Assembly: GCA_017550625.1 (NCBI GenBank)
Contig: JAFZOL010000008.1
Coordinates: 1 to 56,893, forward strand
From: Clostridia bacterium
GTDB lineage: Bacteria; Bacillota; Clostridia; Oscillospirales; Acutalibacteraceae
DNA length: 56,893 bases
Reading direction: 5' to 3'
Both the position numbers and the translations under genes were made by a program. Below the pieces are notes generated by a model. It had not been told where the DNA came from. It searched no databases and was given only the letters and a program-made list of their open reading frames with translations. Each line of letters starts with the position of its first letter. The stretch's first letter is position 1. This document shows, piece after piece, positions 1 to 56,893 of this stretch.

Positions 1-170
1 ATACAAAATACAAAATACAAACTCCCAAATACAACATTAAGAGGCCGGGGCCGGGGGCCGTGCGATGCCGCGCTCCCGCGCTCCCGTGCACCCGTGCACC
101 CGTGCACCCGTGGACCGTGCACCCGCGCGCAAAGCGCGCTTTATTCCCCGCCGCAGGCGACTGACTCCCG
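1..170. repeat. Composite intergenic repeat cassette (locus I)
   Basis: No gene is visible here. The stretch holds a run of CAAAATA-type heptamers (1-24), a GGCCGGGG run (41-62), about five copies of a GTGCACCC-type octamer (83-125) and a small hairpin CGCGC-AAA-GCGCG (about 126-139). The same module types recur, in variable order, at six other intergenic loci of the window. The ribosome binding site GGAGG of the next gene lies just beyond, at 170-175. Confidence 0.75.
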
Positions 171-179
171 GAGGTAACT

Positions 180-1454
180 ATGCTCCCACCCCGCGTGACG
201 GTATTCGATTTCGAGATGCCGAACTCCCATTATAACGCCGTATCCTCGGTCGGGCTGACCGTGATCGAAAACGGCAGGCTGACGCAGACGTTTTACTCGC
301 TGGTCGACCCGCAGTGCCCCTTCGATCCGTTCACGGTCACGCTCACGGGCATCAGCGCCGAAACCGTGCAGGGCGCGCCGACCTTCGCCGCGCTCTGGGA
401 CACGCTGCGCCCGTTTTTCGAGAACACCGTGCTGTGCGCGCACGCCGCCTCGGGCGACCTGCACGTGCTCTCGACGGTGCTCAGGCGCTATCACATCGAC
501 TGGGCGCCGCAGGTGAATTACCTATGCACGCTGGAGCTCGCGAAGCAGTTTTACCCCGATTCGGAGCGCTATTCGCTCGATTTTCTGGCCGCGAAGCACG
601 GCATCACGCTCACGCACCACGTATCGCTCTCGGACGCCGAGGCCGCCGCGCAGCTGCTGCTGCGCTTTTCGGAGCTCGCCCCGTCGCTCGACCCCTTCAT
701 CCGCGTGTTCGACATGGACGCCGGCCACCCCTACCGCGAGACGGACCGCGAGCGCGTGATTTTGAACGTCCGCTCGCAGCTGCAGGCGCTCAGAGACCCC
801 GCCTTCGCCAAGGCGCGCAAGCGTCAGCTCGGCGAGGAGGCGGTGCTCGGCGTGCGCCCGAAGGAATTAAGGCGCCTCGCGGTGCAGCTCTCGGCGCGCA
901 CCGACACGCATTTCTTTTTGGAGGACCTGCCGCACAAATGGGCGGAGGAGGACATCCTGCACGCCTACCTTTTGAACAAAAAAAAGCGCTTCCGCCCGGC
1001 GCTCTCGGGCGTGGAGGCGTTTTTGCCGTACATCATGAACGAAGAGGTGCTCTCGATCCTCTCCCCCGGCGTGCTGGCGGTGAACCGCCCGGTGCTGTTG
1101 GAGGCGATCGACCGCTGGCGCCGCCGCCCCGACCCCTATGCAGAGGCCCTGTCGCTGCGGCTTTTGGGCAGGTTCTTCACCGCCGGGGGGCGCTTCTCCC
1201 CGGCCGTGGCGGACCGCGTGCTCGAGGCGGACCTTACGTTCCGCCCGTGCTACGGCGCGGCGGTCAACTTTTTCGCCCGCGCCTTTGAGGCGTCGCCCGA
1301 CGCCGCCGAGGATTACGCCCGCGACTTTGAAACCGAGCCCGAGTGCGTCACGCGCGGGCGCGCCATCGCCGAAAAACGCCTCGCGGAAGCGGCAAAGCCG
1401 CCGGAAGAAACGGGACCCGCGCCGGAAAACGGCGCGGAGAAGGAACAGGGATAA
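180..1454 (+). CDS. DEDDh exonuclease fused to AlkD-like HEAT-repeat domain
   Basis: A 424-residue protein with two parts. Residues 5-165 are a DnaQ/RNase T-type 3'-5' exonuclease fold with the full DEDDh set: D10 and E12 (DFE), D93 (HAASGD), and H147 with D152 in the spacing H-x4-D. Residues about 195-400 match the clostridial AlkD-type DNA alkylation repair family (LGVRPKELRRLA, then DLPHKWAEEDILHAYLL). The family's NWATCD block, which carries catalytic Trp and Asp in AlkD, is replaced by NEEVLSIL, so base excision may be lost and the domain may only bind DNA. The start has GGAGG 5 nt upstream of ATG. The gene converges with the next one on a shared terminator. The domain calls are solid; the joint function (trimming near damaged bases?) is inference. 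Confidence 0.85.
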   Translation: MLPPRVTVFDFEMPNSHYNAVSSVGLTVIENGRLTQTFYSLVDPQCPFDPFTVTLTGISAETVQGAPTFAALWDTLRPFFENTVLCAHAASGDLHVLSTVLRRYHIDWAPQVNYLCTLELAKQFYPDSERYSLDFLAAKHGITLTHHVSLSDAEAAAQLLLRFSELAPSLDPFIRVFDMDAGHPYRETDRERVILNVRSQLQALRDPAFAKARKRQLGEEAVLGVRPKELRRLAVQLSARTDTHFFLEDLPHKWAEEDILHAYLLNKKKRFRPALSGVEAFLPYIMNEEVLSILSPGVLAVNRPVLLEAIDRWRRRPDPYAEALSLRLLGRFFTAGGRFSPAVADRVLEADLTFRPCYGAAVNFFARAFEASPDAAEDYARDFETEPECVTRGRAIAEKRLAEAAKPPEETGPAPENGAEKEQG

Positions 1455-1455
1455 G

Positions 1456-1491
1456 AAAAGAGCTGATCTTTCCGATCAGCTCTTGTTTTTT
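1456..1491. terminator. Bidirectional intrinsic terminator between convergent genes
   Basis: An 11-bp perfect stem, AAGAGCTGATC (1458-1468) against GATCAGCTCTT (1474-1484), with a 5-nt loop and a T7 run on the plus strand. It overlaps the stop codon of the minus-strand gene. In the minus direction the hairpin is followed by TTTTCTTA, so it may also stop that transcript. Confidence 0.85.
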
Positions 1492-2417
1492 TCTTTTTCT
1501 TTGAGGATCCCGCCCACGGCGTCGAGAAACACCGACACCGAGATGCGCCCGAACGCGCGGATGCCGTAGGCGCCGATCACGTGGTCGAGCGTGTTGAGAT
1601 ACGACAGGTAGCTTTGCACGTCCGCCTCTACGAAATGGCCTTTGCGGTAGGTGTCGCGGTAATATTTCATCGCGCGCAGGGCGTTTCTTGTCATCAGCGG
1701 ATGAAGGTCCGGCCTGTGGCACCAGCAGTAGCGCGACGCGGGCTCGTAGCCCTTGAGCGGGCCGTGGCCCGCCAGCGCCTCCACCGCGAGGTCCACGCCG
1801 TTCGCGATCCAGCCGTCGATCTCCGACGCGCGGTTCGCCGTCGAAAGCGCGAGCGCCAGCTTGTTATAAATGCGCGTGGGATAGGCCGCCGACACGAAAT
1901 CGAGCTTTTTGAGCACGACGTCGGAGTCGTTGTTGCGCGGATGCTCCTCTTCAAACAGCAGCCGCCGTTTTTCGTCCGCGGCCGCCCACGCGGGATCGGC
2001 GCGCAGTTTTATGAGGAACGCCGCGACCGACTCGTCGGTCGGGTAAGGGATATCGGGGTCTGCGGAAGGCGCCTCACGCTCTTCTTCGGGCGCGTCGGAC
2101 GGTGTTTCCGGCACAACCGGCAGCTCCGGCTCGTCGGGCTCATCCTGAGACGGGAGAATCTCCCCCGCCCGCCGTTTTTCGAGGCGGGCGAACTTCGCCC
2201 AGACCTCCCCCGCCGCGAGCGCGATCTCAAGGGGCGCGCCGAGGCGCGATTTTTCGGCGTTGATGACGCCCGCACGCTCCCGCGGCGACCTCAAAGCCGT
2301 CTCACGCGTTTCTTCGGGCAGGGCGTCGAGGGCTTCGGCGACCGGCAGGCTCAATTCGCACAGGAATTCCCCGTAGCCGAGCGACAGGAAAAACGCGGTA
2401 AACGCTGCGCGGTCCAT
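1476..2417 (-). CDS. Protein of unknown function, acidic linker
   Basis: A 313-residue protein I do not recognise. The frame runs on upstream, but that extension is Arg-rich shadow sequence. The ATG at 2417 follows AGGGACGGTGACT, a plausible ribosome binding site. The N-terminal 70 residues look helical, residues about 75-125 are a Pro/Glu/Asp-rich linker, and the C-terminal 180 residues form a second domain with YCWCHRPDLHPL and several Tyr-rich helices. No signal peptide or membrane segment is seen. It starts 14 nt after the stop of the CNNM gene, so it is very likely its operon partner. A role linked to CNNM is only an inference from position. Confidence 0.75.
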   Translation of the reverse strand: MDRAAFTAFFLSLGYGEFLCELSLPVAEALDALPEETRETALRSPRERAGVINAEKSRLGAPLEIALAAGEVWAKFARLEKRRAGEILPSQDEPDEPELPVVPETPSDAPEEEREAPSADPDIPYPTDESVAAFLIKLRADPAWAAADEKRRLLFEEEHPRNNDSDVVLKKLDFVSAAYPTRIYNKLALALSTANRASEIDGWIANGVDLAVEALAGHGPLKGYEPASRYCWCHRPDLHPLMTRNALRAMKYYRDTYRKGHFVEADVQSYLSYLNTLDHVIGAYGIRAFGRISVSVFLDAVGGILKEKEKNKS

Positions 2418-2431
2418 AGTCACCGTCCCTT

Positions 2432-3757
2432 TCAGTCTTCTTCGGGCGTTTCGGCCTCTTTCTTCGTGACCTCGGTCATCTCGATGCGGTGGTCCATGAC
2501 CTCGAGCACGCGGATTGAGAGGTTCTCGTCCTCCACCGTGAAGGTGGAGTTGTCGGCAGGGATCGCGCCGAGGATGCTCAGCACGTAGCCGCCGAAGGTA
2601 TCGTAGTCCTCGTCGTCGAGCTGCAGCCCCAGCTCCTCGTTCACGTCGTCGATCGGCGTGCCGCCCGACACCATCCACACGTTGTCGTCCTTTTGCACGA
2701 TATCGGGCTGGCCGTTGTTTTCGGCGAGAGTATCCTCGTCGAAGTCGCCCACGATGCACTCGAGAATGTCGGTGAGCGTGACCACGCCCTCCATGCCGCC
2801 GTGCTCGTCAAGCACAACGGCGAGCTGCTCGTGCCGCTTTTTGAGGTTCGAGAACAGCACGTCCGCCTTCACCGATTCGGGCACGAGATAGGGCTTGCGG
2901 ATGATGCTGGACAAACGCGTTCTGTCGCCGCGCAGGGCGAAGAAATCCTTGGCGTTGACGATGCCGATGATCTCGTCCGCCGTTTCGTGGCAGACCGGGA
3001 AGAAGGTGTGGCGCGAGTCGATGATGGTCTGCTCCCAGTCCTCGGGCTCCTCGATCCAGAGGATCGCCACGTCGGTGCGGTGGGTGGCGATCTCGCCGGC
3101 GGTGAGGTCGTCGAACTCGAACACGTTCTGCAAGAGCTCCTTTTCGTCCTCGTCGATCGTGCCCTTCTCGCTGCCCGCGTCGATCATCATGCGGATCTCT
3201 TCCTCCGTCACGGTCTCGTCGGTGTCGTTGGGGTCGATGCCGATGAGGCGCAGCACGCCGTTGGTGGACACGGACAGCAGCCACACGATCGGCGCGAAGA
3301 GCTTCGAGATGAAGCCCAGAAGCCCCGACACGCCGAGCGCCAGCGGCTCGGCCTTTTTCATGGCGATGCGCTTGGGCACCAGCTCGCCGAACACGAGGGT
3401 CAGGAATGAGAGCACGAGCGTGATGAAGATCACGCACAGGGTGCGCAGGGCGTCGTCGCCGATGCCGAGGCCCGTCTTTTTGATCAGCGCGACGAGCCGG
3501 TCGGCAAAGTTATCGGCCGCGAACGCCGAGCCCAGAAAGCCCGACAGGGTGATCGCCACCTGAATGGTCGCGAGGAATTTCGCGGGCGATGACACGAGCT
3601 TTGAGAGCCTTTTGGCGCGCTTGTTGCCGTTCGCGGTGAGGGCCGAAAGGCGCACGTCGTTCATCGAGATCACGGCGATCTCCGCCGCGGCGAACACGGC
3701 GTTGAGCGCGATCAGCAGCAGCTGGACCAGCAATATGAGCCAGACTTTATCTTTCAT
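2432..3757 (-). CDS. CNNM/CorC (HlyC)-family transporter
   Basis: A 441-residue integral membrane protein of the CNNM/hemolysin family, implicated in divalent cation (Mg2+) efflux. Domains in order: an N-terminal DUF21 membrane domain with hydrophobic segments near residues 5-28, 60-80, 95-125 and 130-150; a tandem CBS pair (about 205-330, including the HEQLAVVLDEHGGMEGVVT region); and a C-terminal CorC_HlyC domain (about 345-430, with YDTFGGYVL). Length is normal for the family. The ATG at 3757 has AAGGAG 12-13 nt upstream. It is transcribed from a near-consensus promoter at 3927-3955, with an 18-codon reading frame and a hairpin in the leader. A CorA-type channel is encoded nearby on the other strand, so Mg2+ handling is a shared theme. 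Confidence 0.9.
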   Translation of the reverse strand: MKDKVWLILLVQLLLIALNAVFAAAEIAVISMNDVRLSALTANGNKRAKRLSKLVSSPAKFLATIQVAITLSGFLGSAFAADNFADRLVALIKKTGLGIGDDALRTLCVIFITLVLSFLTLVFGELVPKRIAMKKAEPLALGVSGLLGFISKLFAPIVWLLSVSTNGVLRLIGIDPNDTDETVTEEEIRMMIDAGSEKGTIDEDEKELLQNVFEFDDLTAGEIATHRTDVAILWIEEPEDWEQTIIDSRHTFFPVCHETADEIIGIVNAKDFFALRGDRTRLSSIIRKPYLVPESVKADVLFSNLKKRHEQLAVVLDEHGGMEGVVTLTDILECIVGDFDEDTLAENNGQPDIVQKDDNVWMVSGGTPIDDVNEELGLQLDDEDYDTFGGYVLSILGAIPADNSTFTVEDENLSIRVLEVMDHRIEMTEVTKKEAETPEED

Positions 3758-3796
3758 TTCAAAAACAGAACTCCTTCAAAAATTGACGTTATACGC

Positions 3797-3831
3797 AAAA
3801 AAACACAGCCTGCCGCCATCCGGCGCAAGCT
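3797..3831 (-). terminator. Hairpin plus U-run in leader of CNNM operon
   Basis: Read on the minus strand, an imperfect GC-rich stem (AGCTTGCGCC pairing with GGCGGCAGGCT, one bulge) is followed by GTG and seven T. It lies between the 18-codon frame and the CNNM start, so it could end a short transcript or act as an attenuator. Confidence 0.55.
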
Positions 3832-3840
3832 ATGCGGGAT

Positions 3841-3897
3841 TTACTCGATTGGGTTTGCGGGATCAAACGCGGGACCGGGGTCCGGGTCGGTTTCCAT
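3841..3897 (-). CDS. Possible 18-residue leader peptide METDPDPGPAFDPANPIE
   Basis: A short frame, ATG to TAA, encoding METDPDPGPAFDPANPIE. It has a reasonable ribosome binding site (AAAGGAAA, about 8 nt upstream) and is the first frame after a strong promoter. It ends just before a terminator-like hairpin. It is very rich in Pro and Asp, residues that can slow ribosomes when clustered. It could be an attenuation leader sensing translation of Pro/Asp codons, or a free-standing micropeptide. Coding status is unproven. Confidence 0.4.
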   Translation of the reverse strand: METDPDPGPAFDPANPIE

Positions 3898-3926
3898 AGG
3901 TCGTTTCCTTTCACAGATTGGTAACT

Positions 3927-3955
3927 ATAATATCATAGGGTTTTCTCTTTGTCAA
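3927..3955 (-). promoter_or_regulatory. Sigma-A promoter of the CNNM operon
   Basis: Minus strand: -35 TTGACA (3950-3955), 17-nt spacer, -10 TATTAT (3927-3932). It is divergent from the promoter at 4000-4028. Confidence 0.85.
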
Positions 3956-3999
3956 GTGGCATTTTGCCGCCGCCGCGGGCGCGAAAAAACGATTCTCTC

Positions 4000-4028
4000 T
4001 TGCGAAAGGCAAACAGATATGATAAAAT
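4000..4028 (+). promoter_or_regulatory. Sigma-A promoter of the MBL hydrolase/CorA pair
   Basis: -35 TTGCGA (4000-4005), 17-nt spacer, -10 TAAAAT (4023-4028), followed by an A/G-rich leader and AAAGGAGAT before the ATG at 4061. Confidence 0.75.
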
Positions 4029-4060
4029 AAGACCGACAAAGGGCGAAAGGAGATGTTCTT

Positions 4061-5341
4061 ATGACCCCGACCCGATTTGACGCCCTGATCCCGCCCTGTC
4101 CGTTCGGCGACTACGTGCGTGACGTGTTCCCGGTGGGCGCCGGCCTGCAGGACGACGCCGAAGGCGACACGCCCGACACCGGCTATATGCGCATCGTCAA
4201 CGGCGTGCAGGAGATCGACTTTTTGTCTTACTGCGGCACGCTGACGAACGCGGGCTTTATTTGCTGCTTCGAGCGCGACGCCGAAGAAGGGCTTTACCGC
4301 GAGTTTTATAAGGACGAAAACCTCGTTTACGCGTATTTCATCCGCGCCGAGGGGCGCATCCGCGTGATCCTGGACAACGCGAGCCTCCGCCTGCCCGATT
4401 TCGAGGCGGACAAACAAAAGGCGGACCGCTTCAACAACACCGCCCTGATGCAGTATTCGCTGCACTACGCGAAGATGATCAAGGGCTATTCGTGCGACTG
4501 CGGCATGCTTTACGCGATCCGCACGCGGTCGGGAGAACTCATTCTCATCGACGGCGGCGAGATGGAGCAGGCCACCGACGCGGCCGTGGCGGACTGCGCC
4601 GAAAAGCTGCGCCTCTTGACCGGCACGAGGAAGCTGACCGTGGCGGCGTGGTACTGCTCGCACCCCCACAACGACCACATCGATTTCTTTTTGAAGCTGC
4701 TGCGCGTGCTCGGGGACGAACTGGAACTTAAACGCGTGATGTTCAACTTCCCCTCGCACCGGCTGCATGGCCTGAGCCCCTACGTCGGCGACTGCCGCCG
4801 CAGGATCAAAGAGCATTCGCCGGACGTGAAGTTTTTACAGCTGCACGCGGGCATGACGTTCACGCTCGACGGCGTGGAGACCGAAGTGCTGCATACGCAT
4901 GAAGACTCGCTCCTGCCCGGCGGCTACGACGAACACGGCGGGCTTTATAACGGCACCAACGAGACCTGCGCCGTGGTGCGCTTCACCTACGAAGCGGGCA
5001 AGAGTTTGTTGCTGCTCGGCGACGTCGGCGATTCGGTGGCGGACGTGCTGATGACGCGCTACCCGAAGCTAACGTGCACCTATCTGCAGGCGTCGCACCA
5101 CTGCATCAACAGGGTAAGGCGCATCTATCAGAATACGAGCGCCGAGACCGTGCTGATCCCGCAGGGACAGTATAACCTCACACGCGGGTGCAAAGAGAAT
5201 TACCGCATGCTGAAACTCATCTACGGCAGAAAGCGCTGCTGCGACGGCGACGAGACCAGAGTGTTCTTCGATACGCCGACCGGGCGCGTGGCCGTGGCGT
5301 TCCCGCACGTGGGCAGCGAATACGACGGCAGCGAGATCTGA
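4061..5341 (+). CDS. Metallo-beta-lactamase-fold hydrolase
   Basis: A 426-residue soluble protein. An N-terminal region of about 145 residues without an assigned domain precedes the MBL fold. The fold begins with GMLYAIRTRSGELILIDGGE and carries the metal-site motif SHPHNDHID near residue 200, LLLLGDVGD near 317 (the Asp that bridges metals) and ASHHCIN near 345. The conserved elements are intact, so it should bind two metals. The substrate cannot be read from the sequence. No signal peptide is seen, so it is cytoplasmic. AAAGGAG precedes ATG by 7-8 nt. The CorA gene starts 10 nt after its stop, so the two form an operon. Confidence 0.85.
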   Translation: MTPTRFDALIPPCPFGDYVRDVFPVGAGLQDDAEGDTPDTGYMRIVNGVQEIDFLSYCGTLTNAGFICCFERDAEEGLYREFYKDENLVYAYFIRAEGRIRVILDNASLRLPDFEADKQKADRFNNTALMQYSLHYAKMIKGYSCDCGMLYAIRTRSGELILIDGGEMEQATDAAVADCAEKLRLLTGTRKLTVAAWYCSHPHNDHIDFFLKLLRVLGDELELKRVMFNFPSHRLHGLSPYVGDCRRRIKEHSPDVKFLQLHAGMTFTLDGVETEVLHTHEDSLLPGGYDEHGGLYNGTNETCAVVRFTYEAGKSLLLLGDVGDSVADVLMTRYPKLTCTYLQASHHCINRVRRIYQNTSAETVLIPQGQYNLTRGCKENYRMLKLIYGRKRCCDGDETRVFFDTPTGRVAVAFPHVGSEYDGSEI

Positions 5342-5351
5342 AGGAGAGACT

Positions 5352-6290
5352 ATGTTTTATCAGTTCAGCGGCGAAAAGAATGAGATCGCCTTTTCGGATT
5401 ATACCCCCGCGCGCTTCACCGCCGGCTTCGTGACCGCGGCGGAGCTGCGGGACATCGCGCCCGCCCTCAGCTTCGGTCCCGCCACGGTGGAGGCCTGCTC
5501 GCGGGCGAACACCCTGTTCCGCTCCGGCGTAGAGGTGTATGACGACTACACGTTCACGGAGCTTCGGATCACCCAGTACGCGGCCGAGGGCAGCGCCCCG
5601 CCGGACTGCGTGGCGCTCTATTTCAAGCGGAACCTCTTTCTCGTGGTGGACGTGGAGGACCACGACGGCTCCACGCGCGCGAAATTCGACGCCGCGGTGA
5701 GCCGCTACGCCCCCGCCGCCGTGACGCCCGAAAAGGTGGTGTGCGCCTTCCTCGACGCCCTGATTTCGGGCGACGTGCAGTTTCTTGAGCGCAAGGGCCT
5801 TGAGATCTCGGAGCTCGAGTCGGACGTGGTGAACGCCGACACCGACAAGGATTTTTCGATCGACATCCTCGAGCTCAAAAAAGTGCTGCTCGTCATCCAC
5901 AACTATTACGAGCAGCTTTTAGACATCACCCAGGCGCTCGAAGAGAACGACAACGACGTGTTCGAGTCGGACGACCTCAAATACGTGGCAAACGTGTCTT
6001 CGCGCATCCGCAGGCTCCGGGAAGACGCCGACTCGCTCTATAACGCCGCCATGCACCTGCAGGACGCCTATCAGGGCTCGATGGACTTAAAGCTCAACAA
6101 CGCCATGAAGTTCTTCACGGTGCTTTCGACGATCTTCTTTCCGCTCACGATCATCGTGGGCTGGTACGGCATGAACTTCGTGCACATGCCGGAGTTCCAG
6201 TGGAAGTTCGGCTACGTGTACGTCATTCTGCTCTCGCTCGCCGTGAGCGGCACGCTGCTGCTGATCGCCAAAAAGAAAAAGTGGTTCTGA
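5352..6290 (+). CDS. CorA-family magnesium/divalent cation channel
   Basis: A 312-residue member of the CorA family, which forms pentameric Mg2+ channels. The first 250 residues form the cytoplasmic alpha/beta funnel and the long stalk helix (ALEENDNDVFESDDLKYVA region). Two C-terminal membrane helices lie at about residues 255-278 and 285-306. The signature loop YGMNF follows the first helix, and the protein ends in a basic KKKKWF tail. Length and layout are normal. AAGGAGAGACT provides the ribosome binding site. It is cotranscribed with the MBL-fold hydrolase and lies close to a divergent CNNM exporter, which suggests a small Mg2+-homeostasis neighbourhood (inference). Confidence 0.92.
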   Translation: MFYQFSGEKNEIAFSDYTPARFTAGFVTAAELRDIAPALSFGPATVEACSRANTLFRSGVEVYDDYTFTELRITQYAAEGSAPPDCVALYFKRNLFLVVDVEDHDGSTRAKFDAAVSRYAPAAVTPEKVVCAFLDALISGDVQFLERKGLEISELESDVVNADTDKDFSIDILELKKVLLVIHNYYEQLLDITQALEENDNDVFESDDLKYVANVSSRIRRLREDADSLYNAAMHLQDAYQGSMDLKLNNAMKFFTVLSTIFFPLTIIVGWYGMNFVHMPEFQWKFGYVYVILLSLAVSGTLLLIAKKKKWF

Positions 6291-6304
6291 GCCGGGGCGT
6301 ACTC

Positions 6305-6460
6305 GTAGCACGGCACCTCAGTGCCGTTCGGCGCATCGGAAACTTGAAGCCCGATGTTGTTTCACAACTTGCTTCTTGCGGCAGCCGGAGATTGCCGAAG
6401 AATATCAACCTTTTTCTGAAAGAATGATGTTCTCCGAACGGCACTGAGGTGCCGTGCTAC
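6305..6460. repeat. REPIN-like element: inverted pair of GTAG-foot hairpins
   Basis: The ends are a 27-bp perfect inverted repeat (6305-6331 and 6434-6460). Each end starts with GTAG and carries a hairpin ACGGCAC-CTCA-GTGCCGT (stem 6310-6316/6321-6327 at the left end). About 100 bp of non-coding sequence lies between. The design, GTAG plus a GC hairpin in inverted pairs, matches the REP/REPIN elements mobilised by RAYT (TnpA-REP) enzymes. Relatives with different but self-complementary stems lie at 8956-9133, 13681-13703, 56379-56401 and 56456-56801. Confidence 0.75.
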
Positions 6461-6464
6461 AACA

Positions 6465-6660
6465 ACCGGACGGGGCGTCGCCTCGCGTGACATCCGGGGG
6501 ACGGACCGGTTATGCTAGTGCGCTGCCGAAATATCAACACAAAAAAAGCCGCAGGTCGAAATCTACGCCTGCGGCCTCTTTCACTCATTTTGCATTTTGT
6601 ATTTTGTATTTTGCATTTTTCCCCGACCCCTGATCTCTGGCCTCTGGCCTCCGGCCCCTG
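6465..6660. repeat. Composite intergenic repeat cassette (locus II) with hairpin
   Basis: This holds a degenerate copy of the CCGGACGGGGCG module (6467-6480), a hairpin GCCGCAGG (6548-6555) against CCTGCGGC (6568-6575) flanked by A7 on its left, a run of TTTTGTA/TTTTGCA heptamers (6588-6620), and a CCTCTGGCCTCCGGCC run (6640-6660). The hairpin plus A7 would act as a terminator for minus-strand transcripts, yet no minus-strand gene lies just upstream of it. Confidence 0.65.
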
Positions 6661-6668
6661 AATTTTTC

Positions 6669-6700
6669 TGCAACTTTTTTCTACGTTTCCGACGCTATAT
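6669..6700 (+). promoter_or_regulatory. Candidate ECF-type, autoregulated promoter
   Basis: TGCAACTTTTTT (from 6669) followed about 16 nt later by CGACGCTAT resembles promoters of clostridial ECF sigma factors (AAC-containing -35, CG-containing -10). It sits just ahead of the ECF sigma gene, as expected for autoregulation. No convincing sigma-A promoter was seen here. Confidence 0.5.
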
Positions 6701-6721
6701 AGACGGAAGGGAGGGACGCCG

Positions 6722-7249
6722 ATGACGGTTGACAAGGCCTTTGAACGCATCTACGACGACACGTGCCGAAAATGCTGCGCCCATATCTTATCGAAATGCC
6801 ACGCGCCCGAGGACGCCGCCGATCTCGTGCAGGAGACCTACCTCGAGGTGCTGAACGTTTTGAAGACCAAGGGCGAAAAGCACATCAAGAACCCCGAGGC
6901 GTTCGTGATTGACACGGCGAACAAAAAGCTGTGGGCGTATTACCGCGAAAAAAACCGCCTGCAGGTGGTCGCGAGCCTCGACGCCGACGACGCGCCCGAC
7001 CTGCCGGATGAAATAAGCGTCACCCCCGCCGACGCCGCCGAGCGCGCGCTGTTCGTGCGGGAGATAAACGAGACGCTGCAAAAAAAGCCCGAAAAGATCC
7101 GCAAAATTTTCGCGCTGCGCTACACGCTCGACCTGCCGCTTGCCGAGATCGCCGAGCGGCTGGGGCTGACGCTCTCGGACGTAAAAACGAGTTTGTACCG
7201 CACGCTCGCGGAGCTTCGGGAAATCTACGGGGAACAAAGGAGTGAGTGA
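6722..7249 (+). CDS. ECF-type RNA polymerase sigma factor
   Basis: A 175-residue sigma-70 family protein with only regions 2 and 4, the ECF layout. Region 2 spans about residues 5-85 (AADLVQETYLEVLNVLK; the helix with KKLWAYYREKNR would bind the -10). Region 4 spans about 110-170, with the helix-turn-helix LPLAEIAERLGLTLSDVKTS. Length is normal. GGAAGGGAGGG precedes the ATG. It ends one base before the start of a membrane protein, so the two are translationally linked, as sigma/regulator pairs usually are. The signal and the regulon are unknown. Confidence 0.9.
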   Translation: MTVDKAFERIYDDTCRKCCAHILSKCHAPEDAADLVQETYLEVLNVLKTKGEKHIKNPEAFVIDTANKKLWAYYREKNRLQVVASLDADDAPDLPDEISVTPADAAERALFVREINETLQKKPEKIRKIFALRYTLDLPLAEIAERLGLTLSDVKTSLYRTLAELREIYGEQRSE

Positions 7250-7250
7250 A

Positions 7251-8783
7251 ATGGAAGAGAAAATGACGGTCAGCGAATCGGAGCTGATCAAAGAGGCGCT
7301 CAAAGACACGGCGCCGGACCTTGCAAAAATCAAAGAGACGTGCCTTGCTTCGCTTAAAGGGGAAGAGACGAAGCACGCAAAACGCGCCGTGTTCGGGCGC
7401 CTCGCGGCGGCGGCGGCCGTGCTGCTCATAGTCGGCGCGTACGCCCTCGTGAAGAACCTGCCGAACAAGGACCCCGTCCTGCCGACCGAGCCTTCGCCGT
7501 CCGGGGAGCAGACCGACGCGCCTTCGGAGACGCTGCCGCCCGGAACGACCGAACCCGCCGGGGACCCGGTGGTGGGGGACGGCGTGCTCATCGCCGAGAT
7601 CGAGCGTTTGAACGCCGGGCTTTCCGCCTACGCGCAGGGCGCGTATTACCGCGTTTGGAATTTCTATGTGCCCGACAAAGAAGCAAACGGCCTGCCGAAC
7701 GAGATGCGCACCGCCCCGGACGCCGCCGCGTGCCCCGAGTATCAGCCGACGATGTACCGGGTCTCGGAAATGCACGCGCTGTATCCGTCCGGCGCGCCGA
7801 AGGCCGCGATCACGGACGCTTACCGCGCCGCAGCGAAAGAGACGCTTGCGCGCTTTCTCGGCGAACTTGGGATCACGCTCGACGACCTGCGGGAGACCGA
7901 CCCGGCGGAAAACGCCTCGTTCTTCCGTTTCAGGAACGGGCAGGAGGCCCTGCCTGCGGGCTGCCGGACGGAGGTGCACGAGGTGACGAACGGCGAGGAA
8001 GAAAACGGAGCCCACCCCGAGGAATATTTTCTTGCCGCGAATCCCGACGGCTCTTATCTGGTGCTCGCGAAGCCCGGGCACATAACCCTGCGGTATATCG
8101 GCGAGGCTTACGCCGGGGACTACGAAGCGCAGGACGCGCTGTTCGGGTCCGCCGAAGCCGCCCGCGCCACCGCGGCGAAGGACCCCTATCTTTCGGCGCT
8201 CTGCCGCCTTATCTGCGGCGAGGGGACCGTGACCGCCGCCGTGACGGAGGAAAGCCTCGGCCTCGAGGGCCTCGACAAGCTGGTCAGTTATAAGCTCTAT
8301 GCCGAAAACGACGACCCCGCCGCCGCGATGGAGAACTATTTGAGCCGCAGCGTCAGCCTGCATGCGCTGATCGAGAAAAACGATCCGCTCTCGCTGACAG
8401 CTCAGGCGGACTTCGACCTCGGGAACGAAGACGCGGACGACGAAAAGTGCGCGGACTTCCCTGCCGTGCCGTACGACAGGGCGCTGGAGCTCGCCAAGGC
8501 GCAGTATTTCGCCGATTTCGGCGTTTCGCCGACGCTCGTGACGTGCGAGCTCTTTTACAGCAGCACCGGCGACATGGAATACAGGGTGCCGGTATGGCGG
8601 TTCTGGTTCCGGCTCAACAATCTCGATTTCTGGCGGCAGCAGTATATCTCCGGCAGCGAGGAGCAGATGGAGGCCCAACGCGCGCGCGTCGACGACGTAT
8701 ACTTCTATTACGAGATGCGCATCCCGGCCTACGACCTGTCGTCCGTGTACGGGAATGAGGATCCGATGCAGGGGAACAGATAA
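7251..8783 (+). CDS. Membrane-anchored partner of the ECF sigma factor (possible anti-sigma)
   Basis: A 510-residue protein taken from the ATG at 7251, which has AAAGGAG 8 nt upstream; an in-frame GTG at 7242 overlaps that site and is less likely. Residues 1-45 are a charged cytoplasmic helix region, about 48-68 a single membrane segment (AAAAAVLLIVGAYAL), about 70-105 a Pro/Thr/Glu-rich spacer, and the remaining 400 residues an extracytoplasmic domain without a motif I recognise. The N-in, C-out topology and the position after sigma fit an anti-sigma or sensor role, but no zinc-binding anti-sigma (HxxxCxxC) motif is present. The function is inferred from context only. Confidence 0.75.
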   Translation: MEEKMTVSESELIKEALKDTAPDLAKIKETCLASLKGEETKHAKRAVFGRLAAAAAVLLIVGAYALVKNLPNKDPVLPTEPSPSGEQTDAPSETLPPGTTEPAGDPVVGDGVLIAEIERLNAGLSAYAQGAYYRVWNFYVPDKEANGLPNEMRTAPDAAACPEYQPTMYRVSEMHALYPSGAPKAAITDAYRAAAKETLARFLGELGITLDDLRETDPAENASFFRFRNGQEALPAGCRTEVHEVTNGEEENGAHPEEYFLAANPDGSYLVLAKPGHITLRYIGEAYAGDYEAQDALFGSAEAARATAAKDPYLSALCRLICGEGTVTAAVTEESLGLEGLDKLVSYKLYAENDDPAAAMENYLSRSVSLHALIEKNDPLSLTAQADFDLGNEDADDEKCADFPAVPYDRALELAKAQYFADFGVSPTLVTCELFYSSTGDMEYRVPVWRFWFRLNNLDFWRQQYISGSEEQMEAQRARVDDVYFYYEMRIPAYDLSSVYGNEDPMQGNR

Positions 8784-8870
8784 GCCGCGCAAAGCGCGGC
8801 GGGCGCACAGGGCGCACAGGGCCGAGGGCGCACAGGGCCGAGGGCGCACAGGGGGCGCGGATCCGCCGCG
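8784..8870. repeat. Hairpin plus GCGCACAGG/GGCCGAG tandem repeat (locus III, left)
   Basis: Right after the stop codon comes a hairpin GCCGCGC-AAA-GCGCGGC, then several copies of a GGCGCACAGG unit alternating with GGCCGAG. The mirror-image unit (CCCTGTGCGCC) ends the same intergenic region at 9313-9340. Confidence 0.7.
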
Positions 8871-8903
8871 CGGTATGGAATGCAAAACACAAAATGACGT
8901 GAT

Positions 8904-8946
8904 GAAGCCGGGGGTTCAACCGCACCTCCGGCTTCGTTGCTTTTTT
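8904..8946 (+). terminator. Intrinsic terminator of the sigma operon
   Basis: Stem GAAGCCGG (8904-8911) against CCGGCTTC (8928-8935), 16-nt loop, then GTTGC and a T6 run ending at 8946. Confidence 0.7.
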
Positions 8947-8955
8947 GATTCCCCG

Positions 8956-9133
8956 GTAGCGCGGCGATACCGCGCGGTCTCTTCCCGGTAGCGCGGCAGA
9001 CCTCTGCCGCTGAGAGAATGGATTTGCGGCTGTTGTTTCTCTTGGACGGCGGACATATCCAAAGTGCCCCGTCGCCCAACCAAAAGATATACCATTATTT
9101 TATCCATCGGGCGGCAGAGGTCTGCCGCGCTAC
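8956..9133. repeat. REP cluster: two direct and one inverted GTAG-foot hairpins
   Basis: Copy 1: GTAG at 8956, stem GCGCGG/CCGCGC with loop CGATA. Copy 2: GTAG at 8988, stem GCGGCAGA (8993-9000) against TCTGCCGC (9003-9010). Copy 3, inverted: stem 9111-9118/9121-9128 followed by CTAC at 9130-9133. Copies 2 and 3 form an inverted pair of 146 bp. The inner flank of copy 3 (a CGGGCGG...GGGCGACGGGGC segment on the minus strand) recurs next to the REP at 56379, so the family extends beyond the hairpin. Confidence 0.75.
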
Positions 9134-9187
9134 CGTTGAAACAAAGAACAAAGAGAAAGCCGGAGCTTTTATGAAGCCGCCGGGAAG

Positions 9188-9221
9188 AAAAACCGGACGG
9201 GGCGACGCCCCGTCCGTATTT
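9188..9221. terminator. GC palindrome with flanking T-runs, likely terminator of the UPF0371 gene
   Basis: CGGACGGGGCG (9194-9204) pairs with CGCCCCGTCCG (9206-9216). On the minus strand it is followed by GTTTTTCTTC, on the plus strand by TATTTTTG, so it can terminate both ways. The same palindrome occurs at 17991-18011, and shorter versions at 13629 and 6467. Confidence 0.65.
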
Positions 9222-9340
9222 TTGTATTTTATGCTTTGTATTTATTCTACGCGGCTCTGCCGCGTTCCCGTGCACCCGTGGGCCGTGCACCCGCCGCCGA
9301 AGGCGGCTTTTTCCCTGTGCGCCCTGTGCGCCCTCGGCCC
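9217..9340. repeat. Composite intergenic repeat cassette (locus III, right)
   Basis: In order: TTTGTATTTTATGCTTTGTA-type AT repeats, a CTACGCGGC-TCT-GCCGCG hairpin (about 9246-9262), a CCGTGCACCCGTGGGCCGTG-type run, a small hairpin CCGCC-GAA-GGCGG, and CCCTGTGCG repeats. No coding frame is credible. Confidence 0.7.
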
Positions 9341-10825
9341 TTATTTATGATACAGCTTATTCGAGAACGTGACCGGCTCCATGGTCATGTGCACGCCGAG
9401 GCGTTTGAAGGTGTTGGCGTCGGAGGTGTTGAGGATGACCGACGAATGCGCTTCGAGCCCGCGGAGCTTGGGCAGCTGCTCGATCGCGCGCTTGGCCATG
9501 GGGTTCGTGGCGGCGCAGATCGACAGGGCGATGAGCACCTCGTCGGCGTGCAGGCGCGGGTTGCGGTTGCCGAGCGCCTCGGTTTTGAGCTTCTGGATCG
9601 GCTCGATCACCGCGGGGGACAACAGCGGGATCTCGTCCGGGATGCGGGCGAGGTGCTTGAGGGCGTTGATCAGCATGGCGCTGGTGGCGCCGAGCAGGTC
9701 GCCGGTCTTGCCCGTGAGCAGAGCGCCGTCCTCGGTCTCGATCGCGGCGGCGGTGTCGCCGGTGGCGGCGGCTTTGTCGAGCGCTGCCTGCACCACGCGG
9801 CGGTCGTCGGCCGAAAGGTTCATGGAGTTCATGATGAGCTCGATGCGGTGCACCACCTGCTGGTCGCCGTGGCCGAGCTTGACGTTGCACGCGGCCTCGT
9901 AATAGCGGCGGATGACCTCCTGCTTCGCGGCGGCGCACACCACGTCGTCGTCCGCGATGCAATAGCCGATCATGTTCACGCCCATGTCGGTGGGAGATTT
10001 ATAGATCGACTCGCCCATGATCTTGGTCATGATCGCGCCGAGCACCGGGAACACCTCGACGTCGCGGTTATAGTTGACCGTGGTCACGCCGTAGGCCTCG
10101 AGATGGAAGGGGTCGATCATGTTCACGTCGTTGAGGTCGGCGGTGGCTGCCTCATACGCCATGTTGACGGGGTGTTTGAGGGGCAGGTTCCAGATCGGAA
10201 AGGTCTCGAACTTCGCGTAGCCGGCCTTGTTGCCGCGCTTATATTCGTGATAGAGCTGCGACAGGCAGGTCGCCATCTTGCCGGAGCCCGGGCCCGGGGC
10301 GGTGACGACCACCAGCGGGCGCGTGGTCTCGATGTAGTCGTTTTTGCCGTAGCCGTCGTCGGACACGATGAGCGGCACGTTGGCGGGGTAATCGGGGATG
10401 ACGTAGTGGCGGTAGACGCGCATGCCGAGCGTTTCGAGGCGCTTCTGGAACTGCACGGCGCCGGGCTGGTCGGAAAAATGCGTGATGCAAACGCTGCCGA
10501 CATACAGCCCGAACTCGCGGAACTCGTCGATGAGGCGCAGGGTGTCGGCGTCGTAGGTGATGCCGAGGTCCCCCCGGCGCTTGTTCTTTTCGATCGCGTC
10601 GGCGGACACCACGATCACGATCTCGGCGTCGTCCTTCATTTCATAGAGCATGTGCATCTTCGCGTCCGGCTGAAAGCCCGGCAGCACGCGCGAGGCGTGA
10701 TAGTCGTCGAACAGCTTGCCGCCGAATTCCAGATACAGCTTGCCGCCGAACAGCGCGATGCGGTCGCGGATGTTTTTGGTCTGCAGCTCGAGATACTTCT
10801 GATGGTCAAAGCCCGGTTTTTTCAT
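9341..10825 (-). CDS. UPF0371/DUF1846 family protein
   Basis: A 494-residue protein clearly of the UPF0371 (DUF1846) family, which is widespread in Firmicutes and lacks a proven function. Family features seen: the N-terminal GFDHQKYLELQTKNIRDRI, the Gly-rich nucleotide-binding-like loop APGPGSGKMATCLSQLYHEY around residue 190, and the conserved DPFHLEAYG and YNRDVEVFP blocks. Full length, cytoplasmic, no membrane segment. GGGAGGCGCCGAT precedes the ATG. It is monocistronic, with its own promoter (10863-10891) and a palindromic terminator downstream. The family is certain; the activity is not known. Confidence 0.93.
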   Translation of the reverse strand: MKKPGFDHQKYLELQTKNIRDRIALFGGKLYLEFGGKLFDDYHASRVLPGFQPDAKMHMLYEMKDDAEIVIVVSADAIEKNKRRGDLGITYDADTLRLIDEFREFGLYVGSVCITHFSDQPGAVQFQKRLETLGMRVYRHYVIPDYPANVPLIVSDDGYGKNDYIETTRPLVVVTAPGPGSGKMATCLSQLYHEYKRGNKAGYAKFETFPIWNLPLKHPVNMAYEAATADLNDVNMIDPFHLEAYGVTTVNYNRDVEVFPVLGAIMTKIMGESIYKSPTDMGVNMIGYCIADDDVVCAAAKQEVIRRYYEAACNVKLGHGDQQVVHRIELIMNSMNLSADDRRVVQAALDKAAATGDTAAAIETEDGALLTGKTGDLLGATSAMLINALKHLARIPDEIPLLSPAVIEPIQKLKTEALGNRNPRLHADEVLIALSICAATNPMAKRAIEQLPKLRGLEAHSSVILNTSDANTFKRLGVHMTMEPVTFSNKLYHK

Positions 10826-10862
10826 ATCGGCGCCTCCCGTCCATTTCGCTTTACGGGAAACA

Positions 10863-10891
10863 AGTATACCACGTTATGCGCTTTTTGTCTA
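10863..10891 (-). promoter_or_regulatory. Sigma-A promoter of the UPF0371 gene
   Basis: Minus strand: -35 TAGACA (10886-10891), 17-nt spacer, -10 TATACT (10863-10868). Confidence 0.75.
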
Positions 10892-10922
10892 TAAAAAACG
10901 GCAAAGAAAATGGGAATGGGAA

Positions 10923-10951
10923 TTGTTTTTTTTCGCCCGCCGTGCTAAAAT
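10923..10951 (+). promoter_or_regulatory. Sigma-A promoter of the glycosidase operon
   Basis: -35 TTGTTT (10923-10928), 17-nt spacer, -10 TAAAAT (10946-10951), then GAAAGGAG before the ATG at 10982. Confidence 0.65.
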
Positions 10952-10981
10952 GAAGACAGAAAACCGAAAGGAGCCGATCCT

Positions 10982-12217
10982 ATGTCCGACTTAAAACCCT
11001 GTGCCTGTCAACTGGAGTTTCTGGACTGGGAGTTCGGGCTCTTTTTCCATTTCGGCGTCCGCACGTTCCACGAGGGCCGCGCCGACTGGGACGAAGTGTA
11101 TATGGACCCCGCGGCCTTCGACCCCGCGAACCTCGACTGCCGCCAATGGGCGGACACGGCGAAAAGGGCGGGCGCGAACTACTGCATCCTCACCGCCAAG
11201 CACCACGACGGCTTCGCCTTATGGCAGACCGAGACGACCGACTACGGCGTTCGTGCCGCGAAGTGGAAAGGCGGCAAAGGCGACGTCGTAAAAGAATTCA
11301 CCGACGCGTGCAGAGAAATGGGGCTCAAAACGGGGCTTTACTACTCCCCCGCCGAGTTCGGCAGCGTCAAACGCGCGCCCGAAGAATACGACGAATACTT
11401 CATCGCGCAGATCACCGAACTTCTGACGCGCTACGGCAAGATCGACTACCTGTGGTTCGACGGCTGCGGCGCGGGCGGGCACCGGTTCGACAGCCGGCGC
11501 ATCGTCGACACGATACGCAGCCTGCAGCCGGAGATATTGCTCTTCAACCTCTGGGACCCCGACGTCGGCTGGATCGGCAACGAACAGGGCGTCGCGCCCG
11601 AGGACCGGCGCTACGCGACCCTGCTGCCCGCCGAAAACGCCGTGCGCGGCGAGAACCCGCGCTTTCTGCCGTATGAGTGCGACTGCAAGATCCGCCCGAA
11701 TAACTGGTTCTGGAGCCGCAACGACGCCGACACTTTACGCAGTATCGACGAGATCGAGGGGCTGTACGACTTATCCGTCGGGCGCGGGTGCAACCTGCTT
11801 TTGAACGTCGGGCCCGACGACCGGGGGCTGCTGCCCGAACGCGACGCCGCAACGCTTGCCGCCTTCGGCGAACGGCTCAGAGAACGCTTCGCCTCTCCTC
11901 TGCCCGTGAAAACGGAGGTCCATGAGGACGGCGTGCTGCTCACGCTTGACGAGCCCTCGCCCGCCAACACTTTGGTGTTGGAAGAGGACCTGACCGCGGG
12001 CGAAAAAATCAACGCGTTTTCGGTGTTTTTCCGCCTCGGGGAAAAGGAGTTTCTGCTGGCGCACGGCCACACCGTCGGGCACAAGCGGATCGTCCGCTTC
12101 CCCGTTCTCCTGCTCGGCGACGGCAGCGAGCTGTTCATCCGGCTGACCGACGCCGACCCCGGCGCGCGGCTCAAAGACATCAGGCTCTATTTTGATCGGA
12201 GGGATCATGATGCATAA
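10982..12217 (+). CDS. GH29 family alpha-L-fucosidase-like glycosidase
   Basis: A 411-residue protein of glycoside hydrolase family 29. Family marks in order: FGLFFHFGVRTF (entry strand of the barrel), ILTAKHHDGFALW near residue 65, LKTGLYYSPAEF near 115, and YLWFDGCGAG near 157, whose Asp is the expected nucleophile. A C-terminal part after about residue 300 looks like a beta-sandwich. No signal peptide is seen, so it should act on imported fucosides. GH29 enzymes remove terminal L-fucose from glycans; the exact linkage is unknown. GAAAGGAG is the ribosome binding site. The next gene overlaps it by 8 nt and encodes a secreted GH5, which suggests outside cutting followed by inside trimming. 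Confidence 0.88.
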   Translation: MSDLKPCACQLEFLDWEFGLFFHFGVRTFHEGRADWDEVYMDPAAFDPANLDCRQWADTAKRAGANYCILTAKHHDGFALWQTETTDYGVRAAKWKGGKGDVVKEFTDACREMGLKTGLYYSPAEFGSVKRAPEEYDEYFIAQITELLTRYGKIDYLWFDGCGAGGHRFDSRRIVDTIRSLQPEILLFNLWDPDVGWIGNEQGVAPEDRRYATLLPAENAVRGENPRFLPYECDCKIRPNNWFWSRNDADTLRSIDEIEGLYDLSVGRGCNLLLNVGPDDRGLLPERDAATLAAFGERLRERFASPLPVKTEVHEDGVLLTLDEPSPANTLVLEEDLTAGEKINAFSVFFRLGEKEFLLAHGHTVGHKRIVRFPVLLLGDGSELFIRLTDADPGARLKDIRLYFDRRDHDA

Positions 12218-13457
12218 ACGTATCCGTATTATCCTGTCGCTCGTGCTCACGGCCGCGACGCTCTTCTGTTCGGTCGGCTTCGCGTTCGCCGCGAACCCCG
12301 GCAGGGCGCTCACGGACGACGACTATCTTACAGCGTCCGGCAGAAACCTTGTCAACCGCCGCGGCGAAGTGGTGACGCTGCACGGGCTGAACCTCGGCGC
12401 GTGGCTCGTGTGGGAGGACTGGCTCAACCCCTATGAGGAGGCCACCGACCACTACGACGTGCTCGAAAAGCTCACAAACCGCTTCGGCGTCGAAAAGGCC
12501 TATGAGCTGATGGATATCTATTACGATAACTTCATCACCGAATACGACCTCGACGAGATCGCCGCCATGGGCTTCAACTGCGTGCGCGTGCCGTTCTGGT
12601 ACCGCAACTTCTATTACGACGACGCCGGCACGAAGATCCTCGACGAAAACGGGAACTGGGATTTCCGCCGCCTCGACTGGGTCGTGGAAGAGGCCGGCAA
12701 ACGCGGGCTCTACGTGATCCTCGACATGCACGGCGCGCCCGGCTTCCAGAGCGACGCCCCGCATTCGGGCAAGGGCAATTCCTGCGGCCTGTTCACCGAA
12801 GACGAGCAGGGCGAGTTCTACCGCGCGCTCACGAAAGAGCTCTGGACCGCGATCGCCGAGCGCTTCAGGGGCAACCCCGCCGTGGCGATGTACGACCTAT
12901 TAAACGAACCCATGTGCGACGTGGACGCGGGCGAGGTGGAGCGCAGGATCAATAACGAGGGCATCTACACCGAGCTCTACGACACCGTACGCGCCGCCGA
13001 CCCGGACCACGTCATCACGCTCGAGTGCATCTGGACGGCCGCCGCCCTGCCGCACAAATGGGTGAAGGGCTGGAAGAACGTGGTGTATCAGGTGCATTTC
13101 TATCAGAACTCGAACTTCGTGTTCAATTTGTTCGTGTATCTCACGCGCATGTATTATTTCGACGTGCCGCTGTTCATGGGCGAATATTACCCCCACAAGC
13201 AGACCACGTGGAAAAACTGCTTTACCACGATGCAGAAGACCAAATTCGGCTGGACGCTGTGGACCTATAAGGCCACGGGCCACGGGATGTGGTCGTCTGA
13301 CTGGTGCATCAAGGGCTCGAAGGACGGCTTCTGGCGCGCGAAGATTGAGACCGACTCGTTCGAGGACATCGCCTATAAGTGGGGCGAACGCCAGCGCACC
13401 GAAGTGGGGTTCCGGGATACCGGGCACTATGACATGAATGTTAAGGAGTTCGTTTGA
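12210..13457 (+). CDS. Secreted GH5 family glycoside hydrolase
   Basis: A 415-residue protein. The ATG at 12210 is chosen because GGAGGG lies 6 nt upstream; the adjacent ATG at 12207 and a TTG at 12192 are less well spaced. Residues 1-27 are a signal peptide (cleavage after AFA). The mature part is a GH5 (cellulase superfamily) barrel: NLGAWLVWEDW, NCVRVPFWYRNFYY, YVILDMHGAPGFQ, LLNEP with the acid/base Glu at about 233, and FMGEYYP with the nucleophile Glu at about 325. All key residues are present. The substrate (beta-glucan, mannan or other) cannot be read. Translation is coupled to the fucosidase by an 8-nt overlap. Confidence 0.9.
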   Translation: MHKRIRIILSLVLTAATLFCSVGFAFAANPGRALTDDDYLTASGRNLVNRRGEVVTLHGLNLGAWLVWEDWLNPYEEATDHYDVLEKLTNRFGVEKAYELMDIYYDNFITEYDLDEIAAMGFNCVRVPFWYRNFYYDDAGTKILDENGNWDFRRLDWVVEEAGKRGLYVILDMHGAPGFQSDAPHSGKGNSCGLFTEDEQGEFYRALTKELWTAIAERFRGNPAVAMYDLLNEPMCDVDAGEVERRINNEGIYTELYDTVRAADPDHVITLECIWTAAALPHKWVKGWKNVVYQVHFYQNSNFVFNLFVYLTRMYYFDVPLFMGEYYPHKQTTWKNCFTTMQKTKFGWTLWTYKATGHGMWSSDWCIKGSKDGFWRAKIETDSFEDIAYKWGERQRTEVGFRDTGHYDMNVKEFV

Positions 13458-13768
13458 CGATTTTGCGACAAAATTGAGGGGCCAGAGGCCAGGGGGACGA
13501 GGATTCGCCGCCGACGGTGTCGGATGAAGGCGAACCGCAGTCCGGAGAAAACAACGAGAGTGCCGAGCGCTCCAAGCGAAGGCAGGCGACTATGTTTTCG
13601 ACTGGCCAAGAATGAAAACACAGAATTACGGACGGGCTCGCCGTCCGTGCAAAACGAAATGCCGAAAATCCCTTTGCGCAGCGGCAGAGGTCTGCCGCGC
13701 TACCGGGAAGAATGTGCGCGGCTGTGCCGCGCCCCCTGGCCCCCGGCCTCTGGCCTCTGGCCCCTGAC
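13458..13768. repeat. Composite intergenic repeat cassette (locus IV) with one REP hairpin
   Basis: No gene is seen in about 310 bp between the convergent GH5 gene and rplL. It holds a GGCCAGAGGCCAGGGG run, an ACGGACGGG-CT-CGCCGTCCGT hairpin (about 13629-13648), an inverted REP copy (stem 13681-13688/13691-13698, CTAC 13700-13703) preceded by a segment similar to the one at 56840, a GCGCGGC-TGT-GCCGCG hairpin, and a CCTCTGGCCTCTGG run. Confidence 0.7.
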
Positions 13769-13802
13769 AAAAAAACGGCCGTCTTGCGACGGTCGTTTTT
13801 TT
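13769..13802. terminator. Terminator of the rplJ-rplL operon (bidirectional)
   Basis: Nine-bp stem ACGGCCGTC (13775-13783) against GACGGTCGT (13788-13796), loop TTGC, with A7 on one side and T7 on the other. It closes rplL on the minus strand and could also stop reading from the GH5 side. Confidence 0.9.
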
Positions 13803-13815
13803 GTCAATACCGATC

Positions 13816-14196
13816 TTATTTGAGTTCGACCTTGGCGCCGGCCTCTTCGAGCTTTTTCTTGAGCTCTTCAGCCTCGTCCTTGCCGAGGGCTTCCTTGAGG
13901 GTCTTGGGAGCGCCTTCGACGGTGGCCTTCGCCTCAGCGAGGCCCTGGCCGGTGATCTCACGGACGACCTTGATGACCTTGATCTTGGCAGCGGCGTCAA
14001 AGCCGGCAAGAACGACGTCAAACTCGGTCTTCTCTTCGACGGGAGCAGCGGCAGCGGCGGCGGGGCCGGCAGCCACGACGGCAGCGGCAGCGCTGACGCC
14101 GAATCTCTCTTCGACTTCTTTCACAAGCTCTGCAAGCTCCAGCACGGAGAGAGCAGCAACTTCATCAACGATAGCGGTAATCTTTTCGGATGCCAT
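13816..14196 (-). CDS. rplL: 50S ribosomal protein L7/L12
   Basis: A 126-residue L7/L12, the stalk protein that recruits translation GTPases. The N-terminal dimerisation helices (about 1-32, [19 protein letters not shown]), an Ala/Pro/Glu hinge (about 36-55) and the C-terminal domain (about 57-126, ending [10 protein letters not shown] with the conserved [18 protein letters not shown] face) are all present. Normal length. It follows rplJ by 41 nt and is ended by a strong terminator. rpoB, which follows rplL in most Firmicutes, is not found downstream here. Confidence 0.97.
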
Positions 14197-14237
14197 GATA
14201 AATTTCCTCCAATTAATTTTTGAAAAATTGTGCCGGA

Positions 14238-14858
14238 TTATTCGGCTGCTGCTTCCTCAGCGGGAGCGGCGGGCTCCTCAGCGGGAGCCTCAGCGGGGGC
14301 CGCTTCTTCAGCGGGAGCCTCGGCGGGGGCGGCGGCCTCCTCGGCGGGAGCTTCATCTGCGCCTTCGTTCTTCTTATCAACGAGTGCCTGGATGGCTCTG
14401 GCAAGGGACGCCATGGGCGCTGCGAACACGTACGCGACCTTGGTAAGGAGTTCTTCCTTGGACGGCAGCTTCGCGAGCTCGTCCAGCTTATCGAGGCTGA
14501 TGACCTCGCCGTCGATGAAGCCGGTCTTCACCTTGAAGTTATCGTGCTTCTCGGCGAACTTCGAAAGGATACGGGCGGCTGCCACGTAATCCTCGCTGCT
14601 GGTCGCAATCGCGGTGGTGCCGTTGAGCTGATCGTCCATCGCGGCGAGGGCGGTGCCGTCGATCGCGAGACGGATCAGGGTGTTCTTGGCCACGGAGTAG
14701 TGCACGCCCGCTTCTCTGAGTTCCTTACGAAGCTTGGTGTCGTCCTCCACCGTGATGCCCTTATAGTCCACGACCACGCCCGCAACAGCGGCGTCGATGC
14801 GTTCTTTCAGAGCGGCGACCTTGACCTTCTTTTCTTCTAATACCTTTGCGCTTGGCAA
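14238..14858 (-). CDS. rplJ: 50S ribosomal protein L10 with Ala/Pro/Glu-rich tail
   Basis: A 206-residue L10, the stalk base that holds L7/L12 dimers. The core (residues 1-163: [39 protein letters not shown]) is typical, including the C-terminal helix that binds L7/L12. Residues 164-206 are an extra low-complexity tail of [12 protein letters not shown]-type units, so the protein is about 35-40 residues longer than usual. The gene is preceded by an L10 leader RNA and its own promoter, the classic autogenous control in which L10-(L12)4 binds the leader. Confidence 0.96.
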
Positions 14859-14878
14859 ATTGTTTCACCTGCCTTATC

Positions 14879-15006
14879 TACGACTTGTTCGGGCAAACGC
14901 AAAGCCCTCTTCCGGCAGAGGAAGAGGGCATAAAATCACTGAGATTTAAGCTCCATTCCTCGGCAGGCGGACAGAGTCCTTACGCGGTTGCACCTGCTGT
15001 CTTTAG
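14879..15006 (-). ncRNA. Ribosomal protein L10 leader
   Basis: The minus-strand 5' UTR of rplJ shows the L10-leader pattern: AAGACAGCAGGTG near the 5' end, a CCTGCCGAGG block, GCTTAAATCTCAGTGA, and a hairpin GCCCTCTTCC-TCTGCC-GGAAGAGGGC (14904-14929) followed by TTTGCGTTTG that may act as the attenuator stem. In the known family, L10 bound to L7/L12 recognises the kink-turn part and represses rplJL. Confidence 0.85.
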
Positions 15007-15020
15007 AACAGCACTTTGTT

Positions 15021-15049
15021 ACTATACCACAGAGCTTTCGCCCTGTCAA
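15021..15049 (-). promoter_or_regulatory. Sigma-A promoter of rplJ-rplL
   Basis: Minus strand: -35 TTGACA (15044-15049), 17-nt spacer, -10 TATAGT (15021-15026). It places the transcript start near the first base of the L10 leader. Confidence 0.9.
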
Positions 15050-15060
15050 GTACTTTTTTT

Positions 15061-15087
15061 CACGGGAGAAGTTTTTATTCTCCCGTG
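15061..15087. other. Perfect hairpin after rplA
   Basis: CACGGGAGAA (15061-15070) pairs with TTCTCCCGTG (15078-15087), with a 7-nt loop. On the minus strand it is followed by A7, not T, so it is not a classic terminator. It may be an mRNA 3' stabiliser or processing site between rplA and the rplJ promoter. Confidence 0.6.
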
Positions 15088-15098
15088 CGGGACCGAAC

Positions 15099-15809
15099 TT
15101 ATTCCGCGGTCTTGAGAACCTTGTTGGGGTTGATCTTCACGCCGACGCCCATGGTGGAGGCGACGGTGCAGGAGCGGATATACTGGCCCTTGGCGGCGGC
15201 GGGCTTGGCCTTGATGATGGCGTCAAGGAGGGTGGCGTAGTTCTCATAGAGCTTATCGACGCCGAACGAAGCCTTGCCGATGGGGCAGTGGATGATGTTG
15301 GTCTTATCAAGACGGTATTCGATCTTACCGGCCTTGGCGTCGTTAACGGCCTTGGCCACGTCGGGAGTCACGGTGCCGGCCTTGGGCGAGGGCATCAAGC
15401 CTCTCGGGCCGAGGATCTTACCGAGACGGCCCACCAGACCCATCATGTTGGGAGCGGCGATCGCCACGTCGAAATCAAGGAAGCCTTCGCCCTGGATCTT
15501 CGCAACGAGATCCTCGGCACCGACGATCTCGGCGCCCGCGGCGGTCGCGGCGTCCGCGTCCGCGCCCTTGGCGAAAACGGCCACTCTGACCTTTTTGCCG
15601 GTGCCGTTGGGAAGCACCACGGCGCCTCTGACCTGCTGGTCGGCGTGACGGGAGTCGACGCCCAGGCGAACGTGCACTTCAACGGTCTCATCGAACTTGG
15701 CCTTGGCGGTCTTGATGACAAGATCGAGCGCGTCGGTGGACTCGTAGAGCTTCGAGCGGTCCACGAGCTTGGCGCTGTCTACATATTTCTTTCCGTGTTT
15801 CATCTTCAA
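15099..15809 (-). CDS. rplA: 50S ribosomal protein L1
   Basis: A 236-residue L1, the ribosomal stalk protein next to the E site and often the repressor of its own operon. Typical blocks: [20 protein letters not shown], the [15 protein letters not shown] region, [19 protein letters not shown] (the RNA-binding hinge) and KINPNKVL at the C-terminus. Full length. It begins 11 nt after the rplK stop, so the two are cotranscribed and probably coupled. It is the last gene of the rpmG-secE-nusG-rplK-rplA unit. Confidence 0.97.
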
Positions 15810-15820
15810 TTACCTCCCGC

Positions 15821-16246
15821 TCAGTCTACAACGGTCACGCCCATGGAACGGGCGGTGCCGGCGATCATGCTCATAGCGGCTTCAACGCTGCCGGCGTTGA
15901 GGTCGGGCATTTTCTGCTCGGCGATCTTTCTGACCTGCTCTTTGGTGATCGAGGCGACCTTGTTTCTGTTCGGCGTGCCCGAAGCAGTTTCAATGCCGCA
16001 GGCCTTCTTGATGAGAACGGCCGCGGGCGGGGTCTTGGTGATGAAGGTAAAGGAACGGTCGGCGTACACGGTGATGACGACCGGGATCACGAGACCCATG
16101 TCGTTCTTGGTGCGCTCGTTGAATTCCTTGGTGAACGCCATGATGTTCACGCCGTGCTGACCCAGAGCGGGGCCGACGGGGGGAGAGGGCGTTGCCTTTC
16201 CTGCGGGGATCTGAAGCTTGATAAAGCCAGTAACTTTCTGTGCCAT
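15821..16246 (-). CDS. rplK: 50S ribosomal protein L11
   Basis: A 141-residue L11, exactly the usual length when started at the ATG at 16246 ([20 protein letters not shown]), which has GGAGG 7-8 nt upstream; the 20-residue extension in the open frame is leader sequence. N-terminal domain with [18 protein letters not shown]-terminal rRNA-binding domain with the [20 protein letters not shown] region. It forms the GTPase-associated centre with 23S rRNA. Confidence 0.97.
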
Positions 16247-16354
16247 AACTGCACCTCCAAAAAAATGTGGTAGTGGCGGGGATAGATGAGATTTGTCCCC
16301 TCCCACGCCGGGGTAACCGGCATAACAGACCGCGCTGCGGTCACGTTACCATGA
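16247..16354 (-). promoter_or_regulatory. nusG-rplK intergenic leader with hairpins
   Basis: About 108 nt on the minus strand. It contains a GACCGC-AGC-GCGGTC hairpin (about 16330-16345) and a longer imperfect stem around GTGGGAGGGG and CCCCGCCACTACCAC. No promoter motif stands out. The position fits an L1-binding leader controlling rplK-rplA, but I cannot confirm the L1 site by eye. Confidence 0.4.
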
Positions 16355-16912
16355 TTAATCGACTGCTGACTCGACCTGATCGAGCCCCAGTTCGAGCGGC
16401 GTGTCGCGCCCCATCATCGAAATGATCACGCGCACGGTATCGTTTTCAACGTCGATCTTGTCAACGATGCCCGAGAAGCCGTCGAACGAGCCGTGAATGA
16501 TGGTCACAAGGTCGCCGACCTCGTAATTCACGCTCACGCTGCGCTTCTCAACGCCGAGCTTGTAGACCTCTTCCTCCGTGAGGGGGATCGGCCTGCCGTC
16601 GGGACCGACGAACCCGGTCACACCGCGGGTGTTGCGGATGATATACCAGATCTCGTCCGTCATACGGTTTTCCTGCGCCTTTTCGTTATACGAGATCGCG
16701 AGCTTCACGAGCACGTAGCCCGGAAACAGCTTGCGCTCGATCTCGCGGCGCTTTTCGTCTTTGATCTCAACGACCGTTTCGGTCGGGACGCGCACGTCTA
16801 CGATCTGGTCATGCAGCCCGCGGTTCTCGACGACCTTGCGGATGTTATCCGCCACTTTGTTCTCGTAACCGGAGTACGTGTGCACGACGTACCATTTATA
16901 ATCTTCAATCAT
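16355..16912 (-). CDS. nusG: Transcription termination/antitermination factor NusG
   Basis: A 185-residue NusG. The N-terminal NGN domain (about 1-120) binds RNA polymerase: WYVVHTYSGYENKVADNI and FPGYVLVKL are typical. The C-terminal KOW domain (about 130-185) starts at NYEVGDLVTIIHGSFDGFSG and binds Rho or ribosomal S10 in the known family. Full length, no insert. It follows secE by 35 nt, in the usual secE-nusG-rplK order. Confidence 0.97.
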   Translation of the reverse strand: MIEDYKWYVVHTYSGYENKVADNIRKVVENRGLHDQIVDVRVPTETVVEIKDEKRREIERKLFPGYVLVKLAISYNEKAQENRMTDEIWYIIRNTRGVTGFVGPDGRPIPLTEEEVYKLGVEKRSVSVNYEVGDLVTIIHGSFDGFSGIVDKIDVENDTVRVIISMMGRDTPLELGLDQVESAVD

Positions 16913-16947
16913 ATCTGTGTGTCCTTCCCTTTTTTGGGCGTTACGCC

Positions 16948-17451
16948 TTATTCCTCAGCGCCGGACTCGGTTTCCGATTCGCTTTCGGACTCGGATTCGC
17001 TTTCGGATTCGCTTTCGGACTCAGACTCGCTCTCGCTTTCGGATTCGCTTTCGGATTCGCTTTCGGATTCGCTTTCGCCCTCAGATTCGGGCTCGCTTTC
17101 GCTTTCAGCGTTGCCCTGATCGGCGGCGGCTTCTTTCACGATACTGTTCGTGGCGTTGAACAGGGCCTTGAGGCCGCTGTCAAACCCGTAGATCACGAGG
17201 CCGACGACCAGAACGGACACGAGCACGACCAGCGTGGACTTCACGACCTGCTTGGGGCCGGGCCAGACGATCTTTTTGACCGTACCGGTGAAATCCTTCC
17301 AGAACTTCTTGATGGCTTTTCCTGCGCGGGAGGCGGCGTTGCCCTCTTTTTTCGGCTTGGACGCTTTGATGCGTTCCTGCTTTGCCTTTTTGGCTGCCTT
17401 TTCCGCTTCCTTCTCGGCGGCGGTCAGGGCCTTCTTTTCGGTATCTGCCAT
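16948..17451 (-). CDS. secE: Preprotein translocase subunit SecE with long Ser-Glu tail
   Basis: A 167-residue SecE, roughly twice the usual 60-80. Residues 1-45 are a Lys/Ala-rich extension. The SecE core lies at about 46-100 (KKFWKDFTGTVKKIVWPGPK, then one membrane helix at about 72-90). Residues from about 114 on are a highly acidic tail containing about 17 uninterrupted Ser-Glu dipeptides, encoded by near-perfect 12-nt units. SecE has its C-terminus outside, so this tail should face the cell surface. It is not part of any SecE function I know and may be length-variable. Operon order rpmG-secE-nusG supports the call. Confidence 0.95.
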   Translation of the reverse strand: MADTEKKALTAAEKEAEKAAKKAKQERIKASKPKKEGNAASRAGKAIKKFWKDFTGTVKKIVWPGPKQVVKSTLVVLVSVLVVGLVIYGFDSGLKALFNATNSIVKEAAADQGNAESESEPESEGESESESESESESESESESESESESESESESESESETESGAEE

Positions 17452-17487
17452 TGGTTTCCTTCCTTTCGTCAGAAATGCGTACGCGCC

Positions 17488-17637
17488 TTACTTGGATTCC
17501 CTGTGGAGCGTATGCTTTCTGCAGAATCTGCAGTACTTGTTCATCTCAAGTCTGTCGGGCGTGTTCTTTTTGTTCTTCATCGTGTTGTAGTTGCGCTGCT
17601 TGCATTCCGTGCAGGCCAGAGTGATTTTGACTCTCAT
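17488..17637 (-). CDS. rpmG: 50S ribosomal protein L33
   Basis: A 49-residue L33 that falls below common ORF cut-offs. It starts [17 protein letters not shown] and ends [16 protein letters not shown]. The four cysteines (CTEC and CRFC) make it the zinc-binding form. GGAGGTGCC lies just upstream of the ATG at 17637. First gene of the secE-nusG-rplK-rplA unit, as in many Firmicutes. With a Zur-controlled operon also in the window, a Cys-free L33 paralogue elsewhere would be expected to be Zur-regulated (inference). Confidence 0.95.
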
Positions 17638-17744
17638 AACGGCACCTCCATTATTAATGTACCTCCCTCATTTGCCTTTCGGCGCAGCGTATTTGCACCG
17701 AAATCAGGGCGCAAAAAAAGAACCCTGCAAAAAGAGGTATACAC

Positions 17745-17773
17745 ACAATACCACACAGGATTCAATTTGTCAA
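17745..17773 (-). promoter_or_regulatory. Sigma-A promoter of the rpmG-secE-nusG-rplKA operon
   Basis: Minus strand: -35 TTGACA (17768-17773), 17-nt spacer, -10 TATTGT (17745-17750), about 110 nt before the rpmG start. Confidence 0.85.
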
Positions 17774-17835
17774 GCACTTTTTTCTGCGGATTTTTTGCCG
17801 CCGATATGTTGTATAGGGCGGGATTGACGGGTACA

Positions 17836-18098
17836 AAATGAGGGGCCAGGGGCCGGAGGCCGGGGGCCAGGGGCCAGAGGCCAGGGGAATATTATATTTA
17901 AAATATTTTAAGGGAAAAGGGCGCACAGGGCGCACAGGGAATCAACGGAAGAGTTCTTGTTCAAATCGAGCGACGTGTTGCAAAGAAAACCGGACGGGGC
18001 GCCCCGTCCGCAATTATGTTTTCAGTATTTTGTATTTTACATTTTGTCGCGCGGCTCTGCCGCGCGCCCTGGCCTCCGGCCTCTGGCCTCTGGCCTCT
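17836..18098. repeat. Composite intergenic repeat cassette (locus V)
   Basis: No gene is seen. In order: a GGGGCCAGGGGCCGGAGGCC-type run (17840-17885), an AT-rich stretch, GCGCACAGG repeats (17920-17940), the palindrome CGGACGGGGCGCCCCGTCCG (about 17991-18011), AT repeats of the TTTTGTATTTTACA type, a GCGCGGC-TCT-GCCGCGC hairpin (about 18050-18068) and CCTCTGGCC repeats. It lies just downstream of the minus-strand gene ending at 18101, and the palindrome may serve as its terminator. Confidence 0.7.
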
Positions 18099-18100
18099 TT

Positions 18101-18676
18101 TCAAACAAACGCGTATCCGTTGATCGCCTTGCGGAAGACCTTGAGGTTGAGCTCGTGCAGCTCCCTGCCGAGAGACGCGAGGGCGGGGTCGTCGGGCCTG
18201 CCGTTCAGGGCGGCAAACTGCCTGCCAACGGCCTCGGACAGGTCGGTCATCGACGAGAGCGTCATATTATAAAAGGAAAAGGCGCCGGACTTCGCGAGGT
18301 CCTCGTAGAAGTCGGATGAATAGAGGCGCAGGGTGTCGTAGAGCTCGCCGATCGCCACGCTTGACAGCAGCTGCGAGGGCAGGTAATTCTCGATCGCGTA
18401 TTGCGCCGAGAACACCGACAGAAAGCGCACCTGCCTGATGAGGGCGGGGGTGGGCTCGACGCCGTGCTCTTTGATGAACGCCACGAGCTCCTCCGGGGCG
18501 GCAGTGTAAGAAAAGGCGCTGACGATGTTCGCCCCCAGCGCCCTTGCTTTGCGGAAGTTGCCGTTGAAATGCTCCCGCGACGTATATTCCATGAACTTCA
18601 GCGTTTCGCCGGCCTCGGCGCGGGGTTCGCGCCGGCCCACGATCTTCATGTCGCTGTCGTCAAAGCGTTCCGTCAT
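18101..18676 (-). CDS. Protein of unknown function, all-helical
   Basis: A 191-residue protein I do not recognise. It has no signal peptide or membrane helix. The sequence reads as mostly amphipathic helices, with LIRQVRFLSVFSAQYAIENY and a LPSQLLSSVAIGELYDTL stretch. It starts 23 nt after the PHP-domain gene and so shares its transcript, driven by the promoter at 19797-19825. A role next to the PHP protein is possible, but nothing in the sequence says what. Confidence 0.75.
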   Translation of the reverse strand: MTERFDDSDMKIVGRREPRAEAGETLKFMEYTSREHFNGNFRKARALGANIVSAFSYTAAPEELVAFIKEHGVEPTPALIRQVRFLSVFSAQYAIENYLPSQLLSSVAIGELYDTLRLYSSDFYEDLAKSGAFSFYNMTLSSMTDLSEAVGRQFAALNGRPDDPALASLGRELHELNLKVFRKAINGYAFV

Positions 18677-18699
18677 GCCGCGTCCTCTGTATATAATGT

Positions 18700-19626
18700 T
18701 TATTCTTTTCCTTCTTCTTTTTCGGCTTCGGCCTTCGCGGCCTCTTCGGCCTCCTGCTTCGCGGCTTCTTCGGCCTCGGCGCGCTTTTGCTGGCGCTTTA
18801 TTTTGGCCTTGTAGCCGAGGAACTCGGTGAGCTGCGTTTTCGGCGTGGAATAAGAGCCGATGGTGAGCGCCTCGCGGTTGTACATGCCGCGGAACTCCGA
18901 CCCGCCGACCATCAGGAGCTTATGCTTCTTGCCGTAGGCGTAGAGCTTGTCGGTGGCGGCCTTGTCAGCCGTAGGATGCCACACTTCGATGCCGTTTATG
19001 CCCGCCTCGACGAGTTTATCGAGCAATTCGTCGGCATTCTTGTAGGCGGCGGGGTGCGCGAGCACCGAAATGCCGCCGGCGTCGCGGATATCGGCGAGCA
19101 CCTCCCACACCGAAGCGTAGTCCGGCAGCTCGATGATGTTATTTTCGCTTTCGGGCGTGAACAGCTCTTCATAGAGCTCGGTGTAAAGGCCCGTGGTGGC
19201 GCCGCATTCCATCAGCGCGTGCATGATGTGCGGCACGAAGAGGTTGGTGGAGCCCGAGGCGCAGCGCTTGATCACGTCCGCCGTGATCGGAAAACGCTTG
19301 GAGGCGCGGATCATCATTTTCTGGGCGGCGCGCTTGGTGGCGGTGGCGTTGCGGTGGCACAGCCGCTCGAGGCGGTCGGAAAAATCGGGCATGTAGCACA
19401 GGATGCTCACGACCCGGCCGTCGTCGACAGCCGAAAGCTCGACGCCCGGGATGACCCGGATGCCGTTTCTTTCGCCGATGATCCTTGCCCGGATGGTGCC
19501 TGCCTGACAGTCGCGGTCGGTGATCGCGATCGTATCCACACCGCGGTTCTTCGCGAGCGCAATGATATCCTCGATGCCCATGGAGCCGTCGGTCAAACGG
19601 GTATGGCAATGTAAATCTCCGCTCAA
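18700..19626 (-). CDS. PHP-domain protein with altered metal-site motifs
   Basis: A 308-residue protein of the PHP superfamily (TrpH/YciV-like phosphoesterases that degrade short RNA or 3',5'-bisphosphates). DLHCHTRLTDGS at residues 4-15 and LAHPAAY near 195 are conserved. But the usual TDHD appears as TDRD (36-39) and the usual GSDFHG as GSEFRG, so at least two metal-ligand histidines are Arg; activity may be altered. The C-terminal 45 residues are an Ala/Glu/Lys-rich coiled-coil tail. It uses a TTG start with AGGAGG 7 nt upstream. Cotranscribed with the unknown gene that follows. Confidence 0.85.
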   Translation of the reverse strand: MSGDLHCHTRLTDGSMGIEDIIALAKNRGVDTIAITDRDCQAGTIRARIIGERNGIRVIPGVELSAVDDGRVVSILCYMPDFSDRLERLCHRNATATKRAAQKMMIRASKRFPITADVIKRCASGSTNLFVPHIMHALMECGATTGLYTELYEELFTPESENNIIELPDYASVWEVLADIRDAGGISVLAHPAAYKNADELLDKLVEAGINGIEVWHPTADKAATDKLYAYGKKHKLLMVGGSEFRGMYNREALTIGSYSTPKTQLTEFLGYKAKIKRQQKRAEAEEAAKQEAEEAAKAEAEKEEGKE

Positions 19627-19796
19627 AAAAGTTCCTCCTCACTGGAAAAAAGACGTGCGCCGCTGCCGCAAGTGAAGACTGTTACGGCATTTTTGCGTCC
19701 CCGCGGGGCGCAGAAAAAGGGACCTTGCTTTTTCGTTTTTTTCGTTTTTCTTCAAAATCGGGTAAAAAGAGTAACATTTACCCGCATTCTAATTGC

Positions 19797-19825
19797 ATTA
19801 TACAGAAAAAAACAACATTTTGCAA
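19797..19825 (-). promoter_or_regulatory. Sigma-A promoter of the PHP gene with a long 5' UTR
   Basis: Minus strand: -35 TTGCAA (19820-19825), 17-nt spacer, -10 TATAAT (19797-19802). The start lies about 165 nt before the TTG codon. The leader carries a stem CGGGTAAA/TTTACCCG near its 5' end (about 19759-19785) and a second GC stem around CGCCCCGCGGGG. Confidence 0.8.
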
Positions 19826-19854
19826 GGGGAAATTTCATTTTTCCGAAAAAAGAC

Positions 19855-19884
19855 AAAAAAAGACCCGGACGGATGTCCGGGATC
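19855..19884 (-). terminator. Intrinsic terminator of the YjdF-like gene
   Basis: Minus strand stem CCCGGAC/GTCCGGG (19864-19870/19875-19881), loop GGAT on the plus strand, followed by a T7 run. It starts 3 nt after the stop codon of the gene at 19888. Confidence 0.85.
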
Positions 19885-19887
19885 TGT

Positions 19888-21114
19888 TTATGCGTTTACG
19901 GTCTCGGTTTCGGGTTCCTCTTCCCTTTCCTCCCGTGCCGCGGCCTTTTTCGCCTTGCGCCGCTCGATGAGCGTGAGCGCGCCGTAGAGGATCGCGGCGC
20001 AGATCACCGAACCCACGACCGCGAAGAGGACGTCGATGCCCGTGTCGAGCACCGCGTGCTCCTCGGGCACGGGATTGCCCATGCCGAAGATTTTGAAGAA
20101 CACCCGCTCGGGGTCGCGCTCGTACCACCAGTTCTGGTTCGAGGAATCGGAGAGGAAGGTATCGGACAGGAACTCGAAGATCTCCCACAGCAGCGCCACG
20201 AGGCACGAGAAGCCGAACGACGCCAGCGTTTTCGAGAGCTTCGGGACCTGTTTGCCGCGGCGCGTGCCGTTGATAAGCGCGCAGCCCACGAACACCACGA
20301 GCCCGCCGGACACGAAGTGCAGAAGCTTGTCGTAGTCCGTGACGTTGCCGTTGAAGCGAAGGCCGTGGCCGAGGAAGTTGCCGAAGAAGATGAACACGTC
20401 GAGAAGGCTCTGCACACGGTAGCTGATGTTGCCGAAGAAGAGCTTCGGGAAGAACAGGAGCCGCGCGAGCGGAATCGCGAACGTGGACCCGAGGTTCGCC
20501 GAGAAAATGAGCACAAGGGCGGAGTCATTCTCTTTGATGCTGCGGATCAGGAAATACACGAGGCTGCCGCGCAGGACCCACCACAGGAGGTATTCGGGCA
20601 GATAGACCTGGCTTCTGAGCGTTTTCACCTCGTCCGCAAAATAGCCGAAAAAGGTCTTTTTCGGGAAGGCATAGCCCTCGAGCAGGCCGTTGCCGGTCAC
20701 GCCGCGGCGCTTCGCGGAAATTTTGCGCCACACGAGCAGCGCCACGCCGCCGAGGAACGCGCCCGCCACGATGGTGAGGATGGCGAAGTTCGTGGGCAGC
20801 AGCGCCTTTTGGCCTTCGTTCGCCTTCGAGACGCTGAAGACCTTCGTGAGCAGGTCGTTGGGGTCAGGCGTACTCAGAAAGCCCTGCAGCGTCGTGCCCG
20901 TATAATAGTCGACGAGGAACACGACGGTCAGCCCAAGCGTGAGCAGGGCGTATACGAAGCCGGTGCCGAACAGAAAGGCCTGAAAATCGGTGAGCCCTTC
21001 GGGGGCTTTGCGTTTCGCGAGCCTGTCGTGCAGGGCGGCGCCGACGAAAACGCCGGCGAAGCTGAGCGCGAACAGGAGGACCCGGAACCGTTCCGGGGTG
21101 AAAAACGTATCCAT
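19888..21114 (-). CDS. YjdF/DUF2238-like integral membrane protein
   Basis: A 408-residue protein with about eight hydrophobic segments (about residues 10-30, 45-70, 110-130, 170-190, 200-225, 235-255, 275-300 and 360-385). The region DKLLHFVSGGLVVFVGCALI and, about 40 residues on, VALLWEIFEFLSD match the YjdF (DUF2238) family pattern of a DKxxHF and a WExxEF motif in membrane helices. The N-terminal half is not assigned, and the C-terminus is a charged Glu/Lys tail. The function of the family is unknown. GAGAAGGAGAAGAG precedes the ATG. Single gene with its own terminator. Confidence 0.75.
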   Translation of the reverse strand: MDTFFTPERFRVLLFALSFAGVFVGAALHDRLAKRKAPEGLTDFQAFLFGTGFVYALLTLGLTVVFLVDYYTGTTLQGFLSTPDPNDLLTKVFSVSKANEGQKALLPTNFAILTIVAGAFLGGVALLVWRKISAKRRGVTGNGLLEGYAFPKKTFFGYFADEVKTLRSQVYLPEYLLWWVLRGSLVYFLIRSIKENDSALVLIFSANLGSTFAIPLARLLFFPKLFFGNISYRVQSLLDVFIFFGNFLGHGLRFNGNVTDYDKLLHFVSGGLVVFVGCALINGTRRGKQVPKLSKTLASFGFSCLVALLWEIFEFLSDTFLSDSSNQNWWYERDPERVFFKIFGMGNPVPEEHAVLDTGIDVLFAVVGSVICAAILYGALTLIERRKAKKAAAREEREEEPETETVNA

Positions 21115-21280
21115 TCTCTTCTCCTTCTCGGTAAAAAGACCGATAAAACACCGCCATCATATCACACTTCTTTCAAAAAGAAAAGCTTTATTAACGATTT
21201 GTAACGATTTTTTTACCCGTTTGTGAAAAAAAGAAAGCGAGGCGGAGCGTGGAAGCACAGCTCCGCCGCGCGGACGCCTT

Positions 21281-21853
21281 TCAGGCGCTTTTTCCGCGCG
21301 TATGCACGTCCGCGGCCTGCGCGTTTTGCGGCGCGAGCGCGGCGCGGTTTTTGACGAAGTATTCGGCGCCGGACCAGAGCGTGGGCAGCACGATCACGGC
21401 AATGACGGTCCAGTCGAGGACGGGAATGCCGTGGAACACGATCCAGACGCAGAGCGCGGCCATCGTGGTAAAGGTCTTGAACTTGCCCGAGAAGCCGGCG
21501 GCGATCACGACGCCCTTGCCTGCCGCGACGAGGCGCAGACCGGTGACGGCAAATTCGCGCGTGAGCACGATCATCAGCGCCCACGCCGGGAACAGCCCCC
21601 ACTCGGTGAAGATCGCCATGGCGGAGAGCACCAGCAGCTTGTCGGCAAGCGGGTCGAGGAATTTGCCGAGGTCCGTGACCTGGCCGTATTTGCGCGCCAG
21701 ACGCCCGTCCACGAAGTCGGTCAGCGACGCGACGACGAAGACGGCGAGAGCCGCCCATCTGAGGGGCGGGTTGGCGGCGCTGAACAGAAACAGCGCCATG
21801 AACACCGGGATCAGGGCGATCCGGGCCATTGTGATTTTGCTTGCGGTCGTCAT
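21281..21853 (-). CDS. pgsA: CDP-diacylglycerol-glycerol-3-phosphate 3-phosphatidyltransferase
   Basis: A 190-residue membrane enzyme that makes phosphatidylglycerophosphate from CDP-diacylglycerol and glycerol-3-phosphate, the committed step to phosphatidylglycerol. The CDP-alcohol phosphotransferase signature is complete: D-x2-DG-x2-AR-x8-G-x3-D-x3-D in DFVDGRLARKYG followed by GKFLDPLADK. Four to six membrane helices. The ATG at 21853 is chosen (AAAGGAAGAGAAT upstream, MTTASKITMARI start); the 103-residue extension of the open frame is intergenic repeat sequence. Length is normal for PgsA. Confidence 0.93.
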   Translation of the reverse strand: MTTASKITMARIALIPVFMALFLFSAANPPLRWAALAVFVVASLTDFVDGRLARKYGQVTDLGKFLDPLADKLLVLSAMAIFTEWGLFPAWALMIVLTREFAVTGLRLVAAGKGVVIAAGFSGKFKTFTTMAALCVWIVFHGIPVLDWTVIAVIVLPTLWSGAEYFVKNRAALAPQNAQAADVHTRGKSA

Positions 21854-22203
21854 ATTCTCTTCCTTTCCGCCGGTCGCCGTCCGGTCCGGACGGTCCGGCA
21901 CGACACGGTTTTGGGGCGCCGCTTCCCCGGAGCGCATACGTTTCACGCTCCCCGGCGCCGGTTTCAGCATACCACGCCCGCGCCGAAAAGGGCGCTTTTG
22001 CGAAAAAATTAGCCGCTTTGTTGTCATTTTCGGCCCCCGAACAGCCCCTTTTTGCCCGCGCGGCCCTGCAGCGCCCCGCCTCCGGCCCCTCAATTTTGTA
22101 TTTTGTATTTTGCATTTTGCATTCTTTCTCCCGTGCACCCATGCACCCGTGCACCCGTGCACCCGCGCGGCCCCGCCGCGCCCCGCCTCCGGCCCCTCAA
22201 GAC
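21854..22203. repeat. pgsA 5' region and composite repeat cassette (locus VI)
   Basis: 21854-22060 holds the pgsA leader, with an imperfect GGAGCG/CGCTCC stem; no clear promoter is seen. 22065-22200 holds the repeat cassette: CGGCCCCT runs, TTTTGTA/TTTTGCA heptamers (22094-22125), CCCGTGCACC-type octamers (22130-22170) and a second CGCCCCGCCTCCGGCC run. It lies just downstream of the giant minus-strand gene. Confidence 0.7.
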
Positions 22204-22233
22204 AAAAGAGGACCCCCTCTTGCGAGGGGGTCC
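22204..22233 (-). terminator. Terminator of the giant repeat-protein gene
   Basis: GGACCCCCTC (22210-22219) pairs with GAGGGGGTCC (22224-22233), loop TTGC. On the minus strand it is followed by CTCTTTTGTC. The U-run is short but the stem is very strong. Confidence 0.75.
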
Positions 22234-22268
22234 GGGGTTGGGTTCGGTTCAGCCTTCAAAGCCTTATC

Positions 22269-25200
22269 TTATTTGAACAGGCTCTGGAACCAGGCGATGA
22301 TCCTTCTGAAGAAGTCGCCGATGGATTTGAAGAAGCGGATGAAGCCGTTGGGCACCACTTCGTCCTCGTCCACCACGTCGGGCGTCCACTTGTTGAGCAG
22401 ATCGCCGAAGGACTTCTCGAGCTGGTTCATGAAGCCGAGGTTCGAGGTCGCGAACAGCTGGTTCAGGAACGAGTAGTCGCCGTTGAACTCCGCAAGGCCG
22501 TTGTTGGTGGCGACGCCCGCATTCAGAGCGGCGTAGAAGATGTAGTACACGGTGTACATGATCTTATCCATGCCGTCGTGCGTGGAGGCCATCTGGCCGA
22601 AGTTCTCGAGCAGCGCGCACAGGAACTTGTAGCCGTCTTCGTTGAGCTTGCCCTTGAGCAGAGCCTCGATCGCCTTGACGTTCTGCGGTTCGGAGATGAA
22701 GCGCAGGAAGAGTCTGAGCACCAGCGTGACCATGTCGACTTCGTCGCCGCTGCCCTCGGGCGCGTACACCATGGTGTAGTCCTTCGGGTTGCCCGCGGTG
22801 GGAACTCTGATCTGGGTCAGCGTCTTGACCTTGCCGAGCAGCAGCTCGTTGGCCGCGTCGCCGATGACGCCGGTCAGGTCGAGAGGCGCATCCTCGTTGA
22901 TGCTGTCGATCAGCTTGTTGAGCAGCGAGTTGAGGTCGGCCACCTTCAGGCCGTCGATGCCGATGAGCTTGTAGAGGCTGACGCTGCCGTCGTTGTCATG
23001 AAGCTGCGGCACGTCGGCGATCAGCGGATCGATCGCGGTGAGCAGGTTGTAGATCGGGTTCAGAAGGTTCTTGAACGCGGTGTCGAGGCCGTCGCAGTAC
23101 AGGAAGTACACAACGCCGGTGAGCTCGTCGAAGACTCTGGTCATCGGATCTTCAAGGATGTAGTCCACTCTGTTGAGGATCGGCGTGATGATGACCTTGA
23201 GCAGGTCGTCGTCGGAAAGGGCGGCGTACTGCGTCTGGTTCAGGATCTCGCTGTCTTTCACATGGAGGGCCTGGAGGATCGGGATGATCGCGTACTGATA
23301 GCCTTCAGCGCCGTGGAGGATCAGGTAATCGTCGCCTTCGCGGTTGTTGAAGAACGCGATGTCTTCGCCGGTGAGCAGCCATCTCAGGATCGGCGAGACC
23401 GGCCGCAGGATGCGGCAGAGCTCGTTGATGAACTGGGTCTTGTTGCCGTCCTGGATCGGGTTGACCGTGATGTTCACAAGGTCTTCAAGGTCGATGCCGA
23501 GGCTGCGGGCGAGCACTTCTTTCACGTGCGTGTAGAGGCCGGCTTCCTTCAGCGTCTGGACGAGGCTGCCCATCGCGCCGGAGATCGCGTCCGCCACAGA
23601 CTGCAAGGTGGAGGTCTTGTAGATCGTGTTGCCGAGCAGGTCGTTGAGGATCTGCTTGAGGTTCCTGTAGGTGCCGCCTCTGCCGTTGTCGACGCCGAGC
23701 AGGGTGATGTAGGTGTCGATCAGCAGCGAGAAGTACTTCTGCATGTAGGCGCCCATCTCTCTGGTGTACAGCGGGCCGTAGATCGAGTCGCCGAAGATGG
23801 ATTCCGCGGTCAGGCCGCTCGCCGGGGACAGGATCGTGTCGGTATCCGCGTACTGCGTGAAGCGCCAGTTGTAGTCGTACATGTTGATCGTCACGGCGCT
23901 GTCGGTCAGCAGCGCGATGATGGTATCAAACACGTTGTTGGCCTTCTGCTCATCCATGCCGGCCTGCATGATCAGGTTGACGAGGGCTTCTCTGTTGCCG
24001 TATTCGCCGTCCTTCTTGTAGGTGATCACGTCGAGCAGGAGCGTGACGACGATCGTGACCATGTCGATGCGGTTCTCTTCTTCGGTGTAGACCATTCTGA
24101 AGCCGGGCACGCCGCCGTAGGTGGTGTAGGGCTCCAGCGCGCCGAAGTAGAAGTTCTTGAGATACGCGCCGATCGGTTCGCCGTCTTCATCGCTGAGCAC
24201 GAGGCCGAGCTTGTTGTAGACGAGTTCGAACACGAAGTCGAAGTTGAGGTTCTCGAGATCGACCGCCGTGATGAGGCTGTTCACGCTCATGCCGGGCTTG
24301 CCGATCACCGCGCCGACCGCGGCGAGCAGGGCGTCGATGGGAGCGAGCAGGTTGTGGACGGAGACCGAGAGACCGTCGGCGTCGACGAAGTAGATGACGT
24401 TCAGGAGCAGCAGCAGCGCTTCGTTGATCGTGTCGCCGCCGTAGAGGATCTGGTCGATCCTGTCGCAGAGGTTCGTGAGGACCTCTCTGAGGGCGACCTC
24501 GGTCTTCTCTTCGCTGATGTCGGTATCCACGCCGAGCGCGCCGAGGATCGGGGCAAGGCCGTTCTTGTAGCCTTCGCCGCCCTTGATGCGGATCATGGCG
24601 GGATCGCCGGCCGCTTCGACCACGGTGGATTCGTCTTCGATCCGCTGGACCTCGGTGTCGGTCAGGTGCGTGAAGAGCTCGAAGTCCTTGCCGAAGAGCA
24701 GGAAGTCGAGGACCGTGGACAGCGGGGACAGGGTCTCGACGAAGAAGTCGACGAACTGTTCCTTGTTGGTGATGCCGGAGGCCTTCTTGGTCTTCAGCGC
24801 GGAGAGGTTCTCAGCGCCGACCAGCGCGCCGACGTTGTCGATCAGCACGTCGTCGACCTTCGACAGGGCGTTCGCGATGTAGCCCATGAGGGCGTTCGCG
24901 GTGTCGTCGGAGAAGACCTTGACGTTGGTCTCGAGCAGCTCCTGAAGGCTGACGTTCTGGCCCTGAGTGATCATGTTGACCGCCGCGTCGACGATGCTTT
25001 CGAGGTTCTCGTTGAGATAATCTCTCAGCTCGTAGCTCCAGTTGTTGTCATACTCGAGATAATGGATCGTGCGCACGGGCTGCGGCTTGAGGTCGTCGAC
25101 CTTCAGGCTCAGGATGCCTTCGATGGCCGCCTGCAGCTCTTCGGGCGTCATGGCCGCGAAGTAGCCCCAGTTGATGTTGCGGATCGCGTCGTCGCCGAGC

Positions 25201-28200
25201 TTGACGCCGGAGACAAGGATCGCCTTCAGGTTGTGGAAGTCTTCAACCGTGAGATCCACGCCGAAGTTCGCGAGCAGCGCGACGATGGGCTCTTCGTTTT
25301 CTTCATACAGAAGCACGTCGAGCACGAAGCTGAGCAGGATGGTGAGCATGTCGCCCCTGTTTTCATTCAGCTCCATCTTGAACGCGGTGTTGCCGTTCGC
25401 GGAGGTGTAGACCGTGAGCGGCGTGCCGGGCGCGCCGAGATAGAAGTTCTCGATGACGGACTTGTCGCCCTCCGTCGGGAAGGCTTCGAGGATCTTCAGA
25501 CCCTTGAGCAGCAGGCCGTCTTCGGTCTCGTAGTTCTCGAGGAAGGTGAAGATGCCGACGAGGTCGAGCTTCTTCGTGTCGATCGCGAACTTGTCGAAGA
25601 CCAGTTCTTCGACGCTGGCGTAGTCGCCGAGCGAGTCGATGAGACCCATCTCGAAGACCTTGTTCGCGGCGTTGATGATGCCGCCGAACATGTTGTAAAC
25701 CGCGTCGGACAGGCCGTTGGCGTTGATGAAGTAGATGAGTTCGGGCAGCAGGGCGATCGCTTCGTCCACCGGATCGGCGAGGATGGCGTCAACTCTCGCG
25801 AGGATCGCGCGCACCAGCTCGGGAACGATCTCGGCGGCGGTGCTGTCGGCGGTCACGGCGGGCGTTTCCACGCCGAGGGCCTCAAGGATCGGCGCGAGGC
25901 CGTTGCCGTAGGCGTCAGAGCCCTGAACGACGATCAGGTTCTCGTGGTTCTGCTTATCCTTGACGAACAGGGTGAGAGCCTTGCCGAAGAACAGCCAGTC
26001 GAGCACGCTGTAGACGGGCGTGAGGATCTCGATCACAGCGGAGCCGAACGAGCCGGAATCGGTGATCTGCGCGTCGGTGTAGGCAAGACCATCCCAGTAA
26101 GTGAGGTCGGTCTTGAGCAGGGCGTCGATCGTCTCGAGCAGGCCGTCGTCCACGTATTCGTAGAGGTTCTGGATGAGCTCGAGGATCTTGTTCAGGTTCT
26201 CGGCGGTGTAGAGGTTGAAGCTCTGGTTCAGGATGCCGGCGACCGTCTGCTTGGTCTCGTCGTCCGCGTTGACCATCTTGAGCACCGCGTTGATGATGTC
26301 GTCAAGGTTGTCAACGAGCGAGTTGGCGGTGGTCTGCGTCCAGTCGCTGCGGTAAGTGATGTAGTTCATGAACGGCGTCTCGGGCGTCGTGATGCCCACG
26401 AGCTCGTCGCCCACTCTGGTCTCTTCGCCGCCGAAGTAGTTCCAGTCGTAGTTGAACGAACCGGCGCCGAGGTGCGCGAGCGCGTCGATGAAGGCGTTGA
26501 TGGTGCCCTCTTCGATGCCGAGCCACCCTTCGAGCTTGGCGGTGTTGTCGCCGTAGAGCGCGGCTTCAAGCAGGTAGTTCACGAGCACCGTGATCATATC
26601 CGCTCTGTCCTTGCCCTGGTTGCCGTCGGAATATTCCATACGGAAGGCGGTCTTGCCGTTGGCGGACTCGAACGCGGTGATCTGGCCGAGATAGAACTCT
26701 TCGATCTTGTTCTCTTCGATGAACTCGTCGAGCTCAAGGCCGGAGATCGCCTCGACGATCTTGATGAGATCGTGGAGTCTGAGCTCCTTGGTGTCGATCG
26801 TGACGTTCCATTCGGCGGGCAGCAGGCCGTTGACGAGCTGGTCCACGTCGATGGAGGTGTATTCGCTGCCGCCGAGGTTCAGCGTGATGCCAAGCGCCTC
26901 AATGACACCGTTGACGCCGTCAACGAGGGCGAGCGGCGCGCCGAGCAGGTGGTTCACGGCGGAAGCAAGGCCGTTGGCGTTGATGAAGTAGAGGACGTTC
27001 GGGATCAGCGCCAGGATCTGGTTGACCGGATCGTCGAGGATCTGTTCGGCTCTCTCGAGCACGGCCTCGATGATGCCGGGCAGCAGAGCGGTGGTGCAGT
27101 AGTTCGGATCGGTGCCGCCCTCTTCGGGGATGGTCACGTGGTCGGGCTGGACGCCGAGGGCTTCAAGCAGCGGGATGAGACCGTAGGCGTAGCCGTCGTA
27201 GCCGTTCACAACGATGATGTCGGCGATCACCGCGTCGTCGATGTGGCCCTTGTTGAACAGCGCGAGGTCGTCGCCGAACAGCAGCCAGTCGAGGATCGGG
27301 GCGATGGGCGCCACGATCTGGGCGAGGCCGTTGGCGAAGGAGGCGCGGTCGTGGATCTCGGAACCGAAGGTCATGGTATCCCAGGCCGAGATATCAACGT
27401 CGAGCAGGACGTCGATCGCCTCTTTGATGCGGTTGTTCTGGAGCTCGCCGTCAACGGCGTCGTTGATCACGTCGTCCAGCTTGCCGGTCAGCTCGGCGAT
27501 CGCATCCTTGATCGTGTTGAGCAGGTCGGCGGTGTAAAGGACTTCGTTGACGTCGAATTCCTCGCCTTCCCTGTCAAGGGCGGTCATGAGCGCTTCCTTG
27601 AGGAGGCCGGAAACGGTCTTGCCCTCGGTGGCCGGGATCATGTTGAGCACGGCCGCGATCAGGGTGCCGAGATGGTCGTCAAGGTAGTTGGCGAATTCCT
27701 CGTCCCAGTTGGACCAGTAGGACAGGTAGTTGATGGACGGGGTGAGAAGCGTCAGGTTGCTTTCGGGCGTGTAAGTATACGCGGGATCGAAGTAGAACCA
27801 GTCGACGTCGGGTTCGACGTTCAGGGCGCTGTCGCTGAGCAGGTCGAGCACCGCCTCGATGGTTTCGGCCGTGATCGTCACGTCGCCGGTCTTGCCGTTC
27901 AGGATGTCGGCAAGGGCCTGACGGTTGGGCTCATACTTGAGCATGTCGATCGCGAGCGAGATCGCGATGGTGATGAGGTCGGCTCTCTCGGCGCCGCGCT
28001 CGTAAGGCGTGTAGAACATCTTATAAGCGCTCTGGCCGGGTTCGAGGTCCGCCTTGGTATCGTACTTGGTAGCGGTGCCGAGGGCGAACTTCTCAAGGGC
28101 GTAGGTCTCGCCGATGACGGGTCTGATCTCGAAGTCGGTGAGGGCTTCCACAAGATCCACGAGCCAGGCGAGGTTCACGCCGTCGAACGAGAAGGTGATC

Positions 28201-31200
28201 TCGTCGTTCTCAAGCGCGTCTCTGATCATATCCCGGACGAAGCCTTCGATGTAGGCCTTGACCGTGGTGCCTTCGGGGATGTCTTCGCTGAACTTGTCGA
28301 TGCCGATCGCGTCAACGATGTTGAACAGGACGGTGGTCGTGTTGTTGATGACCACGCCGAGGCCGTTGGCGTTGATGAAGTAGATGAGTTCGGGGATGAG
28401 ATCGAGCACCTCGTTGATCGGATCCGCGAGGATCTCGTTCACGCGGTTCACGATGCCGTGGAGCACCACGTCGAGCAGCTCGTGCATGTCGGCGTAGTCG
28501 GCGCCCTTCTTGAGGCCCTTCACGCCGAGCGCTTCGAGCAGGTACACGAGGCCCTTGCCGTAGGCGTTGGTGCCGGGCACCTTGATGAGACGCTGTTCGC
28601 CGGTCTGGGCGTCCACGAAGAACTCGTAGCTTCTGCCGAGCAGCAGCCAGCTCAGGAGTCTCTCAGCGGGCTTGAGCACCATGAGCAGGGCGTTGACGAA
28701 GTCGTCGGCGCCGGCGATGGCATAGACCTTCGCGTTGTCCTTGATGCTGTATCTGAGGCCGGTCTCGGGCTCTTCAACGTATTCCGCACCCTCTTCGGCG
28801 GCCTCGAAGGTCCAGGTGGAATCCCAGACGCTGAGCTCGCCGCCGAGCACAAGGCCCGCGAATTCAAGGATGTGGCTGCCGATGAAGGCGTCGTCGCCGT
28901 AGAGGTACTTGCGGATGAGCTCCATGATGGAGTTCAGGTTCTTCGCGTTGTAAACGAGCTCGTCAAGGTCCACGTTCTCGGCGATCAGGTCGGCCACCGT
29001 GTAGTCGGCGTCGCCGTTGACGATCGCGAGGATGTTGTCGACAAGGTCGGCGAGGACGTTGTCGAGGCCGTTGGCGCGGGCCATGGTCCAGTCGTTCTTA
29101 TACGCGAGGTAGATGAAGCTGCGTTCGGGCACCTTGATGGTGTCGGAAAGCTCCGCGGTGGTGTCGAAGTAGTTCCAGTTCGGGGTGGTGTAGTTCGCGT
29201 TGACCTCGACCTTGCCGGTGAGCACGTCGACCACGTAGTCGATGAGCGCCTCGGTGTCTTCGCCGAGATCGAGCATCTCCTTCAGGACCTCGATGTTCAC
29301 GCGTTCGCCGTCCTTCTCATACAGCAGGACTTCAACGATGAAGTTGACCGCGATCGTGATCATTTCGGCTCTGCCCTCGTCCTCGCTGTAGACCATGCGG
29401 AACGCGGACTTGCCGTTGGAGGATCTGAAGTATTCGAGCTGGCCGAGATAGAACAGGTCGATCTTCTGGGCGGTGACCACTTCGGCGATCTTGAGGCCGG
29501 TGATCGCTTCGATCAGTTCAACGACGGCGATCAGGTCGAGCTTTTCGATGTTGATATTATAGTCTTCCGGCACGATGGGCTCTTCGCCTTCTTCGTGGCT
29601 GTGCAGCAGCTCGTTGACGAGGTCGTTGACGTCGACGTGGTCGATATGGTTCTCACCGATATCGATGCCGCCGAGCTCCTCAAGCGCCTCGTTCACGGGA
29701 TCGAGCAGGCCGAGCACCGCGTTGAGCAGGTTGAAGACGGACACGGACAGACCGTTGGCGTTGATGAAGTAGAGGATGTTGGGCAGGATGGCGAAGATCT
29801 GGTTGACCGGATCGTCGAGGATCTGCTCCACTCTGGTGAGAACGGCGTTGAGGACGTCGTACAGGAAGGTGCTGCCGGCCTCAAGCTTGGTCTCTTCGGT
29901 CACGTCGGGGAGGTTCTGCACGCCCAGCGCCTCGAGGATCGGCACGAGACCGTAAGCGTAGCCCTCGGCGCCCTTGAGATTGATGAGGTCGCGCTCGTCG
30001 GCGCCGCCGTGATAGTAATCGTTATCGTAGAAGTAGTCGAAGCCTTCGCCGAACAGCAGCCAGTTGAGCAGGCCGTAGACGGGCTCGAGCACCTGGGTGA
30101 GGCCTTCAAGGAAGGATGCTCTGCCGGTGATCGCTTCGTCCGCGAAGTGCATCGTGTTGTAGGCGGAGAAGTCGCCGCCGAGGATGAGGCCTGCCACCTT
30201 GATGAGGGCGGGCGCGAGGCTCGAGGTGAGGCTCTTCACGGCGTCAACGATCTTGTTGAGGTTTTCAGCCGTGTAAAGGTCTTCGATCGAGAAGGCGCTG
30301 GCGATCAGGCCGGCAACGGTGGTCTCTTCCATGCCGAGCAGCCCGAAGACCTCGGCAAGGATGTCTTCGATGTGCGTGGCGACGTAGTCCGCGGATTCCT
30401 CGGTCCAGTCGGACGAGTAATCAATGTAATGGATCGTGCGCTCGGGCATCGGGATCTCGGGCGGCTCTTCTTCGTTATCAAGCGCGGTCTGGTAGGCTTC
30501 AAGATACGCGTCGAAGTCGAACGTCTCGTCGCCGAAGTAGTAGAACCACTCGATCTCCTTCATGTCGCCGAGCTGGGCGTTCTGCAGGATGTCGAGCACG
30601 GCCGCGATGGTGCCGGGCGGGATCACTTCTTCTTCCGCGTTGATCATGGCCTCGATCACGGCGGCGTTGTCGCCGTATTCAAGAACGTCGATCACGAGCG
30701 AGAGCAGGATGGTGATCATGTCGGCGCGCATTCTGGCGCGGGAGTTCGCCGTATGCTCGTCTTCGGTCGCGAAGCGGACCTTGTAGGTCTCGGTGAGGCC
30801 GGTGTCTTCGTTCACGAAATACTCGGTGGCGGAATCGTAGCGCTCCACGACGCCGATCACGAAATACTTGAAGGCGTAGCCCACGGCGTCTTCGATCTCA
30901 AGGTCGGTGACCGCCTCGACAAGGCCGATGACCCAGCTGAGGTCCACGTCGTCCCACGTGAAGGTCCAGTCTTCGTCGACGTTGTCGCCGAGCAGGCCCT
31001 TGATGAGGTCGCTGAGCATCGCTTCAACGTCGATCTCGGTGTTGCCGAGCAGGCCGGATTCGTTGACCTTCTCGAGCACGTTGAGCACGGAGCCCGCGAA
31101 GTTCTGGACGACGGTCTGCAGGCCGTGCGCGTTGATGAAGTAGAGCAGTTCGGGGATGAGCGCGAGCAGCTCGTCGATCGGGTTCGCAAGGATGGCGTCG

Positions 31201-34200
31201 AGTCTGTTGAGGACGGAGACGATGATATCCTTGAGCAGGGCCGAGGCGTTGCCGTTATACTCGCTCGCCTTTCTGAGGCCCTGGCAGCCGAGCGCTTCGA
31301 GCAGCAGCACGAGACCGGTAGAATAGCCCTCGGTGCCCGCGATGCGGATGAGCTCGTTGTTCTGGCGCGCGAGGTCTTCGTAGTTGTCGACGTTGCCGTC
31401 TTCATTCTTCACGAAGAAGGCGATGTCGTTGCCGAGCAGCAGCCAGCCGAGCAGCTTGTTGGCGGGCTCGAGCAGGAGCTGGAGACCGGAGGCGAACTCG
31501 GTGCGGTTCGTGACGATGTAGTGCTTGATCGCGGCTTCGTCGGTGTAGTAGCTGAGGCCATAGGTCTCGTCTTCCACCACGGCGTAGCCGGCGGCGGCTT
31601 CGGACTCGAAGATGTAGTCGCCCTTCCAGGCCGAGATGCCTTCGGCGCCGATGACGTGGCCGACGACGTTAAGCAGGACTTCGTCGATGATCGCGTCCTC
31701 ACCGTACAGGTACTGTCTCAGGAGCCCGAGGATGGTGTTCAGGCCGTCGGCGCTCAGATACGTGTCGAGCGGCAGCAGGCCGTTGATGAAGTCGGACACG
31801 TTCTCGATGCCGGCCATCGTGAGCACGTCGGTCAGCAAGCCGCCCAGCTGCCCGTCAATGGCGACGGCCTTTTCGAAGGTCCAGGAGTTGGAGTAGTCGA
31901 GGTAGACGAACTCGCGAGCCGGGATGGTGATCTCGCCGAGCTCGACGTTTTCGTCGAAGTAGTTCCAGACAGGCGTCGCGATCTCGATCTCGGGGGCGTT
32001 GGAGATGCCCTTGATCAGGTTCACGATCTTGGTGACCATGTCGGTGCCGGCGAGCGTGTCGATCGCGTCGGCGTTCGAGAAGTCGCCGTTTTCATACAGC
32101 AGGACCTCGAGCAGGTAGTTGACGAGGATCGTGACCATATCGGCGGAGCCGACCATCTTGAAGGCGGGTCTGCCGGTGGAGGACTCGGCGTAGACGAGAT
32201 GCGTGTAGAACTTCTCGATCTTGGCGCCGTGTTCGCCGGTGAGCACGTCGATGAGACGCAGCTCAACAGCCTTGTCTTCCATCACGGCTTCGCTCGCGAG
32301 CACCGCCTCGACGAGCTCGAAGATCGCGAGCAGGTCGAGCTTCGTGAAGTTGACGTTGTCAAGGATCACGCTGACGGCCGCCGGGATCTCGACGTCGAGA
32401 TTCTCGTTGACAAGGCCGAGGATCTTTTCGACCATGTCGTTGATGTTGATCTCTTCGGTGGGAACGGGCTGGAGGGGCTCATCGTTCTCATCCTTGAAGA
32501 GGATCGGGCTGAGCTGGTTCACCAGCGCGAAGACCGGCGCGAGCAGGTTGTTCACGATGGTCGCGAGGGCGTTGGTGTTGATGAAGTAGATGAGGTTCGG
32601 CAGCAGGTCGAGCACCTCGTTGATCGGGTCGGCCGCGATGGATTCGACGCGGGCGAGCACGTTGTTGATCAACGGATACAGGATGTCGGCCGAAGTGGTC
32701 TCTTCGGTGCAGGCCGGCATTCTCACGCCGAGGGCCTCAAGCAGCGGGACGATGGCTTCGACGTAGCCGTCGGCGCCGTTGATGCTGATCAGCGGGCTGA
32801 TCTCATTGCCGGTCTTCTTGTCGAAGTAGGTGAGATCTCTGCCGAAGAGCAGCCAGTCGAGGATCGGGGCGATGGGCTGGAGCACCTCGTTGAGGCCGGC
32901 GACGAACGCCTGTCTCTTCTGCTCCTTGGTGCCGGTGATCGTGGTGTATTCGGCCATGTCGTTGTAGGCCGACAGGTCGATGTCGAGCACGATGTTGAGA
33001 AGCTGAAGCACGATGTCCGGCAGGCCGTTGCTGTTGGGATCGTTGGGATCGCCGGCGATCAGCTTCTTGATTGGCTTCAGGATCGCGTTGAGGTTGTCGG
33101 CGGTGTAAAGGTCCTCGATGGCGAGGCTGCCGTTCACGATGCCGACGATGTTATCCATCGAGCCGTCTTTGTTGAGCATGCCGAGCACGCCGAGCACGAT
33201 GGTCTTAAGGTTGTCGGTGACGTAGTTCGCGGTCTCCTCGGTCCAGTCGGACGCGTAGGTCAGATAGCTGATCGTGGCGTCGGGCTTGGTGAGGGAGCCC
33301 TCGGTGATCGTGGGACGCTGGCCTTCGGGCTTGAGCACGACGTTGCCGTCGGAATCAAGCGTGTAGAGGCTGGTGGCGTCGTCGAAATACAGCCAGTCGA
33401 TGGGCAGGATGTTCGACTCGAAGCCGGACTTGAGAAGCCCAACGATGGACACGATGAGGGCGGTGTCGACGCCGTCGATCATGTCGCCGATGACGATCGC
33501 GTTGACGTATTCGTTGCCGACCTGATATTCGAGGATGTCGATCACGCCGGAAAGCAGGATCGTGATGAAGTCCGCGAAGTGCTTATAGTCGGTCTCGTCC
33601 ACGTTCTCGCGGCTGAAGCGCGCCTTGTAGGCGACGGCTTCGCTCTTGGAGGCGTAGGACACGATCTCGCCCATGAAGAACTTGTCGAGGTTCTCGCCGA
33701 GCGGGGCGGTCAGCTCGAGGCCGGTGATGTATTCCACGAGCTCGAGCGCGAACTTGAGGTTCACGCCGTCGAGCGTGAAGGTCCAGTCGTCGGGCAGCTT
33801 CGAGACCTTGACCGGCTCGTCGTTCTCGTCAAGGACCGGATGGCCCTCGTCGTCGAGCTTGTCGGTCGTGATCGCGCCCTTGAGCACGGTCGTGAGCAGC
33901 TGGTTGACGATGGCGTAGTCGTTTTCGGTGATCTCGCCTTCGGTCTCGTCGGGAAGATCGACGCCCAGGGCGTCCTTCACGACGTCGGAAAGCGCCGCCA
34001 CGCTGTTCACGAGCCCGAGCGGGCCGGAGAGCAGGCCGGTGACGCAGGCCTGAAGACCGCCGGCGTTGATGAAGTAGATGAGTTCGGGGATCAGCGACAC
34101 GATCTCGTTGACGGGATCGGCGCAGATCGCTTCGGCGCGGTTCGCGATGCCGAGCGCGAGGTCATGGACGAACGCGGAGGTATCGACGCTCACTCTGCCG

Positions 34201-37200
34201 TTGACGGGATCCGTGACCTGATAGTCGCGCACGTATCCGAGGCCTTCGACGCCGAGGGCTTCGAGCAGCAGCGCGAGGCCGTCGCGGTAGCCGTTGGAGC
34301 CGCGGATGGTGAGCAGCACTTCGCCTTCAACGGTGTTGGAGGAGAAGAAGGTGTAATCCTGGCCGAAGAGCAGCCAGCCGAGCAGGCCGGTGGCGGGCTC
34401 GAGGAGCTTGGTGATACCGGCGACGAACGAAGTCTTGTCGTTGACAATATACTTCTTGACTTCGCCGTCCATGTAATAGCCCATGCCGGCCTCGGTGCCC
34501 TCGGCGGTGCCCTCGTTCACGAAGGCGTAACGGCCGTCCCACTGGGTCAGGTCGCCGCCGAGCACCACGCCGATGAGCTTGATGAGAGTCTCGTTGAGGA
34601 CGGAATCCTCACCGTAGAGGAGTTTGTGGACCACATCGAGGATCTTCTGCAGCAGCTCGCCGGAATAGATCGCGTCAACCGTGAGGATGTCGCCGAGGGT
34701 CTCGGCGTCGCGGATGCGCGTCATGAGTTCGGCGGTGTCGCTCTCGGGATCGATGGTCTCGGGCACGAGCATCTTGAGCACCTGGAACACCAGGTCGCCG
34801 AACGAATCCTCGGCGCCCTTGGCCTTGTCATAGGTCCAGAGCGTGGTGTAGTTGAGGTACTGGAACGCGTAGGCCGGGACTTCCACGACCATGGTCTCGT
34901 CGTCGGTGTGGGCGGCGAGATCGTAGCCCTCCTGGAAGTAATCCCAGTTCATCTCGATGCGCGTCAGGGTCTTCGGGTTGCGAAGGGCGTCGAGGATCTG
35001 GCCCACGAGGCCTTCGTTCTCTTGGCCCTTGAAGAGGAGCCTGTCGAGCGTTTCGGCGTTGTTGAACTCCACGAGGTTGCCGTGGTTGTCGGTATCGATG
35101 AAGCTGCCGGTGTCGGTCGCGTACTGAAGCACGAGGGCAAGGAGCACGGTGACCATGTCCTTCTTCTCTTCTTCAGAGGTGTACTGCATCTTGTAGCTCT
35201 GGTAGCCGTTCGCGGACACGAAGGGCTTCACTTCGCCGATGTAGAGGTTCTTGATGTAGGTCGCGAGCTCGTTGCTCAGGCGCAGGCCGGGCAACAGGTC
35301 GCCGTTATCCTTATAATCGCAGGTCAGCTTGTAGATCAGGCCGAACACGCCCTCGAGGGTCAGCTTGGTCAGATCGAGGCCGGAGCCCATGATGTTGGTC
35401 AGGTCGAAGTCGAGGTCGATCACGGTGTTGAGCGCCACGAGGACCTGGTTGATGGAGCCGAAGATATTCTCAACGGAGACCGAAAGGCCGTCGGCGTTGA
35501 CGAAGTAGATGATGTTCGGCAGGTTGTTGAGCAGCCACGTTACGGGGTTCGCAAGGATATCGTCGAACAGGTCGTCGAAGATCGTGAGCATATCGTCCAC
35601 GAATTTCGCGGAGTCGTAGCGCGCGTCGCCCGTGAGCTCGGGATGGTAGTACGAATCGGGCTCGTAGCCGGTGAGATCGACGCCGAAGGCCTCGAGGATC
35701 GGCACGAGGCCGACAGCGTAGGCGTTCGCGGCGTTGAGCACCACGGCGTCGCCGTAGTTGCCGTTTTCGATGCCGCCGTCGGGATCGGTGAAATCGTAAT
35801 GCTTGAACAGGCGGTAGTCGCGGCTCAGGAAGATCACGGCCAGCAGGTTCGCGGCGGGCTCGATGAGGGTCTTGAGGGCGTCAAGGAACTCGCTCTTCGT
35901 GTCAACGTAGCCTGTGCCGCCCTCGACGAACCACGCGTATGCGGGGTTCGCGACGTATTTGCCGTCCTCACCGAGGGCGAGGATGCCGTCTTCGATCCAC
36001 TTGTTGAGGTTGATGCCGATCAGGTGGTCGACGATGTCGATGATCTCGGCGGGCACCACGTCGTAGAGCTTGCCGAGGAAGCCGACGAGGGTCTGCAGGG
36101 TGTCGTTCGTGAACAGCTTCTGGTCGAGCAGGGCGGTCACGAGGTCGGAGAAGTTGGTGATCTCGCCCTCAAGGCCGAGCGACTCGAGCGGCACGAGGCC
36201 CACGACGTAGTCGAGCAGGCCTTCGAGCATCTCCACGGTCGCCTGCGCGTGCTCGGGCTGCCACGAGGTCAGGTACTGCAGGTTATACATATAACCGTAG
36301 TGCAGCTTGTGGAAGTCAGCGACCTGGACCTTGCTGGTGAATTCGTTATAAATGTTCTGGCTGTTCGCCTGGGTCTCGCCGGTGGCGTCAAGGTCGGTCC
36401 AGACGAAGGTGTCGCCGTTGGGCTTGGTGGGAACGGTCCTGTTTTCGAACACGTAGTCCCAGTTCGGGCGCTTGACGTGGTCGGAATACGGAACGTCCTT
36501 GAAGACCTTCACGATCGCTTCGATGAGGCCAGAGGCGTCCGCCTCGTCGCCGATGAGCGCCTGCGCGCCGGGAAGACGCTCTCTGGCGGTGCCGAGCAGG
36601 GCGTCGAGCGCCTCTGCGTTCTTATAGTTCAGAATGCCGTCGCCGTCGGTATCCTCCTCGTATCTGAGAAGGTCGAGCAGCGCGGAGATCGTGACCGTGA
36701 TGGTATCGCGGCCTTCGAAGTTCAGCGTGTAGGATTCATAGAGGTTATGCTGCGGGTTCGTCGCGCTCGGGTTGTAGCGCTCGACCGGCAGGTACGCCGT
36801 GTGCTTCCACGGCTTGCCCGTGGTGGTCGAGGACACGTAGGCGAGCTGGATCACGTTCTGATAGCTCATGCCCTCGAGGGCGTAGGTCAGCGGGCTGAGA
36901 TCGAGGCCGGTGAGGGCTTCGACCAGCGTGTAGACGTCCTCAAGGCTCAGGCGCTTTAGCGAGAAATCGAAGATATTCTGCACCTTGTGCGCGTCTCTCT
37001 GCGCCGCCTGATCGGAATAGGTGGCGGGCTTCATGCCGATGAGGTCGAGCAGCACGCTTGTGATCGGGCTCTTGATCGCGTAGTTCGCGTCGTTCTCGTC
37101 GTAGACGAAGCCGAGCGCGCGGCAGAGCACCACGTGGATGATCTCGTCAAGGTTGAGGTTGACAATCGGGCGAAGGGTGTCGAGCAGCTGCCAGACGAAC

Positions 37201-40200
37201 ATCGGCAGGTTCTTCAGGATCGTGGTGATGCCGTCGGACTGGATGAAGTAGAACAGGTGCGGCAGCACGTCGATGACCTTCTGGAAGGCGCCCTTGCCGA
37301 AGACCTTGCCGCCTTCTTCTTCGGTGGAGGGAACAAGCTGGCCGCCCTCGTAGATGAAGTCGCCGTTAGAGTCGACCTTGAAGTAGAGCAGGTTGCCCTG
37401 ATCGTCCTTCAGGCGTTCGTCGGTGAGCAGGTAGGTCAGCGTGTCGAACAGCTCCTTCACGAGCTCGTTGAACGCGGAGTCGGAGCCTTCGGTCTCGACC
37501 TTGTTCTTATACGCGGCGCCGGTCATCATGTCGTGGACGCCGAGGGCCTCCATCATGGGCAGGATCGCGTAGTCGTAGGCGGGATAGCCCTGGATGGTCA
37601 GGGAGTTGCTCGAAGTGGTGCCGAACAGATGCAGGTCGGTGCCGGACAGAATGAACGAGAACAGCGGGGCGAGCGGGCCGATGAGTTCACAGAAGATCGC
37701 CGTGAACACGTAGCGCGGACGGTTGATCTCGTCGGGATCGCTGGGCAGGTTGTTCGCGTCGAGGTCCACGAGCGGGATCCACGTGCCGATCGCCTCGTCG
37801 CCGGGCAGATACGCGGCGTTGGCGGCGGTCTTCCTGATCTCCCAGGTGTAGAGGATGTCGCCGTTTTCGGACGTGCCCGCCTCGGTGGCTTTCAGGTTCG
37901 GGAACAGGCCCTGGATGTAAGCCTGGTTATACGGAACGATGCTGATCTTCTTCAGCACGTCGCCGTCCTTCTGCCATTTGATGGTCTGGCCGGGCGCCAC
38001 GGGATAGGCTCGCAGGGCGCTGACCGAATAGCCGGAGCTGGCGCCGAGGCTGACGTTGGCGGTCTGCGTGTTCATGTTGATGTCCGCAGTCCCCTCTTTC
38101 ACGGTCAGCTCGTAGAGGTAGGTCTGCTTTTCGATCGCGTTGTAGGCCAGGAACTGATGGCCGGACTCGTCGGGCTCGACCTGATAGTCCTCGTAGATGT
38201 AACCGAACTTGTTATACCAGTCGAGGAGGTTGAGGTCAATGTCGGCGTCGGCGGTGCCCGCCTCGCCCTTGATCTGCTGACGCAGGATCTTGGACACGCC
38301 GGGCACGGCGGCGAGGGCGTTGCCGATCGCCGTGACGATCTCGATGACGTTCATGATGCCCTCGTTGTCGAACATCTGGTTGATGAACGCCTGCAGCCAG
38401 ACGTTGGCGTCGCTGCCGAAGCCTTCGAGGACCGAGGAATCGATCATGTTCATGACCGCGTTGACGATGTTGTCGACGTTGTCGTAGAGATACTGCGCTT
38501 TTTCGACCGTCCAGTCGTTGTTATACTGCGTATAGGCAAGAGGAGCGGTATCGGAGAAGGTATATTGACGGTCTTCGTCGTTGGACTGGAACCAGTCGAA
38601 TTCGGCGAGGTCGTATTCGGGCTCGTTCAAAAGCTCAATGAGGGCGGCGAACGCCTGCTGCGAGCTCTCGATGCCGCCGAGCAGCGTGAACACGATCTCG
38701 GGCAGGCTTATTTCGCTGCCGGAGAGCTCGGCAACGAAACCGAGGATCTCGGCCAGCACGCCGGGCTGCTGCACCGCGCGGAACAGGTAGTCGAATACCG
38801 AGAAGAACACGACTGCGGTGTTCGCGGTGACATAGGTGCGCTTGCCGTTCTTGGAGGTGAAGGATTCCACCTTGTCGTCCGCGTTATAGGAAACGGTATA
38901 AGCGGAGGATGCGTAGGTCTTCGAGATGGAGTTGTACATCGTGGCCAGCTTGCCGGTGTTGATGCCGGGCAGGCTGAGGGTGGCGCCCTCTTTGATCATG
39001 CCCACGACGCCCTGCAGCACGGAGTTGATGTCCGTCAGGGAGAAGCCGAGGATGTCTTCGAGGACCAGGAAGTCGCTGAGGCTGATGGCCTCGTTGACCT
39101 CGATGGCGCCGGCGATGGACTGGCTGAACGCGTTGCCGGCCCACTGGATGATCGTGGTGGTGATGTCGGTGCCGTCGAAAGTCAGGTCGTTACCTTTCAC
39201 GTACAGCACGACGTGGCGGTCGAGAAGGCCGTTCACGCTGCCCGCCATCAGGTGGTAGCTGAGGTTCGGTAAGAGCTTCGCGACCGATTCGACCGGGTGG
39301 TCCGCCACCTGGCCGATCAGGGCGTAGAGCGGGTCGAACAGCGCGCCGACGAGCTGCGCGCCCGTGCAGGACGACGACAGCGCCGGGAAGCTGTAAGACA
39401 TCAGGTCTCCGTTGATGCCCAGCGCCTCCATGATCGGGATCCACAGGGTGCGGTAGAGGTCGAGCGCTCTGACGCGCAGCTGGATATCGAGGTCGTAGCC
39501 TTCGATGTCGTGCGTCATGCCGAACCAGAAGAACTCGGACAGGTACCACTTGCCGGAGCCGGTCAGATGCGCGCGGACAGCGGCGAAATCGTGGACGCTC
39601 GACTGATAGAAGTCGGCGGAGGTGAACAGGGCGCGCAGCAGCGGCAGGGCCGCGCCGAAGATATCGCCGAGCACGGTCTTGAACCGGGCGAAGCGCGCGG
39701 CCGCCACGGCGGACACGTCGGTACCGGTGATGGAGTCGATGCCCCAATCGAAGTCGAACACGACGGGATCGACCCAGTTGCCGTCGGCGTCGGTGGCGGA
39801 GCTGGCCCTGAACTTCGTCCAGCCCGCGTTCGCGGTCTGGATCGCGTTGCCGGCGGCGGTGTAGCCCTTGCTCGTCAGATACGGGCCGAAATACTGCGGG
39901 TAGATCTTGACCTCGAGCTGGTTGAGCATGTTCGCGAAGGTCACGGTGCCGTGGCCCTCCTGGCTCACGCCGCCGTTGTACCAGATCTTCAGCGTGCCTT
40001 CCACGTAGTCCTGCGGAAGGGTGCTCAGATTCAGGCCGGCGCCGTTGTTGTTGACCTTTTCTTCAAGGACCTTCGGGATGGTCTTCTCGAACAGGTCGGT
40101 CAGCATCGGGAAGAGGGCGGCGAGCAGCTTGTTCACGATCTCGTCGGTGAACAGGTTCTCAACGAGCACGAGCTTGATGTATTCGTTGAGCGTGGTGATG

Positions 40201-43016
40201 CCGAGGCCGCGGTCGTCCGCGCCGAGCAGTTGGGTCATCTGCTGGCCGCTCAGGAACGTGTCGAGCTTGGTGATGGTCGACTCGATGCTCGCCTTGTTGC
40301 CCTGCACGTTCGGAGCCGTGCCGGTGTAGGCGGTGAAATAATCCTTCGGTGCGGTGGAACGCGCGAAGTCGGCGTCCACGCCCTTGCGGGTGATGTATTT
40401 ATAAGTATTGCCGCCTTCCTTGCGCAGGTAGTTGGTCTGGTTGTCGAACACGGTGTTATAAAGATTGCTCGTGGACCAGCTGTTCGCCTGCGAGATGATC
40501 CACGCGGCGGTCCTGCTGTCGGAGGCGGCCACGGAGGCCGTGTTCAGTAAGCTCATATTCTTGCCGGCCGCGGTCAGGATGCCCGTTGCCACGGTGCCGT
40601 TCAGGAAGTTGATGAGCTCGGTGCTGATGTGCGACGCGTCGGTGCGGATCGCATAAACGTTGCGGATATCCACGACGCTGCCGTTGAGCTCGTAGTCGTC
40701 AACGATGCGCCGGATCGACGCGGCGGCGCGGTCAAACAACTCGACGTAGAGGCTGTCGATGAAAGCCCTCGCCTTTTTGCCGCGGATGTCGTTCGCGAAC
40801 CAGGAATATCTGGTCTTGAGCTGGTTATAGAGATACTCGAAGGTGCCGGGGGCGGAGCTGTTGCCGATGTCGGCCATCACGGTGGCGGCGGACTTGCCGG
40901 ACGCGCCGTAGCCGGTCATCTTTTCGACCAGCGTGAGGTAATCCTCAAGGAACTGGTCGGTCACGCGGCCTCTCGAAGTGCGCTCGGCGTTCAGGGCGGT
41001 CACGGTCTCGTCGATGGCGTTGACCTGGGCCTGCGTCATGTAGAGCGAGATGTCCACGCCGGCGTTCCTCGCCTCGGCGATGTAGTTCGTGGCCTGCGTG
41101 AAGAACGTGATCAGGTCAAGCAGGTCGTCGTCGGTGATCGGGCACTCCTCATCCGAGAAGTCGTAGTCGGCGGAGACGTAATCGTTGTCGCCGATGCCCT
41201 TGAGACCGCCGTAAACGCGGCTGATCTCGTAATAGTCGCCGAGCTCGGCGCCGGAGGGCGTTGAGACCGTGACCATCTTGACCTCGTAATACGAAGCAAG
41301 ATCTTCGACCGTGGGCGAAGCAACCGCGACGTAAGAACCGCCGTCGGCGACGTAATAGGTCTTGCCCGAGGCAATGACCTTATCCGTCGTCTGGACGTAG
41401 TTATACGTCACGACCTTCTCGTAATAGGTCGCGATGTTTTCGGCCGAGGGCGAAGCGACGGCCGTATACTCGTTCGTATCCGCGTTCAGGACGTAATAGG
41501 TCTTGCCCGCGACGGGCGCAGTGTCCTCGGTGGGCACGTAGCTGACCGAGGCGACGTCCTTCTTGTAATAGGTCTTGGTCTGGTCGACGTGCGTATCCGA
41601 AGTCTTCTTATAGGTCGTGGCGAGCAGTTCGTCCGCCGCGACGGCCTGGAAGAAGCGGGACGCCTCGTTCGAGAACGTGTAGACCGTGTTGTGGTTGTTG
41701 TTGAGCAGGACCTCGGTCGCGGTGGCGATCTCCTGCAGGTAGTATTTATAGATGAGAGCGTCAAGCGTGGCGATGTGCGCGTCGAACTCTTCGCCGGTGT
41801 AGCCGTAAACGCGGTTCAGGGCGGCGAGGATGTCGGCGGAAGCGCCGGCCATGTTCCCCTTCAGAGCGACCGTGGCGGCCCTGACCGCCTCGAGCGAGCC
41901 GATATCGGTGGCCGTGTAGTCGTCGCGGTTGCGGTAGCCCGCCACCGGGATCGCCTGCATGATCCACAGCACGTAGTCTCTGTAAGCGACGACGGCGAGG
42001 GCGTCGTTCGCGGCGGCCACGTAGGCGTGCTGCTTCTCGAGGTTCTCGCTGCCGAGGAACTCCTCGATATAGCTCATATCCACCGTGGGATCGGTCGTGA
42101 TGACGTCCGCCCACAGGCCGGAGGTCAGATACTCGTCGACCAGCGTCTGCAGCGATTCGGTGGAGCGGGCGATCAGCGCGTCGATGCTGCCGTTGGTGCC
42201 GTAGGCGTAGAACTCTTCATAGCCCTCGGTGAACGCGGCGGTGCTGACGTAGTCGATATACGCCTTCAGCTTGGTCAGGTGGTTCGTGAGCGCGTCGCTC
42301 AGGGCGGGCGTCTCTTTTTCAACCGTGATCTCGCTGTTCGCGTAATACATGCCCGTTTCGCTGCCGTTATCCGATTCCGTGAGCACGGGCGACCCCGTGA
42401 TCGTCACAGTGACTTTGGTCTCGGCCGTTTCGGGCACGACGGAAAGGTTCTCCACGTCAGACAGCACGGCGGCCTCTTCGCTTCTGGTCGCGACGAGGGT
42501 CATGGTCAGGGCTCCGAACGCTTCGGCGTCGTCGGCGGAACCGTTCCACAGGGTTTCGGGCGTATAGGCGCCGTAGTTTCCGTCAGCGGGCAGCAGGGCG
42601 GTCAGAAACGCCGTCTGGAACTCGTTGAGGGTGTAGGACGCGACAGCCGTCAGCTGAGAGGCGATGTAGCCGCGCAGCTGCACGTTGTTTTTGCCCTTTC
42701 CTTCAGCCTCCAGTACGCCGGCCAGCGCGCGGACCACGTTATAGGCGTAGCCGTTGCGCGTTTCGTCCGTCACGGTGACGGTGCCTTCGGCGGAGATGAT
42801 CGAGCTCCAGTCGTTGGTGCTCATATACCCCGCGTTTTCGGCGGTGCGGAACGCATTCGCAAGCGCGTTCCAGTCGGCGGCCTCTGCGCCGGATCCGCCT
42901 TCCGCGAACGCCTTGGGAACGAACACGGGCAGCGCGGCGTAGACACAGCTGAAAGCCATGACGACCGACAGGAAAATACTGAGAACTTTCGAAGGTAACT
43001 TCGCTCTCGTTTCCAT
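22269..43016 (-). CDS. Giant secreted repeat protein (6,915 residues)
   Basis: One uninterrupted frame of 20.7 kb. The ATG at 43016 is chosen (AGAAGGAG 7 nt upstream); an in-frame ATG 10 codons earlier has no such site. Residues 1-38 are a signal peptide (LSIFLSVVMAFSC, cleavage near AFA). Residues about 40-1250 are mostly unique, with three GKTYYV/TYYE-type units at about 475-600. From about 1250 to 6900 come one diverged and eleven clearer repeat units of 420-580 residues. Each contains, in order, a DMITILLxxLLDVLLY helix, a YF..YLDYxSDWT block, a DLYTAENLN block, LLxWLLFGxD, GYxxGLxPLLEALGV and PNLIYFINANGL. The last residues form an aromatic/basic tail (GFIRFFKSIGDFFRRIIAWF). No LPXTG, SLH or catalytic domain is seen. 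Probably a surface or matrix protein; function unknown. Confidence 0.9.
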   Translation of the reverse strand: METRAKLPSKVLSIFLSVVMAFSCVYAALPVFVPKAFAEGGSGAEAADWNALANAFRTAENAGYMSTNDWSSIISAEGTVTVTDETRNGYAYNVVRALAGVLEAEGKGKNNVQLRGYIASQLTAVASYTLNEFQTAFLTALLPADGNYGAYTPETLWNGSADDAEAFGALTMTLVATRSEEAAVLSDVENLSVVPETAETKVTVTITGSPVLTESDNGSETGMYYANSEITVEKETPALSDALTNHLTKLKAYIDYVSTAAFTEGYEEFYAYGTNGSIDALIARSTESLQTLVDEYLTSGLWADVITTDPTVDMSYIEEFLGSENLEKQHAYVAAANDALAVVAYRDYVLWIMQAIPVAGYRNRDDYTATDIGSLEAVRAATVALKGNMAGASADILAALNRVYGYTGEEFDAHIATLDALIYKYYLQEIATATEVLLNNNHNTVYTFSNEASRFFQAVAADELLATTYKKTSDTHVDQTKTYYKKDVASVSYVPTEDTAPVAGKTYYVLNADTNEYTAVASPSAENIATYYEKVVTYNYVQTTDKVIASGKTYYVADGGSYVAVASPTVEDLASYYEVKMVTVSTPSGAELGDYYEISRVYGGLKGIGDNDYVSADYDFSDEECPITDDDLLDLITFFTQATNYIAEARNAGVDISLYMTQAQVNAIDETVTALNAERTSRGRVTDQFLEDYLTLVEKMTGYGASGKSAATVMADIGNSSAPGTFEYLYNQLKTRYSWFANDIRGKKARAFIDSLYVELFDRAAASIRRIVDDYELNGSVVDIRNVYAIRTDASHISTELINFLNGTVATGILTAAGKNMSLLNTASVAASDSRTAAWIISQANSWSTSNLYNTVFDNQTNYLRKEGGNTYKYITRKGVDADFARSTAPKDYFTAYTGTAPNVQGNKASIESTITKLDTFLSGQQMTQLLGADDRGLGITTLNEYIKLVLVENLFTDEIVNKLLAALFPMLTDLFEKTIPKVLEEKVNNNGAGLNLSTLPQDYVEGTLKIWYNGGVSQEGHGTVTFANMLNQLEVKIYPQYFGPYLTSKGYTAAGNAIQTANAGWTKFRASSATDADGNWVDPVVFDFDWGIDSITGTDVSAVAAARFARFKTVLGDIFGAALPLLRALFTSADFYQSSVHDFAAVRAHLTGSGKWYLSEFFWFGMTHDIEGYDLDIQLRVRALDLYRTLWIPIMEALGINGDLMSYSFPALSSSCTGAQLVGALFDPLYALIGQVADHPVESVAKLLPNLSYHLMAGSVNGLLDRHVVLYVKGNDLTFDGTDITTTIIQWAGNAFSQSIAGAIEVNEAISLSDFLVLEDILGFSLTDINSVLQGVVGMIKEGATLSLPGINTGKLATMYNSISKTYASSAYTVSYNADDKVESFTSKNGKRTYVTANTAVVFFSVFDYLFRAVQQPGVLAEILGFVAELSGSEISLPEIVFTLLGGIESSQQAFAALIELLNEPEYDLAEFDWFQSNDEDRQYTFSDTAPLAYTQYNNDWTVEKAQYLYDNVDNIVNAVMNMIDSSVLEGFGSDANVWLQAFINQMFDNEGIMNVIEIVTAIGNALAAVPGVSKILRQQIKGEAGTADADIDLNLLDWYNKFGYIYEDYQVEPDESGHQFLAYNAIEKQTYLYELTVKEGTADINMNTQTANVSLGASSGYSVSALRAYPVAPGQTIKWQKDGDVLKKISIVPYNQAYIQGLFPNLKATEAGTSENGDILYTWEIRKTAANAAYLPGDEAIGTWIPLVDLDANNLPSDPDEINRPRYVFTAIFCELIGPLAPLFSFILSGTDLHLFGTTSSNSLTIQGYPAYDYAILPMMEALGVHDMMTGAAYKNKVETEGSDSAFNELVKELFDTLTYLLTDERLKDDQGNLLYFKVDSNGDFIYEGGQLVPSTEEEGGKVFGKGAFQKVIDVLPHLFYFIQSDGITTILKNLPMFVWQLLDTLRPIVNLNLDEIIHVVLCRALGFVYDENDANYAIKSPITSVLLDLIGMKPATYSDQAAQRDAHKVQNIFDFSLKRLSLEDVYTLVEALTGLDLSPLTYALEGMSYQNVIQLAYVSSTTTGKPWKHTAYLPVERYNPSATNPQHNLYESYTLNFEGRDTITVTISALLDLLRYEEDTDGDGILNYKNAEALDALLGTARERLPGAQALIGDEADASGLIEAIVKVFKDVPYSDHVKRPNWDYVFENRTVPTKPNGDTFVWTDLDATGETQANSQNIYNEFTSKVQVADFHKLHYGYMYNLQYLTSWQPEHAQATVEMLEGLLDYVVGLVPLESLGLEGEITNFSDLVTALLDQKLFTNDTLQTLVGFLGKLYDVVPAEIIDIVDHLIGINLNKWIEDGILALGEDGKYVANPAYAWFVEGGTGYVDTKSEFLDALKTLIEPAANLLAVIFLSRDYRLFKHYDFTDPDGGIENGNYGDAVVLNAANAYAVGLVPILEAFGVDLTGYEPDSYYHPELTGDARYDSAKFVDDMLTIFDDLFDDILANPVTWLLNNLPNIIYFVNADGLSVSVENIFGSINQVLVALNTVIDLDFDLTNIMGSGLDLTKLTLEGVFGLIYKLTCDYKDNGDLLPGLRLSNELATYIKNLYIGEVKPFVSANGYQSYKMQYTSEEEKKDMVTVLLALVLQYATDTGSFIDTDNHGNLVEFNNAETLDRLLFKGQENEGLVGQILDALRNPKTLTRIEMNWDYFQEGYDLAAHTDDETMVVEVPAYAFQYLNYTTLWTYDKAKGAEDSFGDLVFQVLKMLVPETIDPESDTAELMTRIRDAETLGDILTVDAIYSGELLQKILDVVHKLLYGEDSVLNETLIKLIGVVLGGDLTQWDGRYAFVNEGTAEGTEAGMGYYMDGEVKKYIVNDKTSFVAGITKLLEPATGLLGWLLFGQDYTFFSSNTVEGEVLLTIRGSNGYRDGLALLLEALGVEGLGYVRDYQVTDPVNGRVSVDTSAFVHDLALGIANRAEAICADPVNEIVSLIPELIYFINAGGLQACVTGLLSGPLGLVNSVAALSDVVKDALGVDLPDETEGEITENDYAIVNQLLTTVLKGAITTDKLDDEGHPVLDENDEPVKVSKLPDDWTFTLDGVNLKFALELVEYITGLELTAPLGENLDKFFMGEIVSYASKSEAVAYKARFSRENVDETDYKHFADFITILLSGVIDILEYQVGNEYVNAIVIGDMIDGVDTALIVSIVGLLKSGFESNILPIDWLYFDDATSLYTLDSDGNVVLKPEGQRPTITEGSLTKPDATISYLTYASDWTEETANYVTDNLKTIVLGVLGMLNKDGSMDNIVGIVNGSLAIEDLYTADNLNAILKPIKKLIAGDPNDPNSNGLPDIVLQLLNIVLDIDLSAYNDMAEYTTITGTKEQKRQAFVAGLNEVLQPIAPILDWLLFGRDLTYFDKKTGNEISPLISINGADGYVEAIVPLLEALGVRMPACTEETTSADILYPLINNVLARVESIAADPINEVLDLLPNLIYFINTNALATIVNNLLAPVFALVNQLSPILFKDENDEPLQPVPTEEININDMVEKILGLVNENLDVEIPAAVSVILDNVNFTKLDLLAIFELVEAVLASEAVMEDKAVELRLIDVLTGEHGAKIEKFYTHLVYAESSTGRPAFKMVGSADMVTILVNYLLEVLLYENGDFSNADAIDTLAGTDMVTKIVNLIKGISNAPEIEIATPVWNYFDENVELGEITIPAREFVYLDYSNSWTFEKAVAIDGQLGGLLTDVLTMAGIENVSDFINGLLPLDTYLSADGLNTILGLLRQYLYGEDAIIDEVLLNVVGHVIGAEGISAWKGDYIFESEAAAGYAVVEDETYGLSYYTDEAAIKHYIVTNRTEFASGLQLLLEPANKLLGWLLLGNDIAFFVKNEDGNVDNYEDLARQNNELIRIAGTEGYSTGLVLLLEALGCQGLRKASEYNGNASALLKDIIVSVLNRLDAILANPIDELLALIPELLYFINAHGLQTVVQNFAGSVLNVLEKVNESGLLGNTEIDVEAMLSDLIKGLLGDNVDEDWTFTWDDVDLSWVIGLVEAVTDLEIEDAVGYAFKYFVIGVVERYDSATEYFVNEDTGLTETYKVRFATEDEHTANSRARMRADMITILLSLVIDVLEYGDNAAVIEAMINAEEEVIPPGTIAAVLDILQNAQLGDMKEIEWFYYFGDETFDFDAYLEAYQTALDNEEEPPEIPMPERTIHYIDYSSDWTEESADYVATHIEDILAEVFGLLGMEETTVAGLIASAFSIEDLYTAENLNKIVDAVKSLTSSLAPALIKVAGLILGGDFSAYNTMHFADEAITGRASFLEGLTQVLEPVYGLLNWLLFGEGFDYFYDNDYYHGGADERDLINLKGAEGYAYGLVPILEALGVQNLPDVTEETKLEAGSTFLYDVLNAVLTRVEQILDDPVNQIFAILPNILYFINANGLSVSVFNLLNAVLGLLDPVNEALEELGGIDIGENHIDHVDVNDLVNELLHSHEEGEEPIVPEDYNINIEKLDLIAVVELIEAITGLKIAEVVTAQKIDLFYLGQLEYFRSSNGKSAFRMVYSEDEGRAEMITIAVNFIVEVLLYEKDGERVNIEVLKEMLDLGEDTEALIDYVVDVLTGKVEVNANYTTPNWNYFDTTAELSDTIKVPERSFIYLAYKNDWTMARANGLDNVLADLVDNILAIVNGDADYTVADLIAENVDLDELVYNAKNLNSIMELIRKYLYGDDAFIGSHILEFAGLVLGGELSVWDSTWTFEAAEEGAEYVEEPETGLRYSIKDNAKVYAIAGADDFVNALLMVLKPAERLLSWLLLGRSYEFFVDAQTGEQRLIKVPGTNAYGKGLVYLLEALGVKGLKKGADYADMHELLDVVLHGIVNRVNEILADPINEVLDLIPELIYFINANGLGVVINNTTTVLFNIVDAIGIDKFSEDIPEGTTVKAYIEGFVRDMIRDALENDEITFSFDGVNLAWLVDLVEALTDFEIRPVIGETYALEKFALGTATKYDTKADLEPGQSAYKMFYTPYERGAERADLITIAISLAIDMLKYEPNRQALADILNGKTGDVTITAETIEAVLDLLSDSALNVEPDVDWFYFDPAYTYTPESNLTLLTPSINYLSYWSNWDEEFANYLDDHLGTLIAAVLNMIPATEGKTVSGLLKEALMTALDREGEEFDVNEVLYTADLLNTIKDAIAELTGKLDDVINDAVDGELQNNRIKEAIDVLLDVDISAWDTMTFGSEIHDRASFANGLAQIVAPIAPILDWLLFGDDLALFNKGHIDDAVIADIIVVNGYDGYAYGLIPLLEALGVQPDHVTIPEEGGTDPNYCTTALLPGIIEAVLERAEQILDDPVNQILALIPNVLYFINANGLASAVNHLLGAPLALVDGVNGVIEALGITLNLGGSEYTSIDVDQLVNGLLPAEWNVTIDTKELRLHDLIKIVEAISGLELDEFIEENKIEEFYLGQITAFESANGKTAFRMEYSDGNQGKDRADMITVLVNYLLEAALYGDNTAKLEGWLGIEEGTINAFIDALAHLGAGSFNYDWNYFGGEETRVGDELVGITTPETPFMNYITYRSDWTQTTANSLVDNLDDIINAVLKMVNADDETKQTVAGILNQSFNLYTAENLNKILELIQNLYEYVDDGLLETIDALLKTDLTYWDGLAYTDAQITDSGSFGSAVIEILTPVYSVLDWLFFGKALTLFVKDKQNHENLIVVQGSDAYGNGLAPILEALGVETPAVTADSTAAEIVPELVRAILARVDAILADPVDEAIALLPELIYFINANGLSDAVYNMFGGIINAANKVFEMGLIDSLGDYASVEELVFDKFAIDTKKLDLVGIFTFLENYETEDGLLLKGLKILEAFPTEGDKSVIENFYLGAPGTPLTVYTSANGNTAFKMELNENRGDMLTILLSFVLDVLLYEENEEPIVALLANFGVDLTVEDFHNLKAILVSGVKLGDDAIRNINWGYFAAMTPEELQAAIEGILSLKVDDLKPQPVRTIHYLEYDNNWSYELRDYLNENLESIVDAAVNMITQGQNVSLQELLETNVKVFSDDTANALMGYIANALSKVDDVLIDNVGALVGAENLSALKTKKASGITNKEQFVDFFVETLSPLSTVLDFLLFGKDFELFTHLTDTEVQRIEDESTVVEAAGDPAMIRIKGGEGYKNGLAPILGALGVDTDISEEKTEVALREVLTNLCDRIDQILYGGDTINEALLLLLNVIYFVDADGLSVSVHNLLAPIDALLAAVGAVIGKPGMSVNSLITAVDLENLNFDFVFELVYNKLGLVLSDEDGEPIGAYLKNFYFGALEPYTTYGGVPGFRMVYTEEENRIDMVTIVVTLLLDVITYKKDGEYGNREALVNLIMQAGMDEQKANNVFDTIIALLTDSAVTINMYDYNWRFTQYADTDTILSPASGLTAESIFGDSIYGPLYTREMGAYMQKYFSLLIDTYITLLGVDNGRGGTYRNLKQILNDLLGNTIYKTSTLQSVADAISGAMGSLVQTLKEAGLYTHVKEVLARSLGIDLEDLVNITVNPIQDGNKTQFINELCRILRPVSPILRWLLTGEDIAFFNNREGDDYLILHGAEGYQYAIIPILQALHVKDSEILNQTQYAALSDDDLLKVIITPILNRVDYILEDPMTRVFDELTGVVYFLYCDGLDTAFKNLLNPIYNLLTAIDPLIADVPQLHDNDGSVSLYKLIGIDGLKVADLNSLLNKLIDSINEDAPLDLTGVIGDAANELLLGKVKTLTQIRVPTAGNPKDYTMVYAPEGSGDEVDMVTLVLRLFLRFISEPQNVKAIEALLKGKLNEDGYKFLCALLENFGQMASTHDGMDKIMYTVYYIFYAALNAGVATNNGLAEFNGDYSFLNQLFATSNLGFMNQLEKSFGDLLNKWTPDVVDEDEVVPNGFIRFFKSIGDFFRRIIAWFQSLFK

Positions 43017-43118
43017 AGAAACACTCCTTCTGATGTTTTTCAACATAATACAACTCCCCCCGTACCCCCCCCTCGTTTCCGATTTTTGGGGGCACTTCGG
43101 GTATACTATATCATCCCT

Positions 43119-43148
43119 ATTATACTACAAGAAAAAAGCCAAAGTCAA
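43119..43148 (-). promoter_or_regulatory. Sigma-A promoter of the giant gene
   Basis: Minus strand: -35 TTGACT (43143-43148), 18-nt spacer, -10 TATAAT (43119-43124), leader of about 95 nt. Confidence 0.8.
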
Positions 43149-43396
43149 TAAAAGAAAAAAGTGAAACAATACAAAAAAAGAAGGGGGTGTATATGCAAAT
43201 TGAACAACGAAAATCGTGCGGTTTTGTAAACTTGTATAGGGCCGGTTTTGCACCCACAATATCTTGGGGGAAGGCAAAAAAACCGCCCGCTCCCCCGCCC
43301 CGGCGGCGCACCCGGAAAAAGCGCGCCGGAGGACAATTATAATATGTATATAATATATAGAAAAATCCCCCGCCGGAGGCCGGAGGGGGGGGGCGG
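43149..43396. other. Non-coding spacer between the two giant genes
   Basis: About 250 bp without a credible gene. The part near the promoter is AT-rich; 43274-43330 is Pro/Arg-coding-like GC sequence without a start, and 43364-43389 holds a GCCGGAGGCCGG palindrome inside a C5...G9 stretch that could form a second hairpin after the terminator of the upstream gene. Confidence 0.6.
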
Positions 43397-43423
43397 AAAA
43401 AGGCGGCTCTTTCGAGCCGCCTT
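43397..43423 (-). terminator. Terminator of the Cys-repeat surface protein gene
   Basis: AAGGCGGCTC (43400-43409) pairs with GAGCCGCCTT (43414-43423), 4-nt loop, with T5 following on the minus strand, 17 nt after the stop codon. Confidence 0.85.
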
Positions 43424-43440
43424 CCGGATTGATGTTTCGG

Positions 43441-46400
43441 TTATCTGCTGAACATCTTGAAGATGTTGCGGAAGAACGCCACGATCTTGCAGATGATGCC
43501 GTCCTGCTTCCACAGGCCGGTTCTGCCGTTATGGTTCAGGCCGCACTTCTCGCAGAGCTCCTGGCCCTCGTTGCCGGACGGGGTGGTGCCGGGATCGGAG
43601 GGATTCTCGGGCTCAGCCGCGCCGCAGCGCGTGCACACGCCGTTCACGTAGTCGTGGCCGAGCGGGTCTTCACCGGGCTGCGTGTAACTGTAACCGCACA
43701 TCTCGCAGGTGTAGGTGACGTAGCCGGCCTCGGTGCAGGTGGCGGCGGTGTAAGAGGAAGCGAACACGTGGTCGGTCTTGTTGACGGTTTCACGTTTTCT
43801 GTCGCCGCAGCGCTCGCAGACGTAGGCTTCGGAGCCGGTCGACGTGCAGGTGGCGGCAATGCATCTGTCCGCATCCCGGACCCAAACGTGGCCGAGCGCC
43901 TCGGTGGAGGTATCGGTGTAGCTGTCGGGGCAGCGGATGCAGGTGTGGGTGGTGTAGCCTTCCTTCGTGCAGGTGGGCTCGGTGACGGCCGCTTCGTATT
44001 CGTGGCCGAGCGCGTCGGTTTCAGCCTGCTCCACGAACACCGTGCCGCAGCGCGAGCAGTGGCTGCCTTCGGAAAGGCCGGTCTCGGTGCAGGTGGCGGG
44101 CACGGCAGCGTCGGTGACAGTCTGGTGGCCGAGCGCCGCGATCGTGCGAATGTCGTATTCGTGGCAGACGGAGCACTCGCGGATATTCGAGCCCGCGGCG
44201 GTGCAGGAGGGATCGGTGCGGACCCATTCGCTCCAGGTGTGGCCGAGCACGTCGGTGGTGGTGCCGTTATTGATCATCTTGCCGCAAACGCTGCACTGCA
44301 CGCGGCCGGTGACGCCCTTCGCGGTGCAGGTGGCGGGCACGTCGGCGATCGATACGGGCGTGTGGGCCTTCTTCGCGATGGCCTGCGGGGCCTCGATGAT
44401 CGTGCCGCACACGGCGCACTTCTTGCCGGCGGTGGTGCCGATGGCGGAGCAGGTGGGCTCACGCGCTTCGACGACGCCCACGATCTGATCGGCGGGATGG
44501 TCGAGCTTCGCGGTCTCGGTGACTCTCGCAAGGCCGCAGACGGAGCAGGCCTCATACTTCTTGCCGGCGTGGCCGCAGGTGGCGGCCTGTTCGCTGACAA
44601 GCTGATAATCGTGGTTGCCGGTGGCGGCGATCACACTATAGGTCGAGCCCTCGGGGATGAAGCCGCACACGACGCACACTTCGCCTTCGTTGTTGCCTTC
44701 GTCCACGCAGGTGGCCGCTTTGGCGGGTTTGGTTTCGATCGTATGTTCCTTCGCCGGGATCTCGCGTTCGTCGAGCTGCTCTCTGCAGGCGCGGCAGACG
44801 AGGATCTCGTGTCCGGGCGCGGTGCAGGTGGCGGGAACGGTCTCGATCCAATCCTGCCGCACGTGACCGGTGGCGGGGATCTCTTCGCTGTCCTTCGTTT
44901 CGCCGCAGATCTCGCAGACCTTGGCGGCGGTGGCGCCGGGCTCAAGGCAGGTGGGTTCAACGGCCACGCTGCCCTCCTGGTCGACCCACGCGTGCGGGGT
45001 CTTGCTGAGGAAGACCTCGGAGGCGTCGATCTCGTTCGTCAGAGCTTCGTCGGTGAAGTATTTGCCGCAGACGGTGCAGTGCCAGGCTTCGATGTTGCCC
45101 TCGGCCTGACAGGTGGGCTCGTGCGCTTCAAGGTGCTCGCCCGTGTGGCCGGCAAGGTCGTCGTCCACGTTGATCGTCTCGCCGCACACGCAGGTGTAGG
45201 TGGTGTAGCCGGGCTCGGTGCAGGGCGTTTCGGAAGCGTGGTGCTCGCCGGTGAGGGTGTCGAAGCCCTCAAAGCCCTCTCTCTGCCAGATGTGGCCGAG
45301 CGCCGGAAGCGTTTCGGAGGCGCTGGAGCCTTCGGGGATGTCGCCGCACACGGTGCACACGATACCGGCGGTATGTCCGGCGGCGGTGCAGGTGGGATCC
45401 GCGGCTTCGATCTCCTGATAGTCGTGCGGGACCTTGGCGAGCTTCACCTTTTCGGCGGCGGTCTTCGGCTCGGCAACGGTTTCGGGGTCGTCGTCCTCGA
45501 TCTCAACGGCCGCGGCGGCGTCCTCGAAATACTTGCCGCAGTTCGAGCAGACCCAGTATTCGATGTTGCCTTCCATCTTGCAGGTGGCGGGCACGGCGCC
45601 GTAGTGGCGAAGGGCGTGGCCCTTGGCCGGGATCACGACGGGCTGGGCGGTGTAGGCGCCGCAGTCTTTGCAGACGCTGTATTCGTTGTGGCCGGGGGTG
45701 GTGCAGGTGGCGGGCACGGCTTCCACGGTCTCAAGGCCGAGGTTATAGCCGTGCGGCTGCATGCCGAGGCGTTCAACGATCTCTTCGGCTTCGCACACGG
45801 AGCACTTCTTATACTTGTAGCCTGCCACGGTGCAGGTGCCGGCGTTCACGAAGATCTTGTCTTCTTCGCCTTCCTTGATCCACTTGTGGCCCGCGGGCGG
45901 GACGACCGAACCGTCGGCCTTGAAGGCGCCCTCGGTATTTTCATCGGCAAGGATGTAGCGCTCGCCGTCCTTCACGAAATACTGGTCGTAGCTCGCGTCG
46001 CCGCAGGCGCGGCACACGGCCTTGCCGGCGTTGCCGGATCTCAGGCACGTGGGTTCGACGCGGCCGTCGAGCATCCAATCATGGCCCTTGGCCGGAATCA
46101 CTTCGTAGATGTGATAGCCGCACACGGTGCAGGTCGCGTCGAAGATGGCAGAAGCGGTGCAGTTCGCGATCTGGTCGCGCTCTTTATCCCAGACGTGCTG
46201 GTGAGAGGCATAGACGGCATAGACGTTGCAATCCGCAAGGAAGACGTCCGCGGCCTGATATCTGCTCTCGTCGGCATAGCGCCAGTAAGAGAACACGTAG
46301 TGGTTCAGGTCGTCGGTGTGGTCGGGATTCTCGGTGGTGCTGAAGGGCGGGTTCTCGGGCGCGGTGGCGGTGTGGTCGAACCGCACCTGCTCGGTCTTGA

Positions 46401-48282
46401 TCGCGCTGCCCAGATGGTTGAGGAAGTTGACCGTGACGCGCTTATCTTTGTAAACGGCGAGCATGGTGGTGTTTTCGGTGATCGCAACCGAGCTGCCTGC
46501 CGCGCAGAGGCCCGAAGCGTCTTCGCTGTCGCGGGCATCGAACGAAAGGTCGATCCCGGTGGTGTTCAGCTTCTTCCATCCGAGGAAGCTGTCCATGCCC
46601 GCACGCACGGGCGTTGCGGACGCGATCGTGACGGATTTCGCTTCTCTGAGGGCCTGGTCCGCGTTGGCGGCATTGGCGACGAGATAATGCGGAACGGGAT
46701 CGGGATTCGCGATCGCGCTGGTGCTGACGCGGTTTTCGGGAATGGAGTTGACGTCGTAGGTCAGTGCGATGCTGCCCTGATAGACCGCGTAGTAATTATA
46801 GCTGCCGTTCTTGACGTAGCGCTCGTCGGAGGTGCCGGTAAAATCGGCGGCCTTCGCCTCGGCGGTGTCTCTGACCCATCCCTTGAAGGTGTAGGTCGTG
46901 CCCTTCGAAGTAAACGTGGTGCCGGTGAGATCGGGCAGATCGAAGGTGATCTTGGTCGTACGGTTGTACGCCGTCTTCTCGCTGGGGGCGTTCTGGCGCG
47001 CACCGTCGGCGTCGTAATAATAGACGTTCGCGGTAACTTTTTTGGAATAGATCGCGTAAAGCGTCTGGTTATAGCCGATGCCGGTGATGTTGCCGCTCTT
47101 CGTACCGCTCGTAGCGGAAGCACTCTTGTTCCATCCCACGAACGTCCACGTCCCGGTATTCTCCTGTCCTTCGCCCTTGCCGGCCGTGGTCGAATTGTTC
47201 TTCTTCGCAGCGAAATTCGAGCTTGAATTCACCGTAATCGTGGTCGAAGAATCGCTTCCATTGACCTGCGTGATCGGAGAGGTCGCGCTGTTCTTGAAAT
47301 CGTTCGCGCCGTAGTTGTAGGTCGAATCATACGTGATCTTATACGTCGGCTTTACGGTGATGTCGAACGTGCTGCTGGCGTTGCCGCGCTTCGCCTTTAC
47401 TCTCACCGTTTTCGTCGTTGAATTCTGATAGGTCGGCTGGATCGTGATCACGGTGGAGGCGCCGCCGCTGCCGTTCGTCAGGCTGACCTTGTTCGAGCCC
47501 CAGCTGTTCGAAGAGATCTCCCACTGGGGATCCTGATACCAGGAAACGCCGTACTGGTCCCGCACGGACGCCGCCGCGCTCGTCGTCACGGCGGACCCGC
47601 CGGTCGCGGCTGCCGTGACGGTCTTGTTTTCAAAGCCGGTGCCCGCGACGATAGAGCTCGCGGCCGGATACCCGTCCGAATTGACCGTCATCGTGACCGT
47701 GCCGGAACCGTTCTTCAGCGTAAAGCTGCTGTTGATCTTATAATGAATCTTCGTCCCCGAGCAGTCGCTCTGCGCGGAGGCCTGCCCGGACGAGGTATGC
47801 GTCTGTGAAACCGGCAGAGAGACCCAGGTACCGTTGCTCTTCTTGACCTGAATATAAAGATTGAACTCCAGATTCCGGTCCGCCCACGCGGATTCGATCG
47901 TGAACGAATACACGACCTTCGTGGGGAACTGATTCATCACAAAACCGGGGCAGGTATCACTCTCTTTGTCTCCGCTGCCCTGCAAACCAAACGTATTATA
48001 CCGCCACCCCTTAAAATCGACTTTCCAGTTGGTGGCTTGTTTCATTTGAACCTCTTGTCCCGTACCGTTCGTGTCTTTTCCGTAAACGGTCATAGACTCA
48101 CTTTTCCAGCCGCCGGTGTCGTTGCTTGAATTGACGGCAATACGGAATTCATACTGGCCCGCCGAAGCCGCGTCCGCCTCGGTGGACAGCCTGACAAGCC
48201 CGGCCCAATCCAGCGCGAACACGCTCAGGCACATGAGCAGCGAGAGGAAAATACTCAGTGCTCGTTTCCCGGTTTTTTTCAT
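43441..48282 (-). CDS. Large secreted protein with InlB-like and 19 Cys-rich repeats
   Basis: A 1,613-residue protein. The ATG at 48282 follows AGGAGG by 8-9 nt. Residues 1-37 are a signal peptide (RALSIFLSLLMCLSVFA) close to that of the neighbouring giant. About 40-310 are beta-rich, Ig-like. About 330-700 hold four InlB-B/Flg_new-like units (TFVGWN, TFKGWV, SFLGWK, FSYWRY, each followed by a YAVY-type strand). About 705-1555 hold 19 repeats of roughly 42-48 residues, consensus VPATCTxxGxxxYxCxxCGxxxxxxIPALGH. The C-terminus has CEKCGLNHNGRTGLW and an aromatic/basic tail (ICKIVAFFRNIFKMFSR). No LPXTG or SLH is present. The Cys repeats are common in clostridial surface proteins, their role unproven; the CxxC-plus-His layout could bind metal or form disulfides. 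Confidence 0.9.
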   Translation of the reverse strand: MKKTGKRALSIFLSLLMCLSVFALDWAGLVRLSTEADAASAGQYEFRIAVNSSNDTGGWKSESMTVYGKDTNGTGQEVQMKQATNWKVDFKGWRYNTFGLQGSGDKESDTCPGFVMNQFPTKVVYSFTIESAWADRNLEFNLYIQVKKSNGTWVSLPVSQTHTSSGQASAQSDCSGTKIHYKINSSFTLKNGSGTVTMTVNSDGYPAASSIVAGTGFENKTVTAAATGGSAVTTSAAASVRDQYGVSWYQDPQWEISSNSWGSNKVSLTNGSGGASTVITIQPTYQNSTTKTVRVKAKRGNASSTFDITVKPTYKITYDSTYNYGANDFKNSATSPITQVNGSDSSTTITVNSSSNFAAKKNNSTTAGKGEGQENTGTWTFVGWNKSASATSGTKSGNITGIGYNQTLYAIYSKKVTANVYYYDADGARQNAPSEKTAYNRTTKITFDLPDLTGTTFTSKGTTYTFKGWVRDTAEAKAADFTGTSDERYVKNGSYNYYAVYQGSIALTYDVNSIPENRVSTSAIANPDPVPHYLVANAANADQALREAKSVTIASATPVRAGMDSFLGWKKLNTTGIDLSFDARDSEDASGLCAAGSSVAITENTTMLAVYKDKRVTVNFLNHLGSAIKTEQVRFDHTATAPENPPFSTTENPDHTDDLNHYVFSYWRYADESRYQAADVFLADCNVYAVYASHQHVWDKERDQIANCTASAIFDATCTVCGYHIYEVIPAKGHDWMLDGRVEPTCLRSGNAGKAVCRACGDASYDQYFVKDGERYILADENTEGAFKADGSVVPPAGHKWIKEGEEDKIFVNAGTCTVAGYKYKKCSVCEAEEIVERLGMQPHGYNLGLETVEAVPATCTTPGHNEYSVCKDCGAYTAQPVVIPAKGHALRHYGAVPATCKMEGNIEYWVCSNCGKYFEDAAAAVEIEDDDPETVAEPKTAAEKVKLAKVPHDYQEIEAADPTCTAAGHTAGIVCTVCGDIPEGSSASETLPALGHIWQREGFEGFDTLTGEHHASETPCTEPGYTTYTCVCGETINVDDDLAGHTGEHLEAHEPTCQAEGNIEAWHCTVCGKYFTDEALTNEIDASEVFLSKTPHAWVDQEGSVAVEPTCLEPGATAAKVCEICGETKDSEEIPATGHVRQDWIETVPATCTAPGHEILVCRACREQLDEREIPAKEHTIETKPAKAATCVDEGNNEGEVCVVCGFIPEGSTYSVIAATGNHDYQLVSEQAATCGHAGKKYEACSVCGLARVTETAKLDHPADQIVGVVEAREPTCSAIGTTAGKKCAVCGTIIEAPQAIAKKAHTPVSIADVPATCTAKGVTGRVQCSVCGKMINNGTTTDVLGHTWSEWVRTDPSCTAAGSNIRECSVCHEYDIRTIAALGHQTVTDAAVPATCTETGLSEGSHCSRCGTVFVEQAETDALGHEYEAAVTEPTCTKEGYTTHTCIRCPDSYTDTSTEALGHVWVRDADRCIAATCTSTGSEAYVCERCGDRKRETVNKTDHVFASSYTAATCTEAGYVTYTCEMCGYSYTQPGEDPLGHDYVNGVCTRCGAAEPENPSDPGTTPSGNEGQELCEKCGLNHNGRTGLWKQDGIICKIVAFFRNIFKMFSR

Positions 48283-48353
48283 AAAGAGACCTCCTAAAAG
48301 AAATCTGGACTGCAACAAGGCGCATTCGCCCCTTGTAGACTTATGCACAGTAT

Positions 48354-48364
48354 ATTATAGCAAA
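48354..48364 (-). promoter_or_regulatory. Extended -10 promoter of the Cys-repeat protein gene
   Basis: Minus strand: TTTTGCTATAAT, an extended -10 (TGC next to TATAAT, hexamer at 48354-48359) with only a poor T-rich -35. The leader is about 65 nt. Confidence 0.6.
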
Positions 48365-48430
48365 AGTACCCTAAAAAAAGAAATTGACATTTTAGATAAA
48401 TTTGTTTGTATTTATTTATAACATTTCACA

Positions 48431-48470
48431 AAGGGAGCCCGGCGCGGACGCGTCGTGCTCCCTTTTTTCA
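48431..48470. terminator. Hairpin between the M20 gene and the surface-protein promoter
   Basis: AAGGGAGC (48431-48438) pairs with GCTCCCTT (48457-48464), with a GC-rich inner part. A T6 run follows on the plus strand; on the minus strand, the direction of the M20 gene, only TTTG follows. It probably ends the M20 transcript, but the better U-run points the other way. Confidence 0.55.
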
Positions 48471-48498
48471 TCTTCGTTTTCTTCTCTCCCCTGCCCCG

Positions 48499-49953
48499 TC
48501 AGGCGTTTCCGGACCAGCGCGTGACGATGACCTTATAGGTCTTCGCGGCCTCGGCGAGGGCGGAAGTCGATAGGTTCTCGTTCGCGGCGTGCATGGCGGC
48601 GAGCTGGCTCTTCGTCAGGCGCGTGGGCGTGAAGCGGAACACGTTGTCGCACACGGGCTCGAAGCGGCGCGAGTCGGTGCCGCCGGTCATGAGATAGGGC
48701 GAGACCACCGTGTCGGGCAGGCAGTCGGAGACGCAGCGGCTCAAAAACGCGGCCTCGTCGGTGTCGAAGCGGATGAGGCGCGAGGGCTCCTTGCAGAACA
48801 GCACCTCGGTGTCCACGTCATACCGCGCGGCGCGCTTTTTGAGGAGCTCGATGCTCTCCTTCGCCCCCTGATGGAGGGCGGGGCGCATGTTGCAGATCAC
48901 GTAGGCCTCATCCGGCAGCACGTTCGGCGCGGCGGAGCCGCCGGCCTGCGTGAACGCCGCCGTGGTGGCGAGAAACGCGCCCGCCATCGGCGAAACTGCC
49001 GGCATCACGCGCTTGACAAGGGGGCCGAACAGCCACAGATTGCCGAGCAGCAGCCGGAACGGGAAGTTCATATAGGGCGACAGGGCGGCGAACGTGTCGC
49101 TGACCGGAGAAACGAGCTTTTTCTTGAACGGCGGGTGTTTTTCGACGCTCGCAACGAACTGCGAGAGCCTCACGATCGGCGTGTTTTTCGGCGGGGTGGA
49201 CGAGTGCCCGCCCGCGCTGCGCGCCACGAACTTGAGGTTCACGAAGCCCTTTTCGGCAAGGCCGACGGCGGATATGGGCACGCAGAGCCCCGGGAACTGG
49301 TCGCCGACCACGGCCCCGCCCTCGTCGAGCACCATCGAAAGGCGGACGCCCTTGTTTTTGAGATATTCCACAACGAGCTCAGCCCCGCCGCCGCCGTTTT
49401 CTTCGTTGCGCGACGAGAAGAGCCACAGGTCCTCTTTGAAAACAAAGCCCTCTCGGAGCAGCTCCTCCACGGCGAGCCATTCGGCGCAGAAGGTGCCCTT
49501 GCAGTCCATGCTGCCGCGGCCCCACACCGCCCCGTCTTCGATCTCGCCCGAGAACGGGTCCTTCGTCCAGCCCGTCTGCCCTTCGGCGGGCACCACGTCC
49601 TGATGGCCCATCAGCAGCAGGGCGCCGCGCTTCGGGTCCGCGCCCGGGATGCGGCGGAGAATGTTGCCGTCCCGGTCGTGGTTTTCGGCGGTTTTGTCGA
49701 CGAGCGGGAACAGCGCGGCGATCTTTTCGTGGTAGACCGCGAAATCCTCCCAGCTCTCGCCCTGTTTTCTCGACACGGTGGGGAGCTTCACGAGCGCCGA
49801 CAGCGTTTCGGCGTAAGCGTTTTCCTCCTCCGGCGTCCAGCTGACGGCGGGCGGCGTGCCCGGGAGCTTTTTCTTCATCAAAAGCGTTTTCACGACGAGC
49901 GCGAGGACCAAGATCCCCAGCGCCGCGAGACACACGTACAGCGCGATTTCCAT
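48499..49953 (-). CDS. M20 family metallopeptidase (Gly-Xaa carboxypeptidase-like), membrane-anchored
   Basis: A 484-residue protein. Residues 5-26 are a membrane anchor (YVCLAALGILVLALVV). The rest is an M20A di-zinc peptidase of the PM20D1/carboxypeptidase S type: LLMGHQDVVP (metal His and catalytic Asp), WGRGSMDCKG (bridging Asp), SRNEENGGGGAE (catalytic and metal Glu), AGGHSSTPP in the lid domain, GGTDSRRF, and AAMHAANENLS carrying the last metal His. The key residues are all present. Such enzymes cleave or form N-acyl amino acids or release C-terminal residues; the substrate here is unknown. It has its own promoter (49986-50015), with GAAAGAAGGGG before the ATG. Confidence 0.88.
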   Translation of the reverse strand: MEIALYVCLAALGILVLALVVKTLLMKKKLPGTPPAVSWTPEEENAYAETLSALVKLPTVSRKQGESWEDFAVYHEKIAALFPLVDKTAENHDRDGNILRRIPGADPKRGALLLMGHQDVVPAEGQTGWTKDPFSGEIEDGAVWGRGSMDCKGTFCAEWLAVEELLREGFVFKEDLWLFSSRNEENGGGGAELVVEYLKNKGVRLSMVLDEGGAVVGDQFPGLCVPISAVGLAEKGFVNLKFVARSAGGHSSTPPKNTPIVRLSQFVASVEKHPPFKKKLVSPVSDTFAALSPYMNFPFRLLLGNLWLFGPLVKRVMPAVSPMAGAFLATTAAFTQAGGSAAPNVLPDEAYVICNMRPALHQGAKESIELLKKRAARYDVDTEVLFCKEPSRLIRFDTDEAAFLSRCVSDCLPDTVVSPYLMTGGTDSRRFEPVCDNVFRFTPTRLTKSQLAAMHAANENLSTSALAEAAKTYKVIVTRWSGNA

Positions 49954-49985
49954 ACGACCCCTTCTTTCGATCGGTTTCTGTTTTC

Positions 49986-50015
49986 AATGTACCAAACCCG
50001 CGCGGCGGTTGTCAA
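49986..50015 (-). promoter_or_regulatory. Sigma-A promoter of the M20 peptidase gene
   Basis: Minus strand: -35 TTGACA (50010-50015), 18-nt spacer, -10 TACATT (49986-49991). Confidence 0.75.
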
Positions 50016-50044
50016 GCCTTTTGCGCGAATCCCCGCGGACGGAC

Positions 50045-50070
50045 AAAAAAAGACCCGCCGGAGCGGGTCT
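50045..50070 (-). terminator. Terminator of the zinc uptake operon
   Basis: AGACCCGC (50051-50058) pairs with GCGGGTCT (50063-50070), loop CGGA, with T7 on the minus strand. It starts 13 nt after the stop codon of the last gene. Confidence 0.9.
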
Positions 50071-50083
50071 CAAATCGTCAGAT

Positions 50084-50953
50084 TTACAGTTCTGTATACG
50101 AATCCACCGTGAGGTGCACGCCGTCAGCCTGCTCGCCCAGCGTGCCGCCGAGGATGACGTAGGTGCCGATGGCGCTTGAGCGGTCGGCGTCGAAGGGCAG
50201 CTCCCACGCGCCGTTGTAATAGGGATGCTGCACGGTGGCGTCGTCGAGGATGCGCCCGTACACGAGCACGGTCTTGCCGTCGAAGGCCGCCTTGCTCTTC
50301 TCGTTGACCATATTGATGATCTGCACGCGCGCGAGCGTGGGGCTCATGGTGGTGAGATCGTAGTCGTAATTGTTCGAGATCGTATACTGCGAGTCGACCG
50401 TCACGTCGGCGTTCTTGATCCAGAACTTGTCGAGGGCGGAATCGTTCTGCTCGGTCACGCCCGTCACGGTGATCGCGGAGCCGGGCAGCGGGAGCGACGA
50501 CGGGTCGTTCGGCACGAACTCCCACTGGAAGTCGCAGCAGCGGGTCTGGTCGTTGTAGCCCCACACGTAATACCGCGTGCCGCCGCCGAAATACTGGTCG
50601 TCCAAGATCGCGAAGGTGCCCTTCTTGGTCACGGTCTCGCCCGCGTATTCCGCGGCCTTTTTGTTATAGAAAATGTCGTAATACAGCACGTATTCCGAGG
50701 GCGTGAAGAACTCCTGCATCGAGGTGAACGCCGCGGTGGGATAGTTGCCCGGGATCGTGTTGCCCTGCGCGTCGGTGGCGACGGAATCGGCGCTGCCGCG
50801 CGTGGCCTGTTCCGAAGAAGGCTCGGCGTTTTTGCTGACGTCGGCGTTGCTCGCGGAGGGGTCGCCGGACACGCCGTCGTCGGGTTTGTTGCCCGCGCAC
50901 GAGGCGCAAAGCAGGAGCGTGAGAGCGAGAAGGAGGGCGAAAATCTTTTTCAT
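50084..50953 (-). CDS. Lipoprotein of unknown function in the zinc uptake operon
   Basis: A 289-residue protein taken from the ATG at 50953 (AAAGG upstream). MKKIFALLLALTLLLCASC is a lipoprotein signal, with modification likely at the Cys of CASC. A Ser/Asp/Glu linker (about 20-70) is followed by a region of about 210 residues that reads like two OB-fold-type beta barrels (VTKKGTFAILDDQYFGG and SAITVTGVTEQND; a second at about 245-285, KTVLVYGRILDD). A TRCCDFQWEF motif offers two adjacent Cys. It starts 5 nt after the znuB stop and is the last gene of the operon, so Zur should control it. A metal-delivery or surface-binding role is plausible but inferred. Confidence 0.8.
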   Translation of the reverse strand: MKKIFALLLALTLLLCASCAGNKPDDGVSGDPSASNADVSKNAEPSSEQATRGSADSVATDAQGNTIPGNYPTAAFTSMQEFFTPSEYVLYYDIFYNKKAAEYAGETVTKKGTFAILDDQYFGGGTRYYVWGYNDQTRCCDFQWEFVPNDPSSLPLPGSAITVTGVTEQNDSALDKFWIKNADVTVDSQYTISNNYDYDLTTMSPTLARVQIINMVNEKSKAAFDGKTVLVYGRILDDATVQHPYYNGAWELPFDADRSSAIGTYVILGGTLGEQADGVHLTVDSYTEL

Positions 50954-50958
50954 ATCGA

Positions 50959-51912
50959 TCAACCTTTCTTGGTAAAAATCCCTATTAAAGTAAACACGAG
51001 GAACACGAAGATCTGCGCCACCACGATGGTGGAGCCGACCGGGGTGGAGATCAGCATGGCGCTGAAGATGCCGAAGGCCGTGCTGCCGACCGATACCGCA
51101 GCCGAGCAGATCACGACGCCCTTGAACGAGCGGCACAGGCGCATGGCCGAGAGCACCGGGAACACCACGAGCGCCGAGATGAGCAGCGAGCCCACGAGGT
51201 TCATCGCCAGCACGATCACGATCGCGGTGACGACGGCCGTGACGAGGTTGTAGAATTCCGACTTCGTGCCCGTGGCGGAGGCGAAATCGGGGTCGAAGGT
51301 CACGGCGAAGATCTTATGGTAGAACAGGATGTACACCGCGAGCACGAGGATCGTCATGCCGATGCAGAGGTAGAGTTCAAAGTCGGAGATCGAAAGGATC
51401 GCCGTGGAGCCGAACAGCGACGTGCACACGTCGGAGCTCACGTTGCCGGTGCTGAACACGTTCATGAGTATATAGCCGACGCCGAGCGCCCCGACCGAGA
51501 GCATGGCGAGCGACGCGTCGCCGCGCACCTTTCTGTTCTTGCCGGTCTTGAGCAGCAGCACGGCCGTGAACACGGTGACGGGCAAAATGAGCACCATCTT
51601 CTGCTGCGTGAGGCCCAATACGGACGCCACCGCCATCGCGCCGAACGCCACGTGCGACAGGCCGTCGCCGATGAACGAAAAGCGCTTGAGCACGAGGCTC
51701 ACGCCCAGCATCGCGGCGCAAAGGGCAATGAGGACGCCGACGATCAGCGCCTTCTGGGCGAAGGATTTGCCGAGATACCCCCCGATGGCGTCGAACACGT
51801 CGCCGAGGGAGTGATATTTCGAGAACAGCTTTAAGAACTGCTCGCCGAGACGGCTGAACGAGAAGGCCTCTTCCTCCGCGCCGCCGATGATCGAAAGGAG
51901 CATGTCGTTCAT
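50959..51912 (-). CDS. znuB: Zinc ABC transporter permease
   Basis: A 317-residue ABC-3 family membrane protein with about eight or nine hydrophobic segments. Family marks include LIALCAAMLGVSLVLKRFSFIGDGLSHVAFG, of which GDGLSHVAFGA is the coupling-region motif, and a C-terminal GSLLISALVVFPVLSAM block. An N-terminal extension of about 60 residues precedes the first membrane helix. It overlaps znuC by 4 nt (ATGA). The substrate zinc, rather than manganese, is inferred from the adjacent Zur-type regulator and its operator. Confidence 0.9.
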   Translation of the reverse strand: MNDMLLSIIGGAEEEAFSFSRLGEQFLKLFSKYHSLGDVFDAIGGYLGKSFAQKALIVGVLIALCAAMLGVSLVLKRFSFIGDGLSHVAFGAMAVASVLGLTQQKMVLILPVTVFTAVLLLKTGKNRKVRGDASLAMLSVGALGVGYILMNVFSTGNVSSDVCTSLFGSTAILSISDFELYLCIGMTILVLAVYILFYHKIFAVTFDPDFASATGTKSEFYNLVTAVVTAIVIVLAMNLVGSLLISALVVFPVLSAMRLCRSFKGVVICSAAVSVGSTAFGIFSAMLISTPVGSTIVVAQIFVFLVFTLIGIFTKKG

Positions 51913-52622
51913 GCGCGGTCACCTCCCGCGGCGTCGGCAAAGGTCTTGCCGATCTCGGTGCCGATATAGTCGCGCTTTTCGCCGAAGAACACCGGCTCTG
52001 CGCCGAGGTGCAATATGTGCGTGGCGTAGCGCACCGCTGCGGCGATGTCGTGCGACACCATGATGATCGTGACGCCCTCGCGGTTGAGGCGGCTTATGAG
52101 CTCATACATCGCGTTCGTCACGAGCGGGTCGAGGCCCGCCACGGGTTCGTCGAGCAGCAGCATCTCTTTGGTGGCGCATAAAGCGCGCGCGAGCAGGACG
52201 CGCTGCTTCTGCCCGCCCGAAAGGTCGCGGTAGCAGCGGTCCTGCAGTTCGAGGATGCCGAGGCGCTCCATCTGGAAGCGCGCGTCTTCTTTTTCCTGCC
52301 TGGTATAGAAGGGCCTGAGGCCCATCTTGCCCACGTTGCCCGAGAGCACGATCTCGCGCACCGTGGCCGGGAAATCGCGCTGCACGTCGGAGTGCTGCGG
52401 CAGATAGCCGATCGCGCGCTTTTTTTCGCTCACACGGTATTCGATCGTGCCCGAGAGCGGGGGGTTGAGGCCCAACAGCGCCTTGACCAGCGTGCTTTTG
52501 CCCGCGCCGTTCTCGCCCACGATGCAGAGGTAATCCCCCCGGTTCACTGTGAAGCTCACGTTTTTGCTCACCGCCCTGCCGTCGTAGCCGAGCGTTAAAT
52601 TTTTACATATCAACTGTTCCAT
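51909..52622 (-). CDS. znuC: Zinc ABC transporter ATP-binding protein
   Basis: A 237-residue ABC ATPase. Walker A GENGAGKST (about 36-44), Q-loop YLPQHSD, signature LSGGQKQRVLLARAL (about 135), Walker B MLLLDEPVAGLDP and the switch His in VSHD are all intact. The sequence is typical of the metal-ion (ZnuC/MntB) subgroup. The start at 52622 overlaps the 3' end of znuA by 20 nt, and the stop overlaps znuB, so the transport genes are translationally coupled. Confidence 0.93.
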   Translation of the reverse strand: MEQLICKNLTLGYDGRAVSKNVSFTVNRGDYLCIVGENGAGKSTLVKALLGLNPPLSGTIEYRVSEKKRAIGYLPQHSDVQRDFPATVREIVLSGNVGKMGLRPFYTRQEKEDARFQMERLGILELQDRCYRDLSGGQKQRVLLARALCATKEMLLLDEPVAGLDPLVTNAMYELISRLNREGVTIIMVSHDIAAAVRYATHILHLGAEPVFFGEKRDYIGTEIGKTFADAAGGDRA

Positions 52623-53613
52623 TCTCGTTGGTTCCCATGCCGAGGGCGGCTTTGAGAGAAGTGAGGTTCTCGCGCATCACGCCGAGATAGGTGACGCCCT
52701 TTTCGGCCTTGTCGCCCGTGACGCTCTGCAGCGAGTTCATGACCACGATCGTCTGCGTTTTGTTCACGGTCGCGTTTTCAAACAGGGTCTTCGCGATCTT
52801 CATGTCCGAGGACTCCGTGACCGCCACGGCGGGAAGATTATTGTCGTCGAGCGCCTTCACGAGGGTGGCGATGGTCTCGGTGCTCACCTCGGTCTCGGCC
52901 GAGCAGCCGTTGAACGCGGCGAAGGCCTTGATCTTATAGTCGTCGCAGAGATAGCGGAACGGGAAGCGGTCGGCGAACAGCAGGGTGTGGATCTTCGCCT
53001 TCGAGGTCGCGGCGGCGTATTCGGCGTCGAGCGCCTCGAGCTCCTTCACGTAGGCAGCCGCGTTCGCCTTGTAAGCCTCGGCGTTTTCGGGGTCGAGGGC
53101 CGCGATCTTTTCGGCGAGGGCGTTCACGAGGATCACGGCGTTTTTGAGCGACAGCCACACGTGCTCGTCGTAGGCCTCTTCTTCCTCTTCCTCTTCTTCC
53201 TCCGCGCCTTCGACGGCCTCTTCGAGCTTCGCGTTTTCACCGAGGGCGGTCAAAAGGTCCAGCGTTTCGGCGTAGGGGGCGTCCCTGAGGGCCTTCGGGA
53301 CCCAGTCGTCCGACTCGCCGCCGACGTAGACGAAGAGGTCCGCCTCCTGGATCTTCACGAAATCCGAGGCGGTCGCCTGATAGGAGTGGAGGTCCGCGCC
53401 GGAATCCTGCAGATAGGTCACTTCGGCGTCGGCAAGCTTGTCGCCGAGGATCTGCCGCGTCCAGTCATACTGCGGGAAGGTGGTGCACACGATCTTCAGC
53501 ACGCCGTCGTCGACGCCGCCGCCGATGTGCTCGGCCTCTCCCCCGCCGCAGCCCGCGAACAGCGCCGCCGCGAGCAGCAGCACGAGCGCGAGCGCCGTGA
53601 TTTTTTTCGTCAT
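52603..53613 (-). CDS. znuA: Zinc ABC transporter substrate-binding lipoprotein
   Basis: A 336-residue cluster A-I binding protein. The ATG at 53613 is chosen (GGAAAGGACGG upstream, then a lipoprotein signal ending LFAGC); the 93-residue extension is the zur region in another frame. Metal-site His in GADLHSY (about 95) and DEHVWLSL (about 165) are present. The third site, usually HDAFGYF-like, reads ADRFPFRYL, and the fourth lies near TESSDMK. The His-rich loop of many ZnuA proteins is replaced by a run of nine Glu just before DEHVW. The ADRFPFRY version is, from memory, common in clostridial zinc-binding proteins. Confidence 0.9.
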   Translation of the reverse strand: MTKKITALALVLLLAAALFAGCGGGEAEHIGGGVDDGVLKIVCTTFPQYDWTRQILGDKLADAEVTYLQDSGADLHSYQATASDFVKIQEADLFVYVGGESDDWVPKALRDAPYAETLDLLTALGENAKLEEAVEGAEEEEEEEEEAYDEHVWLSLKNAVILVNALAEKIAALDPENAEAYKANAAAYVKELEALDAEYAAATSKAKIHTLLFADRFPFRYLCDDYKIKAFAAFNGCSAETEVSTETIATLVKALDDNNLPAVAVTESSDMKIAKTLFENATVNKTQTIVVMNSLQSVTGDKAEKGVTYLGVMRENLTSLKAALGMGTNENGTVDM

Positions 53614-53639
53614 AAAGGTTCCGTCCTTTCCGTCGCGGC

Positions 53640-54047
53640 TCAGCCGGCCGTGTTTTTTCTGCGGCACTCGCCGCACTCGCCGAACAGCGTGGTCTCGATC
53701 TCGCTCACGGTGAAGCCCTGTTCGCCATAGATCGCTTCGATGAGCTTCTCGCTCTGTTCGTGGTCCATGTGCAGCAGCCTGCCGCAGTTCGTGCACTTGA
53801 GATGCAGGTGATGGTGGCAGGCCTCGCCCCCGGCGAGCTGGTAATAAAACCGCTTGCCCTCTTCGAAGCGCTTGACCTCGCCCTCGTCGCACAGGCGGTT
53901 GATGAGCCGGTAAACCGTGCTCTTGCCCGGCGCGTCACTGAGGTCCGAGACCCCGTCGAAGATCTCTTCCACGCTCAGGGGCCGGTCGCGCTGCGAGGCG
54001 AGATATTGAAGCAGAAGCTCCTTCTGCCGCGTTTTGTATTCCGCCAA
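53640..54047 (-). CDS. zur: Fur-family regulator, probably Zur
   Basis: A 135-residue Fur-family repressor. The N-terminal winged helix (about 1-80) includes the recognition region APGKSTVYRLINRLCDEGEV. The C-terminal part has HHHLHLKCTNCG (sensor-site His and structural CxxC) and a second CGEC pair near the end, together the Cys4 zinc site. It uses a TTG start: an in-frame TGA lies just upstream, and GGAG is 10 nt away. First gene of the operon with znuACB, directly behind a palindromic operator, so it is expected to repress its own operon when zinc is plentiful. Zur rather than Fur is inferred from the neighbours. Confidence 0.9.
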   Translation of the reverse strand: MAEYKTRQKELLLQYLASQRDRPLSVEEIFDGVSDLSDAPGKSTVYRLINRLCDEGEVKRFEEGKRFYYQLAGGEACHHHLHLKCTNCGRLLHMDHEQSEKLIEAIYGEQGFTVSEIETTLFGECGECRRKNTAG

Positions 54048-54064
54048 AGCCTTTCATCTCCAAT

Positions 54065-54081
54065 TTGAGAAACGTTCTCAA
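54065..54081. promoter_or_regulatory. Zur/Fur-type operator
   Basis: A perfect inverted repeat TTGAGAA-ACG-TTCTCAA between the -10 box and the zur start. Binding here would block the transcript start. The layout fits negative autoregulation of the zinc operon. Confidence 0.75.
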
Positions 54082-54091
54082 TTTATCCCCC

Positions 54092-54119
54092 ATTATACCC
54101 CGATTCCGCCGTTTGTCAA
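54092..54119 (-). promoter_or_regulatory. Sigma-A promoter of the zinc uptake operon
   Basis: Minus strand: -35 TTGACA (54114-54119), 16-nt spacer, -10 TATAAT (54092-54097). Confidence 0.88.
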
Positions 54120-54151
54120 GTCTTTTTTTGCCCGGGGGCCGAAAAATCGGT

Positions 54152-54180
54152 TTGCAAACGCCGCTTTCTTGTGGTATAAT
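54152..54180 (+). promoter_or_regulatory. Sigma-A promoter of the alpha/beta hydrolase gene
   Basis: -35 TTGCAA (54152-54157), 17-nt spacer, -10 TATAAT (54175-54180). It is divergent from the zinc operon promoter, about 30 nt apart. Confidence 0.85.
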
Positions 54181-54209
54181 AAGAAAAAAAGACCCAAGGA
54201 GACGGTTTT

Positions 54210-55142
54210 ATGCGTCACGTAAAAAAAGCCCTTGCCCTGCTGCTGACGGCGGTCATGCTGTTCTCGCTCGCCGCCGCGGCCCTCGCCGCGGATACGACGG
54301 AAGAGAAGCCCTTTGAGAACAGCCGGTTCTTCACGACCGGCGACTATACGCTGCACTACCGCACGTTCGAGGCGGCAAACGAAAAGGGCCGCGTGCTGCT
54401 CATCCACGGCTTCGCGCTCTCGTCTTATTGCTTCGAGGGGCTCGCGAAGGCCCTGCAGGCGGACGGCTACACCGCCGTGACCGTGGACCTGCCCGACTTC
54501 GGCTATTCGAGCCGCGAGACCGCCGACACAAACGTCCTGCCGCGCGAGGAGCTCATGTACCGGCTTATTAATGAGCTCGGCGGCGGCGAATGGTACGTCG
54601 GCGCGCACTCGATGGGCGGCTACGTCGCCATCGCCCTCGCCACCGAGCACCCCGAGACCGTGAAAAACCTGCTGCTCTACGGCACCTCGGGCAACGACGG
54701 GAACGAGGGACTCAGGGCGTCGCTGATGACCAACGAGGTCTCGGTGAAGCTGCTCGGCAAAATGATGACGCTGTTCTCGCGCATGTCGGCGCTCGTGCGG
54801 CTGCTGCTCATCATGGCGTCCGGCGATTTGTCGTTCGCGATGAGCTACGACGTTTCGAAGATCACCGACCCCTATGAGATCGAGGGCACGGGCGAGGGCG
54901 CGGTGCGCAACTTCGCCGCCCTGCCCAAAACCGACTACGAGGCGTTCTCACGCCTTAAGCCCGTGCTTTATCTCAACGCCGAAAACGACGCCGTGATCCA
55001 GAAGGCGGCGATCGAAAAGCTGAGAGGCTACCTGCCCGAAGGCAGCACCGATATCACGCTCGAGGACGGCGGCCACCTCTTCATCGAATCGCGCCTTTCT
55101 GAGACCGCGCGCCTGACGCTCGAATTCCTGCACGCCCATTAA
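54210..55142 (+). CDS. Secreted alpha/beta-fold hydrolase
   Basis: A 310-residue protein with an N-terminal signal peptide (MRHVKKALALLLTAVMLFSL, cleavage near ALA-AD at about 27). The alpha/beta hydrolase core shows LLIHGFALSSYCFEGL (oxyanion region), the nucleophile elbow GAHSMGG with Ser134, NAENDAV with Asp260, and DGGHLFIE with His289, a complete triad. A helical cap lies between about 160 and 225. It probably acts on an ester or peptide substrate outside the membrane; the substrate is unknown. AAGGAGACGGTTTT precedes ATG. The NAGPA-type gene follows after 14 nt and is likely cotranscribed. The divergent zinc operon is about 160 nt away. Confidence 0.87.
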   Translation: MRHVKKALALLLTAVMLFSLAAAALAADTTEEKPFENSRFFTTGDYTLHYRTFEAANEKGRVLLIHGFALSSYCFEGLAKALQADGYTAVTVDLPDFGYSSRETADTNVLPREELMYRLINELGGGEWYVGAHSMGGYVAIALATEHPETVKNLLLYGTSGNDGNEGLRASLMTNEVSVKLLGKMMTLFSRMSALVRLLLIMASGDLSFAMSYDVSKITDPYEIEGTGEGAVRNFAALPKTDYEAFSRLKPVLYLNAENDAVIQKAAIEKLRGYLPEGSTDITLEDGGHLFIESRLSETARLTLEFLHAH

Positions 55143-55156
55143 CAAGGGAAAACTAT

Positions 55157-56299
55157 ATGAAATTCACGTCCCTCACCCTGATCCCGACGAAAAAAGCGCG
55201 CCTCTCGCCGGAGGTGCGCCAACGCGCCGGGGACCTGCCCGAAACCGTGTATAAGCTCGTGATCGGCGTCTCGCTGCCGGTCACGCGCGCTTTTCTGCGC
55301 CTCGGCGGCAGGGTCTATCCCGACGTATTCAACCTCGACGAGCCCTACGACCGAAAGACGCACGTCTTTCTGCTGCCCGAAAAGCCCGAAGGCAAGGCGA
55401 CGTTCGGCGCGGCGCTGGCCGGGGTGCATTTCCCTCTGCGCAAAAAAGCCGATCTCTCGACCGCCGCGGAGGCGGACGAAACAGACCTCATCGAAAGCGC
55501 CTCGTCGGGCTGGGCGGTCAAGACCGAAGAGACCGAAACTCTCGCCCCGGGGCTGACGCTGACGACTTATCATATTGAGAACAAGGCGGGCGCGCCGGTG
55601 ATCGCGATGCTGCTGCAAGCCGACCCCGAAAAGACCGCCCTTTACGTCGGCACGCCCGGCGACGGGAACGTCAGCCGCAAGGCGCGCGCCACGATCCCGG
55701 ATATGATCGCCGCCGCAGAAGAAAACGGGCACAGGGTGCTCGCCGCCGTGAACGCGGACTTTTTCGATATTTTCGGGGACTTTCATCCCGCGGGCTTATG
55801 CGTCAAGAACGGCGAGGTCGTCGCAAACGGCGAATCGAAACGTCCCTTCATCGGTGTGAAGACCGACGGCACGCCCGTGATCACCGATCTCGAAAAGGAC
55901 CCCGCTATCATAAAAGACCTGCGCCACGCGGCGGCAGGTCTGCAGCTCATCGTCAACGACGGCGCGCCCTTCGATCTCGCGCCCGGCGAGCCCTTCGGCT
56001 ATACGCCCCACCCGCGCACGGCGGCGGGCGTGACGGCGGACGGGCAGATTTTGCTGCTCGAGGTGGACGGGCGCATCCCCGCCCACTCCAACGGGGCCAC
56101 GCTCAAAGATCTCGCGGACTTTCTGATTTCGCACGGGGCGGTGCGCGCATTAAACCTCGACGGCGGCGGCTCGTCGGCGGTCTATACCCGCGGCGAAGAC
56201 GGACTGCCCGTTCTTCGCACCGTCCCCGCCGACCTCTTCCGGCCGAACGATAAGCTGATCAGGAAGGACTATAACGCGATTTTAATTGTTGAAAGATAA
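55157..56299 (+). CDS. Phosphodiester glycosidase (NAGPA/DUF2233) family protein
   Basis: A 380-residue protein. The first 130 residues have no assigned domain. From about 150 to 380 it matches the NAGPA (phosphodiester alpha-GlcNAcase, DUF2233) domain: VLAAVNADFFDIFGDFHPAG, HPRTAAGVTADGQILLLEVD, and the hallmark ALNLDGGGSSAVY. Domain members cut sugar-phosphate diesters, as in wall polymers or phosphoglycans. Unusually there is no signal peptide, so it should be cytoplasmic unless exported another way. AAGGGAAAACTAT precedes ATG. It follows the hydrolase in the same transcript. Confidence 0.85.
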   Translation: MKFTSLTLIPTKKARLSPEVRQRAGDLPETVYKLVIGVSLPVTRAFLRLGGRVYPDVFNLDEPYDRKTHVFLLPEKPEGKATFGAALAGVHFPLRKKADLSTAAEADETDLIESASSGWAVKTEETETLAPGLTLTTYHIENKAGAPVIAMLLQADPEKTALYVGTPGDGNVSRKARATIPDMIAAAEENGHRVLAAVNADFFDIFGDFHPAGLCVKNGEVVANGESKRPFIGVKTDGTPVITDLEKDPAIIKDLRHAAAGLQLIVNDGAPFDLAPGEPFGYTPHPRTAAGVTADGQILLLEVDGRIPAHSNGATLKDLADFLISHGAVRALNLDGGGSSAVYTRGEDGLPVLRTVPADLFRPNDKLIRKDYNAILIVER

Positions 56300-56455
56300 G
56301 AGGCCAGGGGCCAGGGGCCAGGGGCGCGGCAAAGCCGCGCGGGTGCACGGTCCACGGGTGCACGGGAGTATTTAAACGGTAGCGCGGCAGACCTCTGCCG
56401 CCCGACGGTTATATTCGCGGTCCATATATTCGCTTGGGCGACGGGGCGCTTGTCG
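56300..56455. repeat. Composite intergenic repeat cassette (locus VII) with one REP hairpin
   Basis: In order: GGCCAGGGGCCAGGGG run (56306-56325), hairpin GCGCGGC-AAA-GCCGCGC, GGTGCACGG octamers, then a direct REP: GTAG 56379-56382, stem GCGGCAGA (56384-56391) against TCTGCCGC (56394-56401). The sequence after it (to a TTGGGCGACGGGGC segment near 56445) is also found, on the minus strand, beside the REP at 9111-9133. Confidence 0.7.
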
Positions 56456-56801
56456 GTAGTACGGCTGCCCACAGCCGTTCTTTCCCTGCGGAGCGGGGGT
56501 TGAGCCGAACGGCGAGACTCCCCGACGCGGGGAAACCCGACGGATAGACGAGCGGTTTCGGATATGCTTGGGCGACGAACAGATTTCTTCTCATAACTCT
56601 ATCATTCATAAAGAATCAAAGTCACGACACCAACGACCCCGCCGACCGCGTTTATCATAAAAGGCAAGCGGGCGCCGCCGCGACTTCCCCACGTCGGGGA
56701 TGGGATCGATTTGAATCAGGTTATATTCATATCCCTTTTTTTCCGTCAAATCGACCCACCCCACTCCGTAGGGAACAAACGGCTGTGGGCAGCCGTACTA
56801 C
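56456..56801. repeat. REP inverted pair with a different stem, 346 bp
   Basis: Left: GTAG (56456-56459), stem ACGGCTG-CCCA-CAGCCGT (56461-56478). Right: the reverse complement, stem 56779-56785/56790-56796, CTAC 56798-56801. Between them is about 300 bp without a gene with a recognisable start. The inside repeats a GCTTGGGCGACG segment also seen at 56432. Confidence 0.7.
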
Positions 56802-56893
56802 CGGCAAGCGGGCAGTTCCGACCAATCGGGGGAAGAAGCCGCAAATCCCTTTTCGCAGCGGCAGAGGCAGACTCCCCCGCGGGGCGGGGGAGA
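56802..56893. other. Window end, partial REP-like flank
   Basis: No gene is visible. A GCAAATCCCTTTTCGCAGCG segment near 56840-56870 matches the flank of the REP at 13681, after which the hairpin is replaced by a CCCCCGCGGGGCGGGGG palindrome cut by the window end. Confidence 0.5.

Follow-up and report, generated by a model that had tools for sequence, protein, structure and literature searches.

The window analyzed here, a stretch of 56,893 nucleotides from a Clostridia genome, encodes a real, well-conserved giant protein of the surface type, built from a lineage-restricted domain family that had no match in the libraries searched. It belongs to a known kind, the giant repeat surface proteins, and its domain appears, judging from gene neighborhoods, to be tied in evolution to an ABC operon, which was unexpected. 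We put at roughly 0.5 the probability that the giant is held at the cell surface by its C-terminal tail and acts there as a long multivalent tether. Members of the family are among the largest proteins in uncultured Clostridia of the ruminant gut; the analysis corrects the boundary of the unit, supplies a confident model of it, and links the domain both to a conserved ABC operon and to a C-terminal tail that is shared. Two links follow that can be tested: the tail may act to retain secreted proteins, and a two-unit protein may partner a MacB-like transporter.

The giant gene and its flanks

The gene lies on the minus strand at 22269 to 43016, with its ATG at 43016 and its stop codon, included in the range, at 22269, and encodes 6,915 residues (760 kDa). 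An earlier sequence-only reading had these coordinates right; an in-frame start further upstream, at 43046, would yield 6,925 residues. A likely ribosome-binding site, AAGGAG, was recognized from the sequence at 43024 to 43029 (minus strand), 7 nt 5' of the ATG. The same reading had reported a signal peptide, a promoter, and a terminator, of which the first was borne out by eye, as a signal-peptide-like N terminus (residues 1 to 38, 42903 to 43016), while the other two are consensus matches only: a promoter-like TTGACT-18-TATAAT site at 43119 to 43148 (minus strand; 11 of 12 consensus positions, against an average of 0.8 such sites in shuffled sequence) and a 10-pair terminator-like hairpin at 22210 to 22233 (minus strand; three terminator-like sites were found, versus 0.2 in shuffles).

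Two further frames deserve mention. A 5,236-residue open frame runs antisense to the giant gene, at 21249 to 36959 of the plus strand; GC at codon positions 1, 2, and 3 of the giant gene is 0.59, 0.35, and 0.89, and because of the high third-position value on the sense strand the antisense frame is most likely a by-product of composition. The upstream neighbor (43441 to 48348, minus strand) encodes a 1,635-residue secreted-type protein in which CxxC repeats are numerous; it has a weak match to the List_Bact repeat and an aromatic C-terminal tail of its own.

Twelve units of a predicted helical domain

A profile search with units cut at the SDWT block found twelve contiguous units, almost without linker, over residues 924 to 6824, with i-E values of 1e-17 to 7e-130; the profile was built in part from the giant's own units, and none of 200 shuffles scored above 6.3 bits, with 1.7 bits for the reversed sequence. 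A shared domain thus recurs along the array, in twelve copies and not the roughly eleven counted earlier, and in a different phase. The phase was taken from shorter relatives, namely a paralogue on contig C59 of the same genome (L076:3293-6373) and its homologues, in which the unit starts at the block equivalent to SDWT. The natural unit begins at SDWT, and the YFINANGL motif falls in the middle of the domain. All eleven motif positions given in the sequence-only reading were recovered, each 3 to 6 residues off its figure, at residues 1923, 2504, 2981, 3477, 3959, 4416, 4879, 5343, 5762, 6209, and 6637. The four blocks said to accompany the motif (SDWT, LYTAENLN, WLLFG, and LLEALGV) do repeat in constant order, though diverged in some units.

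Preceding the array is an N-terminal region outside the units (residues 39 to 923, 40248 to 42902), which is conserved in orthologues and more weakly in other arrays. The units, 415 to 745 residues long and all on the minus strand as placed by the profile, are unit 1, which is strongly diverged (residues 924 to 1494, 38535 to 40247), unit 2, which carries long insertions (1495 to 2239, 36300 to 38534), unit 3 (2240 to 2723, 34848 to 36299), unit 4 (2724 to 3254, 33255 to 34847), unit 5 (3255 to 3706, 31899 to 33254), unit 6 (3707 to 4199, 30420 to 31898), unit 7 (4200 to 4638, 29103 to 30419), unit 8 (4639 to 5101, 27714 to 29102), unit 9 (5102 to 5556, 26349 to 27713), unit 10 (5557 to 5989, 25050 to 26348), unit 11 (5990 to 6409, 23790 to 25049), and unit 12 (6410 to 6824, 22545 to 23789). 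By translation, a linker follows (residues 6825 to 6889, 22350 to 22544), and then the tail. When nine full units were cut at YFINANGL, their pairwise identity was 23 to 40%. Next-but-one units were often the closer ones: in this numbering, units 3, 5, and 7 share 37 to 40%, units 4 and 6 share 39%, and units 6 and 8 share 40%, with most other pairs at about 30 to 33%. Part of the array therefore appears to have grown in pairs.

Unit 8 modeled alone in AlphaFold2 (27717 to 29099) gave a confident model, with a pLDDT of 83.9 and a pTM of 0.83, and two units modeled together in the YFINANGL phase gave 83.7 and 0.71. The unit model is a discrete domain of helices with beta hairpins, and each unit is predicted to fold by itself as a mostly helical domain. 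The single-unit model had no match among the solved structures searched. With two units, the top PDB rows were exportin and importin HEAT proteins, at an E value of 0.1 or worse and a TM score below 0.1, and these rows did not recur in the single-unit search. Comparison with HEAT/ARM-type solenoids thus gave no significant structural match, and a weak or missing match is compatible with such a fold; the alpha-solenoid proposed earlier is not established by the model, which shows a discrete domain. The other part of that proposal, an unnamed secreted helix-rich repeat family, stood: the unit family was absent from our copies of Pfam (searched with the whole giant in two overlapping pieces, E up to 1), NCBIfam, PHROGs, and PADLOC, and the match to a characterized domain that would have spoken against a new family did not appear. 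No known adhesin domain was found in these libraries. A role in predation or defense, also suggested earlier, gained no support, there being no PADLOC match.

The giant is conserved and under selection

Orthologues of 7,197 and 7,235 residues were found at the syntenic place in two other genomes of the genus, both upstream of the genes that the window carries from the membrane protein at 19.9 to 21.2 kb through the ribosomal cluster. Codon comparison of the orthologue pair gave a dN of 0.25 and a dS of 0.80, and dN/dS was 0.16 to 0.45 in all 12 blocks of up to 600 codons; on this codon evidence, purifying selection has acted along the whole long frame in the orthologues. For ten units of the window, the best match in both orthologues was the unit of the same rank, at 38 to 53% identity. 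Since the units correspond one to one across species, the array, by this comparison, is older than the species. A third giant, of 7,691 residues, keeps nine of the ten corresponding units in shifted positions.

That repeat collapse or expansion during assembly produced the long frame, a reading that the earlier note had named as fatal to its claim, deserves next to no credence: the same assembly does hold an artefact contig that mirrors itself, but the units are diverged, the longest exact direct repeat in the gene is 35 nt, its best self-match is 64% identity over 813 columns, and the orthologues, of similar length and under purifying selection, come from other assemblies.

Range of the family

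Besides the window gene, the same genome encodes a second giant (a 6,702-residue frame on C46), two tandem mid-size arrays on C72 (3,085 and 2,199 residues), a lipoprotein-like member on C60, and a two-unit protein on C59, referred to below as the core, in which the unit profile finds both units (4e-24 and 3e-41). Contig C59 (144,220 bases; L076, L077, L189, and L193) mirrors itself, its matches pairing at positions that sum to 144,221; it is likely an assembly artefact, a palindrome in which genes are counted twice.

The unit profile matched 38 of 147 relatives, the own genome counted: all 26 genus genomes and 12 from elsewhere in the family, in other genera. Across the phylum, 398 genomes searched with the family profile gave a single match, the own genome; across the order, 2 of 295 genomes matched the core profile, each of them from the own family. 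The unit thus appears confined, among the genomes sampled, to the organism's own family. All 36 named loci are from uncultured Clostridia, Oscillospiraceae, or Ruminococcaceae, with stated hosts mostly of the ruminant gut, which is the pattern, homologues solely in Clostridia, that the sequence-only reading had named as support for a new surface-protein family.

In the fetched contigs, arrays ranged from 3 to 19 units and their frames from 2,199 to 10,643 residues. Two of them (G016:C38 and G021:C13) share the frame length of 10,643 residues and have nearly identical scores; near-identical strains, transfer, and binning contamination are candidate explanations. One precomputed Pfam domain, PF27071.1, is marked in the protein database on 13 of 91 relatives of the mid-size C72 paralogue. 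It is unmarked on the core or lipoprotein relatives listed, and in the Pfam copy that we searched it was not reported for any of four relatives, of which three carry the mark. Because PF27071.1 is the sole precomputed Pfam domain on the listed relatives, these annotations show the units unaccompanied by any enzyme or binding module.

A shared amphipathic tail

The giant ends in an amphipathic aromatic tail (residues 6890 to 6915, 22272 to 22349, minus strand), delimited by a tail model and an amphipathicity test. Array ends resembling NGFIxFFQKIxxFFxKIxDFFKNLF were present in 16 of 18 arrays, 15 of these 16 belonging to the tail model or its source set; the remaining two arrays are cut by contig ends. 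The tails were more amphipathic than shuffles in 15 of 16 cases and had a net charge of +1 to +4. Among 91 array proteins from the protein database, 68 passed the tail model, and the 23 that failed include some with looser tails, one truncated protein, and two with a C-terminal helix. Core proteins have a C-terminal membrane helix in place of the tail (120 of the 120 listed), and some other family members have a lipobox-like start.

The tail turned out to be shared with other proteins of the own genome. There were 19 tail-model matches at an E value of ≤1, of which 16 lay within 10 residues of a stop codon (15 of 18 when the mirrored contig is counted once, two of the 16 being the mirrored pair); four of these are training arrays. 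Of the nontraining carriers near a stop, eight begin with a clear signal-like sequence, the start of another is unclear, one is truncated by the end of its contig, and one is an 85-residue frame; the three matches away from a stop are on C63, C40, and C32. Among the carriers are hydrolases and repeat proteins, namely GDSL, M6-peptidase, InlB-repeat, and phosphoesterase proteins. From the position and amphipathicity of the tail only, we infer that it retains the giant at the surface. Several unrelated secreted proteins of the own genome (L106, L107, L110, L112, and L116) end in a variant block, CxLCGxxHTGFFGxIxGFFHRIxYFFxxLF, which is a candidate lineage-wide retention signal; NCBIfam reports nothing for it on the two such ends scanned.

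A sortase-anchored surface protein carries an LPxTG-like motif, a membrane helix, and a positive tail at its C terminus. The giant is likewise secreted and of the surface type, and its genome has three sortase matches. It differs in that an LPxTG-like motif is absent from the last 120 residues of all 16 arrays tested, and the strongest 19-residue hydropathy window in the giant's last 250 residues is 1.19.

A possible multivalent tether or envelope layer

As a tether, the giant would be exported through Sec, and the amphipathic tail would hold its C terminus to the membrane or to the inner wall, with the unit array reaching outward. The units could then act as repeated low-affinity contact modules for one partner, either a plant or host polymer or neighboring cells, so that many weak unit contacts would add up. 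The architecture, the selection, the family range, the gene pair described below, and the recurrence of the tail are established at the level of sequence. An adhesin or matrix role for the giant is plausible.

A comparison is offered by two giant surface proteins of staphylococci, Ebh (52 repeats, 1.1 MDa) and Embp (50 repeats, 1 MDa), whose modules, in the passages of the source drawn on here, are FIVAR and FIVAR-GA repeats of 125 to 170 residues, and of which Embp binds fibrillated fibronectin through many weak contacts (PMC9302970). Like these proteins as described there, the giant is very long and of the secreted type, with many tandem, mostly helical modules predicted to project from the cell. 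Unlike them, it has units of 415 to 745 residues, a different C-terminal tail, and no FIVAR or GA match in Pfam at an E value of up to 1. Because it lacks such a module, the resemblance would be one of working and not of membership.

A scaffold without a ligand would display the same features as a tether. The arrays might accordingly form a structural envelope layer, S-layer-like or a periwall scaffold, held by unit-unit packing with no external ligand, which we consider a possibility of lesser weight. It would fit with the conservation of the domain at widely varying array length (2 to 19 units), with the presence of arrays in 26 of 26 genus genomes searched, and with the absence of a recognized binding domain in the giant in the libraries searched. 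A uniform lattice subunit is, however, hard to reconcile with the low copy number of arrays per genome (two giants and two mid-size arrays in the own genome) and with array positions that have diverged into distinct paralogues.

The two-unit core protein and a MacB-like ABC gene

In the core on C59, as in its homologues, a signal-like start is followed by two units and the C-terminal membrane helix. The core was found in 26 of 26 genus genomes, in four cases as fragments at the ends of contigs; in the family sample, 26 of 398 genomes had it. For 19 of the 20 core loci fetched, the next frame on the same strand encodes an ABC protein of about 917 residues, starting between -159 and +334 nt relative to the core stop; the exception is a divergent copy in G426. 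The ABC protein matches ABC_tran (1.2e-34) and FtsX (2.8e-15) and has a stretch of about 480 residues between its first and second membrane segments. By coordinates, the core-then-ABC order held in 27 of 31 relatives with a core, the other four having the ABC gene on other contigs or no ABC match. Genes upstream of the core are common to the members of a genus and not to different genera.

The ABC family was found in 83 of 147 relatives, many of them without units, and by this distribution it appears older and wider than the unit proteins. Relatives of the own genome's copy (C59, L189:11393-14143) with 43 to 54% identity occur in many unit-less genomes of the order. Six unit-bearing genomes (G033, G034, G046, G059, G069, and G073) showed neither a full-length core nor the ABC protein at an E value of ≤1e-120. 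By this distribution, core and ABC are a linked pair, and since unit proteins occur in these six genomes, the arrays are not dependent on the pair everywhere.

The domain would be common to the arrays and to a single-span envelope protein encoded with a MacB-like ABC, from which the arrays may have been duplicated. According to the parts of the literature used here, MacB-type systems use ATP for work outside the membrane with extracytoplasmic partners (PMC5985334), and the MacB/FtsX-type (type VII) systems include MacAB-TolC, FtsEX, LolCDE, and YbbAP-TesA (PMC5985334, PMC12646458, PMC6355983). The core resembles the partners in these systems, so far as they are described there, in being encoded beside an ABC_tran and FtsX protein, and is a candidate partner of the MacB-like system by analogy. 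It differs from them in sharing no Pfam match with MacA, EnvC, PcsB, or TesA-type partners, and the giant gene is distant from any such ABC gene.

The recurrent gene pair and the known extracytoplasmic work of MacB-type systems would also suit a reading in which the units in general serve a MacB-like mechanotransmission ABC as extracytoplasmic partner or as cargo, with the giant operating within that system or being exported through it. We consider this unlikely, given the six genomes named above, the many genomes with the ABC family and no units, and a window in which the giant has no ABC_tran and FtsX neighbor, the only ABC candidate being a 26% match to a zinc-type ABC ATPase. More improbable again is the fuller scenario in which the unit was at first the outer arm of a MacB-like machine powered by ATP and was then duplicated into cables of up to 19 units, the giant docking on the membrane-anchored two-unit protein by unit-unit contacts and ATP hydrolysis moving, tensing, or releasing the fibre.

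Cellulosome-related matches in the genome

The giant itself has no cohesin, dockerin, or carbohydrate-binding match (Pfam, E ≤ 1), and its being the scaffold of a cellulosome-like system is a very remote prospect despite the dockerin-rich genome around it. The genome holds 55 Dockerin_1 matches, several of them doubled by the palindromic contig, and four cohesin matches; together with the sortase matches, this content suggests a cellulosome-like system in the organism.
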